From the NCBI GenBank assembly GCA_016879935.1, contig JAACJQ010000378.1, positions 32,487 to 96,486 of the forward strand: a DNA stretch of 64,000 bases. Reading direction: 5' to 3'. This DNA comes from Archangiaceae bacterium. GTDB taxonomy: Bacteria; Myxococcota; Myxococcia; Myxococcales; Myxococcaceae. The notes under the pieces are model-generated. The model was not told the DNA's origin. It was given only the letters and a program-made list of their open reading frames with translations, and searched no databases. The stretch's first letter is position 1; every line of letters starts with the position of its first letter. The translations under genes were made by a program, and so were the position numbers. Below, piece after piece: positions 1 through 64,000 of this stretch.

Positions 1-770
1 TCAAGGCCGCGAAGAAGAAGCTCTTCGACCAGCGCGAGACCGAGAAGGCCGGAGACGATCTCGTCAAGGCCCGCGCCGAGGTCGAGCGCCAGGCGTCGAT
101 TCAGCTCGAGTCGACCCGTCAGGAGCTCTCGAACGCCCTCGCCGAGGTGCAGCGCCTGAAGAACGAGGCCGATCAGCGCGGGAAGAAGCGCGCCGAGCAG
201 CCGAAGCCCGCAGAGGCCGTCGAGGCGAAGGCTGAAGAGAAGCGTGAGCCGCCTCCGCCCGTGCAGCGCGTGATTCGCGAGCTGTCCGAGGCCGAGAAGG
301 AGAAGATGAACCGCCTCGAGCAGCAGTCGGCCCAGGACAAGAAGAAGGCGATCGAGCTGGCCGCCGAGCTCCGCAACGTGAAGGCCCGCATCGAGCGCGA
401 GAAGCGTGAAGCCCGCCGCGTGTACGAAGAAGGCAAGCTCGCCCGCGACAAGTTCCGCGCCGTCGAGATTCGCCTGAACCGCACCCTGCTCGAGAGCGAT
501 CTGCTCAAGCGCGCCATCTCTGACCTCGAGAAGAAGACCGGCACCAAGGCCGAGAAGGTCACCCTCACCGCCGAAGAGCTCGCGGCCAGCGATCAGACGA
601 TGCGCGAGAAGCACAACGCCGAAGACAAGGCGTCGGAAGAGGCGATGGCCAAGCTCGAGGCCGCCGAGGCCACCAACCTCGAGGCGCCGGCTGCCGATGC
701 CGCGACCGCGACCGGCCCCGTGACGCCGTCGACCGAGACGCCCGCGCCGACCACCACGCCGACGGCGTGA
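1..770 (+). CDS. C-terminal part of a coiled-coil protein (5' end outside window)
   Basis: The frame is open from base 3 and ends at TGA 768-770, so the gene begins upstream of the window. About 255 residues are visible. They are rich in Glu, Lys, Arg and Ala with heptad-like spacing (runs such as ELSEAEKEKMNRLEQQ), which indicates a long coiled coil. A Pro-rich patch interrupts it near residues 65-85 of the visible part, and the tail is Ala/Thr/Pro-rich and probably disordered. The next gene starts inside the stop codon (GTGA), suggesting coupling. Myxobacterial proteins such as AglZ or FrzS carry similar coiled coils behind a receiver domain, but the N-terminus needed to decide is missing. 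No function is assigned. Confidence 0.7.
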   Translation, partial: KAAKKKLFDQRETEKAGDDLVKARAEVERQASIQLESTRQELSNALAEVQRLKNEADQRGKKRAEQPKPAEAVEAKAEEKREPPPPVQRVIRELSEAEKEKMNRLEQQSAQDKKKAIELAAELRNVKARIEREKREARRVYEEGKLARDKFRAVEIRLNRTLLESDLLKRAISDLEKKTGTKAEKVTLTAEELAASDQTMREKHNAEDKASEEAMAKLEAAEATNLEAPAADAATATGPVTPSTETPAPTTTPTA

Positions 771-1816
771 TTGCCGACCTTGAAGCAACGCTTGCGCAGG
801 TGAGGAATCACCTCGGAGAGGCGTTGCCCTCCCAAATCACCGAGCAACAGGCGCTTCGCGATTTGGTGACAGTGGGGTTTTGGAGTTCGCTGGAGCGATA
901 CGAGGGCCGGTCGACCCAAGGTCGGCTGCTCGTTTCCCCCAGCGGATTTGATCGCGCGTCGGTCCCACTCGCCAACCTCAACGCACCGCTCCCGCTCACT
1001 CCAGAGTTGGTGAAGAAGCTGAGTGCAGCCTCTCGCGAACGAGGCGCAAGCATCCTCGTAGACCGCCTAGGTGAAACTTGGATGGCGCGGGGATTGGGCT
1101 TTCCGAGCGTGCAGTATGGACTCTGGGTTTCGTGGAGCAGACCGGGAGTGATTCGGCTGGGCTATTTCAAGTCGGCATTGGCCGTTGTTCATGAAGGAAC
1201 GGCTTTCTTCTTGGGTGAAGAGAGCATGTTCCCCGTCACAGAAATCGCGGAGCGGCTGGGTCCCAAGAAGAACGATTTCCAAACTGCACAGGCGATTCGC
1301 CAGGTGCTGACAGAAATGAGGACTGGCCACGGCGGAACTCTTCTCGTCTTGCCGAACAGAAGCTACGCGAAGGACGCCTTTTCGGAATCGTTCCTAAGCG
1401 GACCTCAAGGCGACCAGCTTGAGTTATTGGCGAATCAACTCGCGATGCGAGTCGGCGGGGTAAACACGCCGGTAGTCACTGTCGCACTTGCGCATCTTGC
1501 AAATCACGATGGCGCGTTGGTGATTACCAAGGGGCTGGGTCTGGTATCAGCGGGATCGAAGATCGCGGTCGAAGATTCGCCACCGACCGTTCTTCAGATG
1601 ATCCCGACCAATCCCGTCCAGAAAAAACTGGTTCCTCCAGCTGAACTGGGTGGCACTCGCCATCAGTCTGCATGTCGCTTCGTGTGGAAGTACCGGGAAG
1701 CGGTTGCATTCGTCGTGTCGAGCGACGGACCAGTCACCGTGATGCACTTCGATGGGGAGCAGGTTGTGGCGACCAAGCACTTCGAATGGCTGCTCGACTC
1801 AGAAACGGTCACCTAG
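767..1816 (+). CDS. DAC-like (diadenylate cyclase fold) sensor-domain protein
   Basis: A 349-residue protein starting at GTG 767, overlapping the previous stop by 4 bases. The C-terminal third matches the DisA_N/DAC signature: DGALVI (DGA at 248-250) followed by GGTRHQ (GTRH at 296-299), the nucleotide-binding motifs of diadenylate cyclases. The motif GHGGTLLVLP (188-197) is typical of DAC-related sensor families. The second catalytic motif is RHQ rather than RHR, so it may bind a nucleotide without making c-di-AMP. No membrane segment or HTH is visible. Base composition is unlike its neighbours: bases 1381-1440 are 50% G+C by count, against 67% for bases 7141-7200, which suggests transfer. 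It converges on the PemK-like gene with a 4-base overlap. Confidence 0.7.
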   Translation: MIADLEATLAQVRNHLGEALPSQITEQQALRDLVTVGFWSSLERYEGRSTQGRLLVSPSGFDRASVPLANLNAPLPLTPELVKKLSAASRERGASILVDRLGETWMARGLGFPSVQYGLWVSWSRPGVIRLGYFKSALAVVHEGTAFFLGEESMFPVTEIAERLGPKKNDFQTAQAIRQVLTEMRTGHGGTLLVLPNRSYAKDAFSESFLSGPQGDQLELLANQLAMRVGGVNTPVVTVALAHLANHDGALVITKGLGLVSAGSKIAVEDSPPTVLQMIPTNPVQKKLVPPAELGGTRHQSACRFVWKYREAVAFVVSSDGPVTVMHFDGEQVVATKHFEWLLDSETVT

Positions 1817-2124
1817 CGGCGCAAGGACTCGACGAACCCCAGGCCGGTCTCGAGCGCCGCCAACCGCTGGGCGGAGAGCGCGCCGACTCGGACGCCCAGT
1901 CGAGCGAGCGGAACCGTGAGCGCGTGCGCGACGATCACGCTCTGCTTCGGCAAGCCTCCCTCACCTGCCTCGAGCAACACGTTCCCCGGCGCTTTGGCCC
2001 GGTGCAGGTTCGAGGTCACCATCGCCACGATCGCGGTCGCCTCGTCGAGTGCGATCACCACGTGAGGGTGCGAGATGTCAGGCGCCTCGGCGACGAGCCA
2101 GACGACGTCTCCCCGCTGAATCAC
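1813..2124 (-). CDS. PemK/MazF-like protein
   Basis: A 103-residue protein beginning at GTG 2124, which overlaps the stop of the TlpA-like gene by 4 bases (GTGA). The N-terminus IQRGDVVWLVA resembles the first strand of the PemK/MazF fold, followed by HPHVVIALDE, VAMVTSNLHR and a late segment PKQSVIVAHALTVP that matches the MazF pattern of a conserved Ser/Thr before the last strands. MazF proteins cleave mRNA as toxins. No antitoxin gene is adjacent: the upstream partners are a lipoprotein and a Fur-type regulator, so it could be a domesticated or solitary member. Longer upstream readings of this frame overlap the thioredoxin gene and are not used. Confidence 0.65.
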   Translation of the reverse strand: MIQRGDVVWLVAEAPDISHPHVVIALDEATAIVAMVTSNLHRAKAPGNVLLEAGEGGLPKQSVIVAHALTVPLARLGVRVGALSAQRLAALETGLGFVESLRR

Positions 2125-2618
2125 TTCGCCTCGACCGCTTCGCGCACTTTGCGCTCGAGCTCCGAGGGCGACACGATGCCGCTGTACGCCGCGATCACCT
2201 GGCCCGATCGATCGAACAACACCCGGGCCGGCAGTTCGCGAATCGGCCCGAACGGCGTCTGGCCACTGCGCAGGCGATCGTCTCCGACCAGCACCGGGTA
2301 GCGCAGCTTGTACTCTTCGGCGAACGGCTCGAGCATTCGCCGCCCGTCGAGATCCATTCCCACCAGCACCTGCTTGAAGCCCTTCGACCCGAAGTCGCGC
2401 TCGAGCTTGTCGAGCGTGGCGAGATCGGTGAGGCACGGGAAACACCAGGTCGCGATGAAGGTGACCAGCACCACGTTGCCGTTGAGCGCCGCGCGATCGA
2501 ACCAGACGGTGCCGACCACGTCTTGCGGCAGCGTTCCGACGAAGACGTCACGATGAGGCAGGCCAGTGCCGGTGTGCGCGCAGCCAGAGAGCAACAGCAG
2601 CAGCGCCCAGCGCTTCAC
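2121..2618 (-). CDS. TlpA-like thioredoxin-fold lipoprotein
   Basis: A 165-residue protein starting at GTG 2618, overlapping the Fur stop by 4 bases. The first residues MKRWALLLLLSGC form a lipoprotein signal with lipobox LSGC (Cys13). A thioredoxin-like domain follows, with the redox motif WCFPC (Cys59 and Cys62) in the context VTFIATWC and a later segment ELPARVLFDRSGQV typical of TlpA/ResA proteins that contain the cis-Pro strand. It probably acts as a membrane-anchored periplasmic thiol-disulfide oxidoreductase; its substrate is unknown. An upstream ATG in frame would overlap the Fur gene and delay the signal peptide, so it was rejected. Confidence 0.85.
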   Translation of the reverse strand: MKRWALLLLLSGCAHTGTGLPHRDVFVGTLPQDVVGTVWFDRAALNGNVVLVTFIATWCFPCLTDLATLDKLERDFGSKGFKQVLVGMDLDGRRMLEPFAEEYKLRYPVLVGDDRLRSGQTPFGPIRELPARVLFDRSGQVIAAYSGIVSPSELERKVREAVEAK

Positions 2619-3079
2619 ACCTGCCCCGAGTCGACCGCCTTCTGGCAGTTCCGGCACAGGCCGTAGAGCTCCATCTTGTGGGAGGTCACGCGAAACCCGT
2701 GCTTCTTCGCGACGAGATCCTGCAGCTGCTCGATGCGATCGTTCTCGAACTCGATGATCGTTCCACAGCGGGTGCAGATCAGGTGATCGTGGTGTTCACG
2801 CCCAATCGCGGGCTCGTACCGCGTCTGGCCGTCTCCGAAGTTCTGCGCATGCGCCAACCCGCTCTCGGCGAGCAGCTTCATCGTTCGGTACACCGTCGCG
2901 ACCGAGACGCGCCGATCGTGCTCACGCACGCGAGCCCACAGCTGCTCGACCGAGAAGTGGCCATCGAGTTGGAAGAAGGTCTCGAGGATCAGGTGACGCT
3001 GGCGCGTCGACTTGAGCCCCTTCTCCTTCATGAAGCGCTCGATGATGGCCTGCCGTCCAGCGCGGTCCGGCATCGTCAT
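2615..3079 (-). CDS. Fur-family transcriptional regulator
   Basis: A 154-residue protein with the typical Fur layout. The winged-helix DNA-binding domain covers about residues 10-85 (STRQRHLILETF, SVATVYRTMKLL). The dimerisation and metal-binding part carries HHDH at 96-99, two CxxC pairs (Cys102/Cys105 and Cys142/Cys145) that form the structural zinc site, and His134. It would sense iron, zinc or peroxide, but Fur, Zur and PerR cannot be told apart here. The start at ATG 3079 overlaps the upstream gene stop (ATGA). Its operon partners are a HEAT membrane protein, a thiol-redox lipoprotein and a PemK-like protein, so a redox or peroxide role is possible. Confidence 0.93.
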   Translation of the reverse strand: MTMPDRAGRQAIIERFMKEKGLKSTRQRHLILETFFQLDGHFSVEQLWARVREHDRRVSVATVYRTMKLLAESGLAHAQNFGDGQTRYEPAIGREHHDHLICTRCGTIIEFENDRIEQLQDLVAKKHGFRVTSHKMELYGLCRNCQKAVDSGQV

Positions 3080-3633
3080 GGGAAGCGTTCCTTCCACTTC
3101 GCGCGCTCGGTCCCGAGATCGGTTCCGCCGTTGAGCCGAACCAGCGCAGCGTGCGCCGAGCCACGAACCACCTCGGAGGGATCGTCGAGCAGGTCGACCA
3201 GCTTCGGGGCGTCGGCGGTCGACTGCCGGTAGCCGATGACCTCGGCGGCCAGCGCACGAACCCGGGTGTCGCGATCGGAGAGCAGCGTCGACGGGGTCAG
3301 CACCTCGGCTGGCGCCACCACCTGCGGCAACAGCAGCAGCATGAAGAACATCGCCGCGACGCCGATCTGCGAGAACGCCTTGAAGGCCGAGTACCGCTTG
3401 GCCGCGACCAGCGACAACCGGTAGGCCGCGAAACCGATCGCGAAGGCGAGAAACGCCCACGGAGCCACCCGACTGACCGGCTCCGGTGCGTTCGACGTGC
3501 GCTGGGCCCAGAACGCCAGCAGGGCAGACCCCACCAGCAGCGCATAGAGAATCAGCGGCAGAATGGGCCGAACCTTCATGCCAGCGACGTTGGGTTCTTC
3601 GCTGGTCGGTGGTGTGAGCGGTTGAGCGTTCAT
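3076..3633 (-). CDS. Membrane protein with HEAT-like C-terminus
   Basis: A 185-residue protein starting at ATG 3633. After a short Pro-rich leader it has three hydrophobic segments (around LILYALLVGSALLAF, VAPWAFLAFAIGFAAY and IGVAAMFFMLLLLP). The C-terminal third reads as one HEAT-like helical repeat: VRALAAEVIGYRQS, then APKLVDLLDDPSEVVRGSAHAALVRL. Its stop overlaps the Fur start by 4 bases, so it is the first gene of the four-gene operon that runs down to 1813. I do not recognise the family. A membrane-anchored adaptor is a reasonable guess, given that HEAT repeats bind proteins. Confidence 0.7.
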   Translation of the reverse strand: MNAQPLTPPTSEEPNVAGMKVRPILPLILYALLVGSALLAFWAQRTSNAPEPVSRVAPWAFLAFAIGFAAYRLSLVAAKRYSAFKAFSQIGVAAMFFMLLLLPQVVAPAEVLTPSTLLSDRDTRVRALAAEVIGYRQSTADAPKLVDLLDDPSEVVRGSAHAALVRLNGGTDLGTERAKWKERFP

Positions 3634-3683
3634 TGACACCTTGTGGTGGAGGCTTATAGCCACCCGCGAACCAAAGGGCAGGC

Positions 3684-4853
3684 ATGAGTGGCTGGAAACG
3701 AAAGCGGCACCCGGACGATGTACCGACGCCAATCGCCGTGGCGGTGGCTGATTTTTGTCGACGGGCCAAGGCGCCCGCCTCTCCGGCGATCGTCCGCGAG
3801 GCGCTCGCGCTGCTGACCGACGAGCAGGACGCGCGGGTTCGCAGCATCACCGACGCCGAACCGAAGGCGATTCCCCTCGGGCCGTTCGCGGTCGTCGATC
3901 TCGTGAAGGGCACGCCGGTGAGCACCGCCGCCGAGCGTCAGAGCTCGGGCTATTACGAGATGGCGCGCGTCGCCGCGGAACACGATGACGTGGTCGAGGA
4001 GCCGTCGGGGCCTGTGAAAGCAGCCCCCGCTCCGAGGCCGTCTGCGCCGAAACGCGCCGCGAAGGAGCCCCGCGAGCGGAAGGTTCGTCTCAGCGTCGCC
4101 GAGCGCATCGCGCCGAAGAAGCGGGTGCCCGGCCAGCAACTGGCGCGGCCCCGCCCACAGCAGCCCCTCCCCGGCACCGCGTTTCTTCCGAAGCGGAACC
4201 TGCCCGCCCCGCGTGGCCGGTACACGCGGCTCGACTCGTCACGCAGCACCTACGAGGCGTTGCTCAAGGTCGAGTCGAGAGACGCGCTCACCGCGATCGT
4301 CGAGCAGTCGGCCACGCGGTTCCACGTCTTCCAGACGCTCGAGACGGGCTATTCCGGGCGGGCGGGCGCGCCGCTCACCATCGCCGACGTCGAAGGCGCC
4401 CTCACCCGCCACGGCCTGCTCGACGTCATCGCGAAGAAAGAGCGCGAGAAGATTCTCGCGGCCCTCACCGAAGCCCGCGGCTCCGCGCCCATCGCGGCCA
4501 AAGAACTCGGCATCAAGATCGGTGAGATCGACGCTCTCGTTCAAGACCTGCGCCTCAAGCGCGAAGCCGCCCAGATCAAGGAGCGCTTCGTTCGTGAAGC
4601 GCTCGACCCGGCCAACCTCTCGCTGCGCCTCACCCTGCTCGGCCGCCAGCGCTACCTGGCCGATCTCCAGATGGAGAAGCGCTTCACCGATGCCTTGACC
4701 CGCGACGTGACGAAGCTGCTCGACGACTCCGCCGAGGCGGCCACCACCGTGCACGAGCTGGTCATGCTCACCGCGAAGAAACACGCCCTGGTGCCCGACT
4801 TGTTGAACCGCGCGGTCGACCGTCTGGGTCTCACGCGCCGCTACACGAGGTAA
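3684..4853 (+). CDS. Hypothetical protein with Fis-like helix-turn-helix segment
   Basis: A 389-residue soluble protein, divergent from the Fur operon. The N-terminal 85 residues look folded (ADFCRRAKAPASPAIVREAL). Residues about 105-185 are Pro/Ala/Arg-rich and probably disordered. The segment VEGALTRHGLLDVIAKKEREKILAALTEA, read with the following AAKELGIKIGEIDALVQDL, resembles the Fis-type HTH of NtrC-family regulators. The rest is helical. No AAA+ or receiver domain is present. It may be a DNA-binding or scaffold protein. The family is not recognised. Confidence 0.6.
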   Translation: MSGWKRKRHPDDVPTPIAVAVADFCRRAKAPASPAIVREALALLTDEQDARVRSITDAEPKAIPLGPFAVVDLVKGTPVSTAAERQSSGYYEMARVAAEHDDVVEEPSGPVKAAPAPRPSAPKRAAKEPRERKVRLSVAERIAPKKRVPGQQLARPRPQQPLPGTAFLPKRNLPAPRGRYTRLDSSRSTYEALLKVESRDALTAIVEQSATRFHVFQTLETGYSGRAGAPLTIADVEGALTRHGLLDVIAKKEREKILAALTEARGSAPIAAKELGIKIGEIDALVQDLRLKREAAQIKERFVREALDPANLSLRLTLLGRQRYLADLQMEKRFTDALTRDVTKLLDDSAEAATTVHELVMLTAKKHALVPDLLNRAVDRLGLTRRYTR

Positions 4854-4861
4854 CTCCCGCC

Positions 4862-5230
4862 ATGCCCATCTACGAATACCGATGCCAGAAGTGCGGTCAC
4901 GATCTCGAGGTCATGCAGAAGATCTCTGACCCTGCCCCGGTGAAGTGCCCGTCATGCGGCGCTGACAACAGCTTCGAGCGGCTCGTCAGCCGAACCAGTT
5001 TTCAGTTGAAGGGCGGCGGCTGGTACTCCGATCTCTACTCGTCGAAGAAGGACGGGAGCGGCGGCGGTGGCTCATCGTCGTCCTCGTCTTCGTCCTCCTC
5101 CTCGAGCGCTTCGACGTCGACCGCGGCGGCGCCCGCGTCAGGCACGTCGGGCAGCTCCACTGGCAGCGGTTCGTCCGGTGGTTCATCGGGCAGCGGTGGG
5201 TCGACGCCTCCTGCCTCGAGCGCGGCGTGA
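4862..5230 (+). CDS. FmdB-family zinc-ribbon protein
   Basis: A 122-residue protein. The N-terminus MPIYEYRCQKCGHDLE with CxxC, followed by VKCPSCGADNSFERL with a second CxxC, is the FmdB/CxxC_CXXC_SSSS zinc ribbon. The core ends in GGGWYSDLYSS, also typical of the family. The remaining roughly 55 residues are almost only Ser, Gly, Ala and Thr, including a run of Ser codons, and are longer than usual. FmdB-type proteins are small putative regulatory or adaptor zinc ribbons of unclear role. Its stop overlaps the GTG of the next lipoprotein gene (GTGA). Confidence 0.9.
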   Translation: MPIYEYRCQKCGHDLEVMQKISDPAPVKCPSCGADNSFERLVSRTSFQLKGGGWYSDLYSSKKDGSGGGGSSSSSSSSSSSSASTSTAAAPASGTSGSSTGSGSSGGSSGSGGSTPPASSAA

Positions 5231-5928
5231 AACCGCTGCTCCCCGGCGTGTTGGCGTTGCTCGGCGCGTGCGCGACGTCGCAGGTCTTCGTCCCGCCCGA
5301 TCAGGCGTCGGCGCTCCAGCGCTCGTACACGGGCGAAGAGCGCTTCATGCGCATCGCCTTCTACGGCACGCCGTTCTTCGGTGACTCGACGAAGAAGCTG
5401 CTCTCGCCCGTCAGCCCCGATCAGCTGCGCCTGCTCAACAACCCCGACGGGTCGGCCGTCAGCCCCGGCCCTTCGGAGCGCGTCTTCGCGCCCGGCACGC
5501 CCGTTCGCATTCTGAAGGTGGAGTTCCCGACCGCCTACGCGATGAGCGAGCGCGTGCTGTACACGCCCCGCACCCTCGCCTGGGTGTACCTCGACGTCGC
5601 CGGAGCCGCGAAGCAGAGCCCGCCGTACGTGCTGGTGCTTCGCCCCGGCCTCAAAGACGAGAACGAAGTGAAGACCGAGGTCGATCGCTACCTTTCGAAG
5701 GACGATCCCAAGCCGATGCTCGAGGCCTTCAGCGAGGCAGTGCGCGCGGCCATCGGCGAGAAGAAGGCGATCGTCGACATGCCGGCCGACGCCCTCGAGA
5801 TGGCGTGGGGCTACCCCGAACGGAAGAAGTTCGAGCTCGACGGCAACGTGAAGCAGGAGACCTGGAGCTACGCCGACGGCAAGCGCCTGGCCGTTCTGCG
5901 CGACGGCCGTGTGACGCTGCTGAAGTGA
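5227..5928 (+). CDS. Putative lipoprotein
   Basis: A 233-residue protein starting at GTG 5227 inside the FmdB stop. The leader MKPLLPGVLALLGAC gives a lipoprotein signal with lipobox LGAC (Cys15). The mature part is mixed alpha/beta with no recognised domain. Near the C-terminus ALEMAWGYPERKKF, then KQETWSYADGKRLAVLRDG, resembles the repeat found in small bacterial outer-membrane or SmpA/OmlA-like lipoproteins that follows a WGxP motif, but this is only a resemblance. It is probably anchored in the envelope. Two tRNA genes on the other strand follow. Confidence 0.75.
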   Translation: MKPLLPGVLALLGACATSQVFVPPDQASALQRSYTGEERFMRIAFYGTPFFGDSTKKLLSPVSPDQLRLLNNPDGSAVSPGPSERVFAPGTPVRILKVEFPTAYAMSERVLYTPRTLAWVYLDVAGAAKQSPPYVLVLRPGLKDENEVKTEVDRYLSKDDPKPMLEAFSEAVRAAIGEKKAIVDMPADALEMAWGYPERKKFELDGNVKQETWSYADGKRLAVLRDGRVTLLK

Positions 5929-5936
5929 CTGAGGAG

Positions 5937-6010
5937 CACGCCCGGCGGGACTCGAACCCACGACCCCCGGCTTAGAAGGCCGGTGCTCTATCCAGCTGAG
6001 CTACGGGCGC
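5937..6010 (-). tRNA. tRNA-Arg (anticodon TCT)
   Basis: The minus-strand sequence folds as a full cloverleaf of 74 bases: acceptor GCGCCCG paired with CGGGCGT (the first pair is G-T wobble), D stem GCTC/GAGC, anticodon stem CCGGC/GCCGG with loop CTTCTAA, and T arm GTGGG-TTCGAGT-CCCGC. The anticodon TCT reads AGA/AGG codons. No CCA is encoded. Confidence 0.96.
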
Positions 6011-6035
6011 TTACCTGCTGAACCAGAACTTCGAG

Positions 6036-6109
6036 TCGGGGTGGCCGGATTCGAACCGACGACCTTCTGCGCCCAAGGCAGACGCGCTACCAGACTGCGC
6101 TACACCCCG
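6036..6109 (-). tRNA. tRNA-Pro (anticodon TGG)
   Basis: The minus-strand cloverleaf of 74 bases has acceptor CGGGGTG paired with CACCCCG, discriminator A, D stem GCGC/GCGC, anticodon stem TCTGC/GCAGA with loop CTTGGGC, and T arm GTCGG-TTCGAAT-CCGGC. The anticodon TGG reads proline CCA codons. The 5' C and TGG are both typical of proline tRNAs. It lies 25 bases upstream of the tRNA-Arg gene and is probably co-transcribed with it. Confidence 0.96.
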
Positions 6110-6283
6110 TGATGTGGGCGGGCCTTCTGGCCCACCTGCCCGTGACGCGCAAGCATTGGAATCGCTGACCTGACTGTCATCAACGTCAGTCGTCGCGGGG
6201 ACTTGTGTGAGACGCCGTCTTTGACCAAGTTCGCAAAAGCATGCGTTGTGGCCGGGCCGGCCCTCTTGCAACGTACGCTGGTG

Positions 6284-7930
6284 ATGCCGATGCCCCTGCC
6301 TCGAGTTGCTGGAGCGGTGCTCGTTCTGGCCGTGCTGTGTGGCTGTCCGAAGCCCGTCGATCCACCTCCGGTCGAAGAGATTCCGCCACCGATGGCGGAG
6401 TGTGACGGCGTGGCCGATCGCGTGCCCATGCGGCTGCTCACGCGCGCGGAGTACGACTACACGATCGCCGACCTGCTCGGTGACGACACCAACCCCTCGA
6501 AGGACTTCCCGCGCGAGCCGATCGTTCATGGCTTCGACAACGACGCGAAGTCGCTGATCGTCAACGACGAGAACGTGACGCGGTACCTCGAGTCGGCCGA
6601 GAAGATCGCCGCGGGCGTGATGGCCACCCGCAAGAGCCGCGTGGTGCCGTGTCAGACCACCGACTCGGCGTGCGCCGACGCCTTCATCACCACGACCGGG
6701 AGACGCCTCTTCCGCCGCACCCTCACCGTCGAGGAGCGCGCTTCGTTCAAGGTGTTCTTCAATCAGGTGCAGGGTTCGCAGGGCGCCACGTTCGACACCG
6801 CCGTCGAGTGGACGCTCCAGGTGATGCTGCAGTCTCCCCAGTTCTTGTACCGGTTCGAAGAAGGCGCCGTGCCGCCCAGCAAGTGGGACATGCGCACGCC
6901 GCTCCTCGGGCCCGAGCTCGCGTCACGACTCTCGTACCTGCTGTGGGCCTCAGCGCCCGACGACGCGCTGCTCGACGCTGCCGAGAACGGAACGCTCGCT
7001 GACCCGGCCGTGCTCGAGGCGCAGGCGCGCCGCATGGTGGCCGACCCCAAGGCGATGCGCGGCCGCATGCGCTTCCTCTCGTTGTGGCTGCGCACCGAAG
7101 ACATTCCGCGGCTCAGCAAAGATCCCGCGAACTACCCGGGCTTCACGCCTCAGCTCGCCGCCGCCTGGGAGCAGTCGCTCAACCTGTTCCTGCGCGACAT
7201 CATGACGAACGAGGGCACGCTCAAGGCGCTGCTGACCAGCGACCGCCTGTACGTGAACAACCTCATGGAGAACTACGCAAACCGCAGCGGCCTCAACGCC
7301 GACTTCACGGCCGTGTCGATGCCGCCGTCGCAGCGGCTGGGTCTGCTCACGCAGCCAGGTCTGCTCGCGCGGCTCGCCTCGCCCGATCAGTCCTCCCCCA
7401 TTCGCCGCGGGATCTTCGTGCTCGACAAGGTGATGTGTCAGCCGCCTCCCCCGCCGCCCGTGGGCTTCAACCCGGTCGCGCCCGCTCCGAACACGGGCCA
7501 GACCACGCGTGAGCGCTTCAAGCAGCACTCGGCCGATCCGAACTGTTCGGGCTGCCACACCCTGATCGATCCCGTCGGGTTCGGCTTCGAGAACTACGAC
7601 GCCGTTGGCGCCTACCGCACCACGGAGAACGGCCACACCATCGACGCGAAGGGCCAGGTCTTCTCGAAGACCGACGACACGCTCTCGGGGCCCTTCGACG
7701 GCATCGTCGAGCTCTCCCGCAAGCTGTCGCAGTCGAGGCAGGTGCACGACTGCGTGGCCGCCGAATGGATGCGCTTCGGCATGGGCCGCGGCTTGATGGC
7801 CGGTGACGCGTGCAGCCTCAAGCAGGTGCAGGACAAGTTCATGACGTCGCAGGGCCGGTTCGACGACTTGCTGGTGGCCATCATCATGAGTGACACGTTC
7901 CGCACGCGTCCGGCGGGGGTTGCGCGATGA
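6284..7930 (+). CDS. DUF1592-family (DUF1587/1592/1588/1585) heme-binding lipoprotein
   Basis: A 548-residue protein. ATG 6284 gives the leader MPMPLPRVAGAVLVLAVLCGC with lipobox LCGC, so this start was preferred to the longer frame from 6203. Domains in order: MRLLTRAEYDYTIADLLGD (DUF1587), FRRTLTVEERASF (DUF1595), LQSPQFLYRFE (DUF1592), GIFVLDKVMCQPPPPPP (DUF1588), and FDDLLVAIIMSDTFRTR (DUF1585). One c-type heme motif CSGCH (Cys421 to His425) is present. The set is common in planctomycetes and myxobacteria and is linked to a secreted partner of the DUF1552 family. The exact redox reaction is unknown. Its stop overlaps the next ATG by 4 bases. Confidence 0.92.
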   Translation: MPMPLPRVAGAVLVLAVLCGCPKPVDPPPVEEIPPPMAECDGVADRVPMRLLTRAEYDYTIADLLGDDTNPSKDFPREPIVHGFDNDAKSLIVNDENVTRYLESAEKIAAGVMATRKSRVVPCQTTDSACADAFITTTGRRLFRRTLTVEERASFKVFFNQVQGSQGATFDTAVEWTLQVMLQSPQFLYRFEEGAVPPSKWDMRTPLLGPELASRLSYLLWASAPDDALLDAAENGTLADPAVLEAQARRMVADPKAMRGRMRFLSLWLRTEDIPRLSKDPANYPGFTPQLAAAWEQSLNLFLRDIMTNEGTLKALLTSDRLYVNNLMENYANRSGLNADFTAVSMPPSQRLGLLTQPGLLARLASPDQSSPIRRGIFVLDKVMCQPPPPPPVGFNPVAPAPNTGQTTRERFKQHSADPNCSGCHTLIDPVGFGFENYDAVGAYRTTENGHTIDAKGQVFSKTDDTLSGPFDGIVELSRKLSQSRQVHDCVAAEWMRFGMGRGLMAGDACSLKQVQDKFMTSQGRFDDLLVAIIMSDTFRTRPAGVAR

Positions 7931-9234
7931 AGCGCCTCAACCGACGCACCGTTCTCAAGGGCGCTGGCGGCATTCTCGTCGCCCTGCCCTTGCTGCCCGA
8001 CGAGGCGCGCGCCGACGGTGGCGCCGTGCCCAAGCGCTTCATCGGCTCGTACGTGCCCAACGGCGTCTTCACGCCGCAGTGGTTCCCGACTGCGGGCGCC
8101 AACGAGCAGACGTTCACGCTCGGGGCGATTCACCAGCCGCTCGCGCCCTACAAGGACAAGTGCCTGTTCGTGCAGGGCATCGACATGAACGTGGCCATTC
8201 AAGGCACGGGCGAGATGCACCAGCGCGGCCTTGGAGCGCTGCTCACCGGCGCGAAGCTGAACAGCGGCACCTTCATCGGCAACGACGGCAGCTCGGCCGG
8301 CTGGGCGAAGGGCAAGTCGATCGATCAAGAGCTCGTCGCGATGATCGGCCAGACGTCGGTGCCCAGCCTGCAGCTCGGCGTCAACGCCCAGGAGCGCGAT
8401 GTCTCGGGCGTGATGAGCTACGGCGGCGACGCGCAGCCGCTGCTCCCGCAGAACGACCCCGCGGTCACCTTCCGCAACCTGTTCTCGGGCACGACCGGTG
8501 GCCCGATGCTCGACGAGGTGCAGAAGCGGCGGAAGTCGGTGCTCGACGCGGTGCTCGATCAGATCGCCGTCGTGAAGCGCCGCATGGGCACCGTCGATCA
8601 GGCTCGCCTCGACGCGCACTTCACCAAGGTGCGTGAGCTCGAGACGCGCGTGACGGCGCTCCCACCCGGGGCGTGCCCGACGCCGATGGCGCCTGGCGCG
8701 ATCGACCCGCTCCAGGAAGCGAAGATGCCCGAGGTCGCGAAGCTCCAGCTCGATCTGCTGCTGCTCGCGTTCCAGTGCGATCTCACCCGCGTGGCGACGA
8801 TCATGTGGAGCGACGCGAAGAACCACCGCGGCATGTCGTTCCTCGGCATCAACTCGTCGATTCACAACATCACGCACTACGGCGACGGAGACATGGGCCG
8901 CCTGAAGCTGATCGATCGTGATCGATGGCAGATGCAGCAGTTCGCCTACATTCTCGAGGGCCTCAAGAACATCACCGACCCGAACGGCACCACGCTGCTC
9001 GACAACACGCTCGTGTTCCAGGGCAGTGACGTGTCGCGCGGCAACGTGCACTCGCACGACGACATGCCGCACCTGCTCGCTGGTGGCGCGGGTGGTTGGC
9101 AGATGGGCCGGTTCGTGAGGTTCGGCGCCCAGCAGCACAATAACCTGCTCGTCTCGATTCTGCGGGCGTTCGGTGGCCAGCACACGACGTGGGGCGATCC
9201 CGCGTTCTGCACTGGCGCGCTGCGCGGCCTCTGA
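7927..9234 (+). CDS. Tat-exported DUF1552 family protein
   Basis: A 435-residue protein starting at ATG 7927, translationally coupled to the DUF1592 gene. The leader MKRLNRRTVLKGAGGILVAL carries the twin-arginine motif RRTVLKG, so it is exported folded. The body matches DUF1552: FIGSYVPNGVFTPQWFP, DIDALIGQTS-like helix, FQCDLTRVATIMW, and the late segment VHSHDDMPHLLAGGAGG. The fold is related to the sulfatase/alkaline phosphatase-like DUF1501 group. The pair with the heme lipoprotein is conserved in many myxobacteria and probably acts together in the periplasm or at the surface. Substrate unknown. Confidence 0.9.
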   Translation: MKRLNRRTVLKGAGGILVALPLLPDEARADGGAVPKRFIGSYVPNGVFTPQWFPTAGANEQTFTLGAIHQPLAPYKDKCLFVQGIDMNVAIQGTGEMHQRGLGALLTGAKLNSGTFIGNDGSSAGWAKGKSIDQELVAMIGQTSVPSLQLGVNAQERDVSGVMSYGGDAQPLLPQNDPAVTFRNLFSGTTGGPMLDEVQKRRKSVLDAVLDQIAVVKRRMGTVDQARLDAHFTKVRELETRVTALPPGACPTPMAPGAIDPLQEAKMPEVAKLQLDLLLLAFQCDLTRVATIMWSDAKNHRGMSFLGINSSIHNITHYGDGDMGRLKLIDRDRWQMQQFAYILEGLKNITDPNGTTLLDNTLVFQGSDVSRGNVHSHDDMPHLLAGGAGGWQMGRFVRFGAQQHNNLLVSILRAFGGQHTTWGDPAFCTGALRGL

Positions 9235-9279
9235 CGATTCAGGACGAGGGTGTCTCGACCCGCGCGTTCTGTCGCGCGA

Positions 9280-12200
9280 TCAGGATCGCCGGCGACGGAG
9301 CCACGGCACGAGCCCCAGCACCATGAAGAGCTCGGCGGTCGAGGTGCAGCCGCAGCCCGAGCCTCCGCGAATGGAGCCTGTTCCGCCGCTCCCACCGTCG
9401 GCCGAGGACGTCGTTCCAGCATCGGTCCCTGCGTCGACGACGACGGTTCCTGCGTCGGGCTCGTCGATCGGCTGGTACCGCACGCCGTCGCTGAGCACCT
9501 CGGACGAGGCACCTGACGCGCCACGCGCACGCACCGCGAAGACGTACCGGGCGCCCGGGCGCAGCATGCTCGCGTAGTCGACGCGAGTGACGTCAGCGCC
9601 GACGGGAATGAAGGGGTTACCGGGCACGGTCGGATGGCGCGTGAGCGGGGTCCCGCCAGACGTGAGCAGCGCCCACTCGTACCCCGTGGCGTTCGGCACC
9701 GCGTCCCACTCGGCCGTCAACACGCCGGGCGTCGTCGACTCGTCGATGTCGCCAGCGTCGGGGCGGCGGCGATCGATCTCCCGCACTTCACGCGGCGGCG
9801 GGAAACGCTGCGGCCCGATGCCGTAGAGAAACCCGTCGGCCGCCGTGACCAGCAGCTCCTGCTTTCCATCGCCGTCGAGGTCGCCGGTGACGGCCTCTCC
9901 GACCGGCGCGCGCAGATTCAAGGCCCACAGCAGCGGTGTGCCCGTGGCGCAGGCGTCGAGCGCGTACAGGAACCCATCGGTGCTGCCGACGATAATCGCC
10001 GACTGCCCCGGCCAGAGCGTCTCCAGCGCCGTCGCGTTGCCCAGCGAGCCTGCGACGACGCCCGCATCGGCGATCTCCGCCTCGCTCGAGAACTTCTGAC
10101 CGCGCGCGAGCACCACGTGCGCTCGTTCGACCCCCGTCTGCGCGTCGATCAACACCAGCTCGGGAGACTGGAAGCCCGCGTTCGCGATCACGAGCCCGGT
10201 GGGGCACGAGAGCGTGGCGGCGAAGGACGAATAGAAGCGCTGCGGCAGGGTCACGCTCCAGGTGGCGGGCGTCGTCATCGCAGGCGGCGTCGCCAACGCC
10301 ACGCCCTCGAGCGCGTGGTAGCAGGCCGCGCCCACCGTGGTGATCGGCCCGGCCTTGCCGCGCACCACCACTGGCATGATCGAGTGCGTGGCGATCGTCG
10401 AGCCATACAGCCGACCGTCGGTTCCGCCGTGCAGCCACAACGACCCACGCAGGCTCGCGATCACGTCATCGGCGCCATCGCCGTCGAGGTCGTCGATCGA
10501 GACGTAGCCCTGCCCGCTTCCGGCGGTGATCATCGGCGTGCTCGACCACGAGAGCCCGCTGGAGCCGACCACCACCGCACGCCCATCGCCCGTGCTCGAG
10601 TTGAACTGGGTGAGCGCGAAACGAACGCCGGCGTCGCTGAACATCGGAACGGGGTCGGACGCAGCGGCCCAGTTCGGCTGGCCAGGAATTCGAAACTGGT
10701 CGACCAGCTCGGGTGAACGGCCGACCAGCACGTCACCTTCGAGCGCCACGAGCAGCTCGCGCGTGCCGTTGCCATCGAGATCGAGCGCCACGGGAAACGT
10801 CGCGCCCGGCCAGCTCCACACTTCGGTTGGCTCGCTGACGAGGCTCGCCATGCGCGCGTCGAGGCGCTTGAGCCGGCCCACCGAGTCACGAACGATGATC
10901 TCGTCGGCTCCCGCATCGAAGCGCGCGGTGATGGGAGTGTGCCCCAGCCCGCGCGGCCCTGAATACGCGCCGCCGGTACGAATGCCGGGCTGCGGCAGCT
11001 CTCCATCGGAGAAGTTGATCGGCTGCAGCTCGGGGTTGATGGCCACGAGGTACCCGTCGGAGCGGGCGAAGAGCAGGCCTTCTGCCGCTCCTGAGATGTT
11101 GCGGTGCGCCGAGACGCCGCGCAGCCCGACGCCCGCAGGAATCGGCAACGAGTGGACGACGGCCGGCATCGCGCCCAGAGACCACAGCTCGAGGGTCTGA
11201 TTCCGGAAGAGCACGAGCCCACGAGCGCTTCCGATGGGCAGCGTCGCCCACTGAATGCCGGTGTTCACCGCACGACGAGAGACCCGATCCATCATCGTGA
11301 GCACCTGCCCAGCGGGGAGCGCGAAGGCCGGGCTCGGAAACGCCGCCGAGAGACTCGTGAAGCGATACCCGCGAATGCCGCTCGACCCGCTCGTCACCAA
11401 CGTCGGGCGTTCGGTCGCCGAGAGCTGCAGCACCGCCACGAGCTGTTCGTCGTCGACGCGCGACTTCACCATGCCAGTCATCACGTCGAACACGTACGAG
11501 CTGGTGCGCCCGCCTTCGACGAAGGTCGAGATCACCTCGGGCGTGCCATCGCCATCGAGATCGCTGCTCAGCCGAAGGGGAAACGTGTGCCGATCGGTCG
11601 CGAGATCGGCCACTCCGCGCTTCCACTCGAGCTTCAGCCGATCTGCCACGGCCCGGGAGCGATCGAACGTCATCACGAAGAGCGCGCGGGAGTTGATCGT
11701 CGCGTCGTACGAGTTGTTCGTCGCCGCGACGACGGCCTTTCGACCGCCGCTGAGCGGAGCGAGTTCCGTGCGCATCACGCCGTACGGAATCGGAAAGCCG
11801 ATGTCGTAGCCCGGGTCGGTCGCGCCAGACGCGAGCGCAGCGCCGGTTCGACCGTCGTACGCGTACACGCGGCGAATCGCGAAGGTGAGCACCTCGGGCT
11901 GGCCGTCGCCGTCGAGGTCGGCCACCACGTCGGCAGCGCCGCAGTAGTACTCGCGGTTCACGGGCAGCTCCCAGAGTCTGCGGCTGCCGTCGTCGATCTC
12001 GGGGCCGAAGCCGTTCGCGAAGTGCCAGGCCATCGCGCGGGGTCTTCCGTTCACGCTGCCGCAGGCGTTGTCGGCCGCGTAGAGATCGTCGACGCCATCA
12101 CCATCGAGATCGGCGAGGCGAACCGCGCCGACGATGGTGCCGAAGGTGCCTGGTGCCATGCGCCACCGCAGCGCCCCGGTACGAACGTCGAAGATGCCGA

Positions 12201-12567
12201 GAAACGCATTTTCGCCCGTGACGACGAGCTCCTTCGCGCCGTCGTTGTTCAGATCGGCGACGTGAACGATGGTCGAGACCGCGAGCGGAGGCGTCTCCCA
12301 CACCACCGTGTCATCGGGCCGCTTCGCCACGAGCTTGCCGCCCGCGATCAACACCACCTCGGCGGAGCCATCACCCTCGAGATCGATCGCGACCTGCTGC
12401 TCTCCGCCCAGCTCACCGCCCAGGTACCGCCTCCAGGTGACCGCCGGCGTGCGCAGGTCAGCCGGTTCGCTCGTCACGGCAGTCCGTCGATTGTCACGCC
12501 GCGCCATGGGCCAGTCGGCGAAGGCGGCGCTGCTGACGAGAACGAGGGCGACGAGGACAGAACGCAT
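9280..12567 (-). CDS. FG-GAP/VCBS repeat protein with MYXO-CTERM sorting signal
   Basis: A 1095-residue secreted protein. ATG 12567 gives signal peptide MRSVLVALVLVSSAAFADW; the longer frame to 12702 has no signal and is rejected. The body contains many calcium-binding-like repeats of the type DLDGDGxxE/DLNNDGAKELV, which form FG-GAP/VCBS beta-propeller blades, followed by a fibronectin-like region (TAEWDAVPNATGYEWALLT). The C-terminus has a Gly/Ser/Thr linker, GCGC, a hydrophobic stretch LFMVLGLVPWL and RRRR: the MYXO-CTERM signal for surface anchoring found in myxobacteria. It probably sits on the cell surface and may bind polymers or other proteins. Confidence 0.93.
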   Translation of the reverse strand: MRSVLVALVLVSSAAFADWPMARRDNRRTAVTSEPADLRTPAVTWRRYLGGELGGEQQVAIDLEGDGSAEVVLIAGGKLVAKRPDDTVVWETPPLAVSTIVHVADLNNDGAKELVVTGENAFLGIFDVRTGALRWRMAPGTFGTIVGAVRLADLDGDGVDDLYAADNACGSVNGRPRAMAWHFANGFGPEIDDGSRRLWELPVNREYYCGAADVVADLDGDGQPEVLTFAIRRVYAYDGRTGAALASGATDPGYDIGFPIPYGVMRTELAPLSGGRKAVVAATNNSYDATINSRALFVMTFDRSRAVADRLKLEWKRGVADLATDRHTFPLRLSSDLDGDGTPEVISTFVEGGRTSSYVFDVMTGMVKSRVDDEQLVAVLQLSATERPTLVTSGSSGIRGYRFTSLSAAFPSPAFALPAGQVLTMMDRVSRRAVNTGIQWATLPIGSARGLVLFRNQTLELWSLGAMPAVVHSLPIPAGVGLRGVSAHRNISGAAEGLLFARSDGYLVAINPELQPINFSDGELPQPGIRTGGAYSGPRGLGHTPITARFDAGADEIIVRDSVGRLKRLDARMASLVSEPTEVWSWPGATFPVALDLDGNGTRELLVALEGDVLVGRSPELVDQFRIPGQPNWAAASDPVPMFSDAGVRFALTQFNSSTGDGRAVVVGSSGLSWSSTPMITAGSGQGYVSIDDLDGDGADDVIASLRGSLWLHGGTDGRLYGSTIATHSIMPVVVRGKAGPITTVGAACYHALEGVALATPPAMTTPATWSVTLPQRFYSSFAATLSCPTGLVIANAGFQSPELVLIDAQTGVERAHVVLARGQKFSSEAEIADAGVVAGSLGNATALETLWPGQSAIIVGSTDGFLYALDACATGTPLLWALNLRAPVGEAVTGDLDGDGKQELLVTAADGFLYGIGPQRFPPPREVREIDRRRPDAGDIDESTTPGVLTAEWDAVPNATGYEWALLTSGGTPLTRHPTVPGNPFIPVGADVTRVDYASMLRPGARYVFAVRARGASGASSEVLSDGVRYQPIDEPDAGTVVVDAGTDAGTTSSADGGSGGTGSIRGGSGCGCTSTAELFMVLGLVPWLRRRRS

Positions 12568-12715
12568 GACGGCAGAACACCGGAGCCCCGGCCCCTGCGC
12601 AACCGCCTCAGTTCGCACCAACCTGCGATGAACAAGGCACACCACGCCTGAGGCCGGTGCTGTCGATGCAGGCGTGACACTCGACGCGGGCGTGCGGCGC
12701 ACCTGCCGCAGCCCC

Positions 12716-13354
12716 TCAGTACGCGACGTAGGCCGGCCGCGTGCGCTCGTTCCACTTGCGAATCGACGGCCGCTGCCAGTTCGCCTCGACGTACGCCTTC
12801 ACCTTCTTCGGCAGCAGATCGCCGTTCGCGTTCAGCCGCTGCAGCATCATCGCGAGATCGGCATCGGCAAGGCACCACTGCGGGAACAACGTCGTGCGGT
12901 CGTCGCGAATCAGCCGATCGCACGCTGCCAACAGCCGCGCCGCCGCCTTCTGCCCCGCGAGCGACAGCGGCTTCGTCGTGTGCTCGTACCAGACGGTGTA
13001 CGTCGAGCGCTCCTCGCGAATCGGCATCAGATCGCTGCGCACCCACGCCATCACTTCGCGACAGATCGCGCGCTCCTTCAGATCTTCGGGGAACAGCCGC
13101 GGGTATTTCGGGAACGGGAACGTCTCGGCGAGGTACTCGGCGATCGCCTGCGACTCCGCGAGCCAGAAGTCACCGTGCTGCAGCGCCGGAATTCGGCCGG
13201 TGTGCGCCTGGTACGTCGCGATCTGGTGTTCCTTCTTCGGCAGCGAGACCTCTTTCACCGTGTACGGCAGGCCCTTCTCTTCGAGCGCGACGAAGGCCGA
13301 GAGGGCGTAGGGCGAGATCCAGTGGGTGTCGACGTAGAGGGTCAGGGAGTCCAT
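12716..13354 (-). CDS. yfcF: YfcF-like glutathione S-transferase
   Basis: A 212-residue protein that matches E. coli YfcF along its length in my reading: SPYALSAFVALEEKGLPYTV (thioredoxin-like N-domain), RIPALQHGDFWLAESQAI (cis-Pro and SxAIAEYL glutathione-binding motif), AWVRSDLMPIREERST, and WCLADADLAMMLQRLN in the helical C-domain. YfcF proteins have glutathione transferase or peroxidase-type activity against hydroperoxides. It is cytosolic. The gene stands alone between an FHA protein and a surface protein, so context adds little. Confidence 0.9.
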   Translation of the reverse strand: MDSLTLYVDTHWISPYALSAFVALEEKGLPYTVKEVSLPKKEHQIATYQAHTGRIPALQHGDFWLAESQAIAEYLAETFPFPKYPRLFPEDLKERAICREVMAWVRSDLMPIREERSTYTVWYEHTTKPLSLAGQKAAARLLAACDRLIRDDRTTLFPQWCLADADLAMMLQRLNANGDLLPKKVKAYVEANWQRPSIRKWNERTRPAYVAY

Positions 13355-13387
13355 GGGCGCGCACCTTCGTGAGCGCGGCCTGCGACG

Positions 13388-14749
13388 TCAAGGCTCCCAG
13401 CTGCCCAGCCACGCCAGGTAGGCCTCGTGAAGCAATGCCCCCGTCAGGAAGACGAACGTGCGGCCGCTGCCGACGATGCGATCGCCCGACGAGAGCGCAC
13501 CGTCGTGGTGCCGACCGATGCCGGCCCAGCCGTTCCCCAACGGGCGAAGCGGCAGCCCCCACGAGAAGTCCTTGCGGCTGCGTGACAGCGGCAGCACGGC
13601 GCCGGTCTCGAGATCGATCAGCAGCGCGTCGTGCTCTTCCGACGCCCAGCGTGCGTTGCCGAAGGGCAGCTCCCGAACGGACTGCCCGCCGATCCAGGTG
13701 CCGCCGAGCACGAAGCGCGTCGAGGAGTACTTGCGCAACAGCTCGCGCAGCTCATGGGCGCGCCCGGTCAGCCGGGTGCCCTCGAAGTCGATCGTCTTCC
13801 ACCCGCTCGCGACCAGCACGTCGACGAGGGGGCCGAGCGGGCCGAGAGGCTCGGCGAGGTGCAGGCGAATCGTGTGGGCCTTCGGTGGCCGGTTCTTCAA
13901 CGCCATGAGCGAGGCCGACGGCACGGCGGCGCTGAACTCGAGGCCCACCACACGCAGCGTCTTCGGCAACACCGCAAGCACGCCCTCGAGCCGCGAAGCC
14001 GATTCGGTGCCGTTGCACTGCAACGTCAGCCGCGAGGTGGCGCCGAACTGGGGCCCGGCGAACGCGCGCGCCAGGCGAATGCTCTCGGAGGCGTCACGCG
14101 GCCCCAGCCAGATGCTGCACGAGACGACGTAGCCGCACTTCCAGACGAGGTGATCGTTGCGCAGATCGCCAAGCCGGTGCCGCTGCCGTCGAATCGCCGC
14201 GTAGTCACCGATCAGGTCGGGGTCGTTGGTGCCGTGCTGCAGCTTCAGCTCGTAGGCCGCCATCAACGCGTGCGGGGCCTCGTGCTCGATCAGCCAGTCG
14301 CCGAGCACGTGCCAGCGCGCTTCGTCCCATGGGGCCTCTGCCACGGCGTCGAGCAGCTCGGGGGGTTCGGTCTCGGTCTGCGGGCTGGCCTGCTCGATGA
14401 CCTGAAACACGAGCGAGGCCGACAACGCGATGCGATCGCCGAGCACGAGGTCGATCGACCCCGCGCCCCGCATCGGGTCACCGTTGACGAGAATGGTCCC
14501 GGTGTGGCCGAAGTGCGTCAGTGTCCACGAGCTGTCTTCGACGGTGAAGCCGCAGTTCTTCCGGCCGCCCCAGCCATCGGCGCAGAAGCCCTCCCAGGCC
14601 CAGGGCTCGACCCGCACGACGATCTCGCAGGTCTGATCGATGCCGATGCTGAACCGGCCGCCGTTGCAGGCATAGGAGCGGCCTCCGCCGGGAAACTCGA
14701 CGGAGACGCCCGACGGAGCCGAGATGAGCGTCAGCGCGAGACCCGACAC
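13388..14749 (-). CDS. FHA-domain protein with a TIGR02996-like segment
   Basis: A 453-residue protein starting at GTG 14749. Residues about 25-115 read as an FHA-like beta-sandwich ([47 protein letters not shown]). Residues about 130-165 ([25 protein letters not shown]) match the repeat-companion motif TIGR02996 seen in myxobacterial and planctomycete proteins. The middle resembles leucine-rich-repeat-type scoring domains of the same proteins. The C-terminus ([20 protein letters not shown]) may be a second FHA-type strand set. FHA domains bind phosphothreonine, so it may read Ser/Thr kinase signals, which are abundant in myxobacteria. Confidence 0.7.
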
Positions 14750-14775
14750 GTCTGACTTCGTACCGCGTCAGCAGG

Positions 14776-16701
14776 TCAGACGTCGATCTCGTCGACGTCG
14801 CCCGCGCGCTCCATGATGAAGTTGAACCGCGCCGAGACGTCGCGCCCCATCAGCTCGTTGATCGTCTTGTCCGTCTCGAGCTCGTCGTCGACCGACACCT
14901 TCAGCGCGATGCGCTTCTTCGTGTCGAGCGTCGTCTCTTTCAGCTCGTCGGCCGTCATCTCGCCGAGGCCCTTGAAGCGCATGATGTTGGGCTTCGCGTT
15001 GCCCTTCACCTTCTCTTTGATGATGCGGTCGCGGTGCTCTTCGTCGAGCGCCCAGTACGTCTCTTTGCCGATGTCGACGCGGTAGAGCGGCGGCTGGGCG
15101 ATGTACACGTGGCCGCCTTTGATGAGCGGGCGCATGTGCCGGTAGAAGAACGTGAGGAGCAACGTGGAGATGTGCTGGCCGTCGGCGTCGGCGTCCATCA
15201 GCAGGAAGATCTTGCCGTAGCGCAGGCGCGAGAGATCGATCGCGTTGCCCAGGCCGCAGCCGAGCGCGCTCGCGATGTCCTGCAGCTCCTTGTTCGACGA
15301 CACCTTCTCGCCCGAGGCCTGCTCGGCGTTGAGCACCTTGCCGCGCAACGGAAGAATCGCCTGCGTCTTGCGATCGCGCCCCTGCTTGGCGGTGCCGCCT
15401 GCGGAGTCACCTTCGACGATGAACAGCTCGCTCTCGCCCGGGTCGGCCGACGCACAGTCGGAGAGCTTGCCGGGAAGGCTCGTGCGGTTGACGGGGCCCT
15501 TGCGCGAGACGGCCAGGCTCGCCGCACGTGACGCTTCTCGCGCCCGCGCCGCGAGAATGATGCGCGCGATGATCGCCTCGGCGATCGTCTTGTTGTCGTT
15601 GAGCCACTTCTCGACGGCGGGCCGCACCACGTTGTCGACCTGGCCCTGCACCTCGGGGTTGTTGAGGCGCTCCTTGGTCTGGCCCTGGAACTGCGGCTCG
15701 ACGACGTAGGCCGAGATGATGCACAGCATGCCCTCACGAATGTCTTCGGCGGTGAGGGTCACGCCCTTCGGCGTCAGATCGTGCGTCTCGATGTAGTTGC
15801 GCACGGCCTTGACGACGCCCGACTTGAGCCCGTTCTCGTGCGTTCCGCCGCTCTTCGTCGGAATGCCGTTGACGTAGCTCTTCACGTACTCGTCGGTGGC
15901 CTCCGTCCACACCAGGGCGAGCTCGAGCCGAATGCCGTTCACGTGCGCCTTGTAGAAGGGCTGCGTGCCGGCGGGCACCATCGCCTTCTGGCGCTCGGTG
16001 ACGAGCTTCTCGATGTACTCGGCGATGCCACCGTCGTGTTTGTAGGTGGCCTCGACCTTCGGCGACTGGGTCTCGTCGATGAAGACGACCTCCATGCCCT
16101 TGTGCAGGTAGCTCTTGGCCTCGAGGCGCTCCCGAATCGTCTCGGCGTCGAACTTGAGCTTGGGCCCGAAGATCTCGGCGTCGGGCGTGAAGGTGATCGT
16201 CGTGCCGGTGCCGCGCACGTTGGCGCCGGCCTTGAGCTTCGTCTTCGGCACGCCGCGCGCGTAGGTCTGCTCGTGCAGCTTGCCGTCGCGCTTGATCTTC
16301 ACCTCGAACTCGCTCGAGAGCGCGTTCACCACCGAGCTGCCGACGCCGTGCAGACCGCCGGAGTGCTCGTAGTTGCCCGCCTTGAACTTTCCGCCCGAGT
16401 GGAGCGTGGTGAGAATCACCTCGACCGCGGGCTTCTTGTACTTGGGCATGATCGACACGGGAATGCCGCGGCCGTCGTCGGTCACCGTGACGCTCTGCCC
16501 GCCCTTGTGAATCGTCACCTCGACGCGGCTGGCGTGGCCGTTCATCACCTCGTCGACCGAGTTGTCGACGATCTCCCAGAGGAGGTGGTGGTAGCCCTCG
16601 AGGCCCGTACCGCCGATGTACATGCCGGGGCGCGTGCGCACCGGCTGCAACCCTTCGAGCACTTCGATTTCGTCAGCGTCGTACTTGCGGTTGGCAGCCA
16701 T
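14776..16701 (-). CDS. parE: DNA topoisomerase IV subunit B (ParE-type)
   Basis: A 641-residue type IIA topoisomerase ATPase subunit. The GHKL motifs are present: [30 protein letters not shown]. The TOPRIM part has [21 protein letters not shown] and the acidic motif DADADGQH, and the C-terminus has [10 protein letters not shown]. The length equals ParE and short GyrB forms; the roughly 165-residue insertion of E. coli GyrB is absent. It lies 3 bases downstream of parC, so the two form an operon. Together they decatenate chromosomes after replication. It could be a GyrB in an organism with one enzyme, but the direct parC partner favours ParE. Confidence 0.93.
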
Positions 16702-16704
16702 CGA

Positions 16705-19098
<2,394 letters not shown>

Positions 19099-19180
19099 CG
19101 TCTTTCCCGTGCCTTATTCCGCGTGTTCCGCGTGCTACAGGACTGTGTCGGCGGGACTGTACCCATCGGCGATCGCGACA

Positions 19181-19225
19181 CAAGAAAATGACTGCACGCG
19201 CGTGTAGGCCCGTGTCGTTTTCTTG
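19181..19225. repeat. Inverted repeat between parC and a PEGA gene
   Basis: The arms CAAGAAAATGAC (19181-19192) and GTCGTTTTCTTG (19214-19225) pair over 12 positions with one T-G wobble. The 21-base loop holds the perfect palindrome CACGCGCGTG. It lies in the 197-base region between the divergent genes parC and 19296-20528, so it may be an operator or a supercoiling-sensitive element. No promoter could be fixed with confidence. Confidence 0.4.
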
Positions 19226-19295
19226 ACGAGCACGGCAGGCACGATCGTCCGTTCGTCGGACGTGCGTTCCCACTGCACTCGGCTAGTCTCGCGCC

Positions 19296-20528
19296 GTGCT
19301 CTCACTCCTGCTCGTCGTTCTCGCCGCGCCCGCCAAGGGTGGCGCAGCGGCTTCTGCGTCGTCACTCCCCAACCGCGCCGCCCTCTTCGTCGTCGCGAAA
19401 GAGACTGGCGAGACCAGCGCCGCCAAGGTCGAGGTCGAGCTGCGCAAGGCCCTCGAGGAGCGCTCCGTCGGCCTCACCGATCTCGAGTCGCTCTTCCCCG
19501 TCGATCTGCCGGCGAACAAAGGCGCGACGCTGCTGAAAGAAGGCACCGAGGCGGTCGACAACCTCGACTTCGACGCGGCCAACGCGAAGTTCACCGAAGC
19601 GATGGCGTTCTACGGGCAGAACCCCGCGCTCGCCGATGCGCGTGAGGTCGCGACCGTTCACCTTCACCTCGCGAACATCGCGCTGCAGACCGGCGGCAAG
19701 CCCGGCCAGAAGGCGGCGCTCGAGAACGTGTCGAAGGCGCTCGTGCTCTTCCCCGCCATCGAGCTCGACCCGAAGTACTTCGGCCCCGACGTGAAGAAGC
19801 TCGCCGACAAGGCGCTGATCGATCTGAACAAGGGCACGAAGGCGCAGCTGACGATCGCCTCGCAGCCGCTCGGAGCCGAAGTGCTCTTCCGTGGCGCCAC
19901 GCTCGGCACCACCCCGCTGTCGGAGGCCCCCGTCGTTCCCGCCGGCCGTCACCTCGTCACCGTGAAGCACCCCGGGTTCAAGCCTGCTGGCGCCTTCGTC
20001 AACGTCACCAAAGAGGGCGGGCAGGTCACGCTCGAGCTCAGCGAAGCCGAGGGCTACGCCGAGGCCCGCCGCTCGATGAACGGCCTCGTGCCTGCCAACC
20101 TCGCCAAGGGAGTTCCGCGCGAGGCGCGACAGGTGGCCGAGACGATGAAGTCGCGCTTTCTCATCGTCACCGAGGTCGCTCCGGGCGGCGACGGCGCCCT
20201 CGAGGTGTGGGACGTCGAGACCAAGAGCCGCCTCAAAGACGTCTCGCTCCCAACCGATGGGAACTTCGGGCCCGTCGTCGACAAGGTGAAGGCCTTCCTC
20301 GCGAATCCGTCACCTGTGGCCGTGGCGAAGACCGAGACCCAGGTGACGACGACGGTGGAACCCGACTCGGGTGACTCGGTGTTGTCGAAGTGGTGGTTCT
20401 GGGCGGCGGTGGGAGGCGTGGTGGTGGTGGGCGCCGCGGCAACGACGGTCGGCGTCGTCGCGTCACAACCTCAGCGGCCGGCGGCGGCGCAGACGCCTTC
20501 GTTCAACCCCATCTTGTTCCCGCTGTAA
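19296..20528 (+). CDS. PEGA-domain membrane protein
   Basis: A 410-residue protein from GTG 19296, which places a hydrophobic leader (MLSLLLVVLAAPAKG) at the very N-terminus. Residues about 80-175 are helical and TPR-like (TLLKEGTEAVDNLDFDAANAKF). A PEGA beta domain follows at about 186-250 (QPLGAEVLFRGATLGTTPL, HPGFKPAGAFVNV). A transmembrane segment near residue 370 (WWFWAAVGGVVVVGAAATTVGVV) is followed by a short Pro-rich tail. PEGA domains bind cell-wall or surface polymers. It is paired with a second PEGA gene 17 bases downstream, and both share the same plan, so they are probably paralogues acting in the envelope. Confidence 0.8.
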   Translation: MLSLLLVVLAAPAKGGAAASASSLPNRAALFVVAKETGETSAAKVEVELRKALEERSVGLTDLESLFPVDLPANKGATLLKEGTEAVDNLDFDAANAKFTEAMAFYGQNPALADAREVATVHLHLANIALQTGGKPGQKAALENVSKALVLFPAIELDPKYFGPDVKKLADKALIDLNKGTKAQLTIASQPLGAEVLFRGATLGTTPLSEAPVVPAGRHLVTVKHPGFKPAGAFVNVTKEGGQVTLELSEAEGYAEARRSMNGLVPANLAKGVPREARQVAETMKSRFLIVTEVAPGGDGALEVWDVETKSRLKDVSLPTDGNFGPVVDKVKAFLANPSPVAVAKTETQVTTTVEPDSGDSVLSKWWFWAAVGGVVVVGAAATTVGVVASQPQRPAAAQTPSFNPILFPL

Positions 20529-20545
20529 CGACGTCCAAGGCTCCC

Positions 20546-21766
20546 ATGCGCGCGTCCCCCGCTCTGCTGTGCGCTCTCGTCGCGAACTTCGCGTTCGCCG
20601 CTCCTCCGCCCTCCGAGAAGCGCATCGCCGCGCTCGTCATTCCGCTCGACAAGGGCGCCGAGGCCCAGACGCTCAAGCTCGAGAACTTCGTCGACGAGGC
20701 CTTGAACGAGTACCAGGGCTTCACGGTGAAGACGTCTGACGATCTGTTCGGCGTGCTGCCCGACGAAGACGCCGCGGCGAGCCTCAAGCGCGCGCAGACC
20801 GGGTTCGCCGAGTCGAAGATCGATTTCGACAACCGCCAGTACGAGCCGGCCGAGCGCAAGCTGCGCGCGACGCTCAAGGAGTTCGACAAGGCCGTCGCCG
20901 CGATGAAGAACTGCGGCAACCTCTGTGAAGCGTGGGCGATGTATGGCGCGGTGCTGCAGGCGCGCGGCGACGTCGAAGAGGCGAAGCTGGCGGTGCTCAA
21001 CCTGCTCGCGCTCGCGCCCGCGTACGAGATCGATCGCAAGAAGTTCCCCCAGGACTTCCTCTCGCTGAAGGCGCAGGTCGCCACCAGCCGCAACGCGCAG
21101 CTGCGCGGCAACATCGCGGTGAAGACGAAGCCGGCCGGCGCGCGCGTGTTCTTGAACGGCGAGTTCCAGGGCTTCTCTCCCATCACGCTGCAGACGCTGC
21201 CCATCGGCAAGACGATGTTGCGCGTCGACAAGCCCGGCTTCCGCCAGGTCGGCACCATGGTCGAGGTGACGCCCGACGAGACCGAGTTCTCGCCCGAGCT
21301 CGTCGCCTCGTCTGGCTTCAAGGCGTTCGACGCGCTGATGGATCGGCTCTCGGCCGAAGCGGTGAAAGACAAGGGCGGCAGCACCATGGGCAGCGTCGCG
21401 AAGACGCTCGGGCTCGACCGCGGCATCATCACCATCGTCAAGGAGCTCGAGAGCGGCGGCACCGAGGTCACGATCGGCTACTTCGACCTCAAGTCCGGCA
21501 AGCGCCTGGCCATCAAGCGCGCCACCATGCAGGGCGACGAGTTCGGTCAGATGAAGAGCGAAGTGCAGCGCATGGTGACGTGGGTCATCAACAACGGCGA
21601 CGGTGGAGGCGGCGACAAGGTGACGCGCTCATCTGACCCGCTCGACAACCGCGGCGGCACCGAAGACTGGAACTCGGAAGATCGCGGCGGCCGCACCCAG
21701 CAGCGCGACAAGAAGAAGAAGGGCAACGACCCGCTCGACGGCGTGAACGGCACCGAAGACTGGTGA
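20546..21766 (+). CDS. PEGA-domain exported protein with repeated GTEDW tail motif
   Basis: A 406-residue protein. ATG 20546 gives signal peptide MRASPALLCALVANFAFAA; the longer frame from 20390 overlaps the previous gene and is rejected. Its plan copies the upstream gene: a helical TPR-like part (QTGFAESKIDFDNRQYEPAERKL), then a PEGA domain (KPAGARVFLNGEFQGFSPI, KPGFRQVGTMVEV). It has no transmembrane anchor. The last 45 residues are charged and contain DPLD-xxx-GTEDW twice, the second at the extreme C-terminus, which suggests a short binding motif. It is probably a periplasmic partner of the upstream protein. Confidence 0.8.
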   Translation: MRASPALLCALVANFAFAAPPPSEKRIAALVIPLDKGAEAQTLKLENFVDEALNEYQGFTVKTSDDLFGVLPDEDAAASLKRAQTGFAESKIDFDNRQYEPAERKLRATLKEFDKAVAAMKNCGNLCEAWAMYGAVLQARGDVEEAKLAVLNLLALAPAYEIDRKKFPQDFLSLKAQVATSRNAQLRGNIAVKTKPAGARVFLNGEFQGFSPITLQTLPIGKTMLRVDKPGFRQVGTMVEVTPDETEFSPELVASSGFKAFDALMDRLSAEAVKDKGGSTMGSVAKTLGLDRGIITIVKELESGGTEVTIGYFDLKSGKRLAIKRATMQGDEFGQMKSEVQRMVTWVINNGDGGGGDKVTRSSDPLDNRGGTEDWNSEDRGGRTQQRDKKKKGNDPLDGVNGTEDW

Positions 21767-21777
21767 CGGCCTGAGGA

Positions 21778-22137
21778 ATGCACTGCGCGTTTCGCATGCG
21801 CGTGCTCCTCGTTCTGATGTTCTCCCTCGCAGGCTGCAGGCTCAGCGATGCTGGGCTGCCCTGTTCGGCGTCGACGCCCTGCCCCAGCGGGGCAACGTGC
21901 GATCTGACGCTTGCGGGGGGCACCTGCACCTTCCCCTGCCCGAACCCAGTGATCGGCGTGACCTGCGGTGGTCCTGACGTCTTCGACGCCACGTGCGCCG
22001 CGTATGACGGCCGCCTGCTCTGCGCGCAGAACTGCACCCAGTTCGTGACGTGCCGTGCGGGGCTCACCTGTCGTGAGTTCGATGGAGGCGTGGTGAAGGC
22101 GGATGCAGGCGGGTTCTTCGGCGGCTGTCTGCCCTGA
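21778..22137 (+). CDS. Small Cys-rich lipoprotein
   Basis: A 119-residue protein with leader MHCAFRMRVLLVLMFSLAGC and lipobox LAGC; translation may begin at ATG 21778 or at the in-frame ATG 21796. The mature part is rich in Cys (about ten) with pairs such as PCSASTPCPSGATC, TCTFPC and LLCAQNC, likely disulfide-bonded outside the cytoplasm. Similar Cys-rich lipoproteins with Gly/Ala/Asp linkers are frequent in myxobacteria and their role is unknown. It lies 11 bases after the PEGA gene. Confidence 0.7.
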   Translation: MHCAFRMRVLLVLMFSLAGCRLSDAGLPCSASTPCPSGATCDLTLAGGTCTFPCPNPVIGVTCGGPDVFDATCAAYDGRLLCAQNCTQFVTCRAGLTCREFDGGVVKADAGGFFGGCLP

Positions 22138-22200
22138 CCGCGACGACGCTGCCATGGCAGGCGGGTCGCGAATGGCCCCCGGATTCCGCTATGAGGCCGC

Positions 22201-24672
22201 ATGTCCAAACGGCTGCTGCTGGTCGCGGTGCTGCTCGGTGGTCAGGCCTATGCCCAGACCGTCAACCTGGCGAACGGCGATCCCTCGCGTGGCGTGACAC
22301 TGCTGCCCGACTCGCTGGCCTTCGCGGATGAGTCGACCGCGCTGACGTACAACCCGGCAGGCCTGGGCCGCGTGGGCCCGTGGAACCTCATCTACGTGCA
22401 CGAGCGCAGTCAGACCCGATCGCTCGTCGGCAACGCGCTCTTCGGCGCGGGGAGCATGGGCGATCTCTTCGCCCTGGGCGCAGGCGTCAACGCCATCACG
22501 GGCGCCGGCAACCTCACGAAGCTGTCGCTCGGCACCTCGTTCGGCCCACAAGCGTTCTCGGGCGGCGCGTCGCTGAACTGGCTCGTGAACGGCGACACGA
22601 AGGGCATGTTCGTGCTCGACCTCGGCCTGCAGTCACGGCCGGTGCGCTGGCTCGCGTTCGGAGCCACGGTGCGCAACGTCAACGCCCCCACCAACGGGGC
22701 CGGGCTGATGCTGCCTCGCGAGTGGGGCCTTGGCGTCGGCCTGAGACCTTTCGAAGAGGTCGTCACGCTCGGCGTCGACTGGTACTTCCCCGAGCAGCGC
22801 CTCGTCGAGACCAGCCGTCTTCAGTACACGGCCAAAGCCACGATCGTGCGCGGGCTGCGCGTGTCGGCGGGCGTGAGTCACGGCTTCGTTCCGCAGACGC
22901 CGCTCGCCTTTCACGCCGGCCTCGGCATCGATCTCGAGAACGTCGGCTACACGCAGGGCTTCGGCACCTCGGGGGGCAACTTCGACTTCCAGTTCATGGG
23001 GCGGGTCTCGGCGGGCAAGTACGGCTCGATCGTTCCCGCGAAGAAGCTGGCGGTGATCAGCATCGGCGACATCGGCTCCGAAGGCGGGTCGACGATCGGC
23101 TCCCTGCTCGGCGTCGCGGCTGAAGATCGCTACGTGCGGTTCCTGCGCTTCCTCGATCGCGCTGCGCACGACCCCGAGCTCGCCGCCGTGCTCATCAAGA
23201 TCGAAGGCGCGGGCGTGGGTCTGGCGCGCGCCGATGAAGTGCGGGCCGGCATCGAGCGGCTGCGCGCGGCCGGCAAGAAGGTCTACGCGTACATTCTGGG
23301 CATCGGCGACGCCGAGTACCTGATGGCTTCTGCCTGCGACGTGATCTTCTCGGCGGGAGAGGCGATGTACATGGTCGACGGCGTGCGCTCGTCGATCACC
23401 TACTACGGCGGCGCGGCCGAGCAGCTCGGCATCAGCGTCGATGTGGCGCGCGTCGGTGCGTACAAGTCGTTCCCCGATCAGTTCACCCGCAAGGACATGA
23501 GCGACGAGCAGCGGGAGACGCTCAACGCGTTCCTCGACACGGCCGATTCGTTGCTCACCGAGCGCGTGACCAGTCGCCGGGGCATGAGCGCCGAGGCGTG
23601 GAAGGCGGGGCTCGACGAAGGCCTCAAGCCACCGCGGCGTGCGGTCGAGCTGAAGCAGATCGACGCCGTCGTCACGCCGCAGCAACTCGACGAGCGGCTC
23701 AAGGCGGAGCTGCCCGAGGTGAAGGCCACGAAGTCGTACCGGCCCTTCGACTTCCGCGACGTGCGCTGGGGCAGCCGACGAAAGATCGCCGTCGTGCCGG
23801 TGCTCGGCAGCATCAGCGGCGGCCGCAATCAGTCGTCTCCGATCGGGGGCGCGATCTCGGGCGCCGAGAGCTTCATCGAGGCCCTCGGCGAAGCCGCGCA
23901 GGACCCCGACGTGAAGGCGATCGTGCTTCGCGTCGACTCGGGCGGCGGTGACGGGCTGGCCTCCGACCTCATGTACCGCGCGGTGCTCGAGGCGAAGAAG
24001 AAGAAGCCGGTGGTCGCCTCGATGGGTGATGCCGCTGCGTCAGGCGGCTACTACGTCGCGATGGGCGCCGACGAGATCTGGGCGAACCCCACGACGCTCA
24101 CCGGCAGCATCGGGGTCTTCTACGCGAAGCCCGCCATCAAGAACCTCGCGAACAAGTACGGCGTCACGCAGGAGTCGATCACCCGCAGCAAGCTCGCTGG
24201 CGTCGCCGACTTCTTCGACCCGTGGACCGAAGAGCAGCGCGTCGCGACCCAGAAGTGGATCGACGACTTCTACGACACCTTCATCACCGAGGTGGCCGCG
24301 AGCCGGAAGCTGAAGAAGGAGGACGTCGATCTCGTCGCGCGCGGGCGCGTGTGGAGCGGCCGTGACGCCAAAGCGAGGGGGCTCGTCGACTCGCTGGGCG
24401 GCCTCATGGAGGCGGTGCACTCGGCCAAGGTGAAGGGCGGCATCGACGAGAAGGACGACGACTTTCAGCTCGTGATCGTCCAGTCGTCGGGCTCGTTGCT
24501 CGGGTCGTTGATCGGCGTCGCTGCTCCGTCGGTGCTCGAGCAGCCGCTGCCAGCGCCCTCTCCGATTCCCGCCGCGCTCGACCCGCTCGTGAAACAGCTC
24601 GGCCCCTACAGCTGGCTCTTCGGGCCGCCCGCAGTGCAAGCCCGCCTCGAGTACGACATTCAGCTGCGTTGA
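22201..24672 (+). CDS. sppA: Signal peptide peptidase SppA fused to an N-terminal beta-barrel-like domain
   Basis: An 823-residue protein. After the signal peptide MSKRLLLVAVLLGGQAYAQ, residues about 20-270 look like an outer-membrane beta-barrel of the FadL/PorV style (DESTALTYNPAGLGRVGPWN, alternating aromatic strands ending near GNFDFQFMGRVSAG). From about 282 the SppA 67K type begins, with two S49 domains: the catalytic lysine is Lys422 in VGAYKSFPDQF and the nucleophile is Ser614 in AASGGYYVAMG. SppA digests cleaved signal peptides and membrane fragments. The usual N-terminal anchor is replaced by the barrel-like domain, so it may sit at the outer membrane. The next gene starts inside its stop codon. 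Confidence 0.88.
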   Translation: MSKRLLLVAVLLGGQAYAQTVNLANGDPSRGVTLLPDSLAFADESTALTYNPAGLGRVGPWNLIYVHERSQTRSLVGNALFGAGSMGDLFALGAGVNAITGAGNLTKLSLGTSFGPQAFSGGASLNWLVNGDTKGMFVLDLGLQSRPVRWLAFGATVRNVNAPTNGAGLMLPREWGLGVGLRPFEEVVTLGVDWYFPEQRLVETSRLQYTAKATIVRGLRVSAGVSHGFVPQTPLAFHAGLGIDLENVGYTQGFGTSGGNFDFQFMGRVSAGKYGSIVPAKKLAVISIGDIGSEGGSTIGSLLGVAAEDRYVRFLRFLDRAAHDPELAAVLIKIEGAGVGLARADEVRAGIERLRAAGKKVYAYILGIGDAEYLMASACDVIFSAGEAMYMVDGVRSSITYYGGAAEQLGISVDVARVGAYKSFPDQFTRKDMSDEQRETLNAFLDTADSLLTERVTSRRGMSAEAWKAGLDEGLKPPRRAVELKQIDAVVTPQQLDERLKAELPEVKATKSYRPFDFRDVRWGSRRKIAVVPVLGSISGGRNQSSPIGGAISGAESFIEALGEAAQDPDVKAIVLRVDSGGGDGLASDLMYRAVLEAKKKKPVVASMGDAAASGGYYVAMGADEIWANPTTLTGSIGVFYAKPAIKNLANKYGVTQESITRSKLAGVADFFDPWTEEQRVATQKWIDDFYDTFITEVAASRKLKKEDVDLVARGRVWSGRDAKARGLVDSLGGLMEAVHSAKVKGGIDEKDDDFQLVIVQSSGSLLGSLIGVAAPSVLEQPLPAPSPIPAALDPLVKQLGPYSWLFGPPAVQARLEYDIQLR

Positions 24673-26156
24673 GTGACCTCGTTCTCTGCACGCTGAACGC
24701 GCGGTACCAACACACGGCCTTCGGGCTGCGCTGCCTTCGCGCGAACCTGGGTGCGCTGCGCGAGCGCTCCGAACTGCTCGAGTTCGATCTCTCGGTTCGA
24801 CCCGCCGACGTGGTGGAGCGGCTTCTCACGAAGAAGCCGCGCGTCGTCGGCTTCGGGGTCTACGTCTGGAACGTCACGCTCATCGCCGAGATCGTCGAGC
24901 TGCTCGCCACGATCGCTCCCTCGATCTTCATCGTGGTCGGCGGCCCCGAGGTGAGCCACGAGCTCGATGATCAGCCGTGGACCCGCTTCGCCCACGCGAT
25001 CGTGCAGGGAGAAGGCGAACACGCATTCAAGACGATCTGTGAGCAGGTGCTCGCGGGTGAGCGGCCGCCGAATCGCGTGGTGACCTCTCGCCCACCGCCC
25101 ATCGAAACGCTCGAGCTGCCCTACGACGAGTACACCGACGACGATCTGCGCCATCGGGTGCTGTACGTCGAAGCCTCGCGCGGCTGCCCGTATTCGTGCG
25201 AGTTCTGCTTGTCGGCGCTCGACGAGAAGGTGCGCAACTTTCCCCTCGAGCCGTTCCTCTCGGCGATGCAGCGGCTGCTCGATCGCGGCGCCAGGCACTT
25301 CAAGTTCGTCGACCGCACCTTCAACCTGAAGCTCGATGTCTCGACGCGCATTCTCGAGTTCTTCCTCGGCCAGAAGCGTGACGATCTGTTTCTGCACTTC
25401 GAGATGGTGCCCGACAGGTTCCCGCTCGAGCTGCGCGCGCTGGTGAGCCGCTTTCCGAAAGGCACGCTGCAGTTCGAGGTCGGCATTCAGACGTTCGACC
25501 CGGCTGTCTCGCAGCGCATCTCGCGACGGCAGGATCTCGCGCGGCTCGAAGACAACCTGCGCTTCCTGCACGGAGCCGACGTTCACGTGCACGCCGATCT
25601 GATCGCGGGCCTTCCTGGAGAAGACCTCCGCACCTTCGCGGCCGGCTTCGATCGCCTCGTCGCGCTCGCGCCCTCCGAGATCCAGCTCGGCATCTTGAAG
25701 CGGCTGCGTGGCGCTCCCATCTCGCGGCACACGAACGCGTTCGGCATGGTCTACGCCTCACGGCCTCCGTACGAGGTGCTGCAGACGAACGCGCTCTCGT
25801 TCGACGAACTGCAGTCACTCAAGCGCTTCGCAAAGACGTGGGACCTGGTCGCCAACAGCGGCAACTTCGTCGAGACGACTCCCCTGCTCCTCTCGAGGGG
25901 CACGACGCCGTTCGAGGCGTTCTCACGCTTCACCGCATGGCTGTTCGAGCGCGAGGGCAAGACCTCGGGCCTGTCGCTGCTCAGGCTCGCCGAGCTGCTC
26001 GTCACCTTCCTCGACGGGCATGGGCATGACGCGCGTCAGACCGTGCTGCGCGACTACCAGCGTGGCGGCCGTCACGAGGTTCCCGGCTTCCTGAGCAGCG
26101 ACCGCCCACACAAACAGGCCCGCTTCGGCCTGCGCCAGGCCCGGCACCGCAGCTGA
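24669..26156 (+). CDS. B12-binding radical SAM protein (DUF4080-like)
   Basis: A 495-residue protein starting at TTG 24669, overlapping the SppA stop by 4 bases. Residues about 1-130 form a cobalamin-binding Rossmann domain (VVGFGVYVWNVT, IFIVVGGPEVSHE, IVQGEGEHAF). The radical SAM core follows with CPYSCEFC (Cys173, Cys177, Cys180), the 4Fe-4S cluster motif, and LQFEVGIQTFDPAVSQRISR. The C-terminal region resembles DUF4080. Family members are predicted methyltransferases or related enzymes of unknown substrate. TTG was chosen because the coding frame has no nearer ATG or GTG before the conserved SDLVLCTLNARYQHTAFGLR-like start. Confidence 0.88.
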   Translation: MSDLVLCTLNARYQHTAFGLRCLRANLGALRERSELLEFDLSVRPADVVERLLTKKPRVVGFGVYVWNVTLIAEIVELLATIAPSIFIVVGGPEVSHELDDQPWTRFAHAIVQGEGEHAFKTICEQVLAGERPPNRVVTSRPPPIETLELPYDEYTDDDLRHRVLYVEASRGCPYSCEFCLSALDEKVRNFPLEPFLSAMQRLLDRGARHFKFVDRTFNLKLDVSTRILEFFLGQKRDDLFLHFEMVPDRFPLELRALVSRFPKGTLQFEVGIQTFDPAVSQRISRRQDLARLEDNLRFLHGADVHVHADLIAGLPGEDLRTFAAGFDRLVALAPSEIQLGILKRLRGAPISRHTNAFGMVYASRPPYEVLQTNALSFDELQSLKRFAKTWDLVANSGNFVETTPLLLSRGTTPFEAFSRFTAWLFEREGKTSGLSLLRLAELLVTFLDGHGHDARQTVLRDYQRGGRHEVPGFLSSDRPHKQARFGLRQARHRS

Positions 26157-26361
26157 CACAACCACGTGCGTCGGCCGCGGGGGCCTGCTACACCTCGTTC
26201 GTCACCTCGATAGGCCCGGTCAGTCGAACGGTCCCGATGTGATTCAGGGTCGCATCGATAGGTGGCCTCACGGCGACGTGCTCCACCCGGTGGTCTCGAC
26301 CCTGCCCCACCACGACGCAGGACACGCTCTGGCGGCACTCGCCCGAGCGCGCAAACGCCTC

Positions 26362-27909
26362 ATGAGCGACGAACACGACGAGCTGCCGAACGACCCGACG
26401 GATCCCACGCCCCCGACGCCCCCTGCCAACGATGGCGGTGGAGACGATGGTGGTGGTGACGACGACGGAGGCGATGACGGCCCCGATGACGGTCCCGACG
26501 AAGGTGGAGCCGAAGGTGCACCTCAGGCAGGTGGCCAGCCGGGTCAACCCGGTCAGCCGGGCCAGCCCGGGCAACCCGGTCAAGGCAAGCGCCGCCGCCG
26601 TCGCCGTCGTCGCAAGGGCAACCCCGTCTTCTTCACCGAAGACGGCCAGGCCTTCCGCAAGGTGATTCAGCCCGACGGCCAGGTGGTGAACATCTTCCTC
26701 ACCGCGCAAGAGCTCGAGCAGTACAAGCAGCGCGTCGCGCAGCAGCAGGCCACCCAGCAGCAGCAGACGCAGATGCGCGTCGCGCAGCAGTCGGGTCAGC
26801 CCGTGCAGGTGCCCACGCAGATCGTCGAAGGCGTGCTCGACACCGAGGTGAAGGGCCAGAACGCGATGCTGCGTTCACTCAAGCGCAACCTGCTCCCCGG
26901 GCCCGACGACGCCGAGATTCCCAAGAACCTCGTGCAGAAGCTCCGCCTGCGCGCGGGCCAGTACCTGACGGCGAAGGCGCAGATGAAGGGCCTCAAGGGC
27001 ACCATCGTCAGCGTCGAGACCGTCGACGGCGTGCCGATGGACAAGGCCACGCGCGCGCCGCACTTCAACGATCTGACCTCGGTCGACCCCGTCGAGCGGC
27101 TCAAGCTCGAGCACCAGCACAACGAGATGCTGACCCGCGTGCTCGATCTGATCGCGCCCCTCGGCAAGGGGCAGCGCGCGTTGATCACCGCGCCTCCCAA
27201 GACGGGCAAGACGATCATGCTGCAGAAGATCGCGCAGGCGATTCTGCAGAACCACCCCGAGTGTCACGTGATGGTGCTGCTCATCGACGAGCGGCCCGAA
27301 GAAGTCACCGACATGCGGCGCAACATCAAGGCCGAGGTGCTCGCTTCGTCGAGCGATCAATCGCCAGCGAACCACCTGAAGGTCGCCGAGCTCGCCATGG
27401 AGCGTGCGCGCCGCCTCGTCGAGAACGGAAAGGACGTGGTGGTGCTGCTCGACTCGATCACCCGCCTCGCCCGCGCGTTCAACAAAGAGGTCGACTCGTC
27501 GGGCCGCACGATGTCGGGCGGTGTCGACTCCCGCGCCCTCGAGCGCCCCAAGCGCATGTTCGGCGCCGCACGCGCGACCGAAGAAGGCGGCACGCTCACC
27601 ATCATCGGCACCGCGCTCATCGACACCGGCAGCCGAATGGACGAGGTGATCTTCGAAGAGTTCAAGGGCACCGGTAACAGCGAGATCGTGCTCGACCGTC
27701 TGCTGGCCGAGAAGCGCATCTGGCCGGCCATCAACATTCCCCAGTCGGGTACGCGCAAGGAAGAGAAGCTGTTCGCCTTCAAGGAGTACGAGAAGGTGAA
27801 GAAGCTGCGGCAGATGCTCTTCTCGGTGAAGCCCGTCGAGGCGATGGAAGCGCTCATCAAGCGCCTTGGCCGCTACACGTACAACGACGAGTTCCTCGAA
27901 GAGCTGTAG
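26362..27909 (+). CDS. rho: Transcription termination factor Rho with long disordered leader
   Basis: A 515-residue RNA-dependent helicase. ATG 26362 starts MSDEHDELPN; a longer frame to 26239 is possible. Residues 1-75 are Asp/Gly/Pro-rich with a GQP repeat (58-74), then eight Arg and a Lys (77-85), then a Gln-rich stretch. The RNA-binding part (EGVLDTEVKGQNAMLRSL) is divergent and lacks the usual GFGFLR-type and PSPDDIYVS-type motifs. The ATPase core is intact: Walker A APPKTGKT (277-284), MVLLIDERPEEVTDM, VLLDSITRLARAFN, TALIDTGSRMDEVIFEEFKG. The Rho_N SAP-like domain is absent. It may be the only Rho or a specialised one; other Rho genes are outside the window. Confidence 0.9.
   Translation: MSDEHDELPNDPTDPTPPTPPANDGGGDDGGGDDDGGDDGPDDGPDEGGAEGAPQAGGQPGQPGQPGQPGQPGQGKRRRRRRRRKGNPVFFTEDGQAFRKVIQPDGQVVNIFLTAQELEQYKQRVAQQQATQQQQTQMRVAQQSGQPVQVPTQIVEGVLDTEVKGQNAMLRSLKRNLLPGPDDAEIPKNLVQKLRLRAGQYLTAKAQMKGLKGTIVSVETVDGVPMDKATRAPHFNDLTSVDPVERLKLEHQHNEMLTRVLDLIAPLGKGQRALITAPPKTGKTIMLQKIAQAILQNHPECHVMVLLIDERPEEVTDMRRNIKAEVLASSSDQSPANHLKVAELAMERARRLVENGKDVVVLLDSITRLARAFNKEVDSSGRTMSGGVDSRALERPKRMFGAARATEEGGTLTIIGTALIDTGSRMDEVIFEEFKGTGNSEIVLDRLLAEKRIWPAINIPQSGTRKEEKLFAFKEYEKVKKLRQMLFSVKPVEAMEALIKRLGRYTYNDEFLEEL
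26533..26583 (+). repeat. GQP-coding tandem repeat in rho
   Basis: About five degenerate copies of a 9-base unit that encodes Gly-Gln-Pro, residues 58-74 of the Rho protein, directly before the Arg run. The third bases vary, so selection probably acts on the protein. Confidence 0.6.
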
Positions 27910-27964
27910 CCCGAAAAACCGGTCGCCGTGACGGGGAGCGGGCCCTAAGCTCGTCTCCTCGTCG

Positions 27965-28234
27965 ATGAGCCTCGGATCTGGCCGTTGTCACTACCACCCT
28001 GATCGCGCCGGCCTCGGCATCTGCGTCGAGTGCCGCAACGTGATCTGCGTCGAGTGCACGACGCAGTTCGAGGGCATCAACCGATGCGCCACGTGCCTCG
28101 GGAAACGCCTCGCGAAAGCGCGTCAGTTGATCGCGCGAAACGACTGGTCGGTCGGCAACGTGCTCCTCGCGGCGATGTGTGTCGTGGTGGTCTTCGGCGG
28201 TCTCTACGGGCTCGCGGCCCTGCTGGCGAGATGA
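27965..28234 (+). CDS. B-box-type zinc-finger membrane protein
   Basis: An 89-residue protein. The N-terminal half carries a B-box-like zinc motif: CHYHPDRAGLGICVECRNVICVEC followed by INRCATCLG, with Cys/His pairs suited to two zinc ions. The last 25 residues are one transmembrane helix (NVLLAAMCVVVVFGGLYGLAAL), so the finger would face the cytoplasm. It starts the operon of DUF4129, DUF4350, MoxR and DUF58 genes and lies 3 bases before the next ATG. Small B-box membrane proteins of this kind are common next to such clusters; they are presumed adaptors. Confidence 0.8.
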   Translation: MSLGSGRCHYHPDRAGLGICVECRNVICVECTTQFEGINRCATCLGKRLAKARQLIARNDWSVGNVLLAAMCVVVVFGGLYGLAALLAR

Positions 28235-28237
28235 CCG

Positions 28238-30070
28238 ATGGCCGTCGACGCCCTTCAGCTCAGACCCCGCTCGACCCTCGCGCTCTATGACTCGGCGCTG
28301 CGTGCCGCCGCGGGCTCGTCGGGCATCTGGGTGCTGACGTTGCCGGCCTCTGCCGCGCTCATCTTCACGTTCTTCTCGGCCGCCGAAGCGGTGTCTCGGC
28401 ACAAGCCGCTCTTCTGGCCAATGGTCGGACTGACCGCGGCGTGGATCTTTCGCAGCCTCATGCAGGGCGCGGCGAGCCACTTCCTCGAACAGCAGATCCT
28501 CTCGCAGACCGAACCGACCGCGCGCGGGAGCTTCATCGCGGCGCTGAAACGCGCTCCCGGCCTCATCGTCGCGGCCACGATTCAGCTCGTCGTCGACACG
28601 TTGCTGGCCACGCTCACGCTCGGCATCGGGTTCTTCTTCGTCGGCGCCCATCAGGCGATCTTCGCCGCGGCGATGCGTGGTGAAGGCAGCGCGCTGGGCC
28701 TCTACGGCACGGCGTCGAAGCTCCTCGGAGCCGCCCGCCACACCGCGCCGTTCCTGCGCTTCTGCAACGTCGTTCAGCTGATCTTCGTCGTGAACCTGCA
28801 CATGGGCACGGCGTTCCTGATGGTGATCGGGCAGCAGCTGTTCGCGCTCGACTTGAACTTCGTCGCCCGCTTCACCTCGCTCGACACCGGGGTGTGGGTG
28901 GCGACCCTGTTCGTCGTCGCCTTCACGATGCTCGAGCCGGTGCGCGTCGCGGCGGGCGTGCTGCTGCTGATCGACGGTCGCGTTCGCCAGGAGGGCCTCG
29001 ATCTCGTCGCGCAGGTCGAGCAGCTCCCCCGTCGAAAGAAGCCCAAAGCCCCCATCGTCGCGGCGCTGAGCGCGCTGGTGCTGGCCATGCCCGCCTTCGC
29101 CCAGACCTCGGTCGAGCCGAGCGGAGTCCGTCAGCGCGTCGAGCGATTGATGGACGAGTGCGAGATGTCGTCGCGCGTCTCGAAGGAGCAGCTCGAGAGC
29201 CTCGATGGCGTGCAGGAGCGCGATCACTCAGCCCTCTCCCGCTTCGTCAGCCGCGTCGAGCGCCGCGCCTACGACGATCAGGACTGTGATGCCGCCGAAG
29301 ACGATCTGCGCGAAGGCCTGAAGGAGCTCAAAGCCGCCCGCGCCCTCGAGAGCGCCACCGCCGCGCAGAAGGCCCGCGACGACGCCCAGCAGATCCTCTC
29401 TCGCCCCGAGTTCCAGGCCGTCGAGAAGAAGAAGCCCGACGAGGTGAAGCCCGACGAGAAAGACGAGCCCCCCAGCGAGTTCTGGAAGTGGGTTCAGAAG
29501 ATGCTCAAGCGCTTCTTCGAATGGCTGCTCGAACGTGACGGCAAAGAGACCGTTCGAACCCCCGCCTTCGGCGGTGAGATGGCGGGCGCGAACCTCGTCA
29601 TGATCGTGATCGTGGTGGCGCTGGTCGGCTTGCTGGTGTTCCTGCTGCTCCAGTTCCGCAACAAGAACCAGGAGGTCGAGGCCGAGGGCGAGCAGTCGTC
29701 GTTCGGAGAAGAGGCGCTCTCGAGCGACCCGATGAGTGCGCTGTCGAAGCGGCCCGAGACGTGGGCGGGCCTCGCCGACGAGCTCGCCGCGAAGGGCGAA
29801 TTCCGCGAAGCAATTCGTCACCTCTATCTTGCGCTGCTTTCGCACCTGCATCGCGCGGGCGTCATCGACTACGACCCGACGCGCTCGAACTGGGACTATC
29901 TCTTCGGCTTCAAGGGCCAGGGGCAGTCGAAGTCGGCCTTTCGCGAGCTGACCCGCCGCTTCGACTTCGCCTGGTACGGCAACGTCGACGTGACCGAGGC
30001 CGCCTACCAGACGTTCCGCACCATCGTGCAGCCCTTGCTCACGACGGCGGAGGCGCCCACGAATGCGTGA
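28238..30070 (+). CDS. Multispanning membrane protein with C-terminal DUF4129
   Basis: A 610-residue protein. Residues about 25-260 contain six or more hydrophobic segments. About residue 275-290 is another hydrophobic stretch ending in AMPAFA, followed by an extracytoplasmic helical region. A transmembrane segment near 450-470 (LVMIVIVVALVGLLVFLLLQF) leads to the cytoplasmic DUF4129 domain at the C-terminus (AAKGEFREAIRHLYLALLSHLHRAGVIDY; TRRFDFAWYGNVDVTE). DUF4129 proteins occur with MoxR ATPases and DUF58 proteins and are thought to work in envelope protein maturation. Its stop overlaps the next start by 8 bases. Confidence 0.85.
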   Translation: MAVDALQLRPRSTLALYDSALRAAAGSSGIWVLTLPASAALIFTFFSAAEAVSRHKPLFWPMVGLTAAWIFRSLMQGAASHFLEQQILSQTEPTARGSFIAALKRAPGLIVAATIQLVVDTLLATLTLGIGFFFVGAHQAIFAAAMRGEGSALGLYGTASKLLGAARHTAPFLRFCNVVQLIFVVNLHMGTAFLMVIGQQLFALDLNFVARFTSLDTGVWVATLFVVAFTMLEPVRVAAGVLLLIDGRVRQEGLDLVAQVEQLPRRKKPKAPIVAALSALVLAMPAFAQTSVEPSGVRQRVERLMDECEMSSRVSKEQLESLDGVQERDHSALSRFVSRVERRAYDDQDCDAAEDDLREGLKELKAARALESATAAQKARDDAQQILSRPEFQAVEKKKPDEVKPDEKDEPPSEFWKWVQKMLKRFFEWLLERDGKETVRTPAFGGEMAGANLVMIVIVVALVGLLVFLLLQFRNKNQEVEAEGEQSSFGEEALSSDPMSALSKRPETWAGLADELAAKGEFREAIRHLYLALLSHLHRAGVIDYDPTRSNWDYLFGFKGQGQSKSAFRELTRRFDFAWYGNVDVTEAAYQTFRTIVQPLLTTAEAPTNA

Positions 30071-31351
30071 TCGCTTCCCGCTGCTCTTCATCTCGGGCCT
30101 CGTGGTGCTGGGTGCGTTCGGCTCCTTCGTGATGTCGGGCGCCAAGCGCGGCTCGTTCGCCGATCGCCTCTCCACCTACCGCTCCGAACCGACGGGAGCC
30201 CGCGCGCTCTACCTGTTACTCAACGAGGCCGGCCTTCCCGCCGAGCGCTGGCAGCAGGACTTCGAGGTGATCGATCGGGGCACCACGCTCGTGCTGCTCG
30301 GCACCTCGTTCCGCGACGAGACCGACAAGAAGAGCAAGAACCCCGGCTCGGCCGACGCCGGCTTCTCGTGGGACGACGGCGAAGAGCTGACCGACGAAGA
30401 GCGAGAAGAGTTCAAGGAGCGCGGCATGAACGCGTTCCGCAGCCCGTCCGTCACCTCCGACGAGTCGAAGAAGCTGCTCGAGCACATTCGCAACGGCGGC
30501 ACCGTCATCTACGCCCCGTGGGACAAGGACGAGAACGACCTGCTCACCGCGGTCGACGTGTACCTGGAGCGTGCCGAGAACCGGAAGGAGATCTCCACGC
30601 TCGTGCCTGCGCAGCCGTCTCGCTTCACCGTCGGCGTCGAGCGGCTCGAGGCCCGGGTTCGCGTGTGGCTCGATCTGCCGCCCGGTGCCGTCGCGCTGCT
30701 CGTCGACGAGGGCGCCGAGAAGACCGTGGTCGGGCTCGTTCCCTATGGGCAGGGCCGGCTCATCGTCGTCGGAGCGCCCGAGCTCGCGATGAACCAGGCG
30801 CTCACCCGCGCAGACAACGCGCTCTTCTGGCGCGCCATGGGCAGGGCGCTCGCGAACGGGCCCATCGCCTTCGACGAGTTCCACCACGGCTTCACGGGAG
30901 ATCGTTCGATCGCCGAGTTCGCCGCCCGCTACGGCCTTCAGTTTGCGGCCGCCCAACTGCTCCTCGGCGTGATGCTGTGGGCCGCGTCGCTCAAACGTTT
31001 CGGTCGGCCGAAGCCGCCGCCCGACGCCGTGCGCATCGGCGCCACCGACGCGCTCTTCGCAACGAGCCGTCTCTATCGCGAAGGCAAACACTTCGCGCAC
31101 GCGGCTGCTGCCATCGCCAAAGAGCTCTCGGCCGAATACGCGCGCAAAGCCGGAATGCCCGCACGCGCTGAGCCCTCCGAGATCTCCGCCGCGCTCGATC
31201 TGCGTGGCCGCAAGGATCTCGCCACTGCCCTGCTCGACGTCACCCGCGCCGCGAACGCCGCCGACAGTGACGCCAGCGTCGAGACCGTTGCCCGGCTCGC
31301 CGCCCTCGCCCGCTTGAAGCTCGACGCCTCACCGAAGAAAGGCCGCACCGC

Positions 31352-31355
<4 letters not shown>
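30063..31355 (+). CDS. DUF4350-like membrane protein
   Basis: A 430-residue protein. It starts with a transmembrane segment ([20 protein letters not shown]), then [22 protein letters not shown], the typical entry of DUF4350 with its S-YR-P-G-A-LY motif. The extracytoplasmic part is glutamine-amidotransferase-like in layout ([44 protein letters not shown]). A second transmembrane segment lies near 300 ([17 protein letters not shown]), and a helical cytoplasmic tail follows. The overlap with DUF4129 upstream and with MoxR downstream (ATGA) marks a tightly coupled operon. Molecular role unknown. Confidence 0.8.
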
Positions 31356-32365
<1,010 letters not shown>

Positions 32366-32369
32366 CGCG

Positions 32370-33677
32370 TTGGTCCCTTCCGCACGACTCTGGGCGACGG
32401 TCTGCCTGCTCGCGATTCCCACGATCGCGGCGGGCTTCATCGAGGGCATCTGGCCCCTCGTGCTGTTGCTCGACGTGTCGCTGCTGGCCCTGACGGGCAT
32501 GGACTGGCTCGTCGCCCGCCGCGCGGTCGTGAAGGTGTCGCGGGAGCTGCCGCATCGGTTTCAGGTTGGCGTCGAGAACAAGGTGCACCTCGACGTGATC
32601 AACCCCGGCGGCTCGACGCTGCGCCTCCAGCTGAAGGACGACAGTCCCGAGGTCTTCGCCGCGACGCCCGAGCAGCTCGCCTTCACCTTGTCGGGCAAGA
32701 GCCGTGTTCGCCTGCCCTACGTCTGCACCCCGCGCAGCCGTGGCCGCTTCGAGTTCGCCGATCTCAACCTGCGCGTGCGGGGGCCGCTCGGGCTCGCCTG
32801 GCACGATCGTGTCATCGCAGCGAAGACCCAGGTCAGCGTCTTCCCCGACATGCGTGGCGCGAGCCGGCTGCTGCTGTCTGACGCGGCGCTCGACTTCGTG
32901 AACCTCGGGCTACGCCAGCTGCGACGTGACGGTCGTGGCACCGAGTTCGCCCGCCTGCGCGACTACGCCCAGGGTGATTCGGTTCGCGACGTCGACTGGA
33001 AGGCCAGCGCCCGTCGAGGAAAGCCCGTCACCCGCGTCATGGAGTCGGAGCGCTCGCAGACCGTCTTCATCGGCGTCGACGCCGGCCGCTCGATGGCCGC
33101 GCAGGTCGAAGGCCTCTCGAAGCTCGATCACGCCGTGAACGCTGCCCTCTTCCTCGCCTTCGTCGCGATTCGAAACGGCGATCGGGTCGGGCTCGTGGTC
33201 TTCGCCGACGGGGTGAAGTCGTTCATCGCGCCCGCGTCGGGCCGCGCGCAGTACCGGAAGATCGTCGACGCGCTCTACTCGTCGCGCCCGAACCTCACCT
33301 ACGTCGACTACCTCGCGCTCTTCAAAGAGCTGAACGTGCGCCTCGTGCGGCGCAGCTTGCTGTGCCTCTTCACCGACTTCCTCGACGAAGATCAGGCCGC
33401 GACCATGGTGGGCCCGATGCGCCGCCTCGCGAAGCGCCACGTGCCGGTGTGTCTCTCGATCAAAGACGCCGCGCTCCATCGGCTGCTGCACACGACGCCC
33501 GGCGACACCGAGATCGCCTACCAGCACGCCGTCGCCAGCGAGCTGTTGCTCGAGCGTGAAGCCGCCAAGCGCAAGGTGGGGCAAGATGGCGTCACCGTCA
33601 TCGACGTCGAAGCCGACGCGCTGTCTCTCGCAGCCGTGAACAAGTACCTCGAGATCAAGTCACGCGGCGCGCTCTGA
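32370..33677 (+). CDS. DUF58 (VWA-like) membrane-anchored protein
   Basis: A 435-residue protein if started at TTG 32370, 4 bases after the MoxR stop; a longer frame from 32304 would overlap MoxR. The N-terminus has two hydrophobic segments (VCLLAIPTIAAGFIEGIWPLVLLL and so on). The DUF58 signature GRGTEFARLRDYAQGDSVRDVDWKASARRG is cited here by its ends, at about residues 190-220, followed by a von Willebrand-type VFIGVDAGRSM metal-binding motif. The C-terminal part is VWA-like. It probably works with MoxR and DUF4129 proteins at the cytoplasmic membrane. Confidence 0.9.
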   Translation: MVPSARLWATVCLLAIPTIAAGFIEGIWPLVLLLDVSLLALTGMDWLVARRAVVKVSRELPHRFQVGVENKVHLDVINPGGSTLRLQLKDDSPEVFAATPEQLAFTLSGKSRVRLPYVCTPRSRGRFEFADLNLRVRGPLGLAWHDRVIAAKTQVSVFPDMRGASRLLLSDAALDFVNLGLRQLRRDGRGTEFARLRDYAQGDSVRDVDWKASARRGKPVTRVMESERSQTVFIGVDAGRSMAAQVEGLSKLDHAVNAALFLAFVAIRNGDRVGLVVFADGVKSFIAPASGRAQYRKIVDALYSSRPNLTYVDYLALFKELNVRLVRRSLLCLFTDFLDEDQAATMVGPMRRLAKRHVPVCLSIKDAALHRLLHTTPGDTEIAYQHAVASELLLEREAAKRKVGQDGVTVIDVEADALSLAAVNKYLEIKSRGAL

Positions 33678-33699
33678 CGCCGCCAGCACCGGGAGCACC

Positions 33700-34236
33700 A
33701 TGAAGGTCTTCTGTCCCAACTGTGGCACCGAGAACGACGGCACGCCGGGCAGCCGCGTCACCTGCCGCGCCTGTACGGCCAGCTTCGAGATCCCCTTCGA
33801 GAACAACCAGGCCACGCCGCAGCCGCAGCAGATTCCGCAACCCCAGCAGCCGAGCTTCGGCGGCCGGCCCGTGCAGCAGTTCGGAACACCACCCGTTCAG
33901 CCCGCACAGCCGCCGGCGCCCGTCGTCGTGCAGCCGCCTCCGAACGTGTGGCAACCCAACGCGCCCAGCAGCTATTCGGCGCCGCAGGCCCCGGGCGGGC
34001 AGACGAACACGCTCGCGATCGTGTCGCTCGTCTCGGGCCTCGTCGGCTGCCTCTGCATTCCCGCCATCGGGTCGATCACGAGCATCATCACCGGCTTCAT
34101 GGCGCTCTCGCAGATCAACGCGTCGGGCGGCGGCCAGAAGGGGCGTGAGCTGGCCATCGGCGGCATCGTCACCGGCTTCCTCGGCTGCTGCGGGTGGATG
34201 GGCTACGCGATTCTGATGGCCGTCGCAGGCAAGTGA
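33700..34236 (+). CDS. Zinc-ribbon / DUF4190-type membrane protein
   Basis: A 178-residue protein. The N-terminus MKVFCPNCGTENDG with a second pair VTCRACTASFEIPF is an MJ0042/zinc-ribbon motif. Residues about 40-105 are Pro/Gln-rich and disordered. The C-terminal 70 residues form the two-helix DUF4190 hairpin (LAIVSLVSGLVGCLCIPAIGSI; GRELAIGGIVTGFLGCCGWM). Such proteins appear near RDD and SpoIIM genes. It is the last gene of the plus-strand run and its stop faces the SpoIIM stop. Confidence 0.8.
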   Translation: MKVFCPNCGTENDGTPGSRVTCRACTASFEIPFENNQATPQPQQIPQPQQPSFGGRPVQQFGTPPVQPAQPPAPVVVQPPPNVWQPNAPSSYSAPQAPGGQTNTLAIVSLVSGLVGCLCIPAIGSITSIITGFMALSQINASGGGQKGRELAIGGIVTGFLGCCGWMGYAILMAVAGK

Positions 34237-34240
34237 TGAC

Positions 34241-35227
34241 TCAGGCCTCGCGGCGCCGCCGAATGAACGCCGAGAGCAGGTACGCGTAGACGCCGCTGCC
34301 CACCACGAGCGCGAACCCGATCTTGAACCAGATCGGCAATCGCGGTGGGTGAATCTGCGAGATCGTTCCTTCGATCAAACCGGCGAGCACGAAGAGCACG
34401 ATCGTGCCCAGCACGAGCTTCACCGCTGTCAGCCCCTCGCGCCGCAGCGCGACCCGCCGCGCCAGCCCTCGCGGAGCCACGAGCCCTCTCGCGATCGTCA
34501 ACCCCGCAGCCCCCGCCAGACAGATCGCGGTGATCTCGGGAATGCCGTGCGGAAGAATCCACGCCCAGAACCACCAGGCATGGCCCTTCGCCGCGTAGAC
34601 CCACGCGAGTGAGCCGATCAGCACGCCGTTGCCGAACAGCAGAATCGACGTGCCGACGCCCGCCGTGAGCCCGAGCGCGAACGCGAAGAACGCGACGCCG
34701 ATGTTGTTGCGCATGAGGAACGCCGAGAACGCGGCCTGCTCACCGACGTCGGCGCCTTCGTTCTTCTGCTCCTTCTTCACGCGCTCGTCGGGATCGAGCG
34801 ACTTGTGCATCGACGGCACCAGGTACGGCGCGGCGTCGGGGTCGAACATCATGCCGATCCACCCGAAGCCTGCACCCGCGACGAACATGAGCGTCGCCGC
34901 GACGATCAACCGCCACTCGGCCATCACCAACTCGGGGAAGCCGTGCGTGACGAACCGCAGAATCTCGCGCAGGCGAACACGACGACCCGGGTAGGTGACC
35001 GCGTAGGCACGCCCCACCAGATCGTTGAGGTAGCCGCTCACATCTGCGGCGCCCGCACGCGCGCGCACCCACAGCAGATCCGACGAGGCCGCGCGGTAGA
35101 GGCGAGAGAGCGCACGCGCGTCGTCGAGCGACAACGTCTTGAGGCCAGTACGTTCGGCGCGATCGAGGAGGCGTTCGAGTGCCTCCCATCGCGGGCGGCG
35201 CAGATCGATGAACTCGGGCAGCTCCAT
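34241..35227 (-). CDS. SpoIIM/DUF95-family membrane protein
   Basis: A 328-residue protein from ATG 35227; the longer frame to 35314 enters the divergent promoter region. The N-terminal 110 residues are helical and cytoplasmic (RRPRWEALERLLDRAE, ALSRLYRAASSDL). Five or six transmembrane segments follow. The motif NNIGVAFFAFALGLTAGVGT and FWAWILPHGIPEITAICLAGAAG is characteristic of SpoIIM, which in Bacillus helps peptidoglycan remodelling in engulfment. In non-spore-formers of this kind it occurs beside RDD, DUF4129, MoxR and DUF58 genes, as here. Confidence 0.9.
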   Translation of the reverse strand: MELPEFIDLRRPRWEALERLLDRAERTGLKTLSLDDARALSRLYRAASSDLLWVRARAGAADVSGYLNDLVGRAYAVTYPGRRVRLREILRFVTHGFPELVMAEWRLIVAATLMFVAGAGFGWIGMMFDPDAAPYLVPSMHKSLDPDERVKKEQKNEGADVGEQAAFSAFLMRNNIGVAFFAFALGLTAGVGTSILLFGNGVLIGSLAWVYAAKGHAWWFWAWILPHGIPEITAICLAGAAGLTIARGLVAPRGLARRVALRREGLTAVKLVLGTIVLFVLAGLIEGTISQIHPPRLPIWFKIGFALVVGSGVYAYLLSAFIRRRREA

Positions 35228-35283
35228 TCGGCGTCGCAGCGTAGCAGGGCTTTGCTTCGCCGGTGCTCGAGGAGCGGCGTAGA

Positions 35284-36423
35284 GTGCCCGGTGATTTGAG
35301 CCAGCCGCTGCCACTCCTCGAGCGCACCGAACAGCGCGACTTCCTCCGCTCCTTCGGCCGCATCGGCTTCGTCGTCGCAGCAGCCTTCTCGGCAGCCCAC
35401 GCGTTCAACCTTGGCTACCTGCCCAGCGCCGCGGCCATGGCGGGCGGCGCCCTCGGCCTGCTCTCACTCCCGTGGTTCGCCCAACGGTTCGGCAACCCCG
35501 CTGCCGGCCACGCCATCGCCGCCCTGGTCTCGAGCCTCGTCGCGTACAACGCGAGCCTTCGCGCCGACCTGCCGCTCGGCGCCCTCATCTTTCTGTGCGT
35601 GCTCCCGTTGGTGGTTCAATACCTCGCTGGATCGAGGGCCGCGGCAGGCTGGGCCTTCGTCGGTGTGCTCATCACGGCGGGAGCGCTCTGGAGGGTCGAG
35701 ACGGGCCGCGCCGTCGCCATCGAGCCACTCACCCGCCCCGAAAACCTGGCTCGCAAGAGCGGGCTCGAGGCGACCAGCATCATGGGCGTGCTGGCGATGA
35801 TGACGGCCCTCGCCGTTGGGCTCGAGCGGAGAAGAACCCGCGTCGAGCGCGCTCGAATGGGAAGGCTGGCGAATCGGCTCCGGCGCCTCAGCGCCTCGGT
35901 CGCCCACGAGATCAACAACCCCCTCGCGTGGATGACGAGCAGCACCTCGTTCCTCAAGGGCGCGCTCACCGAGACCTCGACGCCCGAGCTGCAACAAGAG
36001 CTCGCCGACTGTGCCACTGATCTCGTCGATGGCACGCGCCGCTTGTCGCAGTTCTCGGAAGATCTTCGGGCGCTCACCATCGAGAACACCGAGACGGCCA
36101 GCGGCGACCCGCGGCGCATTCTTCGGCTGGTGAAGAGCCTCGTGGGCGTGCTGCCCACAGCCCCGGCTGGCGAACTGCCGCGAATCGCCGCTGCCGAAGG
36201 CCCCCTCACCGAGCTGCTCGTCGAACTCCTGCTTTCGTCGGGAGAGCACGGCCACGCCCCTCGCCTCGCCGTCTCGCTCGATGCCGCGACCATCACCTTC
36301 ACCCTCGGCGCCGTACCAGGCGTCGACGGCAGAATGGTCGACGAGCTGCTCGGGCCCGGCATCGCCACCATCGCGTCGACTTCGGCCGATCTGTCGGTGC
36401 GTGTGCCCATCGCAGCCCGCTGA
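35284..36423 (+). CDS. Atypical sensor histidine kinase without clear ATP-binding motifs
   Basis: A 379-residue protein if started at GTG 35284, which has GAGGAG nine bases upstream; GTG 35263 and TTG 35293 are alternatives. Residues about 25-180 hold five or six transmembrane segments. The HisKA H-box is ASVAHEINNPL with His208. The following region should be HATPase_c, but no N-box (N-x-x-x-N), no DxGxG and no GxGLGL are visible; the last part is short and reads LLVELLLSSGEHGHAPRLAV, LGPGIATIAS. It could be a phosphotransfer or regulatory pseudokinase that depends on another ATPase. Confidence 0.7.
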   Translation: MPGDLSQPLPLLERTEQRDFLRSFGRIGFVVAAAFSAAHAFNLGYLPSAAAMAGGALGLLSLPWFAQRFGNPAAGHAIAALVSSLVAYNASLRADLPLGALIFLCVLPLVVQYLAGSRAAAGWAFVGVLITAGALWRVETGRAVAIEPLTRPENLARKSGLEATSIMGVLAMMTALAVGLERRRTRVERARMGRLANRLRRLSASVAHEINNPLAWMTSSTSFLKGALTETSTPELQQELADCATDLVDGTRRLSQFSEDLRALTIENTETASGDPRRILRLVKSLVGVLPTAPAGELPRIAAAEGPLTELLVELLLSSGEHGHAPRLAVSLDAATITFTLGAVPGVDGRMVDELLGPGIATIASTSADLSVRVPIAAR

Positions 36424-36471
36424 GTTGCGCTGGTGCGCGTGCACCGGGTGCGGAAGACTGTGCCTCCGAAC

Positions 36472-37446
36472 ATGACCGACGCGCCCACCGATCGCCTGCA
36501 CCTCGATGGTCAGCACTCGGTGCTCACGCCGGAGTACGTGGAGTTCGATTTCGTCCTCGCGGGCATGTTCACGCGGTTCCTCGCGTGGCTCGTCGACTCG
36601 GTGGTGACGATTCTCCTGTCGATCGCCGTGATCCTGCTGCCGGTGTTCTCGCTCTACCTCGGCGGCGCGATCGCCGTGGTGGGGCTCGTCCTCCTCCTCG
36701 TCCGCAAGTTCGGTGAGAAGAGGGCCGAGGGCGAAAGTCTGGTGCTGCCGATCGGTCTGCTTGGAGCAGGTGTCGGCCTCGCGATCGGCGGCCTGGCGAT
36801 GAACCTGATCTCTCCCGCCATCGGTTTCGCGCTCGTCTTCATCCTCTATTTCCTCGTCGACTGGGGCTACGCGATCTTCCTCGAAGGGCTGTGGAGCGGG
36901 CAGACGGTCGGCAAGAAGATGTTCGGGCTGCGGGTGATTCAGGAGAGCGGCGTGCGCGTCTCGTGGCTGCAGGCGCTGCTCCGCAACCTCGCGCGTCCGG
37001 TCGATCGACTGCCACTCGTCTACTTCGTCGGGGGCCTCGCGGCGCTCTTCACACAGTCACAGCAGCGGCTGGGCGATCTCCTCGCGGGCACCATCGTGAT
37101 TCGCGAGCGGCGCCTCAAGATCCCCGCGTCGCTCTCGCGCCCTGACGGCGACACCGCCCTGCTCGGCGACCCCGACTTCCGCTCGCGCGTCGCCAAGCTC
37201 TCGGCCGAGGAAGAGACGGTGCTGTTCAACGCGGCCATGCGCCGTGAAGAGCTCGGCATGGAGGCGCGCCTGCATCTGTTCTCGACGCTCTCCACCCGCC
37301 TGCAGGACGATCTGGGCTTCTTCAAGCCGCCGCACCTGTCCGACGAGAAGCTGGTGTTGCTGGTGACGGCCTCGCTCGCGGCGAAGAAGACCGAGAAGAA
37401 CCGCACCGCCGCCAGACGAAAGCCACCGCCTCGACCGGGCGCCTGA
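36472..37446 (+). CDS. RDD-family membrane protein
   Basis: A 324-residue protein from ATG 36472. The RDD domain shows GMFTRFLAWLVDSVVTILLS at the first segment and GQTVGKKMFGLRVIQESG, then LRNLARPVDRLPLVYFVGGL, with several transmembrane helices. The C-terminal 110 residues are cytoplasmic, helical and charged, ending in an Arg/Pro tail. RDD proteins are often found with SpoIIM; some act as ion exchangers, but most are uncharacterised. It probably belongs with the SpoIIM gene across the kinase. Confidence 0.87.
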   Translation: MTDAPTDRLHLDGQHSVLTPEYVEFDFVLAGMFTRFLAWLVDSVVTILLSIAVILLPVFSLYLGGAIAVVGLVLLLVRKFGEKRAEGESLVLPIGLLGAGVGLAIGGLAMNLISPAIGFALVFILYFLVDWGYAIFLEGLWSGQTVGKKMFGLRVIQESGVRVSWLQALLRNLARPVDRLPLVYFVGGLAALFTQSQQRLGDLLAGTIVIRERRLKIPASLSRPDGDTALLGDPDFRSRVAKLSAEEETVLFNAAMRREELGMEARLHLFSTLSTRLQDDLGFFKPPHLSDEKLVLLVTASLAAKKTEKNRTAARRKPPPRPGA

Positions 37447-37448
37447 AC

Positions 37449-37943
37449 TCAGCCCTGTCGCGCCCGCGCGAGCAGCTTCCCGAACCGCCTGGGCTCGAAC
37501 CCGAAACGGCTGCGCTCCTGCTCGAGCGCGAGCTCCAACGTTCCCGACTCGAGTGTCGAGCCAACCGACAACGTCAGCGAGAAGCGCGCGCGCTCCCAGG
37601 TGAGGTCCTGGGGTTTGAAGTGCATGGGCGACCGTTGAGAGGTCTCACGCCATTCCGCCGTCGCGAAGCCCTCGATGGTCCAGCGTGCTGGTGCACCAGC
37701 GGCCTTCTTCCCGCCACACGCCGCGATCAACGCCTCGGTCGGCTCGCCGATCGAAGTGATTCGAAACGGGTGCACCGCCCTCGCCCCGTTGAGCATGGCG
37801 AGCTCGAAGGCCAACCCGACCGGGCCGACGTCCGACGCTGCGGCGAGCATGACGATCAACGAGGTTGGGGCGTCGGCGGGCTCACGCGTCACCTCGACCA
37901 CTGCGAAGGAGAGCGCGCCGGGCTCGGCGAACAGCTCGACCAT
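37449..37943 (-). CDS. Hypothetical protein
   Basis: A 164-residue protein whose ATG 37943 lies one base past the stop of the upstream barrel gene, so they are co-transcribed. The sequence starts MVELFAEPGALSFAVVEV and is soluble and mixed alpha/beta, with no signal peptide or motif I recognise. Its stop nearly touches the RDD gene on the other strand. A longer frame to 38090 would overlap the barrel gene and is rejected. Confidence 0.55.
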   Translation of the reverse strand: MVELFAEPGALSFAVVEVTREPADAPTSLIVMLAAASDVGPVGLAFELAMLNGARAVHPFRITSIGEPTEALIAACGGKKAAGAPARWTIEGFATAEWRETSQRSPMHFKPQDLTWERARFSLTLSVGSTLESGTLELALEQERSRFGFEPRRFGKLLARARQG

Positions 37944-37944
37944 C

Positions 37945-38523
37945 TCAGAAGTACGTCGAAGCGGTGACCGTGCCACCGACGCTGAAGCGCTGGCAGTTGC
38001 TGAGACCGCAGTTGATGCCGATGAACCAGTCGAAGTACCCGCGCGCCTGGAGCGACACACTCTCGGCGACGAAGTATTCGACACCGCCACCGACGCCTGG
38101 GCCCACCAGCGTGCTGCCGACTCCGATCGACATGGCCGTCGGCTGCAGCACGACGATGCCCGAGAGGTGCGCGCTCACGAATGGGCGCAACGACTCCTCC
38201 ATGAAGAGGTAGCGCATGCCGAACTGGCCACCGGTCGCGAACACGAACCCGGCTCCACCCTTGGGCGGCGCGCCGACCTTCAGGTACGCGAGGGCGAGCG
38301 GAATGCGCACGTACACGTCGAAGCCGCTCTCGGCGTAGTACGACCCCTCGAGCCAGAACGGCACGCTGAAGTCTGGCACCGTCGCGTCGTCGGTGAAGAT
38401 CTTCATGAAGCCGATGCCCAGGCCCAACCCGCGGTTGGCGAAGCTGCCAGCGTGAGCAGTCGAGGCGTGGAGTGAAGAGACGGCGAGGCTGAGGGCCAGC
38501 GAGAGCTTGAGGGCGGTCCGCAT
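37945..38523 (-). CDS. Outer-membrane beta-barrel-like protein
   Basis: A 192-residue protein with signal peptide MRTALKLSLALSLAVSSLHASTAHAG. The start may also be the in-frame ATG 38535. The mature part has alternating short amphipathic strands rich in Gly and aromatics (GLGLGIGFMKIF, FWLEGSYYAESGFDVYVRIPL, GGQFGMRYLFMEE), and ends in FSVGGTVTASTYF, with the terminal Phe expected of barrel proteins inserted by BamA. It is probably an eight-stranded outer-membrane protein of unknown role. Confidence 0.8.
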   Translation of the reverse strand: MRTALKLSLALSLAVSSLHASTAHAGSFANRGLGLGIGFMKIFTDDATVPDFSVPFWLEGSYYAESGFDVYVRIPLALAYLKVGAPPKGGAGFVFATGGQFGMRYLFMEESLRPFVSAHLSGIVVLQPTAMSIGVGSTLVGPGVGGGVEYFVAESVSLQARGYFDWFIGINCGLSNCQRFSVGGTVTASTYF

Positions 38524-38634
38524 GCGGGGCGGCATCGTACCGGGTTTGGTGGGCGCAACCCGCGGAATTCCGACTCGTTTGACGTTCATCCATCGTTGCC
38601 GGGCAAAGACAGACTCTCTACACTCCCACCCACC

Positions 38635-39675
38635 ATGACGCGTCGTCTCCTCATGGGTCTGCTCACCCTCGCGATGGCTGCGTGCGTGACCACCCCGCCT
38701 CCGCACCCGCGTGCGCTCGAGGCCAACAACATCTGCACCGAGTACCTGTCTCAGGGCGATCTCGTGCGCGCCGAGGTGCAGTGCGATCTCGGCATTCAGT
38801 TCTCGCCTCAGTACGCCGATCTCTGGGTGAACAAAGGCCTCATCGCGCTCAAGCGCGGCCAGAAGGATCAGGCCAAGGAGCTCTTCATCAAGGCGCTCCG
38901 GCTCAACCAGGATCAGGCGCAGGCGTACAACAACCTCGGCTACATCTACCTGGGCGATCAGCAGTTCGGCAAAGCGCACGACAACTTCCAGCGCGCCCTC
39001 AAGGTGAACCCTGACTACACCGAGGCCCGCTACAACCTCGCCCTCGCCTTCCGCGGCCTCAAGCAGGACGACAAGGCCAAGAAGGAGCTGCGCACCATCA
39101 TCGAAGTCAACCCGAGCCTCGCCGACCCGTACAAAGAGCTCGGCGCCATCGCCATCGACGAAGGCAACCTCGAGACCGCCGCCGAAGAGCTGACCAAGGC
39201 CACGCAGCTCGACCCGCAGTTCGTCGAGGCCTGGCTGCAGCTCGGCAACACGCTCGTCGAGTCGGGCAAGCCGTGCGACGCGAAAGACGCTTACAGCTCG
39301 TGCATCGAGGCCGACGCGAACAACATTCTCTGCCGCAACAACATCATCAACGCCGAGAAGAAGTGCAAACTGCAGGACAAGGCGCTCACCGACGTGAAGG
39401 AGCGCGCCGCCGGCCAGAAGACTCCCGAGAGCGAGTACTCCGCCGCCCTCAAGTTCCGCCAGGAGGGCCTCGTGAACGACGAGGAGCGGGCCTACAAACG
39501 GTGCCTCAAGTACGATCCGAAGTTCGTCCTTTGCCACTTCGGCCTGTTCGAGCTCTTCAAGAACCGCAGCGACGAGAAGCTGGCCTCGACCGCCTGCAAG
39601 AACTTCCTCAAGTTCGCCAACGAGACCGAGTACCAGTCGCAGGTCGCGACCTGTCAGCAGTACGTGCGTGACTGA
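38635..39675 (+). CDS. TPR lipoprotein
   Basis: A 346-residue protein from ATG 38635 with leader MTRRLLMGLLTLAMAAC and lipobox AAC (Cys17). Seven or so tetratricopeptide repeats follow (LWVNKGLIALKRGQKDQA, AYNNLGYIYLGDQQFGKA, ARYNLALAFRGLKQDDKA). This plan is that of PilF/Tgl-type pilotins, which help secretins or pilus proteins in the outer membrane. It is 5 bases upstream of the tail-anchored FHA gene and close to the T3SS locus, so an assembly role for that system is possible but unproven. Confidence 0.87.
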   Translation: MTRRLLMGLLTLAMAACVTTPPPHPRALEANNICTEYLSQGDLVRAEVQCDLGIQFSPQYADLWVNKGLIALKRGQKDQAKELFIKALRLNQDQAQAYNNLGYIYLGDQQFGKAHDNFQRALKVNPDYTEARYNLALAFRGLKQDDKAKKELRTIIEVNPSLADPYKELGAIAIDEGNLETAAEELTKATQLDPQFVEAWLQLGNTLVESGKPCDAKDAYSSCIEADANNILCRNNIINAEKKCKLQDKALTDVKERAAGQKTPESEYSAALKFRQEGLVNDEERAYKRCLKYDPKFVLCHFGLFELFKNRSDEKLASTACKNFLKFANETEYQSQVATCQQYVRD

Positions 39676-39680
39676 CCTCC

Positions 39681-40757
39681 ATGGGCGTTCGCCTCACCGT
39701 CAAACGGCGCGCCGAGGCCGGGGGCGCCGAGAAGCCACAGGTGGTGACCCTCACCGAGGACACCATCACGCTCGGCCGTGACGACGGCTGTGACGTCGTG
39801 CTCGCTCAGTCTGCCGTCTCACGCAGCCATGCCCGCATCAGCCGCGACGGCACCCTCTTCTTCCTCGAAGATCTCGGCTCCAGCTTCGGCACGCTGCTCA
39901 ACGGCGCGAAGCTGAAGAAGAACGAGAAGCAGCTCTTGCGCAACGGCGACACCATCGCCATCGCGCAGTTCGACGTCGTGTTCGATCGCGTGGCCGACGT
40001 CACCGAGTCGAACGCCGGCAACACCATGTTCGTCAGCCGGAACCTGGTGAAAGACGTGATGAAGGGCCTGGGCACCGGCGGTGAGCAGCCCTACTTCCGC
40101 GTGATGAACGGGCCGCGCGAAGGCCACCGCATCGAGATTGGAGACGCTCAGGAGTACACGTTCGGGCGCGACGACTCCGCCGACATCGTGCTCAACGACG
40201 ATCTCGTCTCACGGCGGCATGCCCGCGTGCGCCGCGACTGGTCGGGCACCCACGTCGAAGATCTCGGCAGCCGCAACGGCATCAAGGTCAACAAGAAGCG
40301 GGCGAAGAAGGTCACCCTGAAGGATCGCGACGAGCTCGAGATTGGCGGCGTGAAGCTGCTCTTCCTCGACCCCTCCGAGGTGCGCGAGACGCCCGTGGTG
40401 CTGCCGTCAGAGTCGCAGGAGACAGAAGGAACGGTCAGCGTCGCAGAAGAGCCACAAGCCCCTGAGCCTGAACCAGAACCCGCAGCTTCAGAGCCGGAAC
40501 CCGAGCCTGCTGCCGACCCTCCGGCCGATGAGCCGCAGGCAGAGCCACCTGCCGAAGGCGACCCGGATCAGCCTGCGGCCGAGGGCGATCCCGATGGCCC
40601 GTCGAACACGACGGAGGACCCTCCTCCTGATGAAGAGGAGCCCGGGTCGGGAAAGCTGATCGACTTCTCGAACAAGCAGACCCTGATCGCGCTGGGAGCG
40701 ATCGGCCTGTTCGTGTTGATCGCGATTGTGCTGGTCGTGCTCGTCTTCGTCACCTGA
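39681..40757 (+). CDS. Double-FHA, tail-anchored membrane protein
   Basis: A 358-residue protein. FHA domain 1 spans about residues 22-105 (LGRDDGCDVVL, SRSHARIS with Ser47 to His50, SSFGTLLNG). FHA domain 2 spans about 137-232 (FGRDDSADIVLNDDLVSRRH, SRNGIKVN). Residues 240-330 are acidic and Pro-rich with PEPEPEP repeats. The last 27 residues are a single transmembrane helix that ends the protein. Both FHA domains keep the GR, SxxH and N core and would bind phosphothreonine in the cytoplasm. FHA plus one transmembrane helix is the half-plan of SctD, which lies outside the recognised T3SS set here. Confidence 0.85.
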   Translation: MGVRLTVKRRAEAGGAEKPQVVTLTEDTITLGRDDGCDVVLAQSAVSRSHARISRDGTLFFLEDLGSSFGTLLNGAKLKKNEKQLLRNGDTIAIAQFDVVFDRVADVTESNAGNTMFVSRNLVKDVMKGLGTGGEQPYFRVMNGPREGHRIEIGDAQEYTFGRDDSADIVLNDDLVSRRHARVRRDWSGTHVEDLGSRNGIKVNKKRAKKVTLKDRDELEIGGVKLLFLDPSEVRETPVVLPSESQETEGTVSVAEEPQAPEPEPEPAASEPEPEPAADPPADEPQAEPPAEGDPDQPAAEGDPDGPSNTTEDPPPDEEEPGSGKLIDFSNKQTLIALGAIGLFVLIAIVLVVLVFVT

Positions 40758-41369
40758 GTCTGGGCTCCAGCGCGTCCGGAACCCCACCTGGTTGCAGCCC
40801 CGACGCGACGGTTCTTCTCGCCAGGCGCAGGGAGGCCGGCTGAGGGAAAGTACCCGCAGACTCCGATCGTCGTTCCGTCTCACTCACCACTCATTCCTGC
40901 GTCGAGGTGCGAGCGGTACTCCGTTAGGAACGCGATGAGCTTCCTGCTCGGTGACCGGGCGTCGACGAAGAGTCGACCCACGAGCATGACGCAGCTCTGA
41001 AGGGCGAGCGTGTTGAACACCTCGAGGAGCCGCAGCTCGGGCGTCTGACGCGAGGTCGGTGACGATGGAGTCGGCCGACCTCTGCCGTGGTGGCTCCAAC
41101 TTCAGCGAAGGATCGCAGGGCACCGAGCACCAGAAGAAGCACTTCGCCGAGAAGATGTTCAACGGGCAGTCGGGCGGCACCACGTGCCTCACCGAGGCGC
41201 ACGCGGGCAGCGACGTCGGCTCGGCCACGGCAGAGATGAACATCGCAACGGCGCGCGCCTGGAGAAAAGGAGCCAAGCGTGCGACCGGCGACTCTTCGGC
41301 GAGGGCGACCCGCAACCGCATGCCGAAGCCGGCGTTCACGACCGAGGCAACGACAGGCGAGTGCTGGGG
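40758..41369. other. Gene-poor stretch with degraded coding remnants
   Basis: 612 bases between the FHA gene and sctV hold no intact gene. The part at 41059-41250 contains the acyl-CoA dehydrogenase remnant listed separately. On the minus strand, about 41060 to 40880, a frame reads PELRLLEVFNTLALQSC and so on to a stop at 40882-40880; it looks coding but has no start and I do not recognise it. The rest shows nothing. Confidence 0.5.
41059..41250 (+). pseudogene. Remnant of an acyl-CoA dehydrogenase gene
   Basis: The plus-strand frame reads GTEHQKKHFAEKMFNGQ and then GGTTCLTEAHAGSDVGSA, which matches the conserved middle of acyl-CoA dehydrogenases (E-x-Q-K-x-x-x-L/F, then M-C-L-T-E-x-x-A-G-S-D-x-G, the FAD-contacting motif). 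The similarity stops on both sides after about 50 residues, and neither the N-terminal helical domain nor the C-terminal catalytic part is present. It is therefore a broken piece, at the downstream edge of the T3SS locus. Confidence 0.65.
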
Positions 41370-43505
41370 TCAGCGGGTGCTGATGCGTGCGACGGGCTGA
41401 ATGTTCAGCTCAGGCGACAGCTCCTGGTAGCTCACCACCGAGAACGGCGGATTGAACTCGTACTCGAGCAGCTTTCGCACGTAGCGCCGAATGTCCATCG
41501 ACGTGAGAATCACGGGCCGCTGTGCCGTCGGCGGCAGGTGGCCGCACTCGTTCTTCACGGCCTGCACGATCTCCTGCGCGATGTCGGGCTCGAGGGCCAG
41601 GTGCGTGCCTGCCGAGGTGCGCTTGATCGAGCTGCGAATGGCGTCTTCGATCTGGGGGTCGAGCAGGTACACGATCAGCGTGTTCGTTCCGCGCGCGTAC
41701 TTGTGCGAGACGTAGCGCTTCTGCGACGACCGCACGTGCTCGGTCAGCATCACGCTGTCGGCCTCGGTCTGACCGTGTTCGGCGATGGCCTGCAGAATGC
41801 CGCGCATGTCGCGAATCGAGATCTCCTCTTCGACGAGGCGGCCCAGAACGTCGGTCAGCTTCAAGACGTTGACGACCTTGGGAATGACCTCCTTCACGAT
41901 CGCGGGGAAGGCCTTCTCGAGCTGATCGAGCATCGACTGCACTTCCTGAACGCCCAGGAACTCGCGTGCCTGACGGCGGAGCACGCTGGCGAGGTGCAGA
42001 ATGATGTAGCCCGGCACGTCCCACGTGGTGAGGCCTGCGGCTTCGAGCATCTCCTTGTTCTGCTCCGGCACCCACGCTGCGGGCTGACGGGTCGCAGGGT
42101 TCACGGCCTCGAAGCCTTCGATGTTCATCAGCTTCAGGCGGTCGACCGTGTCGTTCACCAGAATGTGGCCGAGCGTCGCCTGGCCCGTCACGACGGGCAC
42201 CTCGTTGATCTGAATCTGGTACGCGCCCGGCGGCAGGCCGGGGTTTCCACGCGCACGAACCCCGGGGAACCGAACGCCGAGCTCGACGAAGAGACCGTCG
42301 CGCATGAACGGAATCAGCTCGTAGAGGAACTTGCCGCCGTCCTGGCGGGAGTCGACGAAGGGAACCAGCGCGTCGGAGACCTCGAGCACGATCGGCGTCA
42401 CGACGGGGATGAAGAGTTCGGAGTCGGGGTTGATCGGTTCCTTCGGCTGGGGCTCGGCGGCGGCGGGCGTCTCACCGTTCTCGCCGTTCTCAGCACCATC
42501 GGCTTCCGCCACTCCGCCGTCGGCCTTCTTCTTGTCCTTGTTCATCAGCTTGTAGGCGCCGAAGCCGGCGAGCCCGCCCATGACGAAGAAAGGCAGCTTC
42601 GGAAGACCGGGAATGAGACCGAGCGCGATGAGCATGCCGCCCGCGATCGCGATGGCGCGGGGGAAGGCGATCAGCTGACCACCGACGTCCTTACCGAGGT
42701 GGGCACCCTCTTCTTCGCCACCAACGCGGGTGACGATGATGCCTGCGGCGGTCGAGATCAGAATCGCGGGGATCATGCCGACGAGACCGTCACCGATCGT
42801 GAGCAGCGAGTACTTCTTCGCCGCGTCGCCAACGGCCAGGCCCTTCTGCATCACACCAATCGCGAGGCCACCGACGACGTTGACGACGGTGATGATGATG
42901 CCGGCGATCGCGTCGCCTTTGACGAACTTCATCGCGCCGTCCATGGCGCCGAAGAGCTGGCTCTCTCGCTCGAGGTCGCGGCGCTTGCGCTTGCCTTCGT
43001 CCATGTCGATGGAGCCCGCCCGAAGGTCGGCGTCGATCGACATCTGCTTGCCGGGCATGGCGTCGAGGGTGAAACGCGCGGCGACTTCAGAGACGCGCTC
43101 CGAACCCTTCGCGATCACGATGAAGTTCACGATCACGAGAATGACGAAGATGATGCCGCCGACGACGAAGTTGCCGCGCGCCACGAAGTTGCCGAACGAG
43201 TACACGACCTCGCCCGCGTCGCCCGTCGAGAGAATGAGTCGCGTCGTCGAGACCGTCAGGGCCAGCCGGTACATCGTGGTGATCAGCAGGAGCGTGGGAA
43301 ACACGCTGAACTGCAACGCACCGGGAATGTAGATGGTCATCAGCAGGATGATGACCGAGAGGCTGATGTTGATCGTGAGCAGTACGTCCAACACGATCGT
43401 CGGCAACGGCACGATCATCATGCCGATGATCGCGATCACGATGATGGCGAGCGCGATGTCGGAGTACTTGTTGAGGAAGCCTGTCTTGTTTGCAGAAGCG
43501 TCCAT
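41370..43505 (-). CDS. sctV: T3SS export gate protein SctV (FlhA/YscV family)
   Basis: A 711-residue protein. About eight transmembrane segments occupy residues 1-330 (DIALAIIVIAIIGMMIVPLP, FPTLLLITTMYRLALTVSTT), including the conserved FHIPEP-loop region GDAIAGIIITVVNVVGGLAIG and DGLVGMIPAILISTAAGIIVTR. A Glu/Ala-rich linker (about 335-365) leads to the large cytoplasmic domain that forms the nonameric ring and selects substrates. FlhA and SctV are hard to separate by eye, but the rest of the locus is injectisome-like. It is the last gene of the cluster, after two TPR genes, separated by 44 bases. Confidence 0.95.
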   Translation of the reverse strand: MDASANKTGFLNKYSDIALAIIVIAIIGMMIVPLPTIVLDVLLTINISLSVIILLMTIYIPGALQFSVFPTLLLITTMYRLALTVSTTRLILSTGDAGEVVYSFGNFVARGNFVVGGIIFVILVIVNFIVIAKGSERVSEVAARFTLDAMPGKQMSIDADLRAGSIDMDEGKRKRRDLERESQLFGAMDGAMKFVKGDAIAGIIITVVNVVGGLAIGVMQKGLAVGDAAKKYSLLTIGDGLVGMIPAILISTAAGIIVTRVGGEEEGAHLGKDVGGQLIAFPRAIAIAGGMLIALGLIPGLPKLPFFVMGGLAGFGAYKLMNKDKKKADGGVAEADGAENGENGETPAAAEPQPKEPINPDSELFIPVVTPIVLEVSDALVPFVDSRQDGGKFLYELIPFMRDGLFVELGVRFPGVRARGNPGLPPGAYQIQINEVPVVTGQATLGHILVNDTVDRLKLMNIEGFEAVNPATRQPAAWVPEQNKEMLEAAGLTTWDVPGYIILHLASVLRRQAREFLGVQEVQSMLDQLEKAFPAIVKEVIPKVVNVLKLTDVLGRLVEEEISIRDMRGILQAIAEHGQTEADSVMLTEHVRSSQKRYVSHKYARGTNTLIVYLLDPQIEDAIRSSIKRTSAGTHLALEPDIAQEIVQAVKNECGHLPPTAQRPVILTSMDIRRYVRKLLEYEFNPPFSVVSYQELSPELNIQPVARISTR

Positions 43506-43549
43506 CGGGCGGCGAGCCTAACCTAAAGGCCAGCGCCGCGAAGCGCCGG

Positions 43550-44158
43550 TCAGCGCTTGACTGCCCGTCTGGCCATCTGCAGCAGGCGGCGTGCGCGATC
43601 GACGAACGGCTCACTCGACGACCCGAGGCCGATGGCCTTCTGGAGATCATCGATGGCCTGACGAACCCGCTTCTTCTGAAGGCGAATCTCGGCGCGATAG
43701 ACGAGCGCTGCGAGATCTTCGGGGTCCAGCTTCAGCGCCTCTTCGAACCGCGCGAGGGCCTTGTCGAGCTCGTTCTGGGCGAGGTGAATGGTGCCCAGCA
43801 TCGTGAAGACGAAGGCATCGGCCGCGTTGGCGGCGAGCCCCTCGAAGATCACCTTGGCCTCGGCGATCTTCCCTCGTGAGAACAACTCGTGACCCAGCGC
43901 AGCCATGTCTGCGTGCGCTTGCTGAGCCTCGGGAGCGGGCGACTCGTCGCTCAGCGTGGTGCGAGCAAACGAGCCACTCCTGGTGCGCTTCTTCCCACGT
44001 CGAAGTTCGGAGGTGTCCAGCTCCTCCGTCTTCGCGTCTTCGCCCAGATCGTCGCCGAGAAAGATCTCGGGAATCGTCTGGGTGCGACTCACAGTCCGCG
44101 TCGTCTTCTTGGGGAAGTAGACGACGGGGACCGGAGTGGGTTTGCGGGACGACTTCAC
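43550..44158 (-). CDS. TPR protein, T3SS chaperone-like
   Basis: A 202-residue soluble protein. The first 80 residues are basic and probably disordered (RTVSRTQTIPEIFLGDDLGE). Three TPR units follow from about 85: ALGHELFSRGKIAEAKVIF, FVFTMLGTIHLAQNELDKAL, AALVYRAEIRLQKKRVRQA. This resembles the SycD/LcrH class II chaperones of T3SS translocators, with an added leader. It lies 7 bases downstream of a second TPR gene and upstream of sctV. Confidence 0.75.
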   Translation of the reverse strand: MKSSRKPTPVPVVYFPKKTTRTVSRTQTIPEIFLGDDLGEDAKTEELDTSELRRGKKRTRSGSFARTTLSDESPAPEAQQAHADMAALGHELFSRGKIAEAKVIFEGLAANAADAFVFTMLGTIHLAQNELDKALARFEEALKLDPEDLAALVYRAEIRLQKKRVRQAIDDLQKAIGLGSSSEPFVDRARRLLQMARRAVKR

Positions 44159-44165
44159 TGCGCCG

Positions 44166-44837
44166 TCACTTCTTCTTCGCGGGAGCCGCCGACTTCTTCG
44201 CAGGCTCGGCCTTCTTCGCAGGCTCGGCCTTCTTCGCGGGTTCGGCCTTCTTCTTCTCGCCGCCGCCTTCGCCCTGAGCGTTCTCGATCATCTCGAGGGC
44301 AGCAGCCGCGAGCACTCGCGCGCGCAACACGAGGGGATCTTTGCCGGTGGGGTCGAGATCGACCGCCTTCTTGAAGTCCTGCGCGGCCTCCATCACGTTG
44401 CCCATGCGCAGGTGAACTTCGCCGCGGTTGACGTACGCCGCGAGCTCTTTGGGGTTGAAGACGAGCGCGGTGTCGAAGTTGTGCTTGGCGCGCTCGAACT
44501 GATCTTGAGCGAGGTACACCGCACCGAGCGCCGTGTAGTAGTAGGCCTCGCGCGGATCGAGCGCGATGAGGCCGTTGAAGATCGTCTCGGCCTCGCTGTA
44601 CTTGCCGTTCTCGTACATGCGGAAGCCGATCAGCGCCATCTGCAGCATCTCGGGGCCGCTGATCGCGTGGTAGTCCTTCAGCGTCAGCTCGCCATTCTTC
44701 AACATCTCCTGGCGCTCTGGCGTGTAGAGGATCTTCTCGTAGTCCTTCGTGACTTCGCCTGAGATCACCTGGCCCGTCGCGGTCACGGGAATTCCCGGTG
44801 CGATCGGCTTCGGCGGTTCCTTCTTGTCGTTGCTCAT
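44166..44837 (-). CDS. TPR protein, SycD/LcrH-like T3SS chaperone
   Basis: A 223-residue protein. Residues 35-170 carry TPR units that look like class II chaperones (MALIGFRMYENGKYSEAETI, AYYYTALGAVYLAQDQFERA, AAYVNRGEVHLRMGNVMEAA). The tail has three AEPAKK-type repeats and ends in a Lys run. It begins after a terminator that closes the upstream gene 44933-45595, so it may be a new transcript. Its likely client is the secreted-type protein just upstream. Confidence 0.78.
   Translation of the reverse strand: MSNDKKEPPKPIAPGIPVTATGQVISGEVTKDYEKILYTPERQEMLKNGELTLKDYHAISGPEMLQMALIGFRMYENGKYSEAETIFNGLIALDPREAYYYTALGAVYLAQDQFERAKHNFDTALVFNPKELAAYVNRGEVHLRMGNVMEAAQDFKKAVDLDPTGKDPLVLRARVLAAAALEMIENAQGEGGGEKKKAEPAKKAEPAKKAEPAKKSAAPAKKK
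44193..44246 (-). repeat. 18-base tandem repeat in the TPR gene
   Basis: Three adjacent copies of an 18-base unit (44193-44210, 44211-44228, 44229-44246; the third has two changes) encode the AEPAKK repeats at the C-terminus of the TPR protein. The first two copies are identical, so copy number may vary between strains. Confidence 0.75.
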
Positions 44838-44868
44838 TGCGTCCCCTCAGCCACACCTTCGAGAAAAG

Positions 44869-44903
44869 AAAAAAGCTGGGGACCTCCGAAGGAAGTCCCC
44901 AGC
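44869..44903 (-). terminator. Intrinsic terminator after the 44933-45595 gene
   Basis: On the minus strand the stem GCTGGGGAC is followed by TTCC, a TTCG loop and GAGG, then GTCCCCAGC, giving a long GC-rich hairpin (44875-44903). Six T follow directly (44874-44869). It ends the transcript of the secreted-type gene and sits just before the next TPR gene. Confidence 0.88.
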
Positions 44904-44932
44904 CGATTGTAGCGATGCTCAGGCCGCTGTCA

Positions 44933-45595
44933 TCAGCGGAGATTGCGGACCGCGTTGTTCGCGGTGTCGCCCATCGACTTCAGGGTGTTCTGCATCATCT
45001 GCCAGAACATGTTCAGGTTCTGCGAGGCCTGCTGGAAGTTGAACATGTCTTCCTGGAACTTGTTCTGCGCCGCGAGGTCCTTCGGGTCCTTCGGAGGCGT
45101 GGGGTACGAGGGGAACGAGCCGTTGTAGCTCGGGCCGCCCGAGGAGCTCGTGCCACCGGTCGAGGGGCTCGACGGCGTGCCCGTCGAAGCCTGCGTGTTG
45201 GTCGACGGGGTGTTGTTCTGGATCGACGTGGTGCGGCCCGGATCAGCGAGGGGCGGCGTGGTGACGCTGGTGTTCGTGCCGGGAACCGGGCGCTCGGTGG
45301 GCTGGCCAGTGACCATGCTCAGGAGCTTGTCGAGGCCGCCGTTCACCCAGTTCTGGGCGATGTTCTGCAGGCCGGGGGCGTACTTGCCAACCAGGTTCGA
45401 GAGGAGGGGGCCAACGAGGGGAACGTTGCCGAGCAGACCCTGGAGACCCTTGGTGGCGCCTTCGAAGAGGCTCGAGATGCCGTTGCCGGCGATGCCCTTG
45501 AGCGCGTCGACCGCGGCAGGCGCAACGGCCTTGATGACCGAGGTGGCGAGGGGCTTGATGAAGTTGCCGATGCTCTTGAGGCTGACGAATGCCAT
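44933..45595 (-). CDS. Putative T3SS secreted or filament/translocator protein
   Basis: A 220-residue protein from ATG 45595 (MAFVSLKSIG); the longer frame to 45649 lacks a good start context. The N-terminal 110 residues are helical with a hydrophobic stretch (GLLGNVPLVGPLLSNLVG). The middle (about 110-170) is Ser/Thr/Pro/Gly-rich. The last 40 residues are helical and end NTLKSMGDTANNAVRNLR, which matches the end of the 60304-60837 protein. It sits among TPR chaperone genes, without a signal peptide, and is followed by a strong terminator, all fitting a T3SS substrate such as a translocator. The family is not recognised. Confidence 0.6.
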   Translation of the reverse strand: MAFVSLKSIGNFIKPLATSVIKAVAPAAVDALKGIAGNGISSLFEGATKGLQGLLGNVPLVGPLLSNLVGKYAPGLQNIAQNWVNGGLDKLLSMVTGQPTERPVPGTNTSVTTPPLADPGRTTSIQNNTPSTNTQASTGTPSSPSTGGTSSSGGPSYNGSFPSYPTPPKDPKDLAAQNKFQEDMFNFQQASQNLNMFWQMMQNTLKSMGDTANNAVRNLR

Positions 45596-45647
45596 GGTTT
45601 TGCTCTCCTGAGTGGTCCGAGGTGTATTCCCCGGCGCTGATGTGAAC

Positions 45648-45653
45648 ATTATC
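45648..45653 (-). promoter_or_regulatory. Possible -10 element for the 44933-45595 gene
   Basis: The minus strand reads GATAAT at 45653-45648 in the 90-base gap upstream of ATG 45595, the first such AT-rich element there. No good -35 box is seen. An inverted repeat with arms CGACGCA and TGCGTCG (45655-45679) lies directly upstream and could bind a regulator. Confidence 0.3.
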
Positions 45654-45685
45654 TCGACGCACCATTTCGAGTTGCGTCGACCTTC

Positions 45686-46141
45686 TTACTTTCTAGAAAG
45701 TCGCTGTAAGAGCGCGCCGATCTTGTCTTTCAGGGGATCATCGGCCCCCACGTGCTGGGCCGCCCGACGCAGATCCTCGACCGCTCCGCTCCGCTGCCCC
45801 TGAGCCACCTTCACCTCGGCCCTACCCACGTAAGCCGCTGAATCTTGAGGTGAAAGTTTCAAACAGACATCGTACGCGGCCAACGCTCCCGCTGCGTTTC
45901 CGGCGGCCATCTCAACAACGCCAAGGGCCTTTGCAAAATAGGGGTCGAGCGGATTGACCGCATACAGGCCCTGGAAGATGGTTCGCGCTTCTTCGAGTTT
46001 GCCCTGGTAGAAGAAAAAGTAGCCCATGCGCGCGATCGAATAGAGCTCTTCATTCGAGTAGCCGCGCACGTCTTTGAGGGTGGCTTTGCCGTCGGCCCAT
46101 TTCTGGAGCCGGCTCGCGAGCTGGGCGTCGTTGTCGGCCAT
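45686..46141 (-). CDS. TPR protein, SycD/LcrH-like T3SS chaperone
   Basis: A 151-residue protein, the size of the class II chaperones themselves. It has a short helix (LQKWADGKATLKDV), then TPR units ARMGYFFFYQGKLEEART, YFAKALGVVEMAAGNAAGAL and AAYVGRAEVKVAQGQRSGA. Its stop overlaps a 14-base palindrome (45688-45701). It lies 1 base from the upstream gene, so it belongs to the main operon, and it precedes the secreted-type protein 44933-45595, its likely client. Confidence 0.78.
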   Translation of the reverse strand: MADNDAQLASRLQKWADGKATLKDVRGYSNEELYSIARMGYFFFYQGKLEEARTIFQGLYAVNPLDPYFAKALGVVEMAAGNAAGALAAYDVCLKLSPQDSAAYVGRAEVKVAQGQRSGAVEDLRRAAQHVGADDPLKDKIGALLQRLSRK

Positions 46142-46142
46142 G

Positions 46143-46619
46143 TCAGTAGGTCTCTTCCGCCTGCTCTTCGCGACGGCGCCGCTCGACCTCGCTCATCGCC
46201 TCGCCCACCATGCCGACGAGGTTGAGCATCTGCGCCTCACGCTGCAGCAACGAACGAAGGCGTTCGACGCGCTCCGGAGCGGCACGCAGCGAAGTCATGC
46301 CCCGCTCCATCTCGGCCTGACGGTACTCGCTCATTCGCTCGGCGACGGTCGAGACGTACGGGCGATCGAGAAAGCCCTCGAGATCGGCGCCATGCCCCAT
46401 GGGCATCGGAGGCATCGGCAACCGCAGCTCTTCGGCCGAGTGCGCCGGGGCGATGAAGTCGAGCAACGCAGCGGAGGCGAGCGCCGGGTTCTTGGGGTCG
46501 CCCTTCTTCTTCGCCTTGGTGGTGACCTGCGTCTTGTCGACGAGCTTGTCGCGAACGTTCCGCGGGCCACCCCACGGCCACAGCGGCGCCTTCGTGGGCT
46601 GTTGTCCAACCTTCGCCAT
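46143..46619 (-). CDS. Hypothetical T3SS-locus protein
   Basis: A 158-residue protein. The first 50 residues are basic (QVTTKAKKKGDPKNPALAS). Then come a Pro/Met-rich segment (ELRLPMPPMPMGHGADLEGF) and a long C-terminal helix rich in Glu and Arg (RMSEYRQAEMERGMTSLR, EVERRRREEQAEETY). No signal peptide or transmembrane helix is visible. The position between the SctU-like domain and a TPR chaperone suggests a T3SS cytoplasmic or secreted protein. I do not recognise it. Confidence 0.55.
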   Translation of the reverse strand: MAKVGQQPTKAPLWPWGGPRNVRDKLVDKTQVTTKAKKKGDPKNPALASAALLDFIAPAHSAEELRLPMPPMPMGHGADLEGFLDRPYVSTVAERMSEYRQAEMERGMTSLRAAPERVERLRSLLQREAQMLNLVGMVGEAMSEVERRRREEQAEETY

Positions 46620-46642
46620 GACTCAGACTCCTCGAAGAGAGG

Positions 46643-46915
46643 TCACTTCTTCCCCTGCTCCTGCTGCAGCGCGTACACGAAGTTCAGCACCTCGGCGACC
46701 GCGTCATAGAGCTCCTCGGGGATCTCCTGGCCGACGTCGACGCGGTAGAGCGCCGCCGCGAGCGTGGTGTTCTTCATGAAGGGCACACCCGCCTGCTTCG
46801 CGAGCTCTTTGATCTTCTCGGCCTTGAGCCGCATGCCCTTCGCGATGACGCGCGGCGCGCCGTCTTTCTCGCGGTCGTACTTGATGGCGATTGCCATCTC
46901 GGGGTCGTCAGCCAC
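46643..46915 (-). CDS. Stand-alone SctU/FlhB C-terminal domain (FlhX-like)
   Basis: A 90-residue protein from GTG 46915 that repeats the cytoplasmic domain of the adjacent SctU: both contain the block KYDREKDGAPRVIAKG and both end with EIPEELYDAVAEVLNFVY. It has no membrane part and begins just after the position of the NPxH motif, which it lacks. It is thus like the cleaved FlhB-C/SctU-C fragment. Similar stand-alone FlhB-C homologues (FlhX) occur in some flagellar systems and can partly replace the FlhB domain. The close match to SctU points to a local duplication. Confidence 0.87.
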   Translation of the reverse strand: MADDPEMAIAIKYDREKDGAPRVIAKGMRLKAEKIKELAKQAGVPFMKNTTLAAALYRVDVGQEIPEELYDAVAEVLNFVYALQQEQGKK

Positions 46916-46948
46916 GGGAGCGACGCTACCACTGCCCTGCTCCGAAGT

Positions 46949-48022
46949 TTAGGCGCGCGCCGCTTCGGGGGCCGGGTGTTTGAGCTGGTAGACGAAGTTC
47001 AGCACCTCGGCGACCGCGTCGTAGAGCTCTTCAGGGATCTCCTGGTTGACGTCGGTACGCAGGAGCGCGTGGGCGAGCGGCACGTTTCGCAGCATCGGCA
47101 CGTCCGCATCGCGGGCGATGGCCTTGATGTTCTCGGCCTTGAAGTCGAGGCCCTTGGCGATGACGCGCGGCGCCCCGTCTTTCTCGCGGTCGTACTTGAG
47201 CGCCACCGCCACGTGATCGGGGTTCGTCACGATCACGTCGGCGCCCTTCACGGCCTCCATCTGGGCGCCTTCCATGATCTCCTGGTGCATCTGCTTTCGA
47301 TGCGCCTTGTGGTGGGGGTCGCCTTCGCTCTCCTTGTATTCCTTCTTCAGGTCGTCCTTCGACATCATCTGGTCCTTCATGTACGACTTGTGCTGCCACC
47401 AGACGTCGAAGATCGCGAAGCCGAGGAAGAGCATCGTCACCTTGATGACGACTCGCGAGACGAGCTCTCCCAGCACCGTCATCGTCATGCCCGCGTCGCC
47501 CTGAATCGTCGCCACCACGAGCGCCATTGCGTCGTGCACGACGCCGTAGACGACGTAGCCAGTGACCGAGAGCTTGAACATCGACTTCACGAGCTCGACG
47601 ATCTGTTTCTTGCTGAACATGTTCTTGATGCCCGCAAGCGGGTTCAGCTTCTCGAGCTTGGGCATCAACGATTCGAGGGCGAGCAGCGGCCCGACCTGCA
47701 GGAACTCGAGCAGACCTCCGGTGAGGGCGGCCGCGAACGCGATGGGAATACAGAGAATCAGCAGTGAAGCGAGCGCCAGCGCGAGCATGTGCGCGATCGC
47801 CATGTTCAGCGCCTGCGGGTGCGCGATGTGATCGAACGCGAACTGGAAGAGCATGGTGATGCGCTCCTCCACGGTGCCCCACGTCGACTTCACCACCCCC
47901 ATCGCGACCGCGAAGGCCATCGCGCCCGAGAGGTCCTTCGACTTCCAGACGTTGCCCTGCTTGCGGGCATCGTCGAGCTTCTTCTGAGACGGTTCTTCGG
48001 TCTTGTCACCACCCTCTGACAT
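46949..48022 (-). CDS. sctU: T3SS export apparatus switch protein SctU (FlhB/YscU family)
   Basis: A 357-residue protein. It starts SEGGDKTEEPSQKKLDDARK, the usual FlhB/SctU entry, then four transmembrane segments to about residue 210, then the cytoplasmic part. The self-cleavage site is NPDH at 267-270 (VIVTNPDHVAVALKYDRE); most members have NPTH, so Asp replaces Thr, and cleavage between Asn and Pro should still be possible. The C-domain is duplicated in the next gene, 33 bases downstream. SctU switches substrate class during assembly. Confidence 0.95.
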   Translation of the reverse strand: MSEGGDKTEEPSQKKLDDARKQGNVWKSKDLSGAMAFAVAMGVVKSTWGTVEERITMLFQFAFDHIAHPQALNMAIAHMLALALASLLILCIPIAFAAALTGGLLEFLQVGPLLALESLMPKLEKLNPLAGIKNMFSKKQIVELVKSMFKLSVTGYVVYGVVHDAMALVVATIQGDAGMTMTVLGELVSRVVIKVTMLFLGFAIFDVWWQHKSYMKDQMMSKDDLKKEYKESEGDPHHKAHRKQMHQEIMEGAQMEAVKGADVIVTNPDHVAVALKYDREKDGAPRVIAKGLDFKAENIKAIARDADVPMLRNVPLAHALLRTDVNQEIPEELYDAVAEVLNFVYQLKHPAPEAARA

Positions 48023-48034
48023 GGCGAGACCTCG

Positions 48035-48865
48035 TCACGACAGCAGGTGAATGGTGAGCTTGAGCCACCTGAACATCACACCGAACTCGTCCACGGTGCG
48101 GTTCAGGATCAGGTGCATCGCCGTGAACATGATCAAGATCGTCACGGCCGGCTTGATCTGCATCGCGACGAAGAAGACCTGAACCTGGGGCGCGACGCGG
48201 TTGATCATGCCGAGCGCGAGGTCGGTGAGGAACGTCGCCAGCAGAACAGGAGACGAGATCGCGAGTGCGATGCGCAGCATGTCGCCCGCGATGCGGATGA
48301 TGGTGTCGAAGAACGGCCAGAAGCCCGAGCTGAAGTGCGGCAGTTGATCGAGGCGAATGACGGCCAGGCTCTCGGCGAACGCGCCGATGACGAGGTGGTG
48401 TCCACCCAGCGTGAGGAACGTCACGGTCGTCAGCTGCAGGTTCAAGTTCGCGAACAGCGACACCTGAGAACCAATCGACGGCACCATCAGCTGCGCCTGG
48501 TTGGTGCCCGACATGACGTCGATGAGACCTCCGGCGACGTTGGCGGCGTCGAAGATGATGTTCACCACCATCGTCAACGAGAGCCCGATGAAGAGCTCCT
48601 TCAGCATCAGCGCGATGAAGATGAGGGGCGAGACGGGAATGTCCTGCGTCTGGGCGATCAACAGTGGGTAGAGAATGAGGCCCATCAGCACGCCCAGACC
48701 GAGCTTCACTTCCGAGGGCACGCTCTCACCGCCGAGGAAGGGCGTGAGCATGATCACCGGCAGAATGCGCCCCATCAACAGCGCGAACGCCAGCATCACC
48801 TGTGTCAGGTCGGTCTGGAGCCCGAGTTGGTTCCTGACTTCCGCCAGGACTCCCTGAAGATCCAT
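48035..48865 (-). CDS. sctT: T3SS export apparatus protein SctT (FliR/YscT family)
   Basis: A 276-residue protein with six or more transmembrane segments: ALLMGRILPVIMLTPFLGGE, LGVLMGLILYPLLI, LIFIALMLKELFIGLSLTMV, VTFLTLGGHHLVIGAFAESL, and the conserved region VAPQVQVFFVAMQIKPAVTI. It lies 12 bases upstream of sctU and 4 bases after sctS, in the order sctR-S-T-U found in nearly all T3SS and flagellar operons. It is part of the export gate in the inner membrane. Confidence 0.94.
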   Translation of the reverse strand: MDLQGVLAEVRNQLGLQTDLTQVMLAFALLMGRILPVIMLTPFLGGESVPSEVKLGLGVLMGLILYPLLIAQTQDIPVSPLIFIALMLKELFIGLSLTMVVNIIFDAANVAGGLIDVMSGTNQAQLMVPSIGSQVSLFANLNLQLTTVTFLTLGGHHLVIGAFAESLAVIRLDQLPHFSSGFWPFFDTIIRIAGDMLRIALAISSPVLLATFLTDLALGMINRVAPQVQVFFVAMQIKPAVTILIMFTAMHLILNRTVDEFGVMFRWLKLTIHLLS

Positions 48866-48869
48866 GTCG

Positions 48870-49136
48870 TCAGTGCTGAATCAGCGCAGGGAAGCGGTCG
48901 AAGATGTTGAAGGTGAAGCGGAGCAACTGCGAGCCGATCCACGGGCCGGCCAGCCCGAGCACCCCGAACACGATGACGAGCTTTGGCGCGAACGAGAGCG
49001 TCTGCTCCTGAATCTGGGTGGCCGCCTGAAAGACCGAGACCGCAAAGCCGATCACGAGGCTCATGACGATCGGCGGGCCCGAGGCGACGAGCACGAGGAT
49101 GAGGGCCTGCTGGGTGACGTAGGTGAGTTGGTGCAT
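48870..49136 (-). CDS. sctS: T3SS export apparatus protein SctS (FliQ/YscS family)
   Basis: An 88-residue protein with two transmembrane helices (LILVLVASGPPIVMSLVIGF and KLVIVFGVLGLAGPWIGSQL) and the conserved loop SVFQAATQIQEQTLSFAPK. The length is that of the family. It lies 7 bases after sctR. It forms the helical export gate with SctR and SctT. Confidence 0.95.
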   Translation of the reverse strand: MHQLTYVTQQALILVLVASGPPIVMSLVIGFAVSVFQAATQIQEQTLSFAPKLVIVFGVLGLAGPWIGSQLLRFTFNIFDRFPALIQH

Positions 49137-49143
49137 CGAACCC

Positions 49144-49935
49144 TCAGAGGTAGCCGACGACGAGGCCCTTCGCGATCATGTACCAGCCATCGACGAGCAC
49201 GAAGAGCAGCAGCTTGAACGGCATCGAGATCGTCGTGGGTGACAACATCTGCATGCCGAGCGCGAGCAAGATGTTCGCGACCACCATGTCGATCACGAGG
49301 AACGGGACGAAGAGCAGGAAGCCAATCTGAAAGGCCTCCTTGAGCTCCGAGACGACGAACGCCGGAACGAGAATGAGGAAGTCGTTCTCGGTGATCGACG
49401 CGCGGTCTTCGGGTTTGCGCAGCTTGAGCGCCAGCCCGTAGAAGAGCTGACGGTCTTTCTTGGTGACCTTCTTGTTGAGGAACGCGCGCAGCGGCTCTTT
49501 GCTGCGGTTCGCGGCGCCGAGCAGCGTGTCGACGTTCTTGGCGTCCATCAGGCTTCGACCTTCGGCGACCTCACCGTTGTCGGCGGCCCTGAACATCTCC
49601 TGGCCGACGGGCGCCATGATGTAGACGGTGAGAATGATGGCGAGGCCGGTGATCACCTGCGTCGGGGGGATCTGCTGGGTGCCCAGAGCCGAGCGCACTA
49701 CCGACAGCACGACCGAGATCTTCACGAAGCTCGTCACCATCATCAGCACGAAGGGCGCGAAGCCCAGCGCACCGAGCGCGATCATCAGCACCAGCGGACG
49801 ATTGGCGAAGGAGGCGTCGCCGCCCGTTGCTGCGTTCAGATCGTCGACCGCGCCGTTCTTCTTGCCGGCAAACGCGAGCGCAGGCGCGAGCAGCACCGAA
49901 GCGAAGAGAATCCAGTGAGACAGACGTCGCGTCAT
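49144..49935 (-). CDS. sctR: T3SS export apparatus protein SctR (FliP/YscR family)
   Basis: A 263-residue protein from ATG 49935. It starts with a cleavable-looking signal peptide (MTRRLSHWILFASVLLAPAL), as flagellar FliP does; injectisome SctR proteins normally lack one. The core is typical: LMMVTSFVKISVVLSVVRSA, QQIPPTQVITGLAIILTVYI, FLILVPAFVVSELKEAFQIG, LGMQMLSPTTISMPFKLLLF. The periplasmic loop is long, as in FliP. The longer frame to 50307 runs into FliO and is rejected. It is the central gate subunit. Confidence 0.93.
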   Translation of the reverse strand: MTRRLSHWILFASVLLAPALAFAGKKNGAVDDLNAATGGDASFANRPLVLMIALGALGFAPFVLMMVTSFVKISVVLSVVRSALGTQQIPPTQVITGLAIILTVYIMAPVGQEMFRAADNGEVAEGRSLMDAKNVDTLLGAANRSKEPLRAFLNKKVTKKDRQLFYGLALKLRKPEDRASITENDFLILVPAFVVSELKEAFQIGFLLFVPFLVIDMVVANILLALGMQMLSPTTISMPFKLLLFVLVDGWYMIAKGLVVGYL

Positions 49936-49952
49936 GCGAAAGGTCCAGTCAA

Positions 49953-50477
49953 TCAAGTGGCTGGGGGCGGAGGCGGAGCATCCTTCTTCCCCAGGAGTTT
50001 CTGCAAGAACGGGCTGAGCGTGACCTGCCCGGCCGGCTTCGCGGACGCTTCGACGACCTTCGCGTCGAGCTTCGACAGGAAGTTCACCGAGAGATCGCTG
50101 GCGCCCAGCAAGAGCACTTCGTCGCCCGCCTTCACGACGTAGAGGGTGCGCTTCTGATCGAGAGGCACGCGCTCGAGCACCGAGACGATGCCGCGTCGCC
50201 CGGCCGCAGGGCCGATGCCCATCAGCCTTCGCAGGCCCACGTTGAGCGTCAGCCACGCGAGCGCGACCACGACGCCGAGCACGACGATCGTCCGAACGAG
50301 CGACCAACCGAGATCGAACTCGGCGTTGTCCTTCAGCAGGTCAGGCGGCTCCGAAACGGGAATCTCCGGCTCGGGCGCGTCAGGTCGGGCGGCGACTGCG
50401 GGCTCTCGCGCACCTGCGTCGTCCGCGAACGCACGAACCGGCGCAAACACGAGCATGATCAGCAGCCAGTGCTTCAT
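49953..50477 (-). CDS. FliO-family protein in a T3SS locus
   Basis: A 174-residue protein from ATG 50477, one base past the SctQ stop. It has signal peptide MKHWLLIMLVFAPVRAFAD, a Pro-rich linker, one transmembrane helix at about 59-80 (SLVRTIVVLGVVVALAWLTL), and the FliO core RRGIVSVLERVPLDQKRTLY, then GDEVLLLGASDLSVNFL. FliO stabilises FliP during flagellar gate assembly and is normally absent from injectisomes. Its place just before sctR copies the flagellar order fliN-fliO-fliP. The longer frame to 50537 overlaps sctQ. Confidence 0.88.
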   Translation of the reverse strand: MKHWLLIMLVFAPVRAFADDAGAREPAVAARPDAPEPEIPVSEPPDLLKDNAEFDLGWSLVRTIVVLGVVVALAWLTLNVGLRRLMGIGPAAGRRGIVSVLERVPLDQKRTLYVVKAGDEVLLLGASDLSVNFLSKLDAKVVEASAKPAGQVTLSPFLQKLLGKKDAPPPPPAT

Positions 50478-50478
50478 G

Positions 50479-51921
50479 TCAGCCCGCGAGCGAGACGATG
50501 CGGATGCCGAGGTTGCCTTCGATCTCGACGAGTTCACCGCGCGCGACGATCTTGCCGTTCACCGAGAGATCGAGCGGCTCGCCGACCTGGCGGTTCAAGT
50601 CGAACACGTGGCCCACCTTGAGGCTCACCACCTCTTCGGCAGTGATGGGCAGACGCCCGATCTCGACTGCAATCTGCAGCGGCACGTCGTTCAGCAGGTC
50701 GGCGCCTTCAGCCTGGCCCTCTTCCATGTCAGCCCTCTCCGCACCCGGGTTGGTGGACTCGTCAGGGCCATCGCCCAGCGCCATCCGCTCTTCTTCGCTC
50801 TGTTCGGCCCCATCGCCTTCACCTTCGGGAGCCTGCTCTTCGCCACCCTCGATCGGAGCGCCCGGCGGCATCGGCGCACCGATCACGAAGCCATTCACCT
50901 TGGCCGTGTACCGATCGTTCTCGATGGCGATCTCGCTGTCGATGTAGCCGGTGCGCGCGAGGCCCAGCTTCAGCTTCGCGGTGCCGCCCTGCCCCTGATC
51001 GGGTCGCGCCGACAGCCCGTCGACCAGCACCACGTCACGCTCACGCAGCTGGGCGAGATCACCAGACGAGATCTCGACCTGGCCAATCTCGGCGCGCAGC
51101 CAGACCTTCACGTTCGTCAGCCGCGACGCATGCTCGACCGCATCAGCGGCGCGGCGCTGGCGGCGAACGAGCGCATCGGCGGCGGGCTCCGCGACGGCGA
51201 GCACGCTCTCGGGAATGAACAACCTGACGTAGCCAGTGTGACCGCCGAAGATGGCCTTGAGCTGCACGACGCCCAGCGTCTCTTCTTCGTGCATCATCGC
51301 TGCGGCGGCGTCGAACGATGGTGCAATCGTCTCGAGGCGCAGCTTCGGCAACGACGAGTCGAGCGCGGGAGCGAGCGCCTTGAGCGTCTCGAGCACGACG
51401 AACGTCATCACGCCTTCTTCGATGTCGGTGAGCGGCCGCAGCCCGACCGCTTCGCCCGTTCCGCCCAGCAACGTGTCGATGGCCCAGTGGGCAAGTCCGA
51501 TGTCGACCTCGAGCAGGCCGCGCGCCTTGTTCGGAATGGGAGCGAGCACGCCAAGGAAGGTGGGATCTCCCACGTAGCGGCGCAGCTTCGACGGGTGAAT
51601 GAAGTGCACGTACTCGGCCTGGAGCGAGATCTGCTCGTCCAGCATGTCCGAGAGGCGCTTCTTGACCGACTCACTCACCTCACCCGTGGAGCGAACGTTG
51701 GGTAGCATCCACTCCAGGTTTCGCGCGAGCCGACCGTGGGTCTTCGAGACGCGCTCGAGGTTCGCGAAGGTGAAGGGCTTCCACTCGCGCGCGGGCGGAG
51801 GGCGTGAAGGCGGAGCAGGCGGCGGTGGTGGCCGCTTGTTCTGCGTTCCCGAAGCCGGCTTGGGAGGCCGGATCTTCGAGATGTCGATCATCATCGTGCG
51901 ATCGCCGCCCTCGTCACTCAC
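50479..51921 (-). CDS. sctQ: T3SS C-ring protein SctQ with FliM-like middle domain
   Basis: A 480-residue protein from GTG 51921, overlapping the SctP stop. Residues about 45-230 match the FliM middle domain (FTFANLERVSKTHGRLARNL, HWAIDTLLGGTGEAVGLRPL, TDIEEGVMTFVVLETLKAL). A first SpoA domain follows (about 262-350: VWLRAEIGQVEISSGDLAQL), an acidic linker, then a second SpoA domain at the end (VPLQIAVEIGRLPITAEEVV). The N-terminal CheY-binding motif of FliM is absent. It makes the sorting platform or C-ring. The retained FliM-like middle domain is more flagellar than most SctQ. Confidence 0.92.
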   Translation of the reverse strand: MSDEGGDRTMMIDISKIRPPKPASGTQNKRPPPPPAPPSRPPPAREWKPFTFANLERVSKTHGRLARNLEWMLPNVRSTGEVSESVKKRLSDMLDEQISLQAEYVHFIHPSKLRRYVGDPTFLGVLAPIPNKARGLLEVDIGLAHWAIDTLLGGTGEAVGLRPLTDIEEGVMTFVVLETLKALAPALDSSLPKLRLETIAPSFDAAAAMMHEEETLGVVQLKAIFGGHTGYVRLFIPESVLAVAEPAADALVRRQRRAADAVEHASRLTNVKVWLRAEIGQVEISSGDLAQLRERDVVLVDGLSARPDQGQGGTAKLKLGLARTGYIDSEIAIENDRYTAKVNGFVIGAPMPPGAPIEGGEEQAPEGEGDGAEQSEEERMALGDGPDESTNPGAERADMEEGQAEGADLLNDVPLQIAVEIGRLPITAEEVVSLKVGHVFDLNRQVGEPLDLSVNGKIVARGELVEIEGNLGIRIVSLAG

Positions 51922-52913
51922 GCGCGGGCCTCGACCTTGAAGTCTTCGAGCGACAAGCCACGAGACGAGAGGGCGTTGGTGAGCGCCTCTTTCTGCTCCT
52001 CGATGAGCTTGAGCACGTCTTTGTCAGAGCCAGTGAAGACTGCCTTGATCTTGCCGTTGTGGCTCGAGACCTTCACCGAGAGGCCCTTGAGCACGTCGCT
52101 GCGAAGATCGATCTGGAACTCGACCTTTCCCGCGGCGTTGGTGCCGACGCGCACGCGCTCGACGATCTTCTGGGCGAGCTCGTTGGCCACCTTGCGCAGA
52201 CGCTCGGAGCCAGAGACGTCTTTCTGCTTCGCGACGGGCACCGGCGCCATGAGCGCAGGGTTGAAGCGGAAGCCCGGCTGCATCGCGGGTTCCTTCTGAT
52301 CCTTCTGACCGGAGCCGCCCTGCCCGCCTCCGCCCTTGTCGGCGTCCGCCTTCAAGTCGCCCTTCTCACCTCGCGCGCCGCCGGCCCCTGCCGCCCCAGC
52401 GGCGTTCAGGTCTGACGACTCGCTCTTCTCGGAGAGCACCTCGCGACCGATCTTCGCGTCGGCCTTGCGCTCGTCGAGCGCGCGCGCGGTGTTGCCCTTG
52501 TCGGTCTGCGCCAGCTTCGAGCCCTGCTGATCGAGCTGCTGGCTGCCTTCGCCGACCTTCTGCTGGTGCTCTCCCTCGTGACGGGTGGTCTGGCTGATGT
52601 TCTCGCCGGCGGTTCGGGTCTTGAGCTTGGAAGTGAAGGCGTTCTGCGTCTCTTTCTTGCCCTTGGTCTCGTCGGCCTGTTTCGCCTCGGCGCCTTCGAG
52701 CAGCGACGCGATCACGCTCTTGCCGAGGTCTGCTTCCTTCTCGGCAGCGGCGCGTTGCTGCACGTTCGCCTGGGCCTGCTGCTGACCGACGAGCTTCTTG
52801 AAGGTCGTCTGCTCGTTCGTCTTCTTGTTCTTCTGGAGCTCTTCGTTGCGGCGCGCCTCCATCTGGCGCTCTGCCGCACGGGCTGCCTGGCGATCATCAT
52901 CGACTCGGCTCAT
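51918..52913 (-). CDS. sctP: T3SS needle-length regulator SctP (FliK-like)
   Basis: A 331-residue protein from ATG 52913, overlapping the SctO stop (ATGA). The first 220 residues are charged, Gln/Ala/Gly-rich and probably disordered (NKKTNEQTTFKKLVGQQQ, GGARGEKGDLKADADKGGG). The C-terminal 90 residues are the FliK/SctP domain: IVERVRVGTNAAGKVEFQID, LKGLSVKVSSHNGKIKAVFT, LIEEQKEALTNALSSRGLSL. It would measure needle or hook length and signal SctU to switch substrates. The position between SctO and SctQ is standard. A longer frame to 53438 overlaps sctO. Confidence 0.88.
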   Translation of the reverse strand: MSRVDDDRQAARAAERQMEARRNEELQKNKKTNEQTTFKKLVGQQQAQANVQQRAAAEKEADLGKSVIASLLEGAEAKQADETKGKKETQNAFTSKLKTRTAGENISQTTRHEGEHQQKVGEGSQQLDQQGSKLAQTDKGNTARALDERKADAKIGREVLSEKSESSDLNAAGAAGAGGARGEKGDLKADADKGGGGQGGSGQKDQKEPAMQPGFRFNPALMAPVPVAKQKDVSGSERLRKVANELAQKIVERVRVGTNAAGKVEFQIDLRSDVLKGLSVKVSSHNGKIKAVFTGSDKDVLKLIEEQKEALTNALSSRGLSLEDFKVEARA

Positions 52914-53416
52914 GACGACTTCTTCTCCGCCGCGCGAACGCGAGCCAGGTGGAGCGTGTTGCCGATCTCCTCCTGATTCATCTCTTCCTTCTGCTGCATC
53001 TCGTAGCGCACCTGCTTCTTCCAGGTGTCTTTGTGCTTCTCGATGGCCTTCTTCTCCACCGTGGCCTCTGCCATCTCCTGGCGCCGCTGCTCGACGACCT
53101 TCTCGGCCTGGGTGACCGACTCCTTCTGGCGTTCGATCTCGAGGGCAAGCTGGGCCTCTTCGTCTTTGAGCCGCTGCTCGAACCGGTTCATCTGCTGGAA
53201 CCCGGCGATGCCACCGCCCTTCTTGGTGACGTCTTCGAGGAACGCTTGAACCTTGGCCTTGCGCTCGACTTTCCGCTGATCGAGCTCTTGCGTCATCGTG
53301 ACGAGCTTCTTCTTCTCGACCTCGAGCGCTTTGACGGCCGCCGAGAACGCGTCTTTCGCGGCCTCCTCGGCCTTGATGCGAATGTCGAGCAGCGCCTGGA
53401 GTCGATACGGGGGCAT
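52910..53416 (-). CDS. sctO: T3SS stalk protein SctO (FliJ-like)
   Basis: A 168-residue coiled-coil protein starting PPYRLQALLDIRIKAEEAAK, the typical FliJ entry, followed by almost uninterrupted helix rich in Glu, Lys and Gln (QELDQRKVERKAKVQAFLED, VVEQRRQEMAEATVEKKAIE). It lies between the ATPase gene and sctP, as in flagella and injectisomes. It acts as the rotor-like stalk in the SctN hexamer and links it to SctV. Confidence 0.87.
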   Translation of the reverse strand: MPPYRLQALLDIRIKAEEAAKDAFSAAVKALEVEKKKLVTMTQELDQRKVERKAKVQAFLEDVTKKGGGIAGFQQMNRFEQRLKDEEAQLALEIERQKESVTQAEKVVEQRRQEMAEATVEKKAIEKHKDTWKKQVRYEMQQKEEMNQEEIGNTLHLARVRAAEKKSS

Positions 53417-53447
53417 AAGGCTTCGAAAAGCCTAGCACCCCTTGGGG

Positions 53448-54770
53448 TCAGGTGGTGGGGGCGTCAGTGAACATGTCGACCAGCCGCTGAACCGTCTCGT
53501 CGAACGGGGTCGAGTCGTGGGTGTCCTGCTTCAAGAAGTTGATGATCTGGTCGTACTTGTCGATGGCGTAGTCGGTGCGAGGGTCGGTTCCGTACTGGTA
53601 GGCGCCGAGCAGAATGAGGTCACGCTGCTTCTCGTAGGTCGACAGGGTCTGACGCAGAATGCCCGCGGCCTTCTTGTGCTCGGGCGTGGCGATCTGGCTC
53701 ATCACACGAGAAAGCGAGGCCAGCACGTCCATCGCGGGCCACTGGTTTCGTTCACCGATGGCGCGGTTGAGAATGAAGTGGCCGTCGAGAATACCGCGGA
53801 CTTCGTCGGCGATGGGCTCTTCCATGTCGCCGCCTGCGACGAGGCACGTGTAGATGGCGGTGCAGCGGCCCTTGTCGCTGTTGCCCGTACGCTCGAGCAT
53901 TCGGGGGAGCATCGAGAACACGCTCGGTGGGTAGCCCTGACGAGCGGGCGGCTCGCCGATGGCGAGGCCGATCTCACGCTGGGCGCGCGCGAGACGCGTC
54001 ACGGTGTCGAGCATGAAGAGCACGTTGCCGCCGCGCTCGCGGAAGTACTCGGCGATCGAGGTGGCGACGTAGCCGGCACGCAGACGCACGAGCGAGGGCT
54101 GATCCGACGTCGCACAGACGACGACCGAGCGCTTCATGCCCTCTTCGCCGAGCGCGTCTTCGATGAACTCGAGCACTTCGCGACCACGCTCGCCGATGAG
54201 GGCGATGACCGAGAGCTCTGCGGCGGTATTGCGCGCGATCTGCCCCATCAACGTCGACTTGCCGACGCCCGAGCCTGCGAAGAGCCCGATGCGCTGGCCT
54301 TCTCCGACGGTGAGCAGGCCATCGATGCAACGCACGCCGAGGGGCAGCGGGCGCGTGATGCGCATGCGCTTGAAGGGGTCAGGGCAGTCGCGATCGACCG
54401 CCCAGTCCTGCATGCCCTCGGTCGGGAGCGGCTTTCCGTCGATGGGTTCTCCCAGCCCGCTCAGCACGCGGCCCAGCAGGCCGTCGCCGGCGCGAATCGT
54501 GAGCGGCCGGCCAGTGGGAATCACTTCGCTGTCGGGGCCGATGCCCGAGAGCTCACCGAGCGGCATGAGCATGACCTGCTCGCCCTGAAAGCCGACGACC
54601 TCGGCGCGCACCGACTGATTGCCGCGCTTGATGATGCAGACCTCGCCGATACGAACGTTCGGCACGGCGGCCTTGATGACGAGGCCGGTGAGCTCGGTGA
54701 CGCGCCCACGCACCCGAACGGTCTGCGCGGTCTTGAGCAGCTCGTGGTACCGCCGCAGGTCGATGGCCAT
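53448..54770 (-). CDS. sctN: T3SS ATPase SctN (FliI/YscN family)
   Basis: A 440-residue F1-beta-like ATPase. Walker A is AGSGVGKST (165-173), preceded by GVRCIDGLLTVGEGQRIGLF. Walker B is NVLFMLDTVTR (249-259). The catalytic glutamate region LIGERGREVLEF and the signature RQGYPPSVFSMLPRMLERTG are intact. It unfolds and releases chaperoned substrates at the base of the machine. It lies 3 bases downstream of sctL. Confidence 0.97.
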   Translation of the reverse strand: MAIDLRRYHELLKTAQTVRVRGRVTELTGLVIKAAVPNVRIGEVCIIKRGNQSVRAEVVGFQGEQVMLMPLGELSGIGPDSEVIPTGRPLTIRAGDGLLGRVLSGLGEPIDGKPLPTEGMQDWAVDRDCPDPFKRMRITRPLPLGVRCIDGLLTVGEGQRIGLFAGSGVGKSTLMGQIARNTAAELSVIALIGERGREVLEFIEDALGEEGMKRSVVVCATSDQPSLVRLRAGYVATSIAEYFRERGGNVLFMLDTVTRLARAQREIGLAIGEPPARQGYPPSVFSMLPRMLERTGNSDKGRCTAIYTCLVAGGDMEEPIADEVRGILDGHFILNRAIGERNQWPAMDVLASLSRVMSQIATPEHKKAAGILRQTLSTYEKQRDLILLGAYQYGTDPRTDYAIDKYDQIINFLKQDTHDSTPFDETVQRLVDMFTDAPTT

Positions 54771-54773
54771 GGG

Positions 54774-55475
54774 TTACTTCGACTCCTTCTTCTGACCGTC
54801 GGGCATGAGCACGTTCTTGAGCATCTCGAACTGGGTGCGAATCTGCCCGTCGATCACGCCGTACTCGGTCTGGATCACGCAGCCGCCCCGCTCCACTTCG
54901 GCGTCGTCGCGAATGGCGATGTCGACTGCGCGACCGATCAGCTCCATCAGTCGAGGGCGCTTCTCACGCAGCACCTTGCCGTCTTCAGGGTGCACCTTGA
55001 GCACCATCGCCTTGCTGCCACGCGCCGACTCGATGGCGGTCGCGCAGATCTCGATGACGACGTCGGGGTCACGCTCGAGGTCGCGGCCGATGATCTTCGC
55101 CGACATCTTGAGCGCCAGCTCGAGCACGTCTTTCTCGGCCTCGGCGACGATCTGCCCAGCCTGCATCTTCGCGCGCGCGAGCTCTTCGGCGGCACGAGCC
55201 TGGACGTCGGCCTTCGCCTCCTCGCGCGCCTTGGCGAAGACCTCTTCTTTGAAACGAAGCGCCTCGGCTTTGATCTCCTCGGCCTTCTTCTGCGCGTCGG
55301 CGATGATCTGTTTGGCGGTGGTCATCGCTTCGAATTCCTCGGCGTTGACGACGCCGCCTCGACGGGGCGGAGGCAAGATCGGCTTCTCCGGTACACCGGC
55401 AACGTGCTCACCACTGCTGTCGCTCTTGATGACCTTCCCGAGCACGCGGGACGGCGGCCGACGTTCGTCTTCCAT
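54774..55475 (-). CDS. sctL: T3SS stator protein SctL (FliH-like)
   Basis: A 233-residue protein. The N-terminal 50 residues are basic and Pro-rich. A long helix follows (TTAKQIIADAQKKAEEIKAE, VQARAAEELARAKMQAGQIV), as in the b-subunit-like part of FliH/SctL. The C-terminal domain (VLELALKMSAKIIGRDLERD; VERGGCVIQTEYGVIDGQIR) matches the delta-subunit-like region that binds the ATPase. It links SctN to the C-ring. It is followed by sctN after 3 bases. Confidence 0.92.
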   Translation of the reverse strand: MEDERRPPSRVLGKVIKSDSSGEHVAGVPEKPILPPPRRGGVVNAEEFEAMTTAKQIIADAQKKAEEIKAEALRFKEEVFAKAREEAKADVQARAAEELARAKMQAGQIVAEAEKDVLELALKMSAKIIGRDLERDPDVVIEICATAIESARGSKAMVLKVHPEDGKVLREKRPRLMELIGRAVDIAIRDDAEVERGGCVIQTEYGVIDGQIRTQFEMLKNVLMPDGQKKESK

Positions 55476-55488
55476 TCAGCGAACGACT

Positions 55489-56940
55489 CTAGCTCGATCG
55501 TCCGCCCGGTCCACGACCTGAGCCTTTGACGATCGGGCTGCCGTCGGGAGCACGCTCTCGGCGCTTCGGCACGTCCTGAACGGCAGGGGAGGTCATGGCT
55601 CGACGGAGCGGTTTGGCGGGCTGTTTGGGCGGGCCGGCGGTGTCGTTGGGGTCTCGAGCCAGTGGCTTCCCATCACGCATGATCCGCCGCAGGCCCGAGG
55701 CAGACGGGTCATTCGAGGCGCTGCGACTGGCGGGCACGGACGAAGACGATGGCGGCGGAGGGCGGGAGCTCGCGACGCCTGCACGGCGCGCATTTCGCTC
55801 GGCGATCGGATCTCGGCGGGGCCCTGCCGGAACGTCGCGACGGGGCCTTTGAGGTGGGTTCTCGGCGGGTCGAGGCTCCTGCTTCGGGAGCGCGACCGAC
55901 GGGCTGGCACCACTGCGGCGAACGGGTGGCGCGACGACAGGCTGGAGCGTCGGCGGCTGGGGCGCCGCGAGCTGGGGTGGTCGCATCGGGGGCGGCAACC
56001 GCAACGGGCGATCGATCACCCCTCGCTGAGCGAGGCGCTCCATCTGCTCGACGATGTCGAGTCTGCCGCCGTCGCCCTTCACCGGCTTGTTCTTCTCCTC
56101 GCGCAACCATCGCTGGAGCACCTTGCCCAGCTCACCGCCCTGGTGCCGTTCGACGAGGCGCTGCGCGAACTCAGCGCCCTGCGCGACGGCCGCACGAATG
56201 ACGCGCTGAGCCCCAGCGGAGCGCAGGCCCGTCGACGGCTGCTCGAGCGCCCCGTGGATCTCGAGCACGGTCTTCGCGTCACCCTCGGTGAGCCGTCGGG
56301 CCTTCCCCGCTTCGGCGGCCTTGCTGGCGAGCGCGCGCTGATCAGGCGGGAGCTTCGTGAGGAAGGCTTCACGATCGGGGTCAGCGAGCCCGGCGACCGC
56401 CGTCGCGAGCACCCGCGCGCCCATTCGATCGCAGATCGAGAGCACCTCACGCTGCGGCATCATCAGCAGGTCGGTGAAGCGGAAGGTGCCGACCTGGGGC
56501 GCCCCCTGCTTGAGCCCCTCTTCGAGCTTCCAGCGAACGATCGAGAGAATGTCGGGGCGAACGTCACGGGCGAGCTTGATGGTTGGTCGGGGACCGAGCT
56601 CGGCGCGGCAGGCATCGGCGATCTCGGACGGCAGCGCGCGGAGCACCACCTCGACCATCGCGCCGCGCTCTTTCGACAGCAGCGCAGCCAGCCGTTTCGG
56701 GTCGGCGTTGGCGAGCTGACGGCGCCGCGCCATGACGATGCGTTTGATCTCCTGAATGACGAGCGGAATGCGCTTGTCGCGGGGAATCTGGAGCAGGCTC
56801 TGCGCCCGGTGCTTGAGCAGCTCCTCTTCTTCGGGCGCGAGATGTTCGAAGGAGCCGATCGCGTCGGAGCCACCGAACGCCAGCGACGTGAGCAGCAGCA
56901 TCGTCTGCCGCTTGGAGAGTGACGCGAAGAACTGTTCCAC
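55489..56940 (-). CDS. FliG-like protein in the SctK position of a T3SS
   Basis: A 483-residue protein between sctJ and sctL. Residues about 85-240 look like FliG: LSKERGAMVEVVLRALPSEI, then TFRFTDLLMMPQREVLSICD (150-170) and MGARVLATAVAGLADPDREA, followed by QRALASKAAEAGKARRLTEG (201-220). This is the FliG middle-domain pattern (F-x-F-x-D-L, R-x-V/I-L, then R-x-x-x-F). Residues 311-483 are Pro/Arg/Ser-rich and disordered, unlike FliG. In the flagellum FliG joins the MS ring to the C-ring; injectisomes have SctK here instead. No torque-helix charge pattern or stator gene was found. Confidence 0.8.
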   Translation of the reverse strand: MEQFFASLSKRQTMLLLTSLAFGGSDAIGSFEHLAPEEEELLKHRAQSLLQIPRDKRIPLVIQEIKRIVMARRRQLANADPKRLAALLSKERGAMVEVVLRALPSEIADACRAELGPRPTIKLARDVRPDILSIVRWKLEEGLKQGAPQVGTFRFTDLLMMPQREVLSICDRMGARVLATAVAGLADPDREAFLTKLPPDQRALASKAAEAGKARRLTEGDAKTVLEIHGALEQPSTGLRSAGAQRVIRAAVAQGAEFAQRLVERHQGGELGKVLQRWLREEKNKPVKGDGGRLDIVEQMERLAQRGVIDRPLRLPPPMRPPQLAAPQPPTLQPVVAPPVRRSGASPSVALPKQEPRPAENPPQRPRRDVPAGPRRDPIAERNARRAGVASSRPPPPSSSSVPASRSASNDPSASGLRRIMRDGKPLARDPNDTAGPPKQPAKPLRRAMTSPAVQDVPKRRERAPDGSPIVKGSGRGPGGRSS

Positions 56941-56962
56941 TCGTCACCGCCGCCCGCGAGGG

Positions 56963-57769
56963 TCAGCTCTCCTGGGTCTTGGTAGCGCGCGTGGGGCGGC
57001 CGTTGCCGCTGGGCTTGCGAATCGCGAGGAACGCCGCGACGCCCGCGAGCGCCAGGAACAACACTGCGTTGACCGCGACCATCACCTTGAAGGTATCGGC
57101 GCTGGTCTTCTCCATGCGCAAGCCGAGCACCGACTGCGTACGCTTCTCGGGGTCGACGTCCATCGTGGTGACCGACTTCGCCTCGGTCATGAGCACCTTC
57201 ACGTGCTCCTTCTTCATGTCCGTCACCGAGTTCGCGACGAACTCCTGAATGTCGGTCTCCTTGAAGGGGGCCGTGTGCTCGTCGGTGGCGGTGTACTTGA
57301 TGAAGACCGAGGCGGTGGGCAGCGGGCGCTTGTCGGGCTGGGTGAGATCGTTGTTCTCGGGGATCATCACGATCGTGCGCGCCTCGAGCACGCCAGGGTA
57401 GCGATTGAGGGCGTTGGAGATTTCACCCGCGAGCGCCTCGATGAACATCGCGCGCTCTTCGGTCTGGGTGGGGATCATGCCCTTCATGCGCTTGAAGATC
57501 GCGAGGCCGTCGGCCTTGGGCCGCGGGAGCGAGTGATCCTTCAGCAGCTGGGCAGCAGCGGCGACGTCCTGCTTGGGCACGCTGATGATGTAGCGAGGCT
57601 CGTTGCCGCCCTCTTCCTTGAGCTTCGAGGCGCTGATGCCGTTGTGCTGGAGGACGACGTAGATCTCGTTGGCGTCGTCTTCGGTCAGATCGTGCTGAAG
57701 CTCGATGCTGCAGCCAGAGAGCGCCACACAGACGGCGGCGAGAGCGCTTCGAAAGAGATTGCGGGGCAT
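56963..57769 (-). CDS. sctJ: T3SS inner ring lipoprotein SctJ (YscJ/PrgK family)
   Basis: A 268-residue lipoprotein with leader MPRNLFRSALAAVCVALSGC and lipobox LSGC (Cys20). The ring-building domains are present: ELQHDLTEDDANEIYVVLQH, ISVPKQDVAAAAQLLKDHSL, EALAGEISNALNRYPGVLEA, TASVFIKYTATDEHTAPFKE. A transmembrane helix is near 232-252 (VMVAVNAVLFLALAGVAAFL). It forms the inner-membrane ring, the counterpart of FliF. It is SctJ-type, not FliF-type, because it is short and a lipoprotein. Confidence 0.96.
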   Translation of the reverse strand: MPRNLFRSALAAVCVALSGCSIELQHDLTEDDANEIYVVLQHNGISASKLKEEGGNEPRYIISVPKQDVAAAAQLLKDHSLPRPKADGLAIFKRMKGMIPTQTEERAMFIEALAGEISNALNRYPGVLEARTIVMIPENNDLTQPDKRPLPTASVFIKYTATDEHTAPFKETDIQEFVANSVTDMKKEHVKVLMTEAKSVTTMDVDPEKRTQSVLGLRMEKTSADTFKVMVAVNAVLFLALAGVAAFLAIRKPSGNGRPTRATKTQES

Positions 57770-57801
57770 TCGGGCTGCGAACCCTACTACGGCTCAGAAT
57801 G

Positions 57802-57836
57802 AAAAAGGGCAGCCACCTGTTTGGGTGACTGCCCTT
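57802..57836 (-). terminator. Intrinsic terminator after sctI
   Basis: On the minus strand AAGGGCAGTCACCC, a short loop and GGTGGCTGCCCTT pair with one mismatch, followed by TTTTT (57806-57802 on this strand). It ends the sctI transcript before sctJ, so sctI can be made in excess of the downstream genes. Confidence 0.88.
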
Positions 57837-57859
57837 CGCACCGCGAGAGAAGAACCCGC

Positions 57860-58381
57860 TCAGACCTGGGTCTTGAGGGTGTCCTTGAGGCCGCTGGTGG
57901 CCTTCTCGACGACCTTGCCGGTCAGCTCGAGCTCCTGCGTGTACTTGTACATGCCGGCCTGCATCGAGAGCATCTCCGTGTTGGAGAAGTTCGCGCCGTT
58001 GAGGCCGCCGTTGATGAGCTTGTCGATCGACGCCTGGCCCTTCTCCATGTTGGCGACGAGGCCCTTCAGGAGGCTGGTGCCCTTGTTGACTTCGTTCTTC
58101 TGGGCGACGGGATCCATGCCCTTGGCGGTGAGTTTGTCGGAGACCTTGTTGAGGCCGCCCTTCTCGATCTTGCCCGCCGCTTCGATCTGGCGCGCCTTAT
58201 CGGCGTGCTGGACCTGCTGGGTACCCTGAACCTGCTGGGCGTTCTGGGCCTTGTCGACCCCCTGCGTCTTCATCGCCTGGTCGAACTTGCTTGGGCCCGC
58301 CTTGTTGGCCTGTTGGGCCTGCTCGGGCAGCTTCTGCTGGGCGATTTGGGCTGCTGAGATTCCTGCCAGTGGACCCGCCAT
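57860..58381 (-). CDS. sctI: T3SS inner rod protein SctI (PrgJ/YscI-like)
   Basis: A 173-residue protein from ATG 58381, with GAGGAGG a few bases upstream. The first 100 residues are Gln/Ala/Lys-rich and low-complexity (KLPEQAQQANKAGPSKFDQA). The C-terminus is the conserved rod domain: LSMQAGMYKYTQELELTGKV, then EKATSGLKDTLKTQ, close to the YscI/PrgJ pattern that ends Y-x-x-E-x-E-L-x-G-K-x-V-x-K-A-T-S-G. It is placed before sctJ, where flagella have fliE. Its first 185 bases overlap the sigma-factor frame. Confidence 0.9.
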   Translation of the reverse strand: MAGPLAGISAAQIAQQKLPEQAQQANKAGPSKFDQAMKTQGVDKAQNAQQVQGTQQVQHADKARQIEAAGKIEKGGLNKVSDKLTAKGMDPVAQKNEVNKGTSLLKGLVANMEKGQASIDKLINGGLNGANFSNTEMLSMQAGMYKYTQELELTGKVVEKATSGLKDTLKTQV

Positions 58382-59072
58382 TTTGAGGCCTCCTCAAGTC
58401 GTCTACAGGTTCGTTATCGTCTTCATCTTCCAGAAGTTGCTTCAGGCGTTCAACCGCCCGGGCATGCAGGCGACTCGCCCAGCTCTTCGATTGGCCGATC
58501 TCGGCGCCCGCCTCTTCCAGGGTCTTGTTCTGGAAGTAGTAGCCCTGGAGCAATTTTCGCTCTTTTTCCGGCAACTTCTCGATGGCCCCACGCACCCGCC
58601 GCCGCATCTGCTCGAGCTGAATGCGCTCGTCAGGAGGCAGGGCGTCGTCGGACATCTGCATGGCATCGGCGCCGTCGAGGCTGGTCCCGAAAACCATGGC
58701 GAGGCCGGTGACGGCGTTCGAGATGCGCTCCACCTCGTCTTCGAGGCCTCCGCCGCCGCCTTCACGATCGGCGAGGTTGCCGAGGTAGGCGTTCGCTCGC
58801 TCGGCACCCGCGCTCGACCCTTTGAGCACCCCCATCTTGCGGAGGCCGTCGTAGATGGCGCCCTTGATGCGGTAGTGAGCAAAGGTGAGGAAGTTGGCAC
58901 CCACGCGGGCGTCGAAGCGTTCAGCTGCTTCGAGCAGGCCGACCTGGCCCCACGCGACGAGCTCTTCCATCTCGAACTGGGAGTTGAACTGCTTGCGCAC
59001 CTGGGCGGCGAGCGAACGCACGTAGGCGCCGTACTTTTCCAGGATCTGCGCCTTGGATTCCGCGAGAGGCAA
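58197..59072 (-). CDS. Sigma-28-like (FliA-type) RNA polymerase sigma factor
   Basis: A 291-residue protein from TTG 59072. Region 2 spans about residues 25-80 (FNSQFEMEELVAWGQVGLLE, ARVGANFLTFAHYRIKGAIY), region 3 follows to about 150, and region 4 spans about 152-216 (RGAIEKLPEKERKLLQGYYF, NKTLEEAGAEIGQSKSWASR). This layout is that of FliA-type sigma factors. The frame does not stop after region 4: it runs 61 further residues through the start of sctI in another frame, a low-complexity tail. It probably drives T3SS genes. Confidence 0.88.
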   Translation of the reverse strand: MPLAESKAQILEKYGAYVRSLAAQVRKQFNSQFEMEELVAWGQVGLLEAAERFDARVGANFLTFAHYRIKGAIYDGLRKMGVLKGSSAGAERANAYLGNLADREGGGGGLEDEVERISNAVTGLAMVFGTSLDGADAMQMSDDALPPDERIQLEQMRRRVRGAIEKLPEKERKLLQGYYFQNKTLEEAGAEIGQSKSWASRLHARAVERLKQLLEDEDDNEPVDDLRRPQNGGSTGRNLSSPNRPAEAARAGPTGQQGGPKQVRPGDEDAGGRQGPERPAGSGYPAGPARR

Positions 59073-59079
59073 AGGGCGA

Positions 59080-59490
59080 TTACTCCTCTTGCTCCGCCTT
59101 GTTCCACAGGCGCTCGAGAGTCTGGGCCAGGCGGGGATCGTCTTTGAGCTGCGCGACGATCTTCTCGGTGAGGTGCTTGGACTGCGTGTGAACCTTGTCG
59201 CGCAGAATGTCCTGCACGAGCTTCTTGGTGGCTTCGTCGCGGCTCTTGATTTGCCCGGCCTTCATCTGGCGGGCGATGTCGAGGGCCTGAGCGACGACGG
59301 GATTGGTCGCAGCGGTCGCGCCGACGTTCGAGGAGCCGACGAGCCCCGAGGGCCCGACGAGTGACTCGGCACGATCGACCTTGGCGCCGAAAGCGCCGCC
59401 GGCCTTCGCTGGTCCGCTCGCGCCGCCAGCTGCCCCAGCGCGGCCCGCACCACCCGCTTTTCCACCTCGACCGACACCGCGAACTGACAT
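59080..59490 (-). CDS. Small helical protein, possible anti-sigma or T3SS factor
   Basis: A 136-residue protein. The first 40 residues are almost only Gly, Ala and Arg. The C-terminal 75 residues are helical (NPVVAQALDIARQMKAGQIK, DEATKKLVQDILRDKVHTQS, EKIVAQLKDDPRLAQTLERL). It ends 8 bases before the sigma factor start, so the two are co-expressed. A small secretable protein next to a FliA-type sigma recalls FlgM, but no sequence match is seen. It could equally be a T3SS structural helper. Confidence 0.55.
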   Translation of the reverse strand: MSVRGVGRGGKAGGAGRAGAAGGASGPAKAGGAFGAKVDRAESLVGPSGLVGSSNVGATAATNPVVAQALDIARQMKAGQIKSRDEATKKLVQDILRDKVHTQSKHLTEKIVAQLKDDPRLAQTLERLWNKAEQEE

Positions 59491-59511
59491 GGGCTCCTCG
59501 ATTGAAGAAGA

Positions 59512-60204
59512 CTAGCGCTTCTTCGGCGCGGCCTTCACCTTTCCGCTGGCGACCTCGAGCAGCTTGTCGGCCAGGGCCTTCTCGTCATCGTTCGGAGTCA
59601 GCTTGAGCGCGGCGTCGATCTCGGCCTTCGCTTCGGCGTTCTTGCCGGTCAACACGTGCACCTCTCCGATGCGCAAGCGCGGCTCGGCAGCCTTGGGCTC
59701 GAACTTCGCGGCGAGCTGAAACGCCTTGATGGCGAAGTCGAACTTCTCGCCACGCTTCTTGTCGTTGGTCTCTTTGAGCGCGCGTTCGAGATCGCTGATG
59801 CCTGCGAAGATCGTGAGGCGATAGGCGAACTCGGCGACGCCGCCGTCGTCTTCGAGATCGCGAGCCGACTGCAGCTCCTTGAGCGCCTCGCCGGTCTTGC
59901 CCATGAAGATGAGAGCCTCGGCACAGTGCGCACGGGCGAGCCCACTCTTCGCGTCGAGGCGCTGCGCGGCGCGGAACGCCTGCAGGGCCTTGTCGTACTT
60001 CTGCTGATTGAACTCGATGGTGCCGAGGGCGAACTGCGCCTGCTTGGTCTTCGGCATGAGTGACGCGACGCCACTGGCGAGCTCGCGAGCGTGATCGAAC
60101 TTCCCGAGATCCATCCACAGGTAGATGGACTCCAGCATGAGCATCGCCTGCTGCTTCGAAACGGGGAGGATGCTGCCGGCGATGTCTGACTTCGTCTCGG
60201 CCAT
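59512..60204 (-). CDS. TPR protein, T3SS chaperone-like
   Basis: A 230-residue protein with TPR units in the first 130 residues (AMLMLESIYLWMDLGKFDHA, AQFALGTIEFNQQKYDKALQ, ARAHCAEALIFMGKTGEALK) and another pair near 150-210 (FAIKAFQLAAKFEPKAAEPR). The tail is basic. The N-terminus QQAMLMLESIYLWMDLGKFD is like the start of SycD/LcrH chaperones. It lies just after the terminator of the needle-like gene, whose product may be its client. Confidence 0.78.
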   Translation of the reverse strand: MAETKSDIAGSILPVSKQQAMLMLESIYLWMDLGKFDHARELASGVASLMPKTKQAQFALGTIEFNQQKYDKALQAFRAAQRLDAKSGLARAHCAEALIFMGKTGEALKELQSARDLEDDGGVAEFAYRLTIFAGISDLERALKETNDKKRGEKFDFAIKAFQLAAKFEPKAAEPRLRIGEVHVLTGKNAEAKAEIDAALKLTPNDDEKALADKLLEVASGKVKAAPKKR

Positions 60205-60250
60205 TGTGGCGCTGTCCTTTCAGTGGGGAACGCAGGCCGTGAATAGCACA

Positions 60251-60276
60251 AAGGGCGACCGTTTCCGGTCGCCCTC
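60251..60276 (-). terminator. Intrinsic terminator after the needle-like gene
   Basis: A perfect hairpin with arms GGGCGACCG and CGGTCGCCC and loop of four bases (60253-60274). On the minus strand TTTG follows, a short T run. It ends the 60304-60837 transcript before the TPR gene. Confidence 0.75.
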
Positions 60277-60303
60277 GGTGTTCGCTGCTGAAGCAACCTT
60301 CGC

Positions 60304-60837
60304 TTAGCGCGCGTTCTGAATGGTGTTCTTCACCGTGTCGTGCTTGCCCTTCATGACGTTCGAGATCGAGGTGTACGTCATGTTCTCACGCTGCATCTGG
60401 TACTGCAGCTTGAGCATGTTGCTCATCTCGCCGCTCATGCCGGCGATGGCCTGGTTGCCCATGCCGACGTCGTTCGACGAGACGCCCGCGCCGAAGTTCG
60501 CGCTCGGACCAGCGCCGCCGACCATCGGGCCGCCGTTGTTGCCACCGACGGTGGTGTTGATGCCCGTGCCGCCGCCGACGTTCACCATGCCCGACGCCGC
60601 GTAGGAGCCCGACGAGGCGCCGCCGATGTGGCTCGAGACCGACGAGATGGCAGCCGAGACGATGCCCGCACCGGGGAGCGCGTTGCCGAGCAGACCAACA
60701 CCCGACGCCAGAGCACCCGTGGCGTTGCTGAGACCAGCCTGCATGCGCTGACCGAAGTCGACGCCCTGCGACTGCTTGTTGACGGTGAAGTTGGTGGAGA
60801 GACGAGCAGGGGTCGAGTCAATGCGATTGACGGCCAT
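60304..60837 (-). CDS. Putative T3SS needle, filament or translocator subunit
   Basis: A 177-residue protein from ATG 60837, with GGAGG in its leader at 60842-60846. The N-terminus is polar (NKQSQGVDFGQRMQAGLSN), a hydrophobic Gly/Ala stretch follows (ASGVGLLGNALPGAGIVSAA), then a Gly/Ser/Asn-rich middle. The last 40 residues are helical and end SNVMKGKHDTVKNTIQNAR. The same end is seen in 44933-45595. No signal peptide is present. The terminator behind it, the TPR gene next to it and this amphipathic C-terminus suggest a T3SS-exported subunit. No canonical SctF was found, so this could be the needle or an extracellular filament. Confidence 0.6.
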   Translation of the reverse strand: MAVNRIDSTPARLSTNFTVNKQSQGVDFGQRMQAGLSNATGALASGVGLLGNALPGAGIVSAAISSVSSHIGGASSGSYAASGMVNVGGGTGINTTVGGNNGGPMVGGAGPSANFGAGVSSNDVGMGNQAIAGMSGEMSNMLKLQYQMQRENMTYTSISNVMKGKHDTVKNTIQNAR

Positions 60838-60954
60838 AAAACCTCCAGGAGTGCTGCGTGAAGTGTCAGGGTCTTGTTTCCGCCAGCACCTGCCAGCGCC
60901 GCCCTGTGCTCTCATTTTCGGCGAACTGCATCGTGAGTTGCGAACCGGGCTCCT

Positions 60955-61221
60955 TCAGCGCTTACCCTTTCGCTCCGACGCAATCTTTTCGCGCACTTGG
61001 AGGAGGTGGGACATCAGCTCTTCAGTGCGCTCGATGGCCTTCGAGACTTTCTTGGCCTGATCGGCCTTGGGCCCTTTCATGGTCGAGAGCCCGTCTTTGA
61101 GCGACTGGAAGAGTGCGTCGATGTCGGTCTGCTGGGCCTTGTCGACGAAGGTGGCGATCGCCGGGTACTCGGGCTGGGGCATCGGGGGGCGGGAGGGCTC
61201 TTCGTTCTTGCGGGCGGCCAT
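60955..61221 (-). CDS. Small helical protein of the T3SS locus
   Basis: An 88-residue protein with a Pro-rich start (NEEPSRPPMPQPEYPAIATF) and two charged helices (VDKAQQTDIDALFQSLKDGL; VSKAIERTEELMSHLLQVRE), ending in a basic tail. The size equals needle subunits, but the charged C-terminus does not suit a polymer. A chaperone or regulator is more likely. It lies 17 bases after the HEAT gene, so both are in one operon. Not recognised. Confidence 0.55.
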   Translation of the reverse strand: MAARKNEEPSRPPMPQPEYPAIATFVDKAQQTDIDALFQSLKDGLSTMKGPKADQAKKVSKAIERTEELMSHLLQVREKIASERKGKR

Positions 61222-61238
61222 GTGTTCTCCAGGGGAAG

Positions 61239-62045
61239 TCAGGAAGCGAGAAGTTGTTTGAGGTGGTTCTGCCCAACGGGGTCACCAAAGCCGGCAAGGG
61301 CCAGCGCAGCACAGAAGCGAACGCGCTCGTCTGGGTCCTTGGTGAGTTTGTGGAGTGACGAGAGCGCCTGATCCTTCAGGACGAAGTCGACGCTGCCGGC
61401 CTGGGCGAGGCGTCCGAGTGAACGAGCAGCGGCAGCGCGAAGCGAAGGGAGTTCGTGAGTGAGCGCCTCACAGAGGGGTCGGGTCGCGGCCGGATCATTC
61501 AACTCGCCCAGCGCAGCCGCGGCCTCGACGGGAGACAGACCCGTCTTCATGGCTGTGATGAGCCATGGAACCGCCTGCCGATCTTTGAGCTGTCCGAGGG
61601 CCGTCGCAACGGCTGCGGCCACGCGGGGGTGCTCGGTGCGGTAGGCCTTGAGCAGATAGGGCACCGCCGCCTTGTAGCCAGAGAGCCCAATCGCCGTCGC
61701 CGCCCCCGCAACGACCTTCGCGCTGCCATCGAGCAGGTTCTTCACGAACTCCTTCGCGAGGCCTTCGTCTCCAAGGGCTGCGAGCGCGATCGCGGCTGAA
61801 CGACGCACGCCCGGATCGGCGTCGGTGAGCAGCCCTTTCAGCTTCGCCACTGCGCTCTGGTCCTTGAGCTGCCCCAGCGCTTCGGCTGCGTCGCCACGAA
61901 TGGCAGCCAGCGAATCGTCGAGGCGCGGAGCAATCGCCTTCACGTTCTTCGCGGCGATCTCTTTGGTGAAGATGTTCGGCCGGCCCGCCCACGCGGGCTC
62001 GAGTTCGGCGAGCTTCTCGGCAATCGCTTCTTCGTTCAGAGACAT
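61239..62045 (-). CDS. HEAT-repeat protein
   Basis: A 268-residue protein from ATG 62045, with GGGGAGG seven bases upstream. It is built almost wholly of HEAT/PBS-lyase-type repeats, such as AIRGDAAEALGQLKDQSAVA, GVRRSAAIALAALGDEGLAK and HPRVAAAVATALGQLKDRQA, seven or so in all. It is the first gene of the T3SS-locus transcript that continues with the small helical protein and the needle-like protein. HEAT repeats bind proteins, so it may be a scaffold or a regulator of the sigma factor or secretion. Confidence 0.85.
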   Translation of the reverse strand: MSLNEEAIAEKLAELEPAWAGRPNIFTKEIAAKNVKAIAPRLDDSLAAIRGDAAEALGQLKDQSAVAKLKGLLTDADPGVRRSAAIALAALGDEGLAKEFVKNLLDGSAKVVAGAATAIGLSGYKAAVPYLLKAYRTEHPRVAAAVATALGQLKDRQAVPWLITAMKTGLSPVEAAAALGELNDPAATRPLCEALTHELPSLRAAAARSLGRLAQAGSVDFVLKDQALSSLHKLTKDPDERVRFCAALALAGFGDPVGQNHLKQLLAS

Positions 62046-62084
62046 CAGGTGGCCTCCCCGAAACCCGCGGAAGCTAGAGGATTG

Positions 62085-62094
62085 GCACCGGTGC
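62085..62094. promoter_or_regulatory. GCACCGGTGC palindrome in the divergent promoter region
   Basis: A perfect 10-base palindrome 40 bases upstream of the HEAT gene start, in the 142-base gap between it and the DUF2089 gene. It could be an operator for the T3SS-locus promoter. The neighbouring TGGCAC followed by GGC resembles a -24/-12 promoter only weakly. Confidence 0.3.
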
Positions 62095-62130
62095 GGCAAT
62101 TCAAACGAGGCGGACCCCATGCCGAGCCTG

Positions 62131-62146
62131 TTTTAACCAGTTAAAA
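62131..62146. promoter_or_regulatory. TTTTAAC-CA-GTTAAAA palindrome, possible operator
   Basis: A perfect inverted repeat with 7-base arms and 2-base centre, 41 bases before ATG 62188 of the DUF2089 gene. It is AT-rich in a GC-rich genome, so chance is unlikely. A symmetrical site next to a predicted DNA-binding protein gene suggests autoregulation. Confidence 0.5.
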
Positions 62147-62187
62147 TCGAGCTTGACGAATTGAGCATTGATGGCTACTTCTTCAAC

Positions 62188-62613
62188 ATGTCGCGAATCG
62201 ACGCGAGCATCGCGTGTCCATCCTGTCGAGGCCCGCTTCGACCAGCGGTGCTCGAGTGCGGGAGCTGTGGAGTTCGGGTGGAGGGGCCCTTCCAGTTCAA
62301 CGAGTTCGCCTCACTCGACGCCGATGATCTGCATCTCTTGCGAATCTTCGTGCTGAGCGAAGGGCGCATTCGCAACATGGAGGCGCCATTGGGCCTCAGC
62401 TACCCGACCATTCGAACGCGGCTCTCTGCGCTGCGTGAGAAGGTCGCGCGCAGCTCGCCGCCTGCTGCCGGTGCTCCGACCGAGACGGTCGACGCGGTGC
62501 TCGAGCGGCTGCAGCGGCAGGAGATCACCTTCGACGAAGCGATGAAACGCATTCACGAGCTTCGTGGAACGTCAGGCACCAAACCCACCACCCCACGTCG
62601 AGGCAAACGATGA
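62188..62613 (+). CDS. DUF2089 zinc-ribbon/HTH protein
   Basis: A 141-residue protein from ATG 62188; TTG 62161 in frame is an alternative. The zinc ribbon is CPSCRGPLRPAVLECGSCGV (CxxC twice). The HTH is FVLSEGRIRNMEAPLGLSYP, then TIRTRLSALREKVA, the DUF2089 signature, where Y-P-T-I-R-x-R-L resembles a DNA-recognition helix. The C-terminal part (RLQRQEITFDEAMKRIHELR) is a SHOCT-like helical pair, also seen in the downstream protein. The gene overlaps that protein by 4 bases (ATGA). Confidence 0.85.
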   Translation: MSRIDASIACPSCRGPLRPAVLECGSCGVRVEGPFQFNEFASLDADDLHLLRIFVLSEGRIRNMEAPLGLSYPTIRTRLSALREKVARSSPPAAGAPTETVDAVLERLQRQEITFDEAMKRIHELRGTSGTKPTTPRRGKR

Positions 62614-63593
62614 AATCGGAGCTCGAGCGCATTCTGTCGATGACCAAGGCCGGAACGATCGACGAAGCCCAGGCAGCACAGCTGATCGAAGCGCTCCAGA
62701 TGAGGGCCCCTGAGCGGCCAGCCACCAGGCCGTCGAGCATTCTGGGCGACGTGATCGACGCCGTGCGCCTGGCGATGGACGGAACCAACTCGACGACGGG
62801 CGTGCGCGCCTCGGAGCTCGAGGCGAACGAGCTGAGCATGTCGCGCATTCGACTGCTCGACGGGCGTGATCACGTCTTCGAGGGCAACACGATCAGCATG
62901 TCGTCGATCGATCGGCTCGTGCTCACGGAGTCGGAGTTCAGGAGCAACGTGCTGCGCTCCACACGACTCGACGACGGCGCCCTGCACGCCTCGAAGGTGC
63001 TCGGGTCGCAGTTCATGAGCGCGTCGGTCGAGGGGCTGCGTCTCGATCGCAGTCAAATCGATCGCCTGCAGGCCTCGTCGTCGAGCCTCGATCAGCTGCA
63101 CCTCGCGAGCGAGGCGCTGCTGCGCGAGGTGCAGGTGCGCTCTTCGTCACTCCGAAAAATCGCCCTCACCGCTTCGACCATCGCCAACGTGACGCTGTCG
63201 GGCGTGCACCTGCAGAACCTGGTGCTCGACGGCAGTGAGCTCGTCGACGGACACGTGAGTGGCGCGCACGTCAACGATCTCACCCTCACCCGCTCCCGCT
63301 GGCTCACGACGTTCCTGCGCATCGTTCGAATGGACGAGGTCGACGTCGTCGACAGCACCTTCAACGACGTTCTCTTCTCGGGCTCCGAGGGCTGGCGCAA
63401 GAAGGGCTTCGACAAGGTTCGCTTCGAGGGCTGCAGCTTCGCAAAGGTCGTCTTCTCGGAGTGTCGTTTCAAGAACGTCACGATCAAGGACGTGCAGCTG
63501 ACCGATCTGACACTCGACGGCGTGCAATTGAGCGACTGCGAGATCAGCGGCGCCGCCGAATTTCGCAGAGCCGTTCAGAAGCGCGGGAGCTAA
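62610..63593 (+). CDS. SHOCT-like plus pentapeptide-like repeat protein
   Basis: A 327-residue protein. The first 35 residues form a SHOCT-like helix pair (ERILSMTKAGTIDEAQAAQL), the kind found behind DUF2089 genes. After a linker the protein consists of short beta-helix-type repeats with a five- to ten-residue rhythm (SMSRIRLLDG, EGNTISMSSI, SEFRSNVLRS, FNDVLFSG, FEGCSFAKVVFSECRFKNVT). This is near pentapeptide-repeat structure. DUF2089 is normally coupled to DUF4097 adhesin-like proteins, which this resembles in place and beta-helix plan. Function unknown; probably cytoplasmic since no signal peptide is seen. Confidence 0.75.
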   Translation: MKSELERILSMTKAGTIDEAQAAQLIEALQMRAPERPATRPSSILGDVIDAVRLAMDGTNSTTGVRASELEANELSMSRIRLLDGRDHVFEGNTISMSSIDRLVLTESEFRSNVLRSTRLDDGALHASKVLGSQFMSASVEGLRLDRSQIDRLQASSSSLDQLHLASEALLREVQVRSSSLRKIALTASTIANVTLSGVHLQNLVLDGSELVDGHVSGAHVNDLTLTRSRWLTTFLRIVRMDEVDVVDSTFNDVLFSGSEGWRKKGFDKVRFEGCSFAKVVFSECRFKNVTIKDVQLTDLTLDGVQLSDCEISGAAEFRRAVQKRGS

Positions 63594-63676
63594 GAGTTGC
63601 GGCCCCTCGACACCTTCATGTGCCCTTCGCAGTTCTTCATCATCGCCAGCCCCAGTTGCGCTACGGAACCCAGAAC

Positions 63677-64000
63677 ATGAACGCCATCGTCTCGATTCGC
63701 GAAGTCGTGAAGGAATACCAGCTCGGCACCACGGTGGTGCAGGCACTGCGAGGCGTCTCGCTCGAGGTGCTCAAGGGCGAGTTTCTGTCGATCGCGGGCC
63801 CGTCGGGCTCGGGCAAGACGACGCTGCTCAACCTGATCGGCTGCGTCGACACGGCCACACGCGGCGTCGTCGAGGTCGCGGGGAAAGACACGGCGAAGCT
63901 CACCGAGCGCGAGCTCACCGATCTGCGCCTCAACACGATCGGCTTCATCTTCCAGTCGTTCAACCTGGTCTCGGTGCTCACCGTCTTCCAGAACGTCGAG
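63677..64000 (+). CDS. ABC transporter ATP-binding protein, MacB/LolD type (3' end outside window)
   Basis: 108 residues are visible from ATG 63677 to the window end. They start NAIVSIREVVKEYQLGTTVV and include the A-loop region QALRGVSLEVLKGEFLSIAG, Walker A GPSGSGKTT and the Q-loop segment IGFIFQSFNLVSVLTV. The motif NLIGCVDTATRGVVEVAG is typical of the LolD/MacB family, which powers lipoprotein release or efflux with FtsX-like permeases. The signature and Walker B motifs lie beyond the window. Confidence 0.93.
   Translation, partial: MNAIVSIREVVKEYQLGTTVVQALRGVSLEVLKGEFLSIAGPSGSGKTTLLNLIGCVDTATRGVVEVAGKDTAKLTERELTDLRLNTIGFIFQSFNLVSVLTVFQNVE

Follow-up and report, generated by a model that had tools for sequence, protein, structure and literature searches.

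How a type III secretion system (T3SS) without a needle or an outer-membrane pore achieves delivery is treated as an open question in the accessible text of two papers on the T3SS* of Myxococcus xanthus, MXAN_2434-2464 (PMC10433427, PMC12075869). Positions 41370-61221 of the window (the whole 64,000-nucleotide stretch of Archangiaceae bacterium DNA analysed here) carry on the minus strand a non-flagellar T3SS cluster whose genes follow the flagellar order and to which no secretin gene is linked. This cluster is an orthologue of the secretin-less myxobacterial systems of Abby & Rocha 2012 (PMC3459982), and the system itself is not new. It is also very probably orthologous to the "needleless" predation T3SS*, and we infer the identity with MXAN_2434-2464 from gene content. 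What appears to be new is that two published absences fail for this group: FliG was listed as absent and the needle was argued to be lost (PMC3459982), and published accounts give no needle homologue (PMC3459982, PMC10433427). The novelty is relative to Abby & Rocha 2012 and to PMC12403147, the accessible part of which reported FliO in the myxobacterial group in 2025. The cluster contains a FliG-type protein and needle-family matches, and therefore the machine is likely not needleless. We give the whole explanation, a secretin-less T3SS, likely a T3SS* orthologue, with a FliG-type ring protein and needle-family matches, a probability of roughly 0.6.

Profile searches recovered the genes named in an earlier note on this DNA on the minus strand and in the order it had claimed: the sigma factor gene, sctI, sctJ, a FliG_C-domain gene, sctL, sctN, sctO, sctP, sctQ, fliO, sctR, sctS, sctT, sctU, a free SctU/FlhB C-domain gene and sctV; p158, a TPR gene, p238 and two further TPR genes stand between the last two (Table 1). 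The genes sctQ and sctR flank fliO in 38 of 39 loci, and the free C-domain gene adjoins sctU in 35 of 36. SctV, SctN, SctU, SctR and SctQ scored above the T3SS and below the flagellar NCBIfam cut-offs and are thus non-flagellar; SctS exceeded both, and SctT and SctJ neither. SctJ and SctI had been called injectisome types. For SctJ this holds in that its T3SS score is well above its FliF score, although both lie under their cut-offs, whereas for SctI the evidence is its position and a weak match. The flagellar parts FliG, FliO, the FliM domain and the signal-like SctR N-terminus were all found by profile or sequence. The sigma factor is indeed FliA/WhiG-like, but it does not reach the family cut-off. 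No hook, flagellin, stator or secretin family matched in the cluster, just as had been claimed.

Table 1. Features of the T3SS cluster and its neighbour, with window positions and the evidence for each.
Feature	Position	Strand	Evidence
p88, small conserved protein encoded before p203	60955-61221	-	Pfam best MxiM, E 0.11; dN/dS 0.11
p203, 177 aa from likely start, putative needle-family protein with added N-terminal part	60304-60837	-	upstream of sctI; dN/dS 0.165
TPR230, TPR protein whose gene directly follows p203; its position makes it a candidate chaperone for the needle	59512-60204	-	TPR families; HrpB1_HrpK E 0.037
p136, conserved protein	59080-59490	-	no confident family; 17 sequences aligned
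Sigma factor, FliA/WhiG-like	58197-59072	-	Sigma70_r2/r4; TIGR02479 108.5 bits, below cut-off 189.6
sctI, inner rod protein	57860-58381	-	PF17001 E 0.039 (weak); position before sctJ; dN/dS 0.078
sctJ, inner ring, lipoprotein-like start	56963-57769	-	PF01514 2.3e-22; TIGR02544 137.6 bits (cut-off 161.95); FliF 32.8
FliG-type C-ring protein	55489-56940	-	PF01706 (FliG_C) E 3.7e-8
sctL/FliH	54774-55475	-	PF02108 4.7e-20
sctN ATPase	53448-54770	-	TIGR02546 629.7 bits, above cut-off 604.75
sctO, YscO-like	52910-53416	-	PF16789 1.6e-36
sctP/FliK, likely start; open frame extends to 53438	51918-52913	-	PF02120 (Flg_hook) 1.5e-6, 28.3 bits vs cut-off 29.8
sctQ with FliM domain and FliMN_C	50479-51894	-	PF02154 7.8e-12; PF01052 2e-24; TIGR02551 above cut-off
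fliO	49953-50477	-	PF04347 6.3e-11
sctR, likely start, signal-like N-terminus	49144-49935	-	PF00813 5.7e-69; TIGR01102 above cut-off
sctS	48870-49136	-	PF01313 1.4e-27
sctT	48035-48865	-	PF01311 2.3e-50
sctU	46949-48022	-	TIGR01404 above cut-off
Second SctU/FlhB cytoplasmic domain, free 90-aa gene	46643-46915	-	PF01312 C-part 3.1e-27
p158, conserved protein	46143-46619	-	no family match; 41 homologous ORFs among loci
TPR151	45686-46141	-	TPR families
p238, 220 aa from likely start, fast-evolving p203-family member	44933-45595	-	upstream of sctV; dN/dS 0.70
TPR223	44166-44837	-	TPR families
TPR202	43550-44158	-	TPR families
sctV	41370-43505	-	TIGR01399 807 bits, cut-off 692
Double-FHA protein, C-terminal end directly after one hydrophobic stretch	39681-40757	+	PF00498/PF16697; conserved neighbour

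The genes of the ysc order run E-F-G-H-I-J-K-L, N-O-P-Q-R-S-T-U. The order p88-p203-TPR-p136-(sigma)-sctI-sctJ-FliG-sctL-N-O-P-Q-(FliO)-R-S-T-U found here is like that of the Ysc injectisome, and we take p88 to stand at the sctE position, TPR230 at the sctG position and the FliG-type gene at the SctK place. Unlike the Ysc injectisome, the cluster has no linked secretin and no SctD with a visible periplasmic part, and it does have FliO. With the flagellum it shares the FliG middle and C domains, the FliM domain, FliO, the gene order and a FliA/WhiG-like sigma factor; however, it is devoid of hook, filament and stator, its export core scores as non-flagellar, and its FliG has lost the main torque charges. 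The published Myxo T3SS and T3SS* have the same lineage, core genes, gene order and TPR genes (called LcrH-like in the available text of PMC10433427, PMC12075869 and PMC3459982) and likewise no linked secretin, but they were described without the FliG and the needle homologue that profiles find here.

The cluster is well conserved. SctN identity is 77-98% in 53 of 62 loci and 83% in Myxococcus xanthus AM003, where an orthologous cluster is present (loci L033, L147 and L150 hold orthologous genes). Its gene order and frames persist over the Myxococcaceae loci, and dN/dS against one close relative is 0.04-0.17 for sctN, sctI, p88, fliG and p203, which for p203 and the FliG-type gene means purifying selection in that comparison. 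The missing secretin, hook and stator, together with an earlier relic annotation mentioned in PMC3459982, could suggest a relic, degenerate and without function, of what was once an injectisome or flagellum. We consider this very improbable given the retained order and frames and the dN/dS of the five genes. Moreover, T3SS* is required for prey lysis in Myxococcus xanthus according to the accessible text of PMC12075869, and the relic reading is already refuted there if the orthology holds.

The genome also encodes a separate flagellum, on contigs C117 and C156. Together with the FliG, FliO and FliM domain of the cluster, this flagellum could suggest that the cluster is its spare export and C-ring set. 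Yet the two contigs carry an FlhA-type gene, FliG (N, M and C domains), FliM, MotA, MotB, hook protein and flagellin of their own; a flagellin match occurs in only 3 of the 18 family members searched, whereas p203 and the cluster occur widely across the family. In the SctV tree, one of the checks proposed in the earlier note, the cluster SctV lies outside the flagellar rows and apart from all 22 other rows, among them the flagellar FlhA of the same genome. Hence, a spare set is highly unlikely. The earlier note had named hook and flagellin genes elsewhere in the genome as grounds against its reading; they do exist, but in substance the reading stands, as the flagellum has its own export gate. 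It had also proposed the locus as a candidate intermediate. That secretin-less myxobacterial systems are early-branching intermediates is already published (PMC3459982), but our tree, with few injectisome rows, does not decide the matter.

In 44 of 47 loci, sctJ and sctL flank a gene for a homologue of the FliG middle and C domains; the three misses are not myxobacterial. Fold searches returned the middle plus C-terminal domain fold at approximately residues 79-313, followed by a long low-confidence tail. All six PDB profile matches were to FliG, and hhalign matched the protein to the genome's own flagellar FliG (91%, E 9e-7). No Pfam match to FliG_N was found at E <= 1, and most FliG alignments begin at residue 79-80. 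At the torque positions, which we assigned from E. coli, the flagellar FliG of this genome retains K, R, D, D and K. Relative to it, the Lys is Ala in 29 of 29 homologues, the Arg is Asp in 27 (His in the other 2), the first Asp is Lys or Arg and the second Asp is Ala, Ser or His in all 29, and the fifth position remains R/K in 23. Profiles found the FliG and needle-family proteins in Myxococcus xanthus AM003 as well.

Remote profile matches and position suggest that p203 and p238 belong to the T3SS needle family. In the slot of p238, relatives carry needle-sized genes of 71-78 aa. Profile A1, built from relatives' needle-sized proteins, found p203 at E 2.1e-6 and gave two matches in the whole genome, p203 and its paralogue; by itself it did not find p238 there, but iterated profiles placed p238 in one group with p203 and the small proteins. 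Compared with each other, profiles A1 and A2 matched at 96%. The Pfam needle model PF09392 matched 5 of 10 and 18 of 60 small relatives in two scans (best E 4.5e-5), and aligned with one of them, P0001, almost end to end (3-70 to 4-71 of 71). Of the 9 PDB profile matches, 8 are catalogued either as T3SS needle proteins or as a co-chaperone of the needle.

A genome-wide run of PF09392 on 96 Myxococcaceae genomes shows where this signal falls. Among 73 genomes, its best match overlapped the p203 gene in 43, lay within 17 kb of it in 9 and elsewhere in 21; six of these 21 were opened, and all six were p203/p238-family genes. The 73 genomes are related to each other, and E was below 0.01 in only 16 of the 73 best matches. 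The curated cut-off was exceeded in one of the 96 genomes, by a p238-type homologue (33 vs 29.4 bits). The needle-model scores are weak, and the evidence is position. A second, short T3SS (4 loci) has p203 too, there directly before sctI.

The scores themselves call for care. Neither p203 nor p238 of the window passed a curated needle cut-off or had a Pfam needle match at E <= 1, and their genome gave a single PF09392 match (E 1.63). At E <= 10, though below its cut-off, the model also gave matches in 6 of the 14 control genomes. Two unrelated families came close to its 18 matches among the 60 small relatives, with 17 and 16 members matched (best E 0.0025 and 0.00084), and NCBIfam needle models matched none of 10 small relatives. 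PrgI/MxiH matches in the PDB profile had E 0.4-1.4 and vanished with a larger alignment. As the SctI profile matched an unrelated coiled coil at E 0.0029, a PDB profile E of about 0.003 is unsafe alone. The small gene of Myxococcus xanthus is encoded on the other strand from the cluster and had no Pfam match, and for p203 AlphaFold gave a poor model (mean pLDDT 50).

The C-terminal helix common to the p203 family could act as a signal for chaperones or for export. This leads to a different reading, in which the T3SS is truly needleless, p203 and p238 are exported effectors or translocators whose C-terminal helix serves the TPR chaperones as a signal for binding and export, and Kil pilus tips carry the cargo. 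TPR genes do adjoin p203-family genes, the C-terminal region is common to proteins of widely different length (up to 476 aa) and occurs in a NolX/HrpK1-like protein of Myxococcus xanthus, and the tips are proposed to replace the missing needle in the accessible part of PMC12075869. However, the 71-78-aa genes hold little beyond this region and the needle model covers one of them nearly whole, and two distinct T3SSs have p203 upstream of sctI, the short one immediately so. We find a needleless machine unlikely, though by a less than decisive measure.

Five genes absent from the earlier note, p88, p203, TPR230, p136 and p238, hold the new information. In 28 of 29 loci p88 precedes p203 and a TPR gene follows it. 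The PDB profile of p88 (18 sequences) gave four matches, none to a T3SS protein (best E 0.8); that of TPR230 gave TPR proteins, with no T3SS chaperone named among the best 60 of 90 matches; and that of p136 gave two, both unrelated. A specific SctE or SctG match was found for neither p88 nor TPR230. The double-FHA protein, with no periplasmic part seen in its sequence, is possibly what others annotate as SctD; its gene adjoins sctV in Archangium lansinium and Citreicoccus, and a fragment is present in Myxococcus xanthus.

Canonical injectisomes have a dedicated SctC secretin, whereas a genome-wide search, also proposed in the earlier note, gave five secretin matches (four open frames) in the 9.5-Mb genome, on contigs C430, C182, C269 and C376, and none on the cluster's contig C364, which ends at window position 64000. 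Contig C269 encodes a Tad-type secretin that has pilus-N and BON domains, together with an FHA-ATPase and an FHA protein. From this gene content we infer the Tad/Kil secretin as the exit. The Tad/Kil pilus apparatus is our proposed outer-membrane partner, but it is a separate machine at a separate locus. For Myxococcus xanthus, the available text of PMC12075869 places Tad/Kil at the same prey contact as T3SS* and describes Kil as needed for T3SS* localisation.

In the mechanism that we propose for a machine with its own needle, SctJ, the FliG-type protein and SctQ would form a flagellar-style C-ring without a stator, a sorting platform and not a motor. SctN/L/O and SctRSTUV-FliO would export SctI and p203 first, with the TPR proteins encoded nearby holding them ready, and in the periplasm SctI and p203 would assemble into a short rod and needle. 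Either p238 or the small proteins of relatives may supply a second, variable axial part. Lacking a secretin of its own, the machine would release this structure or the cargo via the outer-membrane ring of the Tad/Kil apparatus. Taken to its end, and tentatively, this would make the myxobacterial predation T3SS an injector of hybrid type. Its flagellar-type base, with FliG but no stator, would polymerise a needle of its own from p203, with p238-type or small tandem proteins as variable subunits, and would drive it through the secretin of a Tad/Kil machine docked above the base, a living flagellum-injectisome step with a borrowed outer-membrane pore. We hold this fuller picture to be doubtful.

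With p203 and the genes before sctV as candidate needle genes, delivery by T3SS* becomes a question for gene deletion and imaging. If the needle and the Tad secretin cooperate, a T3SS exit is possible without a secretin of its own. The findings also bear on evolution: the Myxo group would retain more of both machines than thought, with FliG at the SctK place, and this early-branching group would not have lost the needle.

By curated NCBIfam cut-offs, most of the export core encoded in the cluster is non-flagellar. SctV scores 807 bits (cut-off 692) versus 686 as FlhA (cut-off 772), SctN 630 (605) versus at most 593 as FliI (630), SctU 375 (358) versus 327 as FlhB (349), SctR 230 (209) versus 206 as FliP (217), and SctQ 129 (101) versus 79 as FliM (220). 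SctS lies above both the T3SS and the flagellar cut-offs, and SctT and SctJ lie below both, the latter with 138 bits as SctJ versus 33 as FliF. The order that the earlier note had read, from sctI and sctJ through a FliG-like gene, sctL, N, O, P, Q, fliO, sctR, S, T, U and a separate SctU C-terminal domain to sctV, was borne out by sequence and profile searches. The window's right edge is also the end of the contig. The free-standing SctU/FlhB cytoplasmic domain, the second of its kind, adjoins sctU in 35 of 36 loci, and the TPR and double-FHA genes convergent with sctV also adjoin the cluster in A. lansinium and Citreicoccus.

Coordinates of the T3SS cluster and of related features
Feature	Sequence	Coordinates
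T3SS cluster (minus strand)	window	41370-61221
p203	window	60304-60837
p238	window	44933-45595
Second SctU/FlhB cytoplasmic domain	window	46643-46915
TPR protein with lipoprotein-like start and double-FHA protein	window	38596-40757
Needle-like gene, A. lansinium	L149	9534-9797
p203-like protein, CSSED10-310	L073	7955-8308
DUF1521 protein, M. xanthus	L147	862-2073
DUF1521 protein, A. lansinium	L091	7731-8831
NolX/HrpK1-like protein, M. xanthus AM003	L148	2998-4956
Protein between sctJ and sctQ, short T3SS	L078	2181-2612
Protein between sctJ and sctQ, short T3SS	L094	15669-16160
Protein between sctJ and sctQ, short T3SS	L093	4657-5172

Pfam places three flagellar-type parts in the cluster: FliO, a FliM domain in SctQ and a FliG_C domain. 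A flagellar reading of the cluster was nevertheless rejected on the SctV tree and on the genome's own flagellar genes. In the tree of 31 rows, which has too few injectisome rows for placing the published non-flagellar Myxo group, the window and four rows of the same long type (100/100) join four rows of a second, short type (100/100), and together they stand apart from the 22 other rows, the FlhA of the same genome included. The assembly (9.5 Mb, 445 contigs, 95% complete) holds three export systems, namely the window cluster, a short T3SS apparently split across contigs C232 and C327, and a flagellum. The earlier note saw no hook, flagellin or stator gene at its locus; elsewhere in the genome, on contigs C117 and C156 (loci L075, L079 and L080), the genes tested were flagellar in 10/10 cases, comprising FliG with its N, M and C domains, FlgE, MotA, MotB, FliM, an FlgE/F/G-type rod protein, FlgK, flagellin, FliD and FlgH. 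Of the genomes searched for flagellin, 3 of 18 in the family and 14 of 60 in the order gave a match, this one among them. The secretin encoded on C269 combines a pilus-N, a BON and a secretin domain, and the next genes encode an FHA-T2SSE ATPase and then an FHA protein, an arrangement that, judged by its domains, is Tad/Kil-like.

Searching named genomes with SctN yielded 62 loci, and 53 of these have an SctN with 77-98% identity. These 53 are labelled as myxobacterial or merely as 'Proteobacteria' or 'Deltaproteobacteria', with the exception of one record, Comamonas sp. KCTC 72670 (L035), whose cluster is of Myxococcus type and whose label is probably wrong. The remaining nine (43-56% identical) comprise four Sericytochromatia, two SAR324, one uncultured proteobacterium, one CSSED10-310 and one Neisseriaceae. 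SctN/FliI of the Sericytochromatia loci (L062, L064, L065 and L071) is 55-56% identical to the window SctN, and in the CSSED10-310 locus, from a distant lineage, a 117-aa protein resembling p203 is encoded close to sctJ and sctN. SctV was matched twice in M. xanthus AM003, once in a long cluster and once in a short one. According to PMC10433427, T3SS*, the predation-linked secretin-less T3SS of M. xanthus, corresponds to MXAN_2434-2464 and includes SctL, SctN and several genes of LcrH-like type. This content fits the long cluster, and the window cluster is therefore likely the orthologue of T3SS*. A reading as a new system was rejected because orthologues occupy 53 of the 62 loci and the group is already in print (PMC3459982 and PMC10433427).

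The presence of a FliG-type protein in the cluster is firm. SctK was not among the 50 matches listed in each of two fold searches with this protein, from which no conclusion was drawn. A GG(A/T)G motif occurs in SctQ in 47 of 56 ORFs; the idea that it binds FliG was dropped because the genome's own FliM lacks the motif in that form. In the short T3SS, a protein of 143-171 aa lies between sctJ and sctQ, in the FliG/SctK place.

The ysc order runs E-F-G-H-I-J-K-L and then N-O-P-Q-R-S-T-U. By this order we take the FliG protein to occupy the SctK slot and p203, a candidate needle-family protein, the needle slot. The p203 gene lies upstream of sctI in all 28 loci with room there, preceded by the gene of the small protein p88 and followed by a TPR gene in 28 of 29, and in the short T3SS it directly precedes sctI in 4/4 loci reaching that far. 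As p88 and the TPR protein (TPR230) had no specific profile support as SctE and SctG, respectively, these two are claimed by position only. The p203 family occurs in 124 of 147 genomes of the class and in none of the 12 listed genomes of group f7. A second candidate, p238, is encoded before sctV and shares a C-terminal region with p203. In one pairwise comparison each, dN/dS was 0.165 for p203 (purifying selection) versus 0.70 for p238, whose fast evolution would fit an exposed part.

The slot before sctV holds needle-sized genes (~71-78 aa) in Myxococcus, Corallococcus, Archangium, Hyalangium and Citreicoccus: A. lansinium has six in tandem, Citreicoccus three and several others one. That of M. 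xanthus AM003 (74 aa, without a Pfam match) runs in the opposite orientation to the cluster, and the contig end truncates a second piece. A. lansinium has a further needle-like gene ~3.3 Mb from its T3SS cluster. From ten such small proteins, one of them a 114-aa relative, profile A1 was built without p203; A6 is a larger set of 114 database homologues (60 scanned with Pfam), and A2 is the p203 profile of 25 sequences. The needle family PF09392 was found in 5 of 10 A1 members (best E 6.8e-5) and in 18 of the 60 A6 members (best E 4.5e-5), where it was the commonest and best-scoring of 20 families, two unrelated ones being nearly as common (17/60 and 16/60; best E 0.0025 and 0.00084). A precomputed PF09392 label is carried by 4 of the 114 homologues, yet one of the small relatives, the 71-aa P0001, reaches 23.4 bits versus a cut-off of 29.4 in our local Pfam copy. 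The NCBIfam needle model matched 0/10 small members.

Against the PDB (E <= 10), A1 found nine sequences. The best was a chain of 43 residues (E 0.0032), catalogued under a needle co-chaperone; seven others were PrgI/MxiH needles (E 0.4-1.4), and the ninth, at 0.29, was unrelated. A6 brought the 43-residue chain to 1.1e-4, lost PrgI/MxiH and gained two unrelated chains; with A2 the 43-residue chain was the best of six (E 0.061), the other five being unrelated. Such E-values call for caution, as an SctI control profile matched an unrelated coiled coil at 0.0029. Neither this control nor that of the conserved protein p136, which found two unrelated chains, matched a needle. A1 and A2 match each other with 96% probability, whereas the link between SctI and p203 is weak (15%) and the SctI profile did not match the small proteins. 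The predicted structure of p203 was too weak a model for a fold search.

In the whole genome, A1 had two matches at E <= 0.01, the p203 C-terminus (2.1e-6) and its short-T3SS paralogue (3.1e-8); p238 was not among them. PF09392, a model independent of these profiles, matched at E <= 10 in 92 of 96 Myxococcaceae genomes, in one of them above the curated cut-off, with a p238-type gene whose neighbours are TPR genes and the gene of the conserved protein p158. Its score alone says little, since 6 of 14 control genomes also have below-cut-off matches. The best match could be placed for the 73 listed genomes, with p203 positions taken from the p203-family survey; E was below 0.01 in 16 and 0.012-0.65 in the rest. 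In 43 genomes this match overlaps p203, in nine it is on the same contig at 2-17 kb from p203 (eight at 15-17 kb, the slot distance) and in 21 it is elsewhere. Six of these 21 (L181-L186) were inspected, and all six were p203/p238-family ORFs, three beside TPR genes. By our own arithmetic, chance would place ~0.6% of matches within 60 kb of neighbourhood in a genome of 10 Mb; the 73 genomes are related and not independent. For G133, which shares its coordinates with M. xanthus AM003, PF09392 matches best within p203 (E 0.028); the window's own genome has one match (E 1.63), its position not listed.

Candidate cargo is seen in relatives. The slot holds a DUF1521 protein in M. xanthus (E 1.5e-14) and A. 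lansinium (7.4e-15); the DUF1521 domain is also present in type III effectors of rhizobia. On a separate contig, M. xanthus AM003 encodes a 476-aa NolX/HrpK1-like protein (1.9e-5 and 8.1e-4, both below cut-offs) with a needle-family-like C-terminus (A1, E 1.1e-4), adjoining a TPR gene; it is possibly a translocator. DUF1521 and NolX-like proteins were not found in the window's genome in searches without a positive control, so that absence is not shown.

In M. xanthus, T3SS* and the Tad/Kil apparatus (Kil) meet at prey contact; without Kil, T3SS* is not localised there, T3SS* is needed for lysis, and the authors suggest that Kil tips replace the missing needle (PMC12075869 and PMC10433427). In contrast to that view, needle-family proteins appear to be encoded inside the T3SS cluster itself. 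The needle claim is a tentative one, drawn from remote homology and position. The observation behind the earlier note's candidate intermediate stands, but the system was already known and its 'intermediate' status already proposed (PMC3459982). What would be new, relative to the open-licence literature searched, is that, judged from the sequence evidence presented here, the published absences of FliG and of a needle in the Myxo T3SS do not hold.
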